Part shown: one piece after another, positions 1-33,716 of the stretch
Numbering within the stretch: the first letter of the stretch is position 1
Layout of the letters: every line of letters starts with the position of its first letter
IMG/VR virus record: IMGVR_UViG_3300043446_000712
Coordinates: 1 to 33,716 of that record
Length of the DNA: 33,716 nucleotides
DNA from: a virus
Strand: one strand, 5' to 3'
Notes under the pieces: model-generated
Told to the model about the DNA's origin: nothing
Databases searched by the model: none
Seen by the model: the letters and a program-made list of their open reading frames with translations, nothing else
Made by a program: the position numbers and the translations under genes

Positions 1-291
1 CCACTTTTCTACTAATTGTTCCAGTAATGACCATTCAATTACTGCTAATCTTGTCTTACTATTTGCTTCTCCAATAATTAATTTTAATACTGGATGATAT
101 GCTCTGCTTACTTTAAATGTGTCTGTGCATACTTTAGCCCACATTTCTTTTGAAACTGTTACCGATTTGCCAGTTTCTTTATAATCAACAACAAATCCAT
201 TCCATAAAGCATCACCTTTTTGATAGTCTCCACGACCACTATTTTTTTGCTGCTTTGCTTTATCACGTTTTGCTTCTGATCTTTCTGACAT
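1..291 (-). CDS. Holliday-junction-resolvase-like PD-(D/E)XK nuclease (partial, 3' end beyond window)
   Basis: An open frame starts with ATG at 291 and runs off the low-coordinate edge; 97 residues are visible with no stop. Residues 18-40 read GRGDYQKGDALW then VDYKET. D27 followed by D36-Y-K38 has the spacing of the D...(D/E)xK metal site of Hjc-type resolvases and related nucleases. The later PVLKLIIGE (residues 68-75) and LAVIEW (82-87) strands fit the core beta-sheet of that fold. The start overlaps the stop of the upstream zinc-ribbon gene as TAATG, and AGGA lies 8 bases upstream, so the two are translationally coupled. Its position right after recA suggests it cuts recombination or replication branch points. 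The family is recognised by pattern only; another PD-(D/E)XK nuclease is possible. Confidence 0.6.
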   Translation of the reverse strand, partial: MSERSEAKRDKAKQQKNSGRGDYQKGDALWNGFVVDYKETGKSVTVSKEMWAKVCTDTFKVSRAYHPVLKLIIGEANSKTRLAVIEWSLLEQLVEKW

Positions 292-473
292 TAATTTATC
301 CTATATGAATTTTTATGACCGTCTGGGCACGACCAAGTCATTTCTGTAGAAGAACTATTCCAGTAATAGAAGCTAGAATTTTTATCACATTTTGAACATG
401 GTCTTGGTTCTTCTATTTTTTCAAGACCAGAAGGCGTAGGTTTGTCACCTATAAATTCATTAAGATTTGGCAC
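291..473 (-). CDS. Small zinc-ribbon protein, unknown function
   Basis: This 60-residue protein starts with GTG at 473, which overlaps the recA stop by 14 bases; AAGGA lies about 6 bases upstream. It has a CSKC pair near residue 26 and a CPDGH motif near residue 49, the likely ligands of one zinc ribbon (C-x2-C...C-x3-H). No catalytic motif is visible. It sits between recA and a resolvase-like nuclease and overlaps both, so it is probably co-translated with them. It might act as a nucleic-acid or protein-contact module in recombination, but this is inference from position only. Confidence 0.65.
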   Translation of the reverse strand: MPNLNEFIGDKPTPSGLEKIEEPRPCSKCDKNSSFYYWNSSSTEMTWSCPDGHKNSYRIN

Positions 474-1464
474 TGATATCCTTAGATAATTTATCTACTA
501 CTTTTGGATTATCACGAAGGTATTGCACGGCTTTTGCTCTTCCTTGTAGCCGCTCCCCTTCCACGGTATACCAAGCGCCACCTTTTTCCACGACTCCGCA
601 CATTTCGGCAACATCAAGAACTTCTCCAACTCTATCAATACCAACGCTATCTCCTTGATAATAAAAATCATATTGTCCAGATAAATTAGGTGGGCCTAAT
701 TTATTATAATCTACAATCCAGTTTACTGGTCTTCCTACTTTTTGTTCAAGTACTTTGTCGCCAACCTTGATGCCAGCCTTGATCGCATTCGCTTCAGCTT
801 CCGAGCTCCATAGTTTAATAACAGTAGATGAGAAGAATTTAACCGCCATTCCACCCGTCGGAATATGCGAAGCATGCATAGAGCCAAACTGATTACGCTG
901 TTGTGATATAAGTACAAGAAGCGTATTTTTATTCGCATAGTTAAGCATTTTAACTGCATGTGTCATGTCCTTTGCTTCAGCACCAATTTGCTTGGTATCT
1001 TCTAATTTCTTTAACTCAGAACTATCTTTCTCAAAATAAATTGCAGGAAGTAGGGCTGAAATAGAATCTACTACGATTATATCAACTTCTGCTTCCATTA
1101 ATTGTGTTGCAACATCTACCATGTCATTAATTGTTTTTGCTGGTGAGTAGATTAGTTTTGAAGAATCTACTCCAAGCTTTTCTGCCCAACCTTTATCGTA
1201 TGATGCTTCCGCATCAATCCACGCACAGGTCTTTCCGTTTTTTTGAGCCTCTGCAATCATTTGTAGACAGAAAGAAGATTTACCAGCAGATTTATTACCC
1301 CAAACCAATACCTGTCTACCGAAACCGAGTCCACCTTTAAGAGCTAGGTTTAGGCCAATGCTAGGCGTTGGCTGTCTTTCTACTTGAACATCTACTGCTG
1401 ATTGTACTCTTGATCTAGTTTTTGGATCTAATTTAGCTAATATATCATCTATTACAATTGTCAT
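460..1464 (-). CDS. recA: RecA-like recombinase
   Basis: This 334-residue protein matches the RecA/RAD51 ATPase core. Walker A is GNKSAGKS (residues 56-63), differing from the bacterial GPESSGKT. WIDAEASYD (82-90) carries E86, the equivalent of the catalytic Glu96 of E. coli RecA. The Walker B strand VDIIVVDS ends at D133. ISQQR (187-191) followed by IPTGGMAVKFFSS (201-213) corresponds to the DNA-binding L2 region. The C-terminal domain is short. The product should form filaments on ssDNA and catalyse strand exchange in phage recombination or recombination-dependent replication. An extended -10 promoter lies just upstream, so recA appears to have its own transcription start. The downstream zinc-ribbon and resolvase-like genes overlap and probably share its message. 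Confidence 0.95.
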   Translation of the reverse strand: MTIVIDDILAKLDPKTRSRVQSAVDVQVERQPTPSIGLNLALKGGLGFGRQVLVWGNKSAGKSSFCLQMIAEAQKNGKTCAWIDAEASYDKGWAEKLGVDSSKLIYSPAKTINDMVDVATQLMEAEVDIIVVDSISALLPAIYFEKDSSELKKLEDTKQIGAEAKDMTHAVKMLNYANKNTLLVLISQQRNQFGSMHASHIPTGGMAVKFFSSTVIKLWSSEAEANAIKAGIKVGDKVLEQKVGRPVNWIVDYNKLGPPNLSGQYDFYYQGDSVGIDRVGEVLDVAEMCGVVEKGGAWYTVEGERLQGRAKAVQYLRDNPKVVDKLSKDISAKS

Positions 1465-1484
1465 TTATACTCTTTCTTTCTACT

Positions 1485-1514
1485 ATTATAGCATTTAGAA
1501 CAGGTTCCCGTGAA
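1485..1514 (-). promoter_or_regulatory. Extended -10 promoter for recA
   Basis: On the minus strand TGcTATAAT lies at 1493-1485, in the 30-base gap before recA. A weak -35 (TTCACG, 1514-1509) is 18 bases upstream, inside the end of the mazG-like gene. The start would fall near 1478, giving a leader of about 14 bases with a purine-rich ribosome site (AAAGAAAGAG). It belongs to the TGnTATAAT family seen at four other gaps. Confidence 0.6.
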
Positions 1515-1842
1515 GCTTTGGGCGCTGTTTATTTTTTTCCATTTTATTATGCAATATTTCGTCAAGGCTATGCAAAACCTGTTCTTCATTTCTCATCGCA
1601 GCGTATACATCAAGAATTCTAATAATAATATCTGCTATTTCTTCTACAACTTTTTCAGAACCTTGGCTTTTTCGAATAGCCTCTAAAACTTCTGTAACTT
1701 CTGAATGTACTAAAGCTAATTTATTTCCTATTTTGTCATGGTTATATTCGCCATCCCAAAATCCTTTTTCTCTAGCAGTTTCATGGAGTATGGCAGCTAA
1801 TGCATCAAGACCATACTCAGTAATTATTTCATTACTGTTCAT
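1495..1842 (-). CDS. MazG-like nucleotide pyrophosphohydrolase
   Basis: This 115-residue protein fits the all-alpha NTP pyrophosphohydrolase (MazG/dUTPase-2) superfamily. Residues 41-54 (KLALVHSEVTEVLE) hold the ExxE pair E48/E51, and EEIAD (67-71) supplies E68 and D71 of the ExxD half. Together they make the Mg-binding site that hydrolyses NTPs to NMP and pyrophosphate. Phages use such enzymes to clean nucleotide pools or lower host (p)ppGpp; the substrate here cannot be told. ATG at 1842 overlaps the upstream gene by 11 bases and GAGGAATAAAG precedes it. The recA promoter sits against its stop codon. Confidence 0.85.
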   Translation of the reverse strand: MNSNEIITEYGLDALAAILHETAREKGFWDGEYNHDKIGNKLALVHSEVTEVLEAIRKSQGSEKVVEEIADIIIRILDVYAAMRNEEQVLHSLDEILHNKMEKNKQRPKLHGNLF

Positions 1843-2023
1843 CTTTATTCCTCAAACTAAATTTAAACGTCAACTCTTGATCGTCATATTCTACAACTAA
1901 TTCTTTATCTTCATTAGCCGCATTTACAAATCTGGTAGTTGGGACTGATAATGTCCCATGCTCTTCAAGCAATGCTACCAATATCTTATTTAGGCTCATA
2001 GACTGAATTATGTCTTCTGTCAT
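1832..2023 (-). CDS. Small conserved-type phage protein, unknown function
   Basis: This 63-residue protein has an N-terminal helix (SLNKILVALLEEHG) followed by strands (TTRFVNAA, ELVVEYDDQELTFKFSL). I do not recognise a named domain. Its ATG at 2023 overlaps the dnaE stop as ATGA and its end overlaps the mazG-like gene, so it is translationally coupled between polymerase and pyrophosphohydrolase. The alternating hydrophobic pattern of the C-terminal half supports a real folded beta-hairpin rather than a chance frame. A role with the polymerase is possible but not shown. Confidence 0.7.
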   Translation of the reverse strand: MTEDIIQSMSLNKILVALLEEHGTLSVPTTRFVNAANEDKELVVEYDDQELTFKFSLRNKDEQ

Positions 2024-5000
2024 TTGATTTCCTTAATCATCAATGTGCCGTCATCTAATTTAGATAGCACTGGTTTACATTTCATTCCGTCACGCATTTT
2101 TGCCAATGTTATTTTATACATGGCTGGAAAAGCGATGGCTCTGGTAAGCTTTTTATCCTTATCAGACATAACGATATGAGACATAGTCTTACCACTTTTT
2201 GTTTGATACGGGCTAAAGTTTACCACAATCTTTTCATCTTCTTCAAGATCATATTCTTTTCTATATAAATAGTCTACAAATATATCTGATGAATTGGGGC
2301 CAATGTCTGATACTTCTACATATCTTGCAATACGATTATCTCCGACTAGAATAAAATACATCTTACCAGATTCAATTTGAGTTTGTTCATGATGGAATAG
2401 GCCTATACTTCCAGTCTCATCTACTAATTCAACTCGTGCCCAGCCTTTGCCACGCTTAATACTTTTAACCATACCAAACATAACAAACGATCCAAGTGGA
2501 TCAAATTCATCTATTGTTAAGGCTTGTGCTTTGATTCTAGGTGGAATATTCTTTAAATCGAATGCTGGTATGCCTAGATATTCGTAGTAGTTTTCTTTTT
2601 CTTGACCGCTCCTAGGATTATCCTCAAAGGCAGCACCGCCAATAGCATTAAGAGAGCTAATAGCCCTGCTATTAATGCCACTTCCTTTCTTTGAGGCTTT
2701 TTCAATAAATTCTTTATAATTTGCATATGGTCTTCCTTCTATTATTTTATTTGCTATGCTGTCTGATATAAATTTAATTTCAGCCAGCCCAAACCTTAAT
2801 GAATCTTTCTGCAAAGAAAAGTATACATCTGATTCATTTATGTGTGGCAATTGAACTCTTAATCCAAGTCGTTTTGCTTCAATGAGATATTCGGTTCTTG
2901 TATCTTTGTCTCCTTCATTTTTGAGCGCCGCAAAAATGAATTCAAGAGGATAATAATGCTTAAGCCAAGCGGTATAATAAGAAAGCATAGAGTAAGCAAC
3001 AGCGTGAGACCTATTGAACGAATATCCAGCATGCGCTTCGAAGTCGTGCCAGAGTTTTTCTGCTTGTTTTTTAGAAATGTGCTTTGAAGCACCTTCAATA
3101 AATTTATCCTTAAACTGGTCGAATTCTTTTGCATCTTTCTTCTTTCCAATAATTTTACGAACTTTGTCTGCCTCAGACCAAGTCATTCCACCTAAATATA
3201 CGCAAGCCTGCATAACCTGTTCCTGATAAACAATTACTCCATATGTATTCTTTGTGAATGGCTGCATAATTGTATGAACATATTCAACTGCTTCTTTGCC
3301 CTGTTTTCTATTTATATATGAAGCTCCAACTGTATTCATAGCACCTGGTCTAACTAGAGCATTTGAAACAACCAAGTCTTCAAATTCTGTAGCACCCATC
3401 TTAATCAATAAATTTGTATATGGCGTTGCTTCTGCTTGAAATATTCCTTTTGTATATCCTTCGCTTAGCATCTTGTAAACTTCTGAATCATCAAATTTCA
3501 TCTTAGACAAATCTATATGTCTACCAGTTCTTTTCCTAATTGAATTTAATGTATCTGCAATTACGGACAAACATTTTAATCCAAGAGCATCAAGCTTAAT
3601 CAATCCAATATCTGCAACAGTATCCATGTCATATGCAATAACTGGGATACGTCCAGAGGCCTTATCTTCTCTATCTTCTCTTGTTTCAACTGGTCCATAG
3701 TTACGGATATCATCTTTGGCAACGATAACTCCTGCAGCATGGATTCCTGTGCTTCGTATCTTGCCACGCAATCTTTCTGCAAGCCATGTTACTTCAGGAT
3801 ATCTCATTCTAAATTCTTTTGTATTTGGAGAGGTAGCATAATCATCAAATGTATCTACAGATTTAAGAGCATGATTAACTTCAGCAAGCGGAACCATAAA
3901 TGCACGAGCAGCATCACGTACTACACCCTTATCTTTAAAATAAGTAAATGTAGAAATAGAAGCAACATATTTAAACTTTTTCTTCAAATAATCTTTAACT
4001 TCTTTACGACGACGATCTTCAAAATCTGTATCAATATCTGGAAAGTCATTACGCTCTGGATTAATGAAACGGAAGAATAGTAAATCATATTCAATTGGAT
4101 CTACGTCTGTAATACCTATTGAATAACATACTAAAGAACCCGCTGCCGAACCACGGCCAGGACCCACCATAATCTCCTGCCCCTTAGCCCAATTAATCAT
4201 ATCTGCCACAATTAAAAAGTATGAGGCAAATTTCTTATCCTTAATAACTGCCAATTCTTCCTCTAGGCGAGCCCTATAGACCTCATCTGAGGCCTTTCCT
4301 AGCCTTTCTAAGCCCTTTTCAGCCATGTCCCGTAGCTTTTCATCAGCATTGGTCTTTGGGACTGGCAGAAGGTCAAGATTTCGATATAGGTCATATTCGC
4401 CTACCTTATCTGCAATTTCTAGGGTATTATCAAATATATCAGTTCTATTTATACTAACCTTCTTAAAATCCGCCTCAATTTCTTCACGAGTCTGCATGAA
4501 TAGGTTCATACCTTTAAATGACATACGGCGATCAGGATACAAATAATCAAATCTATCTGCCATGTCCTTCATTTGTCTGGACATATCGAAGTCTGCATCC
4601 TTATTCATTTTAGGATTTGTTGAAATAATAAGAAGGGCTTCTTCTAATAGTCTATCTTCTTCTTTGGCATAATGAATATCTCCTGTTGCTACCGCTTTAA
4701 TTTTTAATTCATCTGCTAGGCTTAGTAGTGCTTCATTTATTTCTTTTGGGTTGTGGGACTGAACCTCAATATAAAAGTCTTCACCAAAAGTCTGTTTAAA
4801 ATCTTTGAGTATAAGTTTTGCTTCTGAGAATTCCTGGCGTTCAATAGCTTTGCTAATAAGTCCATTAAGACATCCAGAAAGCACGATGATACCTTCCGCA
4901 TATTCTTTTAATACCTCTCTATCAATACGTGGCTTAGAATAAAATCCCTCTGTCCATGCAATCTCTTGCAATTTATGAATATTTTCTAAACCTTTTTTAT

Positions 5001-5289
5001 TTTTTGCAAGCAAAATAATATGATTATATGCCTGTATGCTTTTATCTTTAAATGATGATCTATCAAATCTATCTGTTGGAGATATGTATGCCTCTACTCC
5101 AAGTATTGGTTTTACACCATATTCTTCGCAAGCAATTTGCAAATCACGATGTGATGAAAGTGTGCCATGATCTGTAATGGCAATAGAAGGCATGCCAAGT
5201 ATCTTGGCTTGCTTTACTAACTCATCTGGTGAATTAAGTCCATCCATTGTTGAGTAATGGCTGTGGACATGCAAATGTATGAAACTCAT
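2020..5289 (-). CDS. dnaE: DNA polymerase III alpha subunit with PHP domain
   Basis: This 1089-residue replicative polymerase is of the DnaE type. The N-terminal PHP domain keeps a full metal set: H7, H9, D16, H41, E66, H90, C140, D204 and H206. The palm follows with GPGRGSAAGS (376-385) and PDIDTDFED (417-425), whose D418/D420 or D420/D422 match the two catalytic Asp residues. D567 in LIKLDALGL is the third. STGIHAAGVIV (513-523) is the conserved finger-region segment. A C-terminal OB-fold is visible (GSFVMFGMVK to about residue 1000). The product should synthesise phage DNA, and the intact PHP site suggests built-in proofreading. It follows the ssDNA-binding protein gene after a very stable hairpin; AAAGGCGG precedes its ATG. 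It runs ATGA into the next gene. Confidence 0.96.
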   Translation of the reverse strand: MSFIHLHVHSHYSTMDGLNSPDELVKQAKILGMPSIAITDHGTLSSHRDLQIACEEYGVKPILGVEAYISPTDRFDRSSFKDKSIQAYNHIILLAKNKKGLENIHKLQEIAWTEGFYSKPRIDREVLKEYAEGIIVLSGCLNGLISKAIERQEFSEAKLILKDFKQTFGEDFYIEVQSHNPKEINEALLSLADELKIKAVATGDIHYAKEEDRLLEEALLIISTNPKMNKDADFDMSRQMKDMADRFDYLYPDRRMSFKGMNLFMQTREEIEADFKKVSINRTDIFDNTLEIADKVGEYDLYRNLDLLPVPKTNADEKLRDMAEKGLERLGKASDEVYRARLEEELAVIKDKKFASYFLIVADMINWAKGQEIMVGPGRGSAAGSLVCYSIGITDVDPIEYDLLFFRFINPERNDFPDIDTDFEDRRRKEVKDYLKKKFKYVASISTFTYFKDKGVVRDAARAFMVPLAEVNHALKSVDTFDDYATSPNTKEFRMRYPEVTWLAERLRGKIRSTGIHAAGVIVAKDDIRNYGPVETREDREDKASGRIPVIAYDMDTVADIGLIKLDALGLKCLSVIADTLNSIRKRTGRHIDLSKMKFDDSEVYKMLSEGYTKGIFQAEATPYTNLLIKMGATEFEDLVVSNALVRPGAMNTVGASYINRKQGKEAVEYVHTIMQPFTKNTYGVIVYQEQVMQACVYLGGMTWSEADKVRKIIGKKKDAKEFDQFKDKFIEGASKHISKKQAEKLWHDFEAHAGYSFNRSHAVAYSMLSYYTAWLKHYYPLEFIFAALKNEGDKDTRTEYLIEAKRLGLRVQLPHINESDVYFSLQKDSLRFGLAEIKFISDSIANKIIEGRPYANYKEFIEKASKKGSGINSRAISSLNAIGGAAFEDNPRSGQEKENYYEYLGIPAFDLKNIPPRIKAQALTIDEFDPLGSFVMFGMVKSIKRGKGWARVELVDETGSIGLFHHEQTQIESGKMYFILVGDNRIARYVEVSDIGPNSSDIFVDYLYRKEYDLEEDEKIVVNFSPYQTKSGKTMSHIVMSDKDKKLTRAIAFPAMYKITLAKMRDGMKCKPVLSKLDDGTLMIKEIK

Positions 5290-5302
5290 AACCGCCTTTG
5301 AA

Positions 5303-5324
5303 ATGGGGGCCCGAAGGCCCCCAT
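5303..5324 (-). promoter_or_regulatory. Very stable UUCG-capped mRNA hairpin between ssb and dnaE
   Basis: The minus strand reads ATGGGGGCC-TTCG-GGCCCCCAT: a nine-pair stem closed by the C(UUCG)G tetraloop. It begins 5 bases after the ssb stop and ends 13 bases before the dnaE ATG. Only TTT follows the stem, so it is a poor intrinsic terminator. It more likely shields the 3' end of the ssb message or partly attenuates read-through into dnaE. Confidence 0.75.
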
Positions 5325-5328
5325 CATA

Positions 5329-5997
5329 TTACCAATCTAAGCTGCTACTAGTTGCAGACTCAGTTTCGTCGGAGCCGCCTTCTCCGTTAAAGAAGGACTC
5401 TTGATCTGCGTATGGCAAGTCACGCACAGCAGTCTCTTCTAATTTATACAATTCAAGAGCGGTAGCATCAAATGGTGTTTCATCTTTTGCTAGTGGAATG
5501 ATTGTATAACTTGTTTCAGTCTTTAGACCAGTTCTCTTGATACGCCACATAAGATTTGTGATTGAACCCATTTCTCCTGCGTATTCAATTAGAGTAGGTG
5601 TAACAGTTTTTCCGCTACTACCCTGTGAGAGGATTGCTACATATGGCTCCTCTTTGCCATCATCAACAAGAACATTAATGTAGAGTCGTGAACGACCTTT
5701 CCATCCCGCCTTGTAATCCTTGCGATGTTGTTCGCAACCATAGCACTTGCCCTGGTCATCAGTTGTGCAAAGCGCCTTGCGACGATAATCTTTAGGATTT
5801 GTGTGCTCTACTGCAATAAAACCCAGTCCAAGCTTTTCGTTATAATTTGGTGAATCTGGATCCAACTCCTGAAGAAAACGAATCTTTACGCTTTCTCCAT
5901 CTTCAAGCTTTACCCATTTTGCTTTTGTGCCGTCGCCAGATGATTGTGGCTTATCTAGCGCCTTGTTGAGGTCTTTTAGACCCTTTACGATACCCAT
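5329..5997 (-). CDS. gp32-like single-stranded DNA-binding protein
   Basis: This 222-residue protein has a basic N-terminal stretch, then an OB-type core (VKIRFLQEL, SRLYINVLVDD, YVAILSQ). A likely zinc site is formed by H65, C77, C85 and C88. T4 gp32 uses H64, C77, C87 and C90, so both order and positions match closely. The tail (from about residue 200) is acidic and Ser-rich and ends in LDW, like the protein-docking tails of SSB proteins. It should coat ssDNA at the fork and recruit replication or recombination partners. It has its own extended -10 promoter and an AAGGAG site 7 bases before ATG, and is followed by a UUCG hairpin, all fitting high expression. Base composition is richer in G+C than neighbouring genes. 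Confidence 0.8.
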   Translation of the reverse strand: MGIVKGLKDLNKALDKPQSSGDGTKAKWVKLEDGESVKIRFLQELDPDSPNYNEKLGLGFIAVEHTNPKDYRRKALCTTDDQGKCYGCEQHRKDYKAGWKGRSRLYINVLVDDGKEEPYVAILSQGSSGKTVTPTLIEYAGEMGSITNLMWRIKRTGLKTETSYTIIPLAKDETPFDATALELYKLEETAVRDLPYADQESFFNGEGGSDETESATSSSLDW

Positions 5998-6043
5998 ATA
6001 GTTTCTCCTTTATAGTTGACGGTATAGATCCGTCTGTTATTTC

Positions 6044-6080
6044 ATTATATCATGGGTTCCAAGATCGATATTCGATATCG
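6044..6080 (-). promoter_or_regulatory. Extended -10 promoter for the ssDNA-binding protein gene, with a dyad at its -35 region
   Basis: TGaTATAAT lies on the minus strand at 6052-6044. The hexamer at the -35 distance (AATATC, 6072-6067) is poor, but it lies within an inverted repeat, CGATAT-TCG-ATATCG, at 6066-6080 inside the 3' end of the primase gene. The leader also carries a small GACGG/CCGTC hairpin (6018-6034) before AAGGAG. The dyad could be an operator; that is inference. Confidence 0.6.
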
Positions 6081-7048
6081 GAAACTGCATTCTTAATGCA
6101 GGCAATAATTTCTTTTTCTGTCATATCGCCAGCATCTTTTGCATCATGTGGGTATATCTTACCATATTCATAGGAGGCCCACAAGATGTCTTTATTTTTT
6201 AATCTATTGGCTATGCTAAGCCCTAACTCTCTGCCAGCCAAATCTGAATCTGTCATTATTGTTATACGATTAAAATATCTATTCAACAAAGCTAAATTTT
6301 CTTTTGATAAATGTCCACCTAAAGTTGCAACAACATTAGGAAAACCAGCCTGATGTATTCTTATAGCATCAAAACTTGATTCTACAATTATTACATGTTC
6401 ACCAATTCTTTTAGCTCTATGAATATTAAACATGGTTTTATTCTTTGGTAGATTTGTACTATTCTTAAAACGTTTTTCTTTTATTGCTCTACCTACAAGA
6501 CCAACAGGCATTCCATCTGGGCTATGAACTGGCACAATAACCATATCCATTTTAGAGGAATATCCTAATTTAAAATGCTTCATAGACTCTTCGTTTATTC
6601 CACGAGATTTAAAATATTCTTTAGCCGCTTCTGATGAACCTAGTTCATTGTATAAGTTATCTAGAGTTTCTTGAGAAAATTCCTCAAAGTCTGGCCTCTC
6701 TTCAAATAACGAATTAAGTGTTTCTTCAAATACATCATCTGCCTCCGATTTCTTTGACATAATAAATCTTAATACTTCAAACTCATTCTTACCCAATACT
6801 CGCTTAACAAGATCTTTTAACCCGCCAGATTCACCACATGATGGATTAAAACAAAGCCAAGCACCAGTTCTTTCGCTAATATAAAAACATGGAGTATTTA
6901 CGTTATTATGAAAAGGACAATACAAGACAAGATTATCATTCGATTCGCCAATTATATTAAGGCCTAAACCTTTTACTATTGCTTTAACGTGGCTTGGCGT
7001 ATAGAACGAGGTATCAGCTTGCCCTGCGTAATCCCCTCTGACTCCCAT
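6050..7048 (-). CDS. DnaG-type DNA primase
   Basis: From ATG at 7048 the protein has 332 residues. A CHC2-type zinc module uses C44, H47, C66 and C71 (CPFH...CFNPSC). A linker follows, then a TOPRIM domain: IVESSFDAIRI carries E223 and MTDSDLAGRE carries D267 and D269, the metal-binding acids for primer synthesis. It should lay RNA primers for the phage replisome with the DnaB-like helicase encoded two genes upstream. The frame is open to an ATG at 7099, but 7048 is preferred because GGAAAGAAG precedes it and the overlap with the upstream gene is smaller (73 versus 124 bases). It is shorter than bacterial DnaG and lacks an obvious C-terminal helicase-binding domain. Confidence 0.92.
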   Translation of the reverse strand: MGVRGDYAGQADTSFYTPSHVKAIVKGLGLNIIGESNDNLVLYCPFHNNVNTPCFYISERTGAWLCFNPSCGESGGLKDLVKRVLGKNEFEVLRFIMSKKSEADDVFEETLNSLFEERPDFEEFSQETLDNLYNELGSSEAAKEYFKSRGINEESMKHFKLGYSSKMDMVIVPVHSPDGMPVGLVGRAIKEKRFKNSTNLPKNKTMFNIHRAKRIGEHVIIVESSFDAIRIHQAGFPNVVATLGGHLSKENLALLNRYFNRITIMTDSDLAGRELGLSIANRLKNKDILWASYEYGKIYPHDAKDAGDMTEKEIIACIKNAVSDIEYRSWNP

Positions 7049-7275
7049 GCTTTCTTCTTTCCAACATAAACTCCATGGATTGTCATTATGAACTTCCATG
7101 TCTCGCCTGTGAATTCTACCGAAAATGCTGTGTCTATGTCAAGCAACCTAGCATATCCTTTGCTTCTCATATCATGAGTAAGCATATTTTCATATTGATT
7201 TTTAATTCTGATCATATCAGAATCATCTGCAAATTCTACACGAATTTGAAATCTTTTAATTTTCCGATGCGTCAT
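6976..7275 (-). CDS. Hypothetical protein between helicase and primase
   Basis: This 99-residue basic protein starts with ATG at 7275, overlapping the helicase end by 20 bases; its own end overlaps the primase start region by 73 bases. Strand-rich segments (RFQIRVEFADD, TAFSVEFTG, WKFIMTIHGVYV) suggest a small beta-sheet protein. I recognise no named family. Position between helicase and primase in one overlapping run suggests a replication accessory role, but nothing in the sequence shows it. Confidence 0.65.
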   Translation of the reverse strand: MTHRKIKRFQIRVEFADDSDMIRIKNQYENMLTHDMRSKGYARLLDIDTAFSVEFTGETWKFIMTIHGVYVGKKKAWESEGITQGKLIPRSIRQATLKQ

Positions 7276-8509
7276 TCTTCATGTTTGGTAAATTTTCATA
7301 GATGGGCTTAATAATACCTCTGTTAATATCCCAGTCTAAGTAGAAATCAAACTCGTGTCCGTGACGGTTTTTTCGACTAACCACTTCAATCATATTTGTA
7401 TTTGGATATCTGTGGATAGCCATAGCCATATCTGCATCATATTCAATCGCTTTTGACCATGCAACTTGGCTCATCATTGGTGGTTCATCTTGGTCCGATA
7501 TGTCGTCTGCCGTTGCAGCGGTGATATCGACAATCGGAATATTGTTTGAAACTGCAAGCAATTTAAATTCACGAGAGATATTACGGTTACGCTCTACTTC
7601 AGAGTTGCTTCGCTTGTTATCATTAAACAGCTGGTGGTAATCAAGAATAACTAGGTCTGGCTTGTGCTGGTCTATTTTACCTTGAACAACTGCTGGAGTT
7701 ACGTCTGCTAAGCCTTCATTAGATACAAGAATAAATCCATTCTTATTTTCAAACTTCTTCTTGCCCCAAGACTTAAAATCATCTATATTAACATCACCTT
7801 TAGAAAAATCACTATTCTTAAATAATCCAGAACCCATAATTGTATAAATACGGTCACGCATATTTTCTGGTGACATTTCAAGAGAAATAATCATAGGCTT
7901 AAATCCTTGTTCCCATGCCTTGCATGCAAGATAAGATGTAAACCAAGTCTTACCACGTCCTGGCCAGCCAATTGCAACAATTAAATGTCCTGGTGCCATG
8001 CCTGTAGGATATGCTTTGTCAATTGCCTCAATGCCTGTAATAATTCCTGGGCTACCACCCATTGCGGCTGAGCGTTCTTTAACTGAAGCAAAATGTTGTT
8101 CTGCTAACGCTATATCAGTAAGATCAATATCACGAATATTATTTGTATGCCTACTAAGTCCAGCAAGTTTACTTTGAATATCTGCAAGAACTCTGGCTGC
8201 AGAATCTTCCTTAAGAGCAGAGCCAGCCTGTAGAATAATAGTCTTTAGTCTTGAAGAAATATACTCATTCTTTAATTGATCAAGATAATAACCAGTCTCT
8301 GCATTTGCTGATGAGTCTGGCTCAAAATCTCTATGCCGTTCCATGATAATTCCAACTTCAGGAACAGCTTTAAACTTATAATAATAATTCTTTAGGCTTT
8401 CCCAAACATCACGATATGCGGTAAATAGTTCATCAACGTTAGAGGCAAGCAGTGTGCTAATATCCTTATTCTTGCATACTGCTGTGATTACTTTTGCTTC
8501 TATATTCAC
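7256..8509 (-). CDS. DnaB-like replicative helicase
   Basis: This 417-residue protein has an N-terminal helical domain (about residues 1-110) and a RecA-type motor domain. Walker A is GWPGRGKT (181-188). The following SLEMSPENMRDR (209-220) is the classic DnaB H1a/H2 region, and Walker B is DLVILDYHQL with D290. SRKNRHG near residue 373 and the strand before it match the C-terminal arginine-finger region. It should unwind DNA at the fork as a hexamer and recruit primase. It starts with GTG at 8509, coupled by GTGA overlap to the upstream gene, and GGCGGAGAAGA provides the ribosome site. Confidence 0.93.
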   Translation of the reverse strand: MNIEAKVITAVCKNKDISTLLASNVDELFTAYRDVWESLKNYYYKFKAVPEVGIIMERHRDFEPDSSANAETGYYLDQLKNEYISSRLKTIILQAGSALKEDSAARVLADIQSKLAGLSRHTNNIRDIDLTDIALAEQHFASVKERSAAMGGSPGIITGIEAIDKAYPTGMAPGHLIVAIGWPGRGKTWFTSYLACKAWEQGFKPMIISLEMSPENMRDRIYTIMGSGLFKNSDFSKGDVNIDDFKSWGKKKFENKNGFILVSNEGLADVTPAVVQGKIDQHKPDLVILDYHQLFNDNKRSNSEVERNRNISREFKLLAVSNNIPIVDITAATADDISDQDEPPMMSQVAWSKAIEYDADMAMAIHRYPNTNMIEVVSRKNRHGHEFDFYLDWDINRGIIKPIYENLPNMKNDASEN

Positions 8510-8829
8510 TCTTCTCCGCCTTCTACTAACTTCTTAGTCTGCTCTCTTAGCATAACCCTGTTTGCCTTATCCTTCTGAATCTCTGTCTCTACTTGATCTA
8601 TCCTGTCAAAGTTATAGAAAAAGAAATTAAGCGGGTGTCCAGATTTACTGGTTTTAAAATAATACTCAAGTAATTCTTTGGCACGATCATATCCTACACT
8701 ATCTATGACATCTTGCATAGCCCATTTCTCACGAAACTTATTTAAGCGTGGCTTTTTGCCATATTTTTGAAAATATAATCTTTCATAAATTCCTATTAAA
8801 ACATAGGGCTCTTTACTTTTTTCCGCCAC
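8506..8829 (-). CDS. Small replication-region protein, possible helicase loader
   Basis: This 107-residue protein starts with GTG at 8829, with GAGGA five bases upstream. It is mostly helical and basic, with a FREKWAMQDVIDSVGYDRAKELLEYYFK helix pair and a conserved-looking PLNFFFYNFDRIDQ segment, then a charged C-terminal helix. It is directly upstream of, and overlaps, the DnaB-like helicase. Many phages place a helicase loader there. The size and helical character fit, but I cannot name a family, so the loader role is a position-based suggestion. Confidence 0.7.
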   Translation of the reverse strand: MAEKSKEPYVLIGIYERLYFQKYGKKPRLNKFREKWAMQDVIDSVGYDRAKELLEYYFKTSKSGHPLNFFFYNFDRIDQVETEIQKDKANRVMLREQTKKLVEGGEE

Positions 8830-9022
8830 TTAATTCCTCTTCTACCTCACGAGTTTTTTCAATTAGTTTATCTTCTACAAATTTATATACACGCTCTGTT
8901 GCAGAATCTACATTCTCACCGCTACGGACAATATCTTCAACACCAATTCCAATTTTAATGCTTTCATAATTACCTAAATTTCTAGTAAATGATAGATCAA
9001 CTTTAACTTTTGTTTCTGACAT
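8813..9022 (-). CDS. Small hypothetical replication-region protein
   Basis: This 69-residue protein begins with KVKVDLSFTRNLGNYESIKIGIGVE, a likely beta-hairpin, and continues as a charged amphipathic helix (DSATERVYKFVEDKLIEKTREVEEEL). I do not recognise a named family. ATG at 9022 overlaps the stop of the 35-residue zinc-finger gene as TAATG, and its end overlaps the GTG of the next gene, so it is part of a tightly coupled run leading into the helicase. Confidence 0.7.
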   Translation of the reverse strand: MSETKVKVDLSFTRNLGNYESIKIGIGVEDIVRSGENVDSATERVYKFVEDKLIEKTREVEEELSGGKK

Positions 9023-9129
9023 TACTTGTGCTCCTTTAGGTGTCTATTTAATGTTTCATGGGCAAATATTCCCCAACGAACTTCTATTTCTTTAGAACAT
9101 AAACTACAAATAACTACTCTGCCTGTCAT
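9022..9129 (-). CDS. 35-residue C2H2 zinc-finger protein
   Basis: This short gene fills the gap between the HTH gene and the 69-residue gene. ATG at 9129 overlaps the upstream stop as ATGA, and its TAA overlaps the next ATG as TAATG. The product is almost only one zinc finger: C8-x2-C11, then W19, F22, L27, H30 and H34. The finger-type spacing F-x4-L-x2-H-x3-H follows the C-x2-C pair. The fit to both flanking gene junctions is strong evidence for a real gene despite the size. It may bind DNA or a protein partner; function is unknown. Confidence 0.75.
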   Translation of the reverse strand: MTGRVVICSLCSKEIEVRWGIFAHETLNRHLKEHK

Positions 9130-9614
9130 TCTTCCGCCTTCCATACTGGAACGAACTTTCCGTCGCTGGTCTTAGTATACAATATTAAATTGTGTTTGAG
9201 AAGAGCTAATAGTTCTGAGCGGGAAGGAACTTCAGAAGTATATCCGTCATCTAAAATAAACTGATGTATCTCCAGTATATCTTCTTCGGTTAACATATAC
9301 ATAGACCAACTTGCATCGTCTGGATTACTAATTGGATATATCTTAGTTGGCTTTTGAATCTTGCCTGCTAAAATATAATCCTCCACAGTAATCTTATGTC
9401 TATTTAAAAGTTTAGCTGCTTCACGTAAGGTATATGCCTTTTGCATATGCTTATTAACTAAAGAATAGTTATACATTACCCTGCGCCTTTCAGGGTAACA
9501 CCAAGCAACAATTTCATCTCTTGCACGAGATATCCTTAAAGACTTATGTATTTTTCCGTCTAAGAAAAAATAGAGTAGTCTTTTAGGTGTTCGAATTCTT
9601 TTTGTTCTAGCCAT
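9126..9614 (-). CDS. HTH (MerR/excisionase-like) DNA-binding protein
   Basis: This 162-residue protein has a very basic N-terminus (MARTKRIRTPKR) and a beta-rich segment with DGKIHKSLRISRARDEIVAWCYP. Residues 59-90 (AYTLREAAKLLNRHKITVEDYILAGKIQKP) read as a MerR/excisionase-type winged helix: the xxxEAAKLLNxxxxTVxxYIxxGKI pattern. A C-terminal helical part follows (TEEDILEIHQFIL). It could regulate phage genes or act as an architectural protein. It overlaps the upstream zinc-ribbon gene by 55 bases; M47 is a possible later start, but the upstream part looks like protein. It runs ATGA into the 35-residue finger gene. Confidence 0.75.
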   Translation of the reverse strand: MARTKRIRTPKRLLYFFLDGKIHKSLRISRARDEIVAWCYPERRRVMYNYSLVNKHMQKAYTLREAAKLLNRHKITVEDYILAGKIQKPTKIYPISNPDDASWSMYMLTEEDILEIHQFILDDGYTSEVPSRSELLALLKHNLILYTKTSDGKFVPVWKAEE

Positions 9615-9748
9615 CGTCCTAATGGGCTTCTATCCTTATTAATCATCCATCTCTTGCCACACATGATGCAGAAGAGTTCTACATGTAGTTTTTGTGAGAA
9701 TACTCTATCTACAAAAACTCTTCCTTTACACTTTTGACATTTCATCAT
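9560..9748 (-). CDS. Small zinc-ribbon protein
   Basis: This 62-residue protein has CQKC (residues 4-7) and CIMC (27-30), the two knuckles of a treble-clef or zinc-ribbon fold, followed by a charged helix. It starts at 9748, coupled to the metallophosphoesterase stop by ATGA, and overlaps the HTH gene. It may bind nucleic acid; no specific function can be assigned. Confidence 0.7.
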   Translation of the reverse strand: MMKCQKCKGRVFVDRVFSQKLHVELFCIMCGKRWMINKDRSPLGRWLEQKEFEHLKDYSIFS

Positions 9749-10551
9749 AGCTTAAACACCTTGCCATCTACGACGCATGAATAGTCTGGGGACACTTCAA
9801 TTAACTGAACATGAGGCCACTTACCATTTTCAATATGTGCTACGGCAAAACCTTTTTGCCAATCGTGATGCTGTGAGTATTTCATACCACTAGATCTTGG
9901 ATCACACATATGACCAATTTCATAGCCACGAATTGTTTCTCCTTTGCCCTTATTTCTAAGTTCATATGTTTGGAAATGTGCTGCCATTCTGTGCGAATGT
10001 CCACGAATTATTGATACTTGTAAATTGTTCATATCTGCACGAACTGCACCAGTATCTGCTACTGATATTCCATGGTGAACATGGATATCACCGTAACGCT
10101 TTTTTGGCAAAGCATCATAATAAATATAATCATATCCTAAAGAATCTAAATTCCAAAGTGCTTCTGGCGTAACTATATTTAGAAAGTCTGGAAGTTTTGC
10201 ATCTATATAATTAAATACACGAATGTCATGATTACCTAAAGCGGTAAATAATTCTGCATCTGGTCCAGCAACTTCTCTATTCATTGCATAAAATTCTCTT
10301 GCGCCTTTAGCTTCATGTTGCATGAGAGGAACAATTGCTGCTCCGTTTTGATCTTTATGCATTCTTAAAAACTCTGCAGATTTACCTTCTGTAAATCTAC
10401 TATAACATGCTTGATCGTCGGTATCTCCAAGGATGTCTACAACATCTGGTTTCCACCATTTCATTACTTCAAACCAAAGCTTAATCATTTTATCGTCTTG
10501 ATATGGGAACTGCTGATCGGACGATAACATCCATTTGAGATCGTTTGTCAT
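9745..10551 (-). CDS. Calcineurin-like metallophosphoesterase
   Basis: This 268-residue protein carries the five blocks of the superfamily: D12-x-Q14 in SSDQQFP, GDTDD (42-46), GNHD (106-109), VHHG (158-161) and GHSH (184-187). These residues bind two metals and hydrolyse phosphomono- or diesters. The first block has Gln where the usual D-x-H has His, as occurs in some subfamilies. The substrate is unknown; a nuclease or nucleotide phosphatase would fit. It is the first gene after the tail/replication boundary and has AAGGA about 6 bases before ATG. A TTGACA-type promoter 50-80 bases upstream probably starts the replication operon here. Confidence 0.88.
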   Translation of the reverse strand: MTNDLKWMLSSDQQFPYQDDKMIKLWFEVMKWWKPDVVDILGDTDDQACYSRFTEGKSAEFLRMHKDQNGAAIVPLMQHEAKGAREFYAMNREVAGPDAELFTALGNHDIRVFNYIDAKLPDFLNIVTPEALWNLDSLGYDYIYYDALPKKRYGDIHVHHGISVADTGAVRADMNNLQVSIIRGHSHRMAAHFQTYELRNKGKGETIRGYEIGHMCDPRSSGMKYSQHHDWQKGFAVAHIENGKWPHVQLIEVSPDYSCVVDGKVFKL

Positions 10552-10566
10552 TTTAATCCTTATACT

Positions 10567-10593
10567 AAAAAAGTCACGGAATCGTGACTTTTT
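10567..10593 (-). terminator. Hairpin with U-tract at the tail/replication boundary
   Basis: AAAAGTCACG and CGTGACTTTT pair around a four-base loop (11 pairs including the A/T flank), and a T-run follows in both directions. It can terminate late transcripts after the H-lectin gene. Because the promoter at 10633-10606 would start RNA at about 10599, the same hairpin would also form the very 5' end of the replication message. Confidence 0.75.
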
Positions 10594-10615
10594 ATGCTAC
10601 AGCAAATTGTAGCAT
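10594..10615. promoter_or_regulatory. Inverted repeat over the -10 box, possible operator
   Basis: ATGCTAC and GTAGCAT face each other across eight bases, covering the TACAAT -10 box and the expected start. A bound repressor or activator would directly control the promoter. It could also fold as a hairpin in late RNA just before the terminator. The dyad is seen; the operator role is inferred. Confidence 0.5.
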
Positions 10616-10633
10616 TTACTAATTGGCTGTCAA
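10606..10633 (-). promoter_or_regulatory. Consensus promoter for the replication operon
   Basis: On the minus strand TTGACA (10633-10628), a 16-base spacer, then TACAAT (10611-10606), with TGc just before the -10. This is the best -35/-10 pair I saw in the window. The start would be near 10599, driving the metallophosphoesterase and the following replication genes. Confidence 0.75.
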
Positions 10634-10635
10634 GC

Positions 10636-11058
10636 CTATACTTCTTTTTCTGCTGCTGCTATCCAATGGAATGTTGGAGAGGTTACTGCTTTAGCACTTG
10701 ATTTAGCATCAAACGTAAATCCATTAATTGTTACACTTTTTATTCTAATATAAATATATGTATCTGACGCATATCCTACATTTATATTAACCGATGGCAC
10801 TTTGGTAAATGGTGGGTTAAATGAAATTGTTTTATCAGTAGACCAAGCATCTGTTTTAATATCTATTCCAGTAACGCTGCCTGCCTGCACATCAGTAATT
10901 TTATCTATTCTTGTACCTAATTCATTTTTTGCTTTTAATACGCTTTGATTTGAAAGAGTATTAGCATTTTCAATTAGCGTACCAAGTTTATTTAAATCAT
11001 CAGTGCTGATAGGGTTTCCTGGATTAAATACTGGTTTTGCAATTGGTTGCTGCGCCAT
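10636..11058 (-). CDS. Tail protein with H-type lectin domain
   Basis: This 140-residue protein has an N-terminal helical or collar part (STDDLNKLGTLIENANTLSNQSVLKAKNELGTRIDKI) and a C-terminal H-type-lectin-like sandwich (about 75-135): ISFNPPFTKVPSVNINV, then IRIKSVTINGFTFDA and PTFHWIAAA. The F-x-x-x-P-x-V, GFTF and FHWIA blocks are diagnostic of this fold, which binds sugars in small trimeric receptor-binding proteins. It is the last late gene before the terminator and likely helps recognise cell-surface glycans. ATG overlaps the upstream stop as TAATG. Confidence 0.75.
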   Translation of the reverse strand: MAQQPIAKPVFNPGNPISTDDLNKLGTLIENANTLSNQSVLKAKNELGTRIDKITDVQAGSVTGIDIKTDAWSTDKTISFNPPFTKVPSVNINVGYASDTYIYIRIKSVTINGFTFDAKSSAKAVTSPTFHWIAAAEKEV

Positions 11059-11447
11059 TATAAATTTTCTCCTAGATCATGCATATTTGCTTCCGCCTCA
11101 GAAACTTCTATTACAGATTTCCTATTTAGGCCATATCTGTCAAAAGAGTCTGGGTCTACAATATGCCGCTTTTTGTTTTGCGATATTAAATACATTTTAC
11201 CATCCGCTATGTTCTTTATCAAAGTACCATCACGGAAGCCTAGTTTACCTACAAGCTTCATTCCTACCACCGCTTGTTCGGTAGCATTCACGGTTGTAAA
11301 GCACCATGAATCTGCAGCACGATCAGAAATAAGCTTATAGCGTTTGCCATCTTTAACCCAATATATAGCTTTGTCAGTTTTAACTGCTAGGCCAGAAGGG
11401 ATTAGTGTTGGACTATTTACTGTCGTCGTCTTGTGCTTCTTCAGCAT
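11058..11447 (-). CDS. Tail-region protein with two tandem cell-surface-type repeats
   Basis: From ATG at 11447 the protein has 129 residues. Two copies of a short repeat can be seen: PSGLAVKTDKAIYWVKDGKRYKLIS and RDGTLIKNIADGKMYLISQNKKRHIVD, each with a (S/D)G-x-L-x-K start, a Y-(W/L)-(V/I) strand and a KR-x-x-I end. Such repeats occur in phage tail and secreted proteins of Gram-positive bacteria. The open frame continues to an ATG at 11504, but that stretch lies over the 52-residue coiled-coil gene, so 11447 is chosen. It lies between fibre and lectin genes, so a tail-tip role is likely. I cannot name the family. Confidence 0.6.
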   Translation of the reverse strand: MLKKHKTTTVNSPTLIPSGLAVKTDKAIYWVKDGKRYKLISDRAADSWCFTTVNATEQAVVGMKLVGKLGFRDGTLIKNIADGKMYLISQNKKRHIVDPDSFDRYGLNRKSVIEVSEAEANMHDLGENL

Positions 11448-11571
11448 TTTTCTTATCAAGAAGTTGAGTAATTTCTGCCCGTAGAATTGCAATTTGAGTT
11501 TCATAATTTGCTACAATCTCGCCTATGCGTTGTTGCAGGGCGGTAATAACGAGTTCTGCTTTTTCTGCCAT
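11413..11571 (-). CDS. 52-residue coiled-coil protein in the tail-fibre region
   Basis: ATG at 11571 with AGGAGAAAC directly upstream opens a 52-residue frame ending at TAG 11413. The protein is one long heptad-rich helix (ALQQRIGEIVANYETQIAILRAEITQLLDKK) followed by an acidic tail (EEAQDDDSK). The strong ribosome site, the fit in the gap after the fibre gene, and clean coiled-coil character support it. It overlaps the next gene by 35 bases. It could be a fibre-assembly chaperone or a minor structural trimeric coil. Confidence 0.75.
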   Translation of the reverse strand: MAEKAELVITALQQRIGEIVANYETQIAILRAEITQLLDKKNAEEAQDDDSK

Positions 11572-11592
11572 GTTTCTCCTAATGTAGACCTA

Positions 11593-11610
11593 AAGGATAC
11601 CATTATCCTT
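11593..11610 (-). terminator. Small hairpin at the fibre gene stop
   Basis: AAGGATA and TATCCTT pair around a four-base loop that includes the fibre stop codon; only TTT follows. It is probably a weak attenuator or 3'-end stabiliser rather than a full terminator. Confidence 0.3.
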
Positions 11611-14545
11611 CTAGAGCGTCAAGTCTTTCTTCTAATTCTTCTATTTTTAATAAAGCATGCTTTAATGCTGCCACCGTGGTTGGAACTAGGCTAGAAAATC
11701 CAACTTCTTGATAGACTGGATTATTTTCTTCATCAATTGCATCTTTTTCTCCCATTACTGCAAATGGAGCAACTTCAGATAGTTCATGAGCAATGAATCC
11801 AACTATTTCTTTTTTATCTGGGTCTGATTTAAAGTTAAATTTTCTTATTGGAATACTTTTTATAATTTCTGCTGAATTCAATATATCATAGTTAACAATA
11901 TTTTCTTTTAATCTGTAATCTGAAGACGTTGCGGTTTCAAATGTGTTAGTAGATGTGTTATATCTTAAATTACCTACAGTGGTAGCATTTCTTATAGCTC
12001 TAAAGAATGAAGGGTTTGTTTGGCCTGTATCGCTATATCTATGTGCAAAATAAACTGAAGATGTAGTAATGCTGGAGCCGTCACGTCTTGCAGTAATATA
12101 GGTAGTTCCAATATATGTTCCAGGACTTTCCGCTGCAGCAGATGTATCTGGGGTTCCCGTATAAAATGATCCAGCAGTCATACTTCCACTAGCACTAGTT
12201 TGATCGGCAGATAAATTAATATAGCTATATGGAGCTAGAGAATATATATTAATATTGCCTTGATTTCCAGTAGAATATGGTGAAGATAAACTTAATATAT
12301 TTTGTGATCCAGAAGTATATGCATATATTGTTCCTGGAACTGTTGCGCTGGTATAGAATGCCATTTGATTTAAATATGATCCATTATTAATTTCAATTCT
12401 ATTTCCAGAAGTTGATGTTTGAATTGTTCCGCCAGTGATTGTAGATCCAGTAATTGTTCCAGTAAATGCAGCACTTCCATTTGATGGATTTAAATAAACT
12501 GTTCTTGTTCCCACATTATTATATAATTCTAAGCCAGTACTACTAAGCCTTATAGAATTATTTCCAGTTCCAGTATTAACATTAACATTATTTAAATTAA
12601 TTGTTCCTGTTGATATAACTCCACCAGAAATTGATGTAACATTTGAGTTAACTTGTCCTGCCGTAATAAAATTTGATATATCGCCAGATGTAGCATATCC
12701 AGTAATTGTTGCATTTGTCATTGTTACTCCGCCGTCTGCTCTTACCCTAAATGGTGCAGAAGATGGTGTAGAATTTCCAGCAAATATAACAATATCTGAC
12801 GCTGAATTATTTACTGGGGAGTATAGGCCTGCTGTATAGCCGCTATTTGGAGCAGAAACAGTAATTCTTGCATTTGACGAATCTAATGTTATAGTTCCAT
12901 TTCCTTGAGTCTTAGATATGGCATTGCTGGTTACGCTCCAGTTTCCTATAGTAGCCGCCGTAGTTGTAAACGTAACTCCGCCAGAAGTTATATTTGAATA
13001 TATATTAGTTGTTGCTGTTCCGCCTGAATCATATGCGCTTAATCCAGAAGATGATATTGCAAGTCTAGCTCCAGATGAAGGTGATGATCCAGCATATAGA
13101 GAACCTGTAGATACCTGCACGTTTCCAGTAAATACTCCAGCTCTTGCACGAATATCTCCCTGAACAATAAATGTTCCGCCGTCCCATGATATGAAATTAT
13201 TTGTATCTCCGCCTAATTTAAATAAGGCTGATTGTGATGAGTCTATATACCAATAGTTATTTGAATTAAATACTAAACCTCGTTTAGTTCCTCCGCTATC
13301 TTGAACTCCATATCCAAATTTAAATGTTCCTGTATCTCCTGTTGCTGATGCGCCGAAGTATCCTACTGTTGTAACATTCTTTCCTATAAAAGGTGTTCCA
13401 GATGCCACTGCGGTTCCTAGTGAAGTATATGATCCTGTTGTATTATTAAATTCATCATACGAAGCAATTCCTACTTCATAAGTAGTTCCTATTGAAAGTC
13501 CTGTTAATCTAAATGTTGTTCCAGTTCCTGGTGAATCTACATACGAATAAGGATTACTTGTTCCATTTTCTCTAAATCTAATTCTATATCCTTTTAATGT
13601 TGCATCTGATACTGCTGACCAAGATATATCTATATACGCATTAAATCCTATTGTTGCTCCAGTTGAATTATCTATTCCAGCAGTTACGCTACCAGAAGCA
13701 GGTGCGGATGGCGCTGTTGAATCTATTGTTACTGCTGCTGTTGGAGTAACTGCAACAGCATTGCTGTAAACGCTACCAGTAACTCCGTTATCCCAAAATT
13801 TTGCACGTACCCATCTTTTATTTGTATTAGATCTATTTATTATAGCTGGGTTTGCTACTCCAGAAAATATAACAGAATATCCAGTTCCTGGGTCTGTGTT
13901 TGAATTTGATTCTACTTCTTCTATTTCTATATGATCATATTCTGGATAAGTTGTAGAGCTTGGAGTAGTATATGAAACAGTATATCCAGCGGTTATTGAA
14001 TCTACAATTATTACTGGGGCTGGAAGTCTGTTTGTTCTACTTGTCAATGAAAACGATACTGCTGTACTTTCATTTCCGTCTTTATCAACAGCCACAATAT
14101 TTCCAGAAAATGCGCTTTGTACAATTATAAACGATGCTAAGTTTTGTGCACGACTAAAAGAAAATTTTTGAGTAGATCCAGAAACTGGTTCTAACCTAAA
14201 AGTTCTTGTAGTTGAATCTGATGCTACTAAAGTTATTCTATAATACGAAAGATTTTCATTTCCTGCATCTGTTTTATTCGATGTAAATGTTAAATTGAAT
14301 GTAGTTCCTTCCCATGATGGAGTTACACTTGTTACAGCATTTGGAGCATATGCTGATGTGATTACTTTTACTACAGCACCCCATACTCCCTTTTTAGAGT
14401 TATCAGAATAATTCCATCTAAATTCTATAGGGTATGTTTTTCCTGGTAGCAGGTCTGTTATTGTTACAAGAAAATAATCATTTTTATTTGGATCTAACCT
14501 TTTACTTCCATCATTCAATGTAAGATCTGGGAAATTATCTGCCAT
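11603..14545 (-). CDS. Tail fibre with FN3 domains and C-terminal S74 self-cleaving chaperone
   Basis: This 980-residue protein starts with several fibronectin-type-III-like domains (about residues 1-70, 70-170, 175-270, 272-385; for example DATLKGYRIRFRENG and LTGLSIGTTYEVGIASYDEF). A long repetitive beta-rich shaft follows, with ITG-x-TI-x-x-GTI type repeats. The end, from about residue 872, is an intramolecular chaperone of the Peptidase_S74 type: SSDYRLKENI holds the Ser and Lys of the cleavage dyad, then FIAHELSEVAP and the final coiled coil LLKIEELEERLDALEG. The chaperone should trimerise the fibre, then cut itself off, leaving about 870 residues. It is a probable receptor-binding fibre. 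AGGA lies 9 bases before ATG. Confidence 0.85.
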   Translation of the reverse strand: MADNFPDLTLNDGSKRLDPNKNDYFLVTITDLLPGKTYPIEFRWNYSDNSKKGVWGAVVKVITSAYAPNAVTSVTPSWEGTTFNLTFTSNKTDAGNENLSYYRITLVASDSTTRTFRLEPVSGSTQKFSFSRAQNLASFIIVQSAFSGNIVAVDKDGNESTAVSFSLTSRTNRLPAPVIIVDSITAGYTVSYTTPSSTTYPEYDHIEIEEVESNSNTDPGTGYSVIFSGVANPAIINRSNTNKRWVRAKFWDNGVTGSVYSNAVAVTPTAAVTIDSTAPSAPASGSVTAGIDNSTGATIGFNAYIDISWSAVSDATLKGYRIRFRENGTSNPYSYVDSPGTGTTFRLTGLSIGTTYEVGIASYDEFNNTTGSYTSLGTAVASGTPFIGKNVTTVGYFGASATGDTGTFKFGYGVQDSGGTKRGLVFNSNNYWYIDSSQSALFKLGGDTNNFISWDGGTFIVQGDIRARAGVFTGNVQVSTGSLYAGSSPSSGARLAISSSGLSAYDSGGTATTNIYSNITSGGVTFTTTAATIGNWSVTSNAISKTQGNGTITLDSSNARITVSAPNSGYTAGLYSPVNNSASDIVIFAGNSTPSSAPFRVRADGGVTMTNATITGYATSGDISNFITAGQVNSNVTSISGGVISTGTINLNNVNVNTGTGNNSIRLSSTGLELYNNVGTRTVYLNPSNGSAAFTGTITGSTITGGTIQTSTSGNRIEINNGSYLNQMAFYTSATVPGTIYAYTSGSQNILSLSSPYSTGNQGNINIYSLAPYSYINLSADQTSASGSMTAGSFYTGTPDTSAAAESPGTYIGTTYITARRDGSSITTSSVYFAHRYSDTGQTNPSFFRAIRNATTVGNLRYNTSTNTFETATSSDYRLKENIVNYDILNSAEIIKSIPIRKFNFKSDPDKKEIVGFIAHELSEVAPFAVMGEKDAIDEENNPVYQEVGFSSLVPTTVAALKHALLKIEELEERLDALEG

Positions 14546-14546
14546 G

Positions 14547-15506
14547 CTAGAATCCTAAATCTAATCTATATTCTACTTCTACTGGTCTTCCGCCGACCTT
14601 ATCTAGTGTTGATGGTAGTGATGATCTGCTAATAAGTCCAAAGTTTGGATCAAATGTATCTTCATCATTTATTCTTAATCCGTCAAGACCAACTGTTGTG
14701 TTTCCACTTCCGCTTGCAGTAACTATTATTCCAATTTCATTTATATTAGTTTTGTCTGGTGCTGTTGCTGAGTTTGTAGGGCTAGAATATAAGTCTCCCA
14801 AAGTAAATGATGTTGGAATCTTGTATCCAGATCCAGCTCCATATTGAGTTGATGTTAAAGTTTTTTCAAAATATTTTGTAGAATCGCTATAAAATCTTAT
14901 TTTTAAGGAAGAAAGATTGGAATCATTTTTATAAAATGCAATACTTATATTATCGTTTACGCTATATCCAGAAAGATCCAACGGAACTATGGAAGACTTA
15001 TATTCATTTGAATTTCCAGAAAGAGCGGTAAAGTTTAAAAGATTTCCACTAATTCTATAATTTGTTGTATCTAATGATGGGTTTATTGAGTTTGAATCAA
15101 ACCAGGACAAAGCATCGTCAAAATCAGAAATATATTTGCTATCATAATTATTTATAGAAAGTCTAGTTGATGGATAAATTCCAACCTCATTTATTTTTGC
15201 AATAACATCTTGAGGAATAGTTGTTTTAAATACAACATAGTATGTAGTAACTGAATTTGAAGTTTGTATATCGGTACTTCCTAAAGTAACTGGAAGTCTA
15301 TAAAATTCAAATCCTAATCTTGTATTATCAACACTTACTGGATATTCAGTTCCATTTGCTACACCAAAAGCCATATCTAATTTATATACAGGAATATTTC
15401 CAGCAATTAAATTAGTAAAATATCTTGCTCCAAATTTTGTTATAACATTAGAAGACCTATATATTTCTTTTCCATCTACATAATAAATATATGTTCCTTT
15501 AATCAT
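14547..15506 (-). CDS. Minor tail / tail-tip protein
   Basis: From ATG at 15506 the protein has 319 residues. A TTG start six codons earlier is possible, but GGAG lies seven bases before the ATG, which decides the start. The N-terminus (TYIYYVDGKEIYRSSNVITKFGARYFTNLIAG) resembles the start of small baseplate/fibre-attachment proteins. The centre (about 130-290) has a jelly-roll-like pattern (YKSSIVPLDLSGYSVNDNISIAFYKN, LKIRFYSDS) suggesting a carbohydrate-binding insert. It lies between the 121-residue protein and the fibre, two genes after the hub-like proteins, so a tail-tip or fibre-anchoring role is likely. Confidence 0.65.
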   Translation of the reverse strand: MIKGTYIYYVDGKEIYRSSNVITKFGARYFTNLIAGNIPVYKLDMAFGVANGTEYPVSVDNTRLGFEFYRLPVTLGSTDIQTSNSVTTYYVVFKTTIPQDVIAKINEVGIYPSTRLSINNYDSKYISDFDDALSWFDSNSINPSLDTTNYRISGNLLNFTALSGNSNEYKSSIVPLDLSGYSVNDNISIAFYKNDSNLSSLKIRFYSDSTKYFEKTLTSTQYGAGSGYKIPTSFTLGDLYSSPTNSATAPDKTNINEIGIIVTASGSGNTTVGLDGLRINDEDTFDPNFGLISRSSLPSTLDKVGGRPVEVEYRLDLGF

Positions 15507-15864
15507 TTTCGGGCTCCGTTCCAACTATACGGGCATCTACTCCGACCACAGATGACGGATCTTTTGAAGAATTTCTTACTTTAAAAACTATTTCATAGTA
15601 TATTTCATTACTTCCTGCTCGTCTTTTTTTAGTAGGTCCAGAATAAACTGATATATCTGAAAGATTTGGAGCATCTTTATCAAACAGTGGCTCTGGGTCA
15701 TCTTTACCAGCTCCAATAACTAGTGATGCAGCATATGGACTTACAACCTTAGTACCAGCTTGAGTTACTAATGGATCAAGTGGTTTACGAAAACGGGAAG
15801 GACCAACTATCTTGGTCTCTGGGATTCTATTAGGGACCTTGTCTGATATTTCTTTAGATGCCAT
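15499..15864 (-). CDS. Small tail-region protein, apparently leaderless
   Basis: This 121-residue protein has a basic, Pro-rich N-terminus and a beta-rich C-terminal half (NEIYYEIVFKVRNSSKDPSSVVGVDARIVG). I recognise no family. No ribosome site precedes its ATG: the upstream bases are TATAAT followed by A6 and then ATG, so the expected start of transcription falls on the A of the start codon. It may also be read by coupling from the upstream gene, whose stop is 26 bases away. It overlaps the next tail gene by 8 bases. A structural role is inferred from context. Confidence 0.65.
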   Translation of the reverse strand: MASKEISDKVPNRIPETKIVGPSRFRKPLDPLVTQAGTKVVSPYAASLVIGAGKDDPEPLFDKDAPNLSDISVYSGPTKKRRAGSNEIYYEIVFKVRNSSKDPSSVVGVDARIVGTEPEND

Positions 15865-15870
15865 TTTTTT

Positions 15871-15879
15871 ATTATACCA
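15871..15879 (-). promoter_or_regulatory. Extended -10 promoter placed for a leaderless message
   Basis: TGgTATAAT sits on the minus strand with six bases between the -10 and the ATG at 15864, so transcription would begin at the start codon. No good -35 is visible. A dyad lies immediately upstream at 15877-15897. Confidence 0.5.
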
Positions 15880-15897
15880 TTTAGTACTGCTAAATGG
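15877..15897. repeat. Inverted repeat over a stop codon and against a -10 box
   Basis: CCATTTAG and CTAAATGG are perfect eight-base arms around five bases. The repeat covers the stop codon of the upstream gene and touches the TGgTATAAT box. As RNA it is a moderate hairpin without a U-run; as DNA it could be a protein-binding site. Confidence 0.5.
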
Positions 15898-17581
15898 TCC
15901 TCCCTACTATTGATGTGGTTAGTCCATTATTATATTCATGATTGACGCTTGTAACAATAATCTTTTGAGTATCATCAAATTGATGATATGGATAGTTTAC
16001 AGTTATTATATCTCCAACCGATATTAACGGATTTCCAAAAATAGTCATATTAATTATTTTTGATTTATTAACAACTTTGCTTTTAATAAAATTAGCTAGT
16101 TGTTTTGCATCATTCTCAGTTTGAATCCAGTTTGATTTAAATGATACAACTTCTTGAACTGCAAATTCTGAATCTGGCTCAGACCTATATGTTATTTCTC
16201 CAGCCAGTCCGACTGTAGTTCCTTGTAGTTCTAATAAATTTGTTTCCTGGTCTGACAAAATTACTGGCTGTGAAGTATTGTTTAAAACAAATATTTCTGA
16301 ACTAAAATTGCTATATCGTTGATCTAATATAGTTACATTTTGATTATATCCAAGATTCCAATTATTTGGAAATGCTGGGGCGCTACTGAATGTTCCGCCT
16401 GCTTTTACTATTTCTCTAGCAGTTGTTCCAAACTCATCATATGAATTTTCATCTTCGGCTGTATCATCGTCTGCATTATCTCCAACATATAGAATATCTC
16501 CATACTTTGTTATTAAATAATCATTTGAATATTTACCTCTATATGTATTATAAATATCTTGATTATCATAGGTATCTGCATCTATTGCTGTTCCATACGC
16601 ATAATCAAAAGATACTGTTCCAGATGCTGCAACCAAAGCTACTTTTTGAGTGACTGCTATAATTTCATTTGTAGCCTTCCCTGTTTCTCCAAAATTTTTA
16701 TCTATAGCAGTTATTTTAAACCCATCTACAAATGCAGAAATTTCTATTGTTCCTCTATTTGTATCCGAACTATTAGTTCCACCTACTTTTACCTTTATAT
16801 CAATTGTATGATTTTCTCCACCGTAAACTGAGTCTAGCGTTGTTGTGGGTGTAACCTGACTTGTTTTTAATACTATTATTTTTTTACTTGTTACCTTAAT
16901 TATTCTTACTGGTTGTGCACCTCTTGCTGCGGCTGTTCCTGTAGTAGAAACTAGAACATAGTACCCGCTAGTCATATCATCACTTAAAAAGAAACCAAAT
17001 CCAGCTTCCTGTGGATCTTGATTATCTAATGGAGGAAATATGAAAGATGTTCCAAAAGAATAATGATATGGACCACCAGTATATGCTCTTGGAGTGAAGG
17101 TTGGTAAAATGCTCATAGTTGTAGATGATGGCACCTGTATTGCTCCAAATGTTCTATGAGCTATATTATATTTAGTATCATTTTCTTTTCCACCCACTAG
17201 TTGAAGGAATGAACTTCCTCCAACTGCACTTGTTTTGCTGGCTTCTTTTTGCATACCTTTTAATTGAAAATATACTTGAACAGTATTGCCTATTCCTAAA
17301 GCACTAGAACATCTTGTTTTAATTAACCATAAACTATTTTCTGGGAGATCATTAAAATAAAGAGCATTGACATTTTCATTATATTCAAAATCTGGGTAGT
17401 TTCCAGAAAAATCTCCAACACCTTTCATCCGTGTGAGAATATATGTATATGTAGTTGGAGTTTCAATCATTGCCTCATCTTTTATTTTTACATATATTTG
17501 TGTGTTACTAGTTTGAGTTATAGACGGAGGCTCATACTGTTTATGAAGTACTTGTCCAGATAAATTGTCTGCGTATCTCAT
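15890..17581 (-). CDS. Baseplate-hub-like tail protein with a lectin-like insert
   Basis: From ATG at 17581 (AAGGA five bases upstream, just after the previous stop) the protein has 563 residues; the frame is open to a TTG nine codons earlier. The centre, about residues 140-350, reads like a LamG/concanavalin-type sandwich (FGFFLSDDMTSGYYVLVS, IDIKVKVGG, IEISAFVDG). The last 100 residues resemble hub proteins of the gpD/gp27 class: WIQTENDAKQLANFIKSK, then GNPLISVGDIITVNYP and a final VNHEYNNGLTTSIVGRTI. It likely forms part of the tail-tip hub with the gene before it and may contact cell-surface sugars. Confidence 0.7.
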   Translation of the reverse strand: MRYADNLSGQVLHKQYEPPSITQTSNTQIYVKIKDEAMIETPTTYTYILTRMKGVGDFSGNYPDFEYNENVNALYFNDLPENSLWLIKTRCSSALGIGNTVQVYFQLKGMQKEASKTSAVGGSSFLQLVGGKENDTKYNIAHRTFGAIQVPSSTTMSILPTFTPRAYTGGPYHYSFGTSFIFPPLDNQDPQEAGFGFFLSDDMTSGYYVLVSTTGTAAARGAQPVRIIKVTSKKIIVLKTSQVTPTTTLDSVYGGENHTIDIKVKVGGTNSSDTNRGTIEISAFVDGFKITAIDKNFGETGKATNEIIAVTQKVALVAASGTVSFDYAYGTAIDADTYDNQDIYNTYRGKYSNDYLITKYGDILYVGDNADDDTAEDENSYDEFGTTAREIVKAGGTFSSAPAFPNNWNLGYNQNVTILDQRYSNFSSEIFVLNNTSQPVILSDQETNLLELQGTTVGLAGEITYRSEPDSEFAVQEVVSFKSNWIQTENDAKQLANFIKSKVVNKSKIINMTIFGNPLISVGDIITVNYPYHQFDDTQKIIVTSVNHEYNNGLTTSIVGRTI

Positions 17582-17582
17582 T

Positions 17583-19889
17583 TTATCCTTGATCCCACTG
17601 TTCCTCAACTACCGTCCAATTTGTAAGTTTTTCTGAAGCGGCATAATGTGTTTCTCTTTTTGTATTAAATACTCCACGATTTTTTATTCTATATCGTCCA
17701 GTTGGATAAAATGTAGTTGGATCCTGATATGAACTTGCTCTTATAGAGTCTAATGTTGATTTTGAATCTATCCACTCAACATATGTTTTTCCATCTGATA
17801 ATTTTCTATATGTATATTCTAATGCATCGTATTCAAATATTTCTGAATTAATTAAAAAATATCCTGAAAAATTAAATGTTGATAAAATTGGAAAATCTCC
17901 TGGAATACTTTTTAATTTAAAGTCTATATTTTGAGGTTCTGTTGTAGATAATATATTCTTTTCAAGAGCACCAGCATATATATATGAAATTGGTGACGAC
18001 CATATAGATTCTGCAGTATCTTGATTGTATACTGAAGATATCGGAGGAGCCCATTTAACTACAACTTGATTTGTGGATGCTATTTCTTTTTTAGAAAAAT
18101 CTACTATATTAGGAAGAATACTAACAGATTCTTGAGTTGGTCCTGATCCTAAAGTTACCGTTCCTCCAGAAGATTGATAAAACTTCCAATCAACAGAAGT
18201 TTTTTTATATATGTAATCTCTGCTATAAAATTGAAGAATATTGTCTTCATCAAAAAATGCATTTATTTGTGCATCTCTACATAACTCTTGCAAATGATCC
18301 CATACTGTTTTTGACTCATCAGACCACCATGCTATTAGTTTTGGAATACTTGTATCACTATTTGATGATAAATTAATTTTATAATTTGTAAATCCTACAG
18401 AATCAAGTAGAGAAATTATTGCAGATGTAATTGGGCAATCCTCTAAGTATAAATTTGTAGGCTGTACCTGCATTAAATATTTTGAACCATCTAAAGCATT
18501 TACTTGTGTATCTCCATATGTAGACACTTCAAATGTATCTATATAAAATGTTCCTTGACCAATTCTATCGTATTTTAAAGATCCATCAGTTACCGTTCCA
18601 TTTGAACTGTATAGCAAAAAATATGGATTAATTGCAATATCTTTGTACAAATATATAATATCATTTGGGGTTGGAGTAGTACTCCAAGAATCTTGCCTAT
18701 CATATGGAACTACTCTAATATTTTCTTGATTATATTTTACAATACTAAGCTGAGCATTATTTGCAGTTATTGTTCCTACTGGCAAGAGATCTTCGCTAGA
18801 TGAAGATGCTTCTTTTGATATATTAAATGATACTAGATCTGAAGATATATCTTTTACCCATCTTGCAGAAATTTCTGTTACAGCTATAACTCTTTCGCTT
18901 GGTGCGCTTGAAGTGACTAGTCTTATAGATTTAATTTCTTTTGGTGCTGAATAGGATACTGGTTGTGATGAACTAAATGGTGGTGTAGTTGACCAAGATG
19001 TTCCATTCCAATACAATATAAGTGTTCCATCAGAATAACTTGTTGATGATACAGATATTGGAGATGGGCTAGTTCCAGACGCATAAGTAATTGTTATTGT
19101 TGATGATGTTGGTATGTAATGATATTTTTCAAATTTTATTAATATCTTATTTGCTAAAGCTGGCTTTGTACTAATTGCGGTTCCTGAAGAATTTACTATT
19201 TGCGCTTTTCTTAATCCCCCTCCGTTTTCGCTTGCTATAGCCATGTCATCATTAATCATAAATTCTGTAGTAGAAATAATTGAAGCTATTTGTTTTGTTT
19301 CATTATTTAAATTAAAATCAGAATTAGTAAATCCAGATATTTTTACTTTTAAATTTGATGTGAGTCCATGTGGACTGCTAGTTTTATATATTACTTGCTC
19401 ACTTGTACTTTCTGATCCAGGTCCTGTGCTATATGCTGACTCTATTGGAATTTCTGATTGAGAATATGTTAAAGTTATATCTGCTGGTTGAGCCTCTGGA
19501 GAAACCCAATACTTATACTTATTTACAAGTCCAGAGTAATATACTCTTGGCTTTGTAAATGTTGCATATTGTAAATCTTTGTAGTTAAAAAAGGATAACT
19601 TAGTTTGAGAGTCATAAGTTGACAATATGTCTCCGTTATTTTGAAACATTATATAATATTTAATACCATTATCTATTGGTCTAAATGGTTTAACTATAGA
19701 GTCTACTGGGAATAGTTTCTTATACACATTTATTCCGCCAGCCGTAGGATAAGTCAAGCTTGATCCATATGCAACAGTAATATTATCTATCATAGAGTTC
19801 ATATTATATTCTAATGTGCAGCCAACTCCTATATTAATAGAAGTGTTATTATATAGAATTTTTTGAACATTTTGACTTGCTGATATCAT
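17583..19889 (-). CDS. Large minor tail protein (tail-tip/hub component)
   Basis: From ATG at 19889 the protein has 768 residues. That ATG overlaps the previous stop as TAATG, so it is preferred over a TTG 11 codons upstream. It is beta-rich. A discoidin-like region (about 255-360, ending EIKSIRLVTS...VTEISARWVKD) is followed by a hub-type segment, LVSFNISKEASSSSEDLLPVGTITANNAQLSI, and by TVWDHLQELCRDAQINAFFDEDNILQFYSRDY, a pattern common to siphophage minor tail proteins. It is encoded after the tape measure and a distal-tail-like protein, the usual place for tip proteins. Confidence 0.75.
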   Translation of the reverse strand: MISASQNVQKILYNNTSINIGVGCTLEYNMNSMIDNITVAYGSSLTYPTAGGINVYKKLFPVDSIVKPFRPIDNGIKYYIMFQNNGDILSTYDSQTKLSFFNYKDLQYATFTKPRVYYSGLVNKYKYWVSPEAQPADITLTYSQSEIPIESAYSTGPGSESTSEQVIYKTSSPHGLTSNLKVKISGFTNSDFNLNNETKQIASIISTTEFMINDDMAIASENGGGLRKAQIVNSSGTAISTKPALANKILIKFEKYHYIPTSSTITITYASGTSPSPISVSSTSYSDGTLILYWNGTSWSTTPPFSSSQPVSYSAPKEIKSIRLVTSSAPSERVIAVTEISARWVKDISSDLVSFNISKEASSSSEDLLPVGTITANNAQLSIVKYNQENIRVVPYDRQDSWSTTPTPNDIIYLYKDIAINPYFLLYSSNGTVTDGSLKYDRIGQGTFYIDTFEVSTYGDTQVNALDGSKYLMQVQPTNLYLEDCPITSAIISLLDSVGFTNYKINLSSNSDTSIPKLIAWWSDESKTVWDHLQELCRDAQINAFFDEDNILQFYSRDYIYKKTSVDWKFYQSSGGTVTLGSGPTQESVSILPNIVDFSKKEIASTNQVVVKWAPPISSVYNQDTAESIWSSPISYIYAGALEKNILSTTEPQNIDFKLKSIPGDFPILSTFNFSGYFLINSEIFEYDALEYTYRKLSDGKTYVEWIDSKSTLDSIRASSYQDPTTFYPTGRYRIKNRGVFNTKRETHYAASEKLTNWTVVEEQWDQG

Positions 19890-20338
19890 TATACTTCTTC
19901 CAGTGTCATAGAAATATCCCAATGAGCTACCGCTCCACGTTTTCTTAACGTTGAGTTAAACGATGTGCAATTTACAGTATATGTTGTAAAAGACTCAGTT
20001 CCTTGTTGGGCATAATTTAATTTTATTCTAAATGTTCCTTGTCCTGCGGAGCTTTCATAAAAATCAATTAAATTTTTAGCTCCCCAATATCCATCTGTTG
20101 TGTATGCAGTTGTGGCTGGAAGCATGGTCCAAGATATTGAAAATTGTTTTTTATCTGTAATAAAAAACTTTCTAAGTGTACCGTTTGACATTCTTGTTGC
20201 CTGCTCAAATCTATTTGTAGAAACTTCAATAGGCTGTCTGTTATGTTCAGTAACTGATGTGAATACAGAAGTAGGGGCTGTTTGTGTTTCTATTTGAAGA
20301 AGTACACCTCTTGGTAAATATGTAGTTGATGCTGCCAT
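19889..20338 (-). CDS. Minor tail protein after the tape measure (distal-tail-like)
   Basis: This 149-residue beta-rich protein ends TVNCTSFNSTLRKRGAVAHWDISMTLEEV, which resembles the last strands of tail-tube-like proteins. The position directly after the tape measure, with TAATG overlap on both sides, is where distal tail or tail-tip adaptor proteins are encoded. I assign this by context and secondary-structure pattern; no motif proves it. Confidence 0.65.
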   Translation of the reverse strand: MAASTTYLPRGVLLQIETQTAPTSVFTSVTEHNRQPIEVSTNRFEQATRMSNGTLRKFFITDKKQFSISWTMLPATTAYTTDGYWGAKNLIDFYESSAGQGTFRIKLNYAQQGTESFTTYTVNCTSFNSTLRKRGAVAHWDISMTLEEV

Positions 20339-23300
20339 TATATTGACCTGCTCCTTCCAGCTTTAACCATTGCTCTATTTGTTGCCTCTTCTACTTTGGC
20401 TGCAACTTTATTTACTAATGCATCTGTATCCATTCCAGGAGCGGCATTAACAGTAAAACTATTGCTAATATTAATTGATCCACCTATTGGATCTCTTGCA
20501 TTCGGATTCCAAGGATTCATATTTTCTGGAAGTACCGCCTCGCCTTTATGCAACTGTGCTATTGTATCATTATATAGGTAGTCTATGCCATTATCAAAAG
20601 ATGGCATTTTGATATTAGACATATATGATGGATTTATGTATCCTCCGCCTACAAATTTTTGTGCATTTAATACATCAAAAAAGCCTTTACCATATTTATC
20701 TACAGAAGAAGCACGAATCACATATTCCCCGTCTGAAAGATACGCTGGAATTGAGTCTGATGTAGATGTTCCTGGTCCGCTTACATTTCCTCCAGGACCG
20801 TAGTGCTTAATAATTCCACCCATAGCTTTTTTAACTGATCCAGAAGCTCCCCAGCCTGAATTATATGATCTATCTACCTGGTATGTTACACCATTGTATG
20901 AAAAAGTATTTCCAGCAACTAATTTATAATACTTAATTATATCTGCTATTACTAAGCCATCTAATTTCTTAGAAACTAATTGTTTTTCAGTATATTCTGG
21001 GGAATTACCTTTTTGTAAAAGAATTTGCTTTAGTGTACTTTGACCAACCTTTAAATCTGCATTAGTAGGTCCAGCTCCTGTATTTACAATTACTTCTTTT
21101 GCAGTCACTACTAATGGATTATTTGCAAGACCTTTTTCAATTGCACCAGCTACAACATTATACATTTGTTGACCTTGTGCCGTAGCAGTTACAGCTGCAC
21201 CTTGTGCTTGATACTGTGCAGCTTGTGATGGGCCAGGAGCTCCCTTGCTTGTATCTAATTGTGGTTTTGGTGGCTCCTTATATCCTGCAGGAACATTTCC
21301 TGTATCTCCTAAAGTTTTCTTTAATGCAGCATATGCAGCTTTACCAGCAGGTGTATTTTCAAAGTTTGGATCAAACATTTTTCCTAATACTATTGCTAGT
21401 ATAGAATTTGTTACATCGGCTATGGTAGATTTTAATGTTGCTATTTCTTTAGCTAAAGATGCCATGCTTTCTGCAGCAAGAGCTGATTTATCTGCAATAT
21501 CACTAGCAGCTTTATTTAGTCTATCTATTTCTGCTTGTAGTGGTGCAACATCTGCTGCTCTTTTATCTTCTATTTGACGTTCAGTTAAAGTTTTTTGTTG
21601 TCTATTTGTTAGCTGCTGTAATTCAAGTTGTGCTTTTGCAGCTCCAGCCATATCGCCAGATGCAAGTTTTTGTTGATAATCTAAACGCTTTTTTTGTATT
21701 TCAAGATTAATATCTTGATCTTCTGCTTCTTCTTGTAAAGCTTTTTTCCTAGCATCTGCTGCTTCATTTATTTTTGCAATTTCTTCTTCAAGATATTTAA
21801 TTCTATCTCTACGATTAATTTGAGCCTGTACTTTTTCTCCACGTGCTGCAGCTTCAAGTCTCTTATATTGAGCTTCTTTTGTTTTTAATTTTGTAGATTC
21901 ATCAGAGAGGACGCCTCCAGACCCAGTTAAAGATTCTCCGACACTTTTTGTTACAAGCTGAACTGCATTATTTACAGCAATGGCTTGAGCAGAATTTAAT
22001 AAACTTAAATCAATATTTACTCCTTTAAGAAGAAGTTGATATTTTGCCCACATGCTAACAATAGTATCTGTCTTATTTAATACGTTTCCTAGTTCTGCAT
22101 TTTGTGAACTTATTGATCTTATTACATCGTCTGACAAATTGGCCTGCGATGATACTTTAGAATTAATTTCAGATAATGTTTGGTTCATAGCATCGTAATA
22201 AGACATTGGATCTTTACTTGCTTTAATAGTTGCTTGAATTGCATTCTCTATTGATTTAACTGCAGTATCTGCTGCGCTTGCCAAAACTTTTCCACTCATA
22301 CTCTTATTAGCTGCTGCTTTATTATATGATTCTATAGAAGATGCAGCAGCATCAGCAGCAGTTTTAATATCTGCAAATGCTTTCTGGCCAATAGCAGCAC
22401 CTGCCATAAATGTTTTATTTGAAACCGCAAATAAAGCATATACTTTTTGTGTAGCTTCTTCTACTGTATCTCCATACGATATAAATTGAGCTTTTAATCT
22501 AACTGCATAATCTTTTGCCTGAACACTATTCATTTTATTTATATTTTCAATAATATCTGGCATAGTGGATTTAACTTGTTCTTTTAATTTTCTATATTGT
22601 TCAATCGTTATATTTAGTGGAGTATTTGCTAAAGTTAAACTTTCATAGATCAATCTGTTTCGTTCTGCTAACGCCTTTGAAGCTTCTATTGCTTCTTTAA
22701 TTTTAGAATTTAAATCTACATAAGTAAATCCAGCTTTTTTAGCTTGCTCAGATGTCATTCCAAAGGAACTTGCTAATCTTGCTTGAGACTCTTGATATTT
22801 TTTATATTGAGAAATTCCAATCATAACAGCGGCTGTCACTCCGCCAATAATTAAATTAGTTTTTGTTAATCCGCCTGCAAGCATGCTCAATACTCTACCC
22901 CAAGTTTTTCCTTGAGATGCAGCGGCAGTAGCCGATTTAGCCCATTGCTGATTTGCTACAACAGACTTATTTAATTTTTGTGTATAATCTGCTTGACCAA
23001 ATCCACCCATTAATCCTGGAGCAAGCATACTTCCAGCAATTCCACCAAGCATCGATCCAGTAGCTCCAAAATTTGATCCTAAAGCTTGACCACCCATATA
23101 TCCTAGGGTAGACATAATTAATCCGCCCATCATTGAGCTACCGCCTGATCTTGGATTAAATGAAGCTGCCTGTGGTGCTACTGTTTGTGGCTGTCGTATT
23201 CCGTAGCCCATTCCAAAAGGAGTTCTTGACCAATCAATATTATCCCCATAAACAAATCTTCTAGGATTTACAATGCCGCCGCCTCGTCTATAACCTGGAA

Positions 23301-26300
23301 CAGCTCCGCCTCTATTTAATTTTCTTTTACCAAATAACTGTTCTACTACAGATTGCGGCATTCCCATTTGCATTCTGCCTGTACGTTCTTTAAAATCTTT
23401 AATAATTAATTTATCATTTGGGTTTGATAATTTGTTTACATCTAAAAATCCTACTGTACTTCCCCATAAAGTATCTATGTCATGCTTTCCAAAACCTTTT
23501 TTAACATTTCTATCTAATGTTTGAGGCTTCATAGAGGCAACTCTATCTACAAGTTCATTGTATAAAACTTTCTGGCCTTGTGGACTTAGACCCATATTAG
23601 CAAACATCTTTAGATTAGGGTTTGTTGGTAGCCCTGTTATCTGATAACCTTTTCCGCCTGGTCTTGTTGAAAATTTTGCACCTAATGCTTTTAGTAAATA
23701 TGATTTAGGAAGAACATTTGGACGGAGATTTCCTTCAGCTAAAGCTCTTCTATATAAATATGATGATGCTTGGAAACTTCCACCTCTTGCATATCCTGGA
23801 ATCATTCCGCCACTATTGGCAGCAAATGGGGAAGCATAAGAAGCTAATTCATTAGAATGTTGAATTATTGCAGATTGCTCTGCTCTCTCTATAGACTTAG
23901 ACCATACATGCTCATTTATTCCTTTTGAAGGAAGATTATTTTTTAATTTTTCTGCTGCCGTTTGAGCAATTCTTCTAGCTAAACCTGTTGGCACCCCTCT
24001 TGATGCTAAGAAGTCTAATAAATTTGTCATCTGATATAGTTGAAGTCCAGCAAAATCTGATCTTACCGCTGTTCCAGATGCAACTTTTGTATTCAAATCT
24101 CCAGCAATATGAACTACTGATCCTGGAAGAACCTGAGCGATTCTTCCTTGCTCTATATATCTTTGTACATCTTTACGACTTCTTCCAGTTGGAGTAAATG
24201 ATCCTGTTAGTGTGAATCTATTAAATATATCTTCAAATCTAGATGTCGGGTAAGATCCCTGTGAAGTTCTTGATCCTATATTTCTTAAAAATCTTCTAGA
24301 TACTCCATGAGCACCTATCATTCCAGATAAAGAACTTAATTCTTCTTCTGTTAAATATCCTCTTTGTTGTAAACTTGGAAGAAGAGTTCCTCCTCTTCTA
24401 GAACTTCGTGACATAGATTCAAAATTAAATGCTTGTGGAGAATAAGCCTGTCTTCCAGATCTTTGTCCAGCCGCACGAAGTCCAGAAATTGAATTTCTTC
24501 GTATTTGTAATGCTCGTAATAATGGAATTACTCCACCGACATTTCTTTGTACTGGAACAACTACAGCCTGTCCTTCATTAAGTAATCTCATTCCTTCTGG
24601 ATCTTGTTGTGCTACATCTCTACGAATTACAAATTCTCCAGGAGTCAACATTGCAGGTACTACGTCTGCATTAATATTTGGCCCAGGAACTTGATCTCCA
24701 TTATTATAAAATACTCCACCACCCATATTTCTTTGGATAGGTTTTGTTGTTTCAATGCTATATGGTCCACCCATTGTTCGTGTTCTTGTAGCACGTCCAA
24801 CCGCTGACATTACGTCCCCAAATATTCCTTGACGATACATTCCACGAAGATTTGGTTTGCCTTGCACATCTACGACTGGCTGATCAATTAATGGAGCCTT
24901 TGTCAAATCAATTGTTCTGCCACGACTTGCTGCATACTGTGTAACTTGAACGCCCATCATTCTTTCAAGGTCTGCGTTTACTGAAATAATTGCTGCTCTT
25001 GCTTGCTCTACATTTAATTTACCAGCTTTTAGATCTGCTACAATCGCTGCTGATTGTGCAGCAGCATTTTGAGTTAATTTTTGAGTGATTGGAAGAATAT
25101 CGTCAAATGTATCAATAAATTCTTTAGATACTTGTCCGCCTAAACCTATTACCTTCTTTAATTGTTCAATTTCTTGCCTGCTTTGTACGCCAAGAGTTGC
25201 CATCAATGCGGCATATCTAGCATGCTCACCAGCAACAACACCAGTTGAAACGCCTCCAACTTCTGTAAGACCTTCAATTCCTGGAAGCCTATTTTCCATT
25301 AATATTTGTGGGCTTTTACCAATTGTTCTATTTACAGGAATTGGCTGCATGGTTAATCCAAATATTGTAGATGGATTGCGTGGATCTCTTGGGTTTAAAT
25401 GGGCTGCGGCTCTTGATTCTCCACCAAGAAGTGGATGTGATGGGTCTACCATTCTAGGTCCGCCCATTGTCATAATAGGGTTTCCTGCAATTGTTGAAAT
25501 TATTTGACCAGTAGTAGATCCAGTTTTAGAAATATTGGTTGCATTTTTTTGCAAAAGTATTAAATCTTGATTTAATTTTTCTATAGCTAATCTAAGAGTA
25601 TCAGCAGCCATAGCGTCACTATAAAACTCATCAGCTAATTGTGAGCTTGCTGCTCTTGCTGCCATAATTTCTGGAGTTAATAGTTTAAATCCTTCTGCGC
25701 CTTTAAATAATGCCTTAAAATGACCAAGACCTTTAATAATATAGCCAAAGAAGTTTGCAAGAACACCAGTAAGCATAATTACTGGTCCTATAATTGCTGT
25801 AAATGCTCCTCCAAATGCAATAATTTTTTTAATTGGATCTGGAAGCTTTTGAGCAAAATCAATTATTTTTGTAAGAACATTTATTAACTTTGTTCCAATA
25901 TCAAGGAATTGGTCTCCAACTCCAGCCATTTCAGCTTTTAACGACTCTACTGCTCTTTTGTATCTACCAGATGCAGATTCAGTAACTGCTGCTAATTCTC
26001 GTCCCGCCACAGCCTCTAGTTCGCTTGCGCTTGCCTTCATTAAATCTAAAACCTGTAGAGTTTGGCTACCCTGTCTTCCTAAATTTTCAAACAAAGCGTT
26101 TAGTCTTGAATACTGAAATTTTCCAAATAGTTGTTCGATGGCCTGTTGTTTTTGTAACGGATTTAATTTATCTAATGCTGCCTGTAAAGCAAATAATGTT
26201 TGTGTTGTATTTCCTGCATTTTTACTTACAATTCCGAGCAAATCAATTCCAAAGCCTTTAAATTTTGAAACTGCTTTATCAGTCGGATTAATTAATGATG

Positions 26301-27435
26301 CAAGAGCAGACTTTAAGGCGTTAGCTCCTTCAGATGCATTGATTCCACCTTCTCTCATAGCTGTTAAATAGAGAGCAAGGTCTTGTACATTTCCGCCTAA
26401 CCCCTTAATAACTGGTCCAGCTTTTGGAATTGCTTCTACAAGATCATTAAGAGTTGTTGAAGTTTGATTTTCAACTGCGTTTAAAAAGTTAATTGATTGT
26501 GTTAATTCTTCTGTATTTGATTTAAATGCTGATTGTATTGCTAGAGTAGCCTTCATTGCTTCTTGACGATCTACTTCTCCAAGTACTGCTAAACGAGTTG
26601 TTTCTTTAACTGAACTTAATAATTCATTGCCAGTTTTTCCAGTTGCAGCAATATCAGCAGCAAGACTTATTGTTTCTGTAAAATTAACTCCCATTGTTGC
26701 TGAAAGTTCTTTTGCAGTCTGTGCAACTTCTTTTCGAATTTTTCCAAGTTCTTGTGATGAAGTACCAGCAACATCGCCATAAACTTTAGTTAAACGTGTT
26801 AATTCTTGATCTGCTTGTTTAAATGCGTCTGCTGCTGCTTTGCCAAATGCTGCAAGTGGTAATGTTAAACCTACTGTTAACTGACGTCCTGCCCATTGAG
26901 TATTTTTACCCCAGTTAATAAGTTGAACTCCGCCATCTTGAATTACTTTATTCATTATCTGAAGTTCCTGCTTCAGCAATGCCGCTTTATTTTTTGTTAA
27001 ATCTAAACCTCTTGGAATATGAACATTATATTGCATTAACCCCTGGGCATTTCTACCTAGGGGTTGCATAACAGCATTTTGTAATTGGACTTGTTGTTTA
27101 GCTAAGTCTCTAATCAATCCGCCAGTTGTTCTTGTGTGATCCTGATATACTCTAAAATAGTCTTTAAGTTTTAATCTGCCGCTGTCTAGGTTACGACCAA
27201 ACTTTTCTACATCTGATGTTAGGCTGACGAAATGTGTAGAAAATTGCCCAGTCTTGAGCATTGTTTCTTTAAACATTGCATTAGTGGCATCTATTTGTCC
27301 AGCTAAAGCTCTGTTCGCACCAGCAAATTCTTGCTGTAATCTAGATAGGCTGGTTGTAACTCGTTGCACATCTGCAATGAGATTTGAAAAATCAGAATTA
27401 GCAACTATACTAGTTACTATTTTTTCGTCAGCCAT
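20338..27435 (-). CDS. Tape measure protein (2365 residues)
   Basis: This is the longest gene. The first 190 residues are coiled coil. Residues about 190-520 match the TP901-type core (ADQELTRLTKVYGDVAGTSSQELGKIRKEVAQTAKEL; MREGGINASEGANALKSAL). Hydrophobic segments lie near 535-575 and 1480-1560. Three copies of a D-x-x-(P/A)-x-L-x-x-GE-x-V motif occur: PAMLTPGEFVIRR (about 930), PAYLSDGEYVIRA (about 2235) and AQLHKGEAVLPEN (about 2305). Gly-rich PGY-x-RGG linkers flank an unrecognised globular stretch at about 980-1390. A charged coiled coil with Ala/Lys/Glu repeats lies at 1850-1990. It sets tail length and is ejected with DNA; at the usual 0.15 nm per residue the tail would be near 350 nm. 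It follows the chaperone frameshift pair. Confidence 0.93.
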   Translation of the reverse strand: MADEKIVTSIVANSDFSNLIADVQRVTTSLSRLQQEFAGANRALAGQIDATNAMFKETMLKTGQFSTHFVSLTSDVEKFGRNLDSGRLKLKDYFRVYQDHTRTTGGLIRDLAKQQVQLQNAVMQPLGRNAQGLMQYNVHIPRGLDLTKNKAALLKQELQIMNKVIQDGGVQLINWGKNTQWAGRQLTVGLTLPLAAFGKAAADAFKQADQELTRLTKVYGDVAGTSSQELGKIRKEVAQTAKELSATMGVNFTETISLAADIAATGKTGNELLSSVKETTRLAVLGEVDRQEAMKATLAIQSAFKSNTEELTQSINFLNAVENQTSTTLNDLVEAIPKAGPVIKGLGGNVQDLALYLTAMREGGINASEGANALKSALASLINPTDKAVSKFKGFGIDLLGIVSKNAGNTTQTLFALQAALDKLNPLQKQQAIEQLFGKFQYSRLNALFENLGRQGSQTLQVLDLMKASASELEAVAGRELAAVTESASGRYKRAVESLKAEMAGVGDQFLDIGTKLINVLTKIIDFAQKLPDPIKKIIAFGGAFTAIIGPVIMLTGVLANFFGYIIKGLGHFKALFKGAEGFKLLTPEIMAARAASSQLADEFYSDAMAADTLRLAIEKLNQDLILLQKNATNISKTGSTTGQIISTIAGNPIMTMGGPRMVDPSHPLLGGESRAAAHLNPRDPRNPSTIFGLTMQPIPVNRTIGKSPQILMENRLPGIEGLTEVGGVSTGVVAGEHARYAALMATLGVQSRQEIEQLKKVIGLGGQVSKEFIDTFDDILPITQKLTQNAAAQSAAIVADLKAGKLNVEQARAAIISVNADLERMMGVQVTQYAASRGRTIDLTKAPLIDQPVVDVQGKPNLRGMYRQGIFGDVMSAVGRATRTRTMGGPYSIETTKPIQRNMGGGVFYNNGDQVPGPNINADVVPAMLTPGEFVIRRDVAQQDPEGMRLLNEGQAVVVPVQRNVGGVIPLLRALQIRRNSISGLRAAGQRSGRQAYSPQAFNFESMSRSSRRGGTLLPSLQQRGYLTEEELSSLSGMIGAHGVSRRFLRNIGSRTSQGSYPTSRFEDIFNRFTLTGSFTPTGRSRKDVQRYIEQGRIAQVLPGSVVHIAGDLNTKVASGTAVRSDFAGLQLYQMTNLLDFLASRGVPTGLARRIAQTAAEKLKNNLPSKGINEHVWSKSIERAEQSAIIQHSNELASYASPFAANSGGMIPGYARGGSFQASSYLYRRALAEGNLRPNVLPKSYLLKALGAKFSTRPGGKGYQITGLPTNPNLKMFANMGLSPQGQKVLYNELVDRVASMKPQTLDRNVKKGFGKHDIDTLWGSTVGFLDVNKLSNPNDKLIIKDFKERTGRMQMGMPQSVVEQLFGKRKLNRGGAVPGYRRGGGIVNPRRFVYGDNIDWSRTPFGMGYGIRQPQTVAPQAASFNPRSGGSSMMGGLIMSTLGYMGGQALGSNFGATGSMLGGIAGSMLAPGLMGGFGQADYTQKLNKSVVANQQWAKSATAAASQGKTWGRVLSMLAGGLTKTNLIIGGVTAAVMIGISQYKKYQESQARLASSFGMTSEQAKKAGFTYVDLNSKIKEAIEASKALAERNRLIYESLTLANTPLNITIEQYRKLKEQVKSTMPDIIENINKMNSVQAKDYAVRLKAQFISYGDTVEEATQKVYALFAVSNKTFMAGAAIGQKAFADIKTAADAAASSIESYNKAAANKSMSGKVLASAADTAVKSIENAIQATIKASKDPMSYYDAMNQTLSEINSKVSSQANLSDDVIRSISSQNAELGNVLNKTDTIVSMWAKYQLLLKGVNIDLSLLNSAQAIAVNNAVQLVTKSVGESLTGSGGVLSDESTKLKTKEAQYKRLEAAARGEKVQAQINRRDRIKYLEEEIAKINEAADARKKALQEEAEDQDINLEIQKKRLDYQQKLASGDMAGAAKAQLELQQLTNRQQKTLTERQIEDKRAADVAPLQAEIDRLNKAASDIADKSALAAESMASLAKEIATLKSTIADVTNSILAIVLGKMFDPNFENTPAGKAAYAALKKTLGDTGNVPAGYKEPPKPQLDTSKGAPGPSQAAQYQAQGAAVTATAQGQQMYNVVAGAIEKGLANNPLVVTAKEVIVNTGAGPTNADLKVGQSTLKQILLQKGNSPEYTEKQLVSKKLDGLVIADIIKYYKLVAGNTFSYNGVTYQVDRSYNSGWGASGSVKKAMGGIIKHYGPGGNVSGPGTSTSDSIPAYLSDGEYVIRASSVDKYGKGFFDVLNAQKFVGGGYINPSYMSNIKMPSFDNGIDYLYNDTIAQLHKGEAVLPENMNPWNPNARDPIGGSINISNSFTVNAAPGMDTDALVNKVAAKVEEATNRAMVKAGRSRSI

Positions 27436-27447
27436 CTATATTACTTT

Positions 27448-28109
27448 TTACTCCTTAGAGTATCCAAGTCCCATTCCAACTCCGAATCCAGCTTCTTCAG
27501 CTACTTGACCTTGTAAAGAAACAACATCATCAGTTGATGCGTTTATTCCCATGGCCCTCAATCGAATGTCTTCAAAGGTTGGACCTTTTTCTTCTTTCTC
27601 ATCATCTCTAATGTCGACTCCTTGAAGAGATGCTAAGAATATTCTATTTTCTTTTTCTTCCTTTTGCATTGATTCTATCGTTTGCAAAAGCTCTGGCATT
27701 GATATGCTTTCCTCTAATTCTTGGTAATTTTTCCAAGATCCTAAAAGAAATACTTTACCTAATAGAGCGGCTAGGTCTAGTTCTGACCAGCCAGAACCGC
27801 TGCCGCTACTAGGTTTGGGTCGTCAAGTTTGATTCCCCCACATACTTCAAGAATTCTATTGATAGTAGGTACATCTAGAGCTTCCTCTAGTTTATCTCTA
27901 TCTTTAGTAAGTTCTGGAAGTTGTGTTTCTAAAGCAATCGCACATGCATCGATCAAAACGCTTAATGATTCATCTTCAGTCGTTGCTTCAGAAGCCTTAT
28001 TCATTGCTGCCATAAATTTACGCAGCTGTTTAATTGATAATGGTTTCAACTGTACTGTTGAACCGTTTTGTAGTTTAATATCTTCTACGTCATATACTGT
28101 AGTAGCCAA
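27448..28109 (-). CDS. Tail assembly chaperone GT fusion, made by -1 frameshift
   Basis: The product is predicted to read 99 residues in the G frame (28109-27813), slip back one base at CCCAAAC, and continue 121 residues to the stop at 27448, giving 220 residues. After the slip the sequence is PSSGSGSG, a flexible linker, then WSELDLAALLGKVF and a charged helical T domain (MPELLQTIESMQKEEKENRIF...). The T frame has no start of its own that would include the protein-like WSELD segment, although an internal ATG at 27699 exists. In many siphophages GT binds the tape measure while G coats it during tail assembly. The gene order (tube, chaperones, tape measure) is exactly as expected. Confidence 0.85.
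27766..27807 (-). promoter_or_regulatory. Two-tier RNA structure downstream of the slippery site
   Basis: Outer arms AGCGGC (27807-27802) and GCCGCT (27771-27766) enclose an inner hairpin GTTCTG/CAGAAC (27785-27780 and 27797-27792). The outer stem begins five bases after CCCAAAC, the spacing typical for frameshift-stimulating structures. The inner hairpin ends next to the zero-frame stop codon. Confidence 0.5.
27777..28109 (-). CDS. Tail assembly chaperone G
   Basis: This 110-residue protein is the zero-frame chaperone product, ending at TAG 27777. It is helical and acidic (SIKQLRKFMAAMNKASEATTEDESLSVLIDACAIAL), as is usual for the family. The start is TTG at 28109, decided by a near-perfect AAGGAGG five to six bases upstream. 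It follows a promoter and terminator after the tail tube gene. Helical content, position before the tape measure, and the frameshift signal near its 3' end agree on the role of coating the tape measure during tail tube polymerisation. Confidence 0.85.
   Translation of the reverse strand: MATTVYDVEDIKLQNGSTVQLKPLSIKQLRKFMAAMNKASEATTEDESLSVLIDACAIALETQLPELTKDRDKLEEALDVPTINRILEVCGGIKLDDPNLVAAAVLAGQN
27813..27819 (-). other. -1 programmed frameshift slippery site CCCAAAC
   Basis: In the G frame the bases read C CCA AAC, an exact X-XXY-YYZ heptamer, 11 codons before the zero-frame stop. The -1 frame is closed by TGA just upstream (in CTT GAC) and is open from there through the T domain to 27448, so this is the only well-formed heptamer in the usable overlap. 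Confidence 0.85.
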
Positions 28110-28126
28110 TTTATCCTCCTTGGATA

Positions 28127-28143
28127 GTTATAATCATTATAAC
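28127..28143. repeat. Perfect 17-base palindrome containing the -10 box
   Basis: GTTATAAT-C-ATTATAAC has eight-base arms around one base. It holds TATAAT on both strands, so it could be a protein-binding site, a two-way -10 element, or both. Confidence 0.6.
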
Positions 28144-28164
28144 AAATACATTTTATTAATACAA
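28136..28164 (-). promoter_or_regulatory. Promoter for chaperone and tape-measure genes
   Basis: TTGTAT (28164-28159), a 17-base spacer, and TATAAT (28141-28136) preceded by TGt on the minus strand. The start would be near 28129, giving a short leader with AAGGAGG before the TTG start of G. It lies directly after the tail-tube terminator. Confidence 0.65.
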
Positions 28165-28167
28165 GCA

Positions 28168-28196
28168 CAAAACCCCCATAAAATATGGGGGTTTTG
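28168..28196 (-). terminator. Intrinsic terminator after the major tail protein
   Basis: A perfect 13-pair stem (CAAAACCCCCATA with its complement) closes a three-base loop. T4 stretches lie at the stem ends, so it may work on either strand. It lies 17 bases after the tube gene stop. Confidence 0.8.
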
Positions 28197-28212
28197 CAAT
28201 AACTTAAATTAA

Positions 28213-28935
28213 TTAAGCGAGTACACGATCAATAATCTTGCCGTATTCTGCGCCTGCGTAGCGGGCGTCTGGGAGAAGACGGAATGTTACTGGGAATGTA
28301 GTTGGTGTGTTACGAGCAAGTGTGAACTGGCTCTGTTGAACAGAGAGAACACGACGAGCATAATATACACGCTCAGTTGTTGCTGAAACCTCAGCAGCTG
28401 TGCTATCCAAAGCAAATGTTGGAGCTTGTCCAACTGCGAATAGTTGACGCTCTGTTGGGAATGCTCCGAGAGCACCTGCTTCAAATCCTAGTGTAAGGTC
28501 TTTGTCGCCTGCGCTTGTTGCGCCTTTTGTTGGATAAAGATCTGTTGAAGCAGATCCATCCTTCTTAAGTGTTGAAGCTCCCTGTCCGAAAACAGTGAGG
28601 GTATTCTGTAGCGTTCCTTCTGTCATTTCAGTCATAATCATGACCTGCATAGCAGACTTGAAAAGCTTTGCAGCATCAAGAAGCTGATCTACAGTAACAT
28701 CTTCATATGTTGGGTTATAAGTGATCTGAAGACCATTGTTTGTAAAACCAACGTTACGAACTTTTGTAGTAGCAGCATCCAAAGTTGTTGCAGCAGATGT
28801 ACGAGCAGCAAGAGTAATACCTCCAGACGGAACGTCTAGAAGATTCTCAACGTATGCGTTATCTGTTGAATCCTTAACGGAAATATAAACTGGTGCAGCA
28901 CCGACGATAATATTCTTAGCATTATTAAATGCCAT
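28213..28935 (-). CDS. Major tail tube protein
   Basis: This 240-residue protein is beta-rich and Ala/Thr/Val-rich, with a tube-protein-like start (NNAKNIIVGAAPVYIS) and a C-terminal strand series (FPVTFRLLPDARYAGAEYGKIIDRVLA). It sits between the tail terminator and the chaperone pair, the standard place. The ribosome site is a full AGGAGGT. Base composition is visibly richer in G+C than the flanking tail genes, as in the capsid gene, which fits a very highly expressed product. A strong terminator follows. The 106-base gap upstream holds no clear promoter or gene. Confidence 0.88.
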   Translation of the reverse strand: MAFNNAKNIIVGAAPVYISVKDSTDNAYVENLLDVPSGGITLAARTSAATTLDAATTKVRNVGFTNNGLQITYNPTYEDVTVDQLLDAAKLFKSAMQVMIMTEMTEGTLQNTLTVFGQGASTLKKDGSASTDLYPTKGATSAGDKDLTLGFEAGALGAFPTERQLFAVGQAPTFALDSTAAEVSATTERVYYARRVLSVQQSQFTLARNTPTTFPVTFRLLPDARYAGAEYGKIIDRVLA

Positions 28936-29041
28936 CTTTTTCTACCTCCTAATTTTAAAAATTAAATTGTTAGGCTGGCTAGGCCCTTTCCTCTTTCCTC
29001 TATGTCCAATTTTAGAGTATGAGGGGTCAAAAGGCAAACTA

Positions 29042-29557
29042 TTATAGATATCTGCCAGACGAGTCTGTATTGCGTGAGTATTTGACCTCAAGAATTATAT
29101 CTGCTGAAAAGAAGCCCTGAAGCTCATCCGAAGGAGACGTTGGGGACATGTCGGCAACGTATATGCTGTGTATTTTAAATTTTTCGCTATTAAATCCAGG
29201 ATGCCTATTAATATCTTTTGCAGCATCGTCCATTCTACGAAATTCGTCTATCATAAAGTTTCTTATCTCATTAATTTCAGAAACATCTGTTGAATATACA
29301 GTAAAAAGAATTTGTTCATTACAGATAAGCCATAAAGTATCATAAGATACTCCTATCTTGTCATAAACAATATGCTTTTTGCCGCTTAAAAATTGACTCA
29401 TATCTGGTTGTTGTTGTACTGGTAATATTGGGATTATATTTTCTCCAAGATTATCGCTATAGTATTTATCCTCATCGAATATGCCAGCCAATTTTAATTT
29501 AGCCCAAAGATATTTGCGAAGTTCAAGCATAGAATCTAATTTATAATTTACTGTCAT
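29042..29557 (-). CDS. Tail terminator-like protein
   Basis: This 171-residue protein has an N-terminal helix (SMLELRKYLWAKLKLAGIF), then IIPILPVQQQPD, a strand pair around ILFTVYSTD, a long helix (VSEINEIRNFMIDEFRRMDDAAKDIN) and a final strand IILEVKY. This alpha/beta order fits the gpU-like tail terminators, which cap the tube and join it to the head. It overlaps the upstream gene as ATGA and precedes the tube gene, as expected. Named from pattern and position; another neck protein is possible. Confidence 0.65.
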   Translation of the reverse strand: MTVNYKLDSMLELRKYLWAKLKLAGIFDEDKYYSDNLGENIIPILPVQQQPDMSQFLSGKKHIVYDKIGVSYDTLWLICNEQILFTVYSTDVSEINEIRNFMIDEFRRMDDAAKDINRHPGFNSEKFKIHSIYVADMSPTSPSDELQGFFSADIILEVKYSRNTDSSGRYL

Positions 29558-30333
29558 AGTGATGCTCCGAATGCTGCAGTCAGAGCAGCGTCTGCTTGAA
29601 TTGATATTGTATTTGGATTAAATGAATATTTAATAGTTTTAATATCTGATGGTATACTTAATGCTCTTGACATAGACCTATTAAATAGTTGTTGAAATCC
29701 AGATTTTTTTATTGATAGATTAACTAAATTAGATTTAAAAAATCTAGAATATGTCATCATAAATGAATTTTTAACACCCGTTCCTCCTGGTCTCCTGACC
29801 GTTACAGAGGCTCCTTCTGGCATAAAGACCTTGTAACCATTAGTCTCAAATACAAGGCGCTTAGAATGGCGTGGAGCAATTTTAAGAGGCATTCCAGCTT
29901 CCATCACTGCTGCTTTATTTACAAATACATGTCTACGATTACCTTCTGATTTAGCAAATGTTTTAGAAGGCAAAAATTCATAAGAAATAGAAAATCCTAG
30001 GCCTTCTGAATTTAATTTATTAAATTTAAATAGTCTTGATCCAGGATTTCCTGTTTGATCCCACTCGTAGACATGATGTAAAGATCTGGGTTTAACTCTA
30101 GCTTGTGAGTCTATAAATTCTCCAAGATCTTTTTCTATTTGATTAAATATAACTTCTTTAAATTTATTTTTGAATGCAATATTTGAAGTTAGTTTACTTA
30201 TAACCTCTACATTATAGTATACGTAGGCAGATATTTGAGCTACAAGGCTTTCTTTTATTACATCGCCCTTTGACCTTGTCATTAATTTTTTTAGACCACT
30301 AGAAGCCTGAATTAATGGTAGATTATATTCCAA
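29554..30333 (-). CDS. Neck / tail-completion protein (HK97 gp10-like place)
   Basis: This 259-residue basic protein starts with TTG at 30333 (GGAG about ten bases upstream). It has an N-terminal helical half and a beta-rich half with SLHHVYEWDQTGNPGSRLFKF and a basic RPGGTGVKNSF segment. Its place between head closure and tail terminator is the usual place of the gp10-like completion protein. It is longer than the typical member (about 110-150 residues). The assignment is from context. Confidence 0.6.
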   Translation of the reverse strand: MEYNLPLIQASSGLKKLMTRSKGDVIKESLVAQISAYVYYNVEVISKLTSNIAFKNKFKEVIFNQIEKDLGEFIDSQARVKPRSLHHVYEWDQTGNPGSRLFKFNKLNSEGLGFSISYEFLPSKTFAKSEGNRRHVFVNKAAVMEAGMPLKIAPRHSKRLVFETNGYKVFMPEGASVTVRRPGGTGVKNSFMMTYSRFFKSNLVNLSIKKSGFQQLFNRSMSRALSIPSDIKTIKYSFNPNTISIQADAALTAAFGASL

Positions 30334-30751
30334 TGTTCTGGTTCTCCGATCTTTTTATTACTGAGTTGTAGGATATGACATTTCCAAAGCCGTCCGTTAC
30401 TGGGGTACTTCCAATTACTTCAAATACAGTAGGTGTATCTGATGGGTAATTTAATTCTACCCAAATTGGATTATTTTTTGAATCTCTAATATTTGTAATT
30501 TTTTCTCTATATGTTAAACGCTGTATAGTTCTAATTTGAAGAATTTCTTCATTTGTATATTTTGTTCCATATGACTGAATACTATTTGTTCGTGTAGAAG
30601 ATGAATTACTAATTACTCCTTTAGCAGAGCAATCTACAGTTTTATAATAAATCCATTCTTTTACAATGGCTCCAGTATCTGGATCTTGTAATTCTGTTTG
30701 TCTATAGACATCCATCTTCATAGACAAAACGGAGTCTATAAGATCTATCAT
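30323..30751 (-). CDS. Head closure-like protein
   Basis: This 142-residue protein reads as a small beta-barrel: MKMDVYRQTELQDPDTGAIVKEWIYYKTVDCSAKGV, then LTYREKITNIRDSKN...WVELNYPSDTPTVFEVIGSTPVTD. The start pattern (VYR...DPDTGAIVKEW) is that of SPP1 gp16/HK97-class closure proteins that plug the connector. It overlaps the adaptor gene as ATGA. Confidence 0.65.
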   Translation of the reverse strand: MIDLIDSVLSMKMDVYRQTELQDPDTGAIVKEWIYYKTVDCSAKGVISNSSSTRTNSIQSYGTKYTNEEILQIRTIQRLTYREKITNIRDSKNNPIWVELNYPSDTPTVFEVIGSTPVTDGFGNVISYNSVIKRSENQNIGI

Positions 30752-31737
30752 ATAACAACCATAGTGGTAAGAACATATGGATATAGCAATTGATCTGCAT
30801 ATGCATTACCAGTTCCCTTATATGCGTCTGATGAGTATTCGAAATCCCAATCGAATGTAGAAAGGCTTTTAACATATTTATTTGTCCAGACTTTGTCTTT
30901 AGCAAAGTAATCTCCAATTAGTTGAATGCATGCTTGCTCAACATTATCTGGAACTTCTGACCATCCGAATTTTCCAGCAACTTTATATCTAGTGTCTTTT
31001 CTAAATGCTCCATTTCCACCATAATCATTTATAGTTGGGGGAACCATTCCATTAGCAGTATAAACTGTATTATCCAAAGAATCTGTTCTGTCTACTCTTA
31101 ATCCGAATCCTGTTTCTGAAATAATTGGATCGAATATCCAATTATTTTCATCATTAATATTATCTACTAAAAGTAAATCATTTCCATATAATTCATGAAG
31201 TGTATCTAATTTAAATGGAAGTGGAAGAATATCAGACCCAGAACCATAAGCTATTTGAACATCATCATATAGATAAAAGTTTTGTCCAGTATGATTTTCA
31301 ATTACTTTTCTTGCATATTTTTCTGCCATGATTAATTCATGGTATGATTTATAGTTTGGATCCGACGGATCTGTGGCTATACCTAGATCTTCTACTACTT
31401 CTGATAATGATGCGTATGGGGTTACTACGTCTACAAATGTATCGTGGCTAGCCCCAGAAGAACTAATTGTATATTTCCATTTTAATTTTAAATTTTTATT
31501 TCTATCTGTTAATGCATATGGTATGTTAATTTCATAAGATCCAGGATCTACTTCTGATTTTGTAGCAGGAAGATTAGATGATACTGGTGTAGATGGACTT
31601 ATAGATGGTACTACCGCTGGATCTTGAGTAATATCATATATATCTACAAGTACTGTAGAGTCAGCATCTACTATTTGTCCGCCCCAAAATATTTTTGTTT
31701 TTGCTGGTGCGTAACTATTCTTATATACCTCTGCCAT
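30748..31737 (-). CDS. Head-tail adaptor protein with an extra N-terminal domain
   Basis: This 329-residue protein has two parts. The last two thirds include YASLSEVVEDLGI, helix HELIMAEKYARKVIENHTGQNFYLY and the motif YKVAGKFGWSEVPDNVEQACIQLIGDYFAKDK, which matches the gp6-type adaptors that dock on the portal. The first about 105 residues form a separate beta-rich domain (TKIFWGGQIVDADSTVLVDIYDI...GSYEINIPYAL...LKLKWKYTIS), resembling an Ig-like module. Usual adaptors are 100-200 residues, so the N-terminal part is an addition. The ribosome site is weak; it starts nine bases after the previous stop. Confidence 0.7.
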   Translation of the reverse strand: MAEVYKNSYAPAKTKIFWGGQIVDADSTVLVDIYDITQDPAVVPSISPSTPVSSNLPATKSEVDPGSYEINIPYALTDRNKNLKLKWKYTISSSGASHDTFVDVVTPYASLSEVVEDLGIATDPSDPNYKSYHELIMAEKYARKVIENHTGQNFYLYDDVQIAYGSGSDILPLPFKLDTLHELYGNDLLLVDNINDENNWIFDPIISETGFGLRVDRTDSLDNTVYTANGMVPPTINDYGGNGAFRKDTRYKVAGKFGWSEVPDNVEQACIQLIGDYFAKDKVWTNKYVKSLSTFDWDFEYSSDAYKGTGNAYADQLLYPYVLTTMVVI

Positions 31738-31746
31738 TTAATTGGC

Positions 31747-32142
31747 TTAGTTGTAGAACTCCTGTACTTCTGTTGGAGTTGCTAATACAAAGCCTTCCTC
31801 CTTATCAAAAATTGCTTGGGCTGTATCTTTGTCCATAGCAACAAATGGATGTTCTTTTGTAAAACGATTTCCCATAATTTCATAACTATAATTTGGGCGA
31901 ATCATTTTTACAAGAACCATATCTTCCTTATTAACCGCCTTTGGTGCCGCCTTTGGTAAAGTTTCATTCATTTCTTTTTCTTCTTCCTCTATTCCTTTGG
32001 CTTTCTTATAGATAGCCCAGGTTACGCCTTCTTCTGACAAAGCAGCAATAATATCTTTTTTACCGCCAAGTCCTTGAATATCTACTGCAAAATCTTCCGC
32101 AATTTGCTTCAACTCTGCAACTTTTAATGTATCAAATGACAT
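31747..32142 (-). CDS. Head-region protein with SAP/Rho-N-like domain
   Basis: This 131-residue protein begins with TLKVAELKQIAEDFAVDIQGLGGKKDIIAALSE (residues 5-37), the helix-turn-helix pattern of the Rho-N/SAP/HeH group that binds nucleic acid. A charged linker (EEEEKEMNETLPKAAPKAV) leads to a compact C-terminal part (VLVKMIRPNYSYEIMGNRFTKEHPFVAMD). Such proteins are often encoded beside the capsid gene. It may be a small head protein that contacts DNA. AAGGAG is well placed, and a promoter and terminator lie just upstream. Confidence 0.65.
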   Translation of the reverse strand: MSFDTLKVAELKQIAEDFAVDIQGLGGKKDIIAALSEEGVTWAIYKKAKGIEEEEKEMNETLPKAAPKAVNKEDMVLVKMIRPNYSYEIMGNRFTKEHPFVAMDKDTAQAIFDKEEGFVLATPTEVQEFYN

Positions 32143-32168
32143 TAATTTCTCCTTTTATAGGTCAATTA

Positions 32169-32197
32169 ATTATAGCATTGTTGGATTAAAAGGAAAA
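32169..32197 (-). promoter_or_regulatory. Extended -10 promoter for the connector genes
   Basis: TGcTATAAT at 32177-32169 on the minus strand, just after the capsid-gene terminator. The -35 position (TTTTCC) is not consensus and lies in the terminator arm. The start would be near 32162, giving a short leader with AAGGAG. Confidence 0.6.
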
Positions 32198-32222
32198 GCC
32201 CCCAAATTAATGAGGGCTTTTC
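32193..32222 (-). terminator. Terminator after the major capsid gene
   Basis: GAAAAGCCC pairs with GGGCTTTTC (nine pairs, plus one more beyond a mismatch) around a short AT-rich loop. On the minus strand the stem ends CTTTTC and is followed by CTTTTAAT. It lies 20 bases after the capsid stop. Confidence 0.75.
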
Positions 32223-32241
32223 AGCAGATCTAAATCCTAAA

Positions 32242-33294
32242 TTAGGAAGCGACCTTAACGTTCTTGACAACAACCCATGCATCTGCTTGCTCAATTTGAA
32301 CGCCAACACGAGTATACATTGTATATTCGATAGCATCCTTCTTTGGCCAGAAGAAGCGATAGACAGTTACATCACGCTTAACACCAATAACTACGTTATT
32401 TGGGAATGTCAAGTGGACGTCACCATGGTTGCCAGTTTCGCCTGAGTAATCACCATCTTGTGCTTCAGGAAGAAGTGGAACTTCAACAATCGGAATACCG
32501 AATGCGAATGGAGCCACATAACCTGCTGGGCCACCGAGTGGTTGTACACCTTCTCCACGGATAATGCTTGAAGCGATATCTTGTGGGATGGTCTGGTTTG
32601 TTCCAATGCTATTTGCGTACAGGAAGTCCTGAATCAAATTGGAACCTGCAAGGAAGCGAAGGTCGGAACGACGTTGCTTGTACTTACGTGGAAGTGCCTT
32701 GAGTGCAGAGTTGAACAGTGCACGGCTAATGCCTGCGCCTGCTGCGTCTACTACGTGACCGTAGGTCTTTGCCTTCTTGACTACACCATCAAATGCCTTA
32801 TAAAGGTTATCTGATGTAAGCGAAGTATTTCCATTGAGAAGTACATCTTCAATGTCATTACCTGCCTGTGTTGCCATCATACGGGCAATATGATCTTCTA
32901 GATCTGGACCTTCGATATTGTCCTCAAGAGATTCTGTTGAAAGCTCCCAATCCAAACGAAGCTTCTTTGTTGTGAGAGAGATCTTGGAGAATGTAACAGC
33001 AGAGTTTGAACCTGTGTTATCTGCTTCTGTAGCGAGAACCATAAGCTTCTCACCAACGCCAATACGATCAATTTCAGTGGTGTCTGCTCGCATGCGAACA
33101 GTACGAGCCACTTTACCGATTACTGTTGCGTCGAACATGTAATCAAGGAAACGAGCGGACTGCTCAGGATTGAGTAGACCACCTTCTCCTTCTGCTGCAA
33201 CGTGGATACCAGTTGTAGCTGTTGCGGAACCAGTCATGCCAGCTGTTACGGTTGTATTAGCTGCGACTGCTTTTTCTAACATTTCATTGCTCAT
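32242..33294 (-). CDS. Major capsid protein (HK97 fold)
   Basis: This 350-residue protein has the layout of HK97-type shell proteins: an N-arm (GGLLNPEQSARFLDYMFDATVIGKVARTVRM), E-loop region with EADNTGSNSAVTFSKISLTTKKLRLDWELSTESLEDN, the long spine helix (DLEDHIARMMATQAGNDIEDVLLNG), and an A-domain with FLAGSNLIQDFLYANSIG and PFAFGIPIVEVPLLPE. No separate delta domain is visible. The gene is richer in G+C than most of the window, as expected of the most abundant protein. It has a good AGGTAGGTG site but longer than usual spacing. A terminator and promoter follow. Confidence 0.92.
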   Translation of the reverse strand: MSNEMLEKAVAANTTVTAGMTGSATATTGIHVAAEGEGGLLNPEQSARFLDYMFDATVIGKVARTVRMRADTTEIDRIGVGEKLMVLATEADNTGSNSAVTFSKISLTTKKLRLDWELSTESLEDNIEGPDLEDHIARMMATQAGNDIEDVLLNGNTSLTSDNLYKAFDGVVKKAKTYGHVVDAAGAGISRALFNSALKALPRKYKQRRSDLRFLAGSNLIQDFLYANSIGTNQTIPQDIASSIIRGEGVQPLGGPAGYVAPFAFGIPIVEVPLLPEAQDGDYSGETGNHGDVHLTFPNNVVIGVKRDVTVYRFFWPKKDAIEYTMYTRVGVQIEQADAWVVVKNVKVAS

Positions 33295-33314
33295 TTTTTA
33301 TTTTTCACCTACCT

Positions 33315-33716
33315 TTATTTAATAAGTTCATTCACGGAACCGAGGAAAGAACCGTTCCATTTTGATTTCTTTATTGTTACTTCCTGTGACCCGCCAAGGT
33401 CAGAGGACTTCTTAATTGCGGTCTCTGATTCTACCGCTACGACACGCTTTTCTACGCCATCAATCGTGTTCTTGATATCTTCTACAGCCTTTGAAAGTGC
33501 TGCATGTTGTTCTGCCAATTCTGAAATTCGTCCATCAACGCTCTTGCTGAAAGTTTCAACTGTATCCTTAATAGCTGTAACTTGAGCAGCATTTGCTTCT
33601 GATGCCTTATTTAGAGTTTCCGAGAAAAAGCCTTTTAGATCGCCAAGCATCTTTGCAAAATCAGGTTCATCAACCTCAACTTCTGATACGTCGGCTGCTT
33701 TTTCCAGAGTTTCGGC
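33315..33716 (-). CDS. Scaffold or prohead-protease C-terminal part (5' end beyond window)
   Basis: The frame is open from the window edge through the ATG at 33650 to TAA at 33315, 133 visible residues. The residues before that ATG (AETLEKAADVSEVEVDEPDFAK) are protein-like, so the gene almost certainly starts outside. The visible part is an acidic coiled coil (VTAIKDTVETFSKSVDGRISELAEQHAALSKAVEDIKNTIDGVEKRV) and ends in KWNGSFLGSVNELIK. This fits the scaffold half of a prohead protease/scaffold protein encoded just before the capsid gene. The catalytic part, if any, is not in view. Confidence 0.6.
   Translation of the reverse strand, partial: AETLEKAADVSEVEVDEPDFAKMLGDLKGFFSETLNKASEANAAQVTAIKDTVETFSKSVDGRISELAEQHAALSKAVEDIKNTIDGVEKRVVAVESETAIKKSSDLGGSQEVTIKKSKWNGSFLGSVNELIK

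Follow-up and report, generated by a model that had tools for sequence, protein, structure and literature searches.

Results

The record IMGVR_UViG_3300043446_000712 is a 33.7 kb piece of a virus contig, and the whole of this stretch (hereafter the window) was analysed. Every gene lies on the minus strand. In order, the genes encode capsid and tail proteins, a metallophosphoesterase, a helicase, a primase, an SSB, a DnaE-like polymerase, a MazG-like protein, a UvsX-like recombinase and a Holliday junction resolvase. The best matches of the capsid protein and the polymerase are in Streptomyces phages of the Stanwilliamsviridae (56–59% identity), and the gene order agrees with that of phage Comrade. 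Phage records gave no near DNA match to the window; its close relatives are hundreds of IMG/VR metagenome contigs from uncultivated viruses. All 13 long relatives tested (104–120 kb) encode WhiB, a marker of actinophages (PMC10202952), which points to a host that is very probably an actinobacterium and whose habitat is likely freshwater. A search of bacterial genomes with the capsid gene gave no match, and Rfam and tRNA scans of the window found nothing.

The motif TGnTATAAT occurs exactly seven times on the two strands of the window. Five copies lie on the minus strand and touch intergenic gaps, at the positions that an earlier note on this DNA had reported. The same note had seen none inside genes, which is wrong: one copy (TGATATAAT, 1076..1084, minus strand) falls in the recombinase gene and another (TGCTATAAT, 16655..16663, plus strand) is an exact match antisense in a tail gene. 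The former is kept in 4 of 191 relatives and is a coding accident outside the set; the latter is probably accidental too, and likewise outside the set.

The raw total is only mildly above chance, with 3.75 matches expected from whole-window shuffles and seven or more reached in 4 of 100. Gaps account for 2.9% of positions, and five of the seven matches touch one (binomial p 4e-7); on the coding strand alone five of six do so (p 1e-7). Dinucleotide-shuffled gap sequences gave a mean of 0.08 matches and never reached five in 2,000 shuffles. TATAAT without the TG shows no gap enrichment in the window (p 0.49); the enrichment needs the TG, as would be expected of an extended -10 element. The gaps at the five boxes are 30, 52, 25, 103 and 99 bases long (1485, 6044, 15871, 28136 and 32169, respectively). 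Two further apparent gaps are probably filled. The stretch 27700-27776 probably belongs to the tail assembly chaperone as its second half; a second frame for this chaperone runs at 27448-27776 (minus strand), its first part lacking a start of its own. Because phage Sham annotates this chaperone as joined from two pieces, programmed frameshifting is likely. The apparent gap at 9023-9125 contains an unlisted 35-residue ORF (9129-9022, minus strand) with a zinc-finger-like C-x2-C ... H-x3-H pattern.

All of the features described next lie on the minus strand. The box at 32169..32177 (TGCTATAAT) is 26 nt 5' of the ATG of gene 31747-32142, the first gene past the major capsid gene, and its leader has the Shine-Dalgarno sequence AGGAG. 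A predicted intrinsic terminator with a 12-bp stem (32193..32222) would end the capsid transcript, and its 3' arm overlaps the would-be -35 position (17-nt spacer) of the box. The box at 28136..28144 (TGTTATAAT) is 26 nt 5' of the tail assembly chaperone gene (27777-28109), which starts with TTG. The box lies just past a predicted intrinsic terminator with a 15-bp stem (28166..28198), which would end the major tail protein transcript, and it has a weak TTGTAT at -35 with a 17-nt spacer. The third box (15871..15879, TGGTATAAT) ends 6 nt 5' of the ATG of tail gene 15499-15864, with no Shine-Dalgarno sequence. The fourth (6044..6052, TGATATAAT) lies upstream of the SSB gene (5329-5997), and the primase gene (6050-7099) uses its TGA as a stop codon. 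A hairpin, GACGG-ATCTATA-CCGTC (6018..6034), would form where the SSB mRNA is predicted to begin; among 21 leaders 99% of cells are paired, and both-side, compensatory changes occur in four of its five pairs. The fifth box (1485..1493, TGCTATAAT) is 20 nt 5' of the ATG of the UvsX-like recombinase gene (460-1464). Just before the polymerase gene we also observed a very strong UUCG-type hairpin (5324-5303) with a 9-bp stem and no long T run; strong yet different hairpins occupy this spot in 14 of 111 relatives.

The -35 regions are mostly poor, as had been noted before. The best match to TTGACA is 4/6 at 1485 (18-nt spacer), 2/6 at 6044, and 3/6 at each of 15871, 28136 and 32169. The -35 zone falls within the upstream gene at three boxes (1485, where this is the MazG-like gene, 6044 and 15871), within the terminator stem at 32169 and just after the terminator at 28136.

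Four of the five boxes could be followed through the relatives, whose counts are non-independent, merging having been limited to identical upstream sequences. TGnTATAAT is present at the 32169 junction in 52/52 distinct relatives, at the 28136 junction in 25/30, at the 6044 junction in 80/114 and at the 1485 junction in 61/130, with the looser TGnTAnnnT in 123/130 at the last; the exact motif is thus missing from some relatives at one junction or another. The fifth box, 15871, stands ahead of a fast-evolving gene, and when the tail protein 15890-17608, which also evolves fast, was used for a scan, it returned none. Six control gene-start junctions in the relatives contained no TGnTATAAT at all, and junction alignments show the box columns conserved amid variable flanks. 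The boxes are on the strand of the following gene, in fixed distance classes. Since a box is kept at the same junctions in hundreds of relatives, we regard the boxes as real.

The terminators are kept as well. One lies upstream of the 32169-type box in 45/52 relatives (the stem ending a median of 15 nt before the TG) and of the 28136-type box in 26/26 box-bearing relatives. Seven relatives (L008, L011, L021, L027, L052, L057 and L071) have no terminator before the post-capsid promoter and keep the promoter together with an upstream CTTTCCAAATAAT; in these, an inserted gene may end in the sequence before CTTTCCAAATAAT. The cultured phages share the post-capsid arrangement of terminator plus box, in the forms TGCTATAAT (Comrade, Sham), TGCTACAAT (Peebs) and TGATACAAT (NootNoot) and, in Rhodococcus phages, TGATAGAAT (Trina) and TGGTAAAAT (Weasels2).

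The layout extends genome-wide. In six relatives of 105–120 kb, 101 of 131 TGnTATAAT copies touch gaps (each genome p<3e-7), so that the equal frequency in gaps and genes that would have counted against the promoter reading is not seen. TATAAT without TG is weakly gap-enriched too in these six genomes, and other promoters must therefore exist. We found no common -35 element in the 101 aligned gap sites, and TTG at a 17-nt spacer occurs at only 12 of 93 TGnTATAAT sites. The extended -10 is the sole common element, in agreement with the suggestion that it is the main contact. A T4-type activator motif near -30 upstream of TATAAT was also sought, and the TGnTATAAT class has no common upstream motif.

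The distance from box to start codon separates a subset of the boxes. After TGnTATAAT or TGnTAnAAT, an ATG at 6, 7 or 8 nt is far commoner than at other distances; control motifs give no comparably sharp peak. In leaderless actinobacterial genes, about a fifth of the total, the first T of the -10 box lies ~12 bp ahead of the start codon (PMC3160421). The 15871 box belongs to a family of 40 leaderless sites with the ATG 6–8 nt after the box (37 with n = G) and, because it sits 6 nt before its ATG, it probably gives a leaderless mRNA. The syntenic tail junction reads TGGTATGAT plus 6 nt plus ATG in Rhodococcus phage Trina and TTGACT-17-TATAAT plus 7 nt plus ATG in Streptomyces phages, a comparison that suggests a fixed start position with a changed promoter contact. 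The boxes thus appear to form at least two subclasses, leadered and leaderless. Base n is G at 81 of 104 leaderless sites and at 34 of 349 leadered ones. Given one vote per gene family the figures become 10/22 versus 8/39 (p 0.08); three large families drive the association, and we rejected base n as a general leaderless code. At the SSB junction n is A in 71/74 boxes because the TGA is the primase stop codon.

The metallophosphoesterase gene (9745-10551) is preceded by a promoter of another kind, which reads TTGACA-N13-TGCTACAAT (10606..10633, minus strand). The earlier description of a perfect TTGACA with TGc before TACAAT is accurate, the spacer being 16 nt. Comparison did not bear out the listing of this promoter as a sixth of the same set: TTGACA is invariant, the -10 is TACAAT and not TATAAT, and the leader contains a terminator of its own. 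Across 117 relatives the TTGACA and A-TGn-TACAATT columns are conserved around a variable spacer, and TTGACA-N13-TGnTACAATT occurs once per relative genome. The terminator (10567..10593, minus strand) is an intrinsic one that lies, attenuator-like, between the predicted start and the ATG. It is found in 92/117 relatives versus 0.2 expected, with 97.5% of its stem paired and both-side, compensatory changes in seven of eight pairs. In the Streptomyces relatives a TTGACA-like element persists, as does a leader hairpin, the latter with a weaker T run. Taken together, 10606 is most likely an attenuated promoter for replication genes: a distinct, -35-dependent promoter that would be gated by the terminator in its leader. 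An inverted repeat, TGCTACA...TGTAGCA (10595..10614, minus strand), spans its -10 and predicted start and recurs in 65/117 relatives versus 2.4 expected. A simple operator would not account for its covarying arms and variable spacing, and nor would an RNA hairpin in the promoter's own transcript. A second extended -10 on the opposite strand fits some copies only, and we dropped that idea.

A third class lies outside the window. The relatives carry 6–12 copies per genome of GTCRG-N7-TGnTAnnnT, usually followed by ACGAAAGG and an ATG, and nearly all are on the strand opposite the main module (L321-L356; for example G009 57274-69040, minus strand). TTG is at -35 in 13 of 42 of these opposite-strand promoters. 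The phage group would accordingly have, on these patterns, at least three promoter classes.

Discussion

From the positions and enrichment of the boxes, their conservation and the leader structures, we infer where transcription would start, with which sigma factor, and how it would be regulated. It is highly likely that the five boxes are extended -10 promoters, mostly -35-independent, for an actinobacterial host RNA polymerase with its primary sigma factor. With TGn plus TATAAT as the main contact and the -35 absent or weak, the promoter core would shrink to ~9 bp, which is why it could share bases with a stop codon (6044), lie directly against a terminator (32169, 28136) or sit between back-to-back genes (15871, 1485). 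Each box would start a module: the post-capsid genes, the tail assembly chaperone, the tail base, SSB-polymerase and the recombinase. Four boxes would give mRNAs with a short Shine-Dalgarno leader, and the 15871 box an mRNA that begins directly with the A of the start codon. Activity could also depend on an activator from the host or on a phage factor that has escaped recognition.

The promoter type is already known, being standard for host-like RNA polymerase; its layout is unusually well conserved. Extended -10 promoters account for 15–18% of the promoters mapped in E. coli and M. tuberculosis and are read with the primary sigma (PMC5511352). The boxes resemble such promoters (sigma70/SigA/HrdB) in having TGn before TATAAT, a weak or missing -35, and the right spacing and orientation. 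They differ in keeping a near-consensus TATAAT almost throughout, and in being squeezed into gaps of 25–100 nt or fused to stop codons and terminators. The leaderless subset has the -10 to start codon spacing of actinobacterial leaderless genes, but here the genes are phage structural and other genes, and TGG before TATAAT is favoured in three large families. The metallophosphoesterase leader follows transcription attenuators in its order of promoter, terminator, Shine-Dalgarno sequence and ATG, conserved through compensatory changes, although no leader peptide or ligand was seen. The Stanwilliamsviridae (Streptomyces cluster BE) and Rhodococcus phages Trina and Weasels2 share syntenic genes and the post-capsid terminator plus extended -10. 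By contrast, their G+C is higher (46% in the Comrade stretch), their -10 boxes are more degenerate, and GTCRG-class promoters are few or absent (1–2 pattern matches per genome).

The earlier note had proposed that a host-type RNA polymerase reads all modules, tuned by the -10. The first part is likely: no Sigma70_r2 protein was found at E<=1 in 21 genomes (the 13 relatives of 104–120 kb and 8 cultured phages), in a search whose control matched 11 of 14, and a phage sigma factor as the reader of the boxes was rejected on this ground. The second part gives way to the classes described above, at least three in number. In the PF00940 search for a phage single-subunit RNA polymerase, the control itself gave no match. 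We also observed, in all 13 relatives (G001-G013), an ORF of 47–66 residues weakly like Sigma70_r4 (for example G009:36920-37015), a match below the family cut-off for what may be any helix-turn-helix protein. Comrade and Trina each have a small annotated DNA-binding protein near the RuvC-like resolvase.

Alternatively, a phage protein might alter the RNA polymerase, either as a sigma-like factor or by covering sigma region 4 in the manner of T4 AsiA, and the -35-free promoters would then be a post-early class. We consider this improbable. Extended -10 promoters in general function with unmodified primary sigma; Sigma70_r2 is absent from the 13 plus 8 genomes; and the Sigma70_r4 match of the small ORF is below cut-off. 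The idea would nevertheless account for a TGnTATAAT class without -35 beside a metallophosphoesterase promoter with TTGACA and opposite-strand promoters with an occasional TTG at -35, and the 13 relatives do encode both WhiB and the Sigma70_r4-like ORF. Moreover, cultured phages of Nanopelagicales encode a sigma-70 factor (PMC10202952). In a related and similarly doubtful scheme, the group would split its transcription by -35 dependence. TGnTATAAT would stay active when, for example, WhiB covers sigma region 4, while the opposite strand would use GTCRG before TGn, sometimes with TTG at -35, and the single TTGACA promoter would be gated by its terminator. Such a takeover of sigma, AsiA-like but carried out by a different protein family, would be compatible with our findings; we found no literature linking WhiB, sigma region 4 and AsiA.

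A role outside transcription, in leader RNA structure, replication or packaging, is a good deal less probable still. Several boxes do adjoin conserved hairpins, but the hairpins vary among junctions and the TGnTATAAT box is constant. The strict 6–8 nt to the ATG in the leaderless class is the spacing of a -10 box, and at the 15871 junction Streptomyces phages swap the TGn for a -35 element at 17 nt. That AT-rich gaps yield TGnTATAAT by chance is scarcely credible: the window total only mildly exceeds that of shuffles, but shuffled gaps average 0.08 matches against the five seen, and the boxes are conserved at homologous junctions.

Extended -10 promoters for the host polymerase remain our preferred reading, and the promoter-like behaviour of the boxes is borne out by both gap enrichment and conserved junctions. 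On this basis, comparison alone provides a near-complete promoter map for uncultivated actinophages that are an abundant freshwater group, and the equivalent junctions in cultured Streptomyces and Rhodococcus phages make the map testable. Direct predictions follow from each of three features: the layout without a -35, the subset of leaderless starts and the terminator conserved in the metallophosphoesterase leader. The wider set of promoter classes would offer a testable route to gene timing in phages that carry WhiB.
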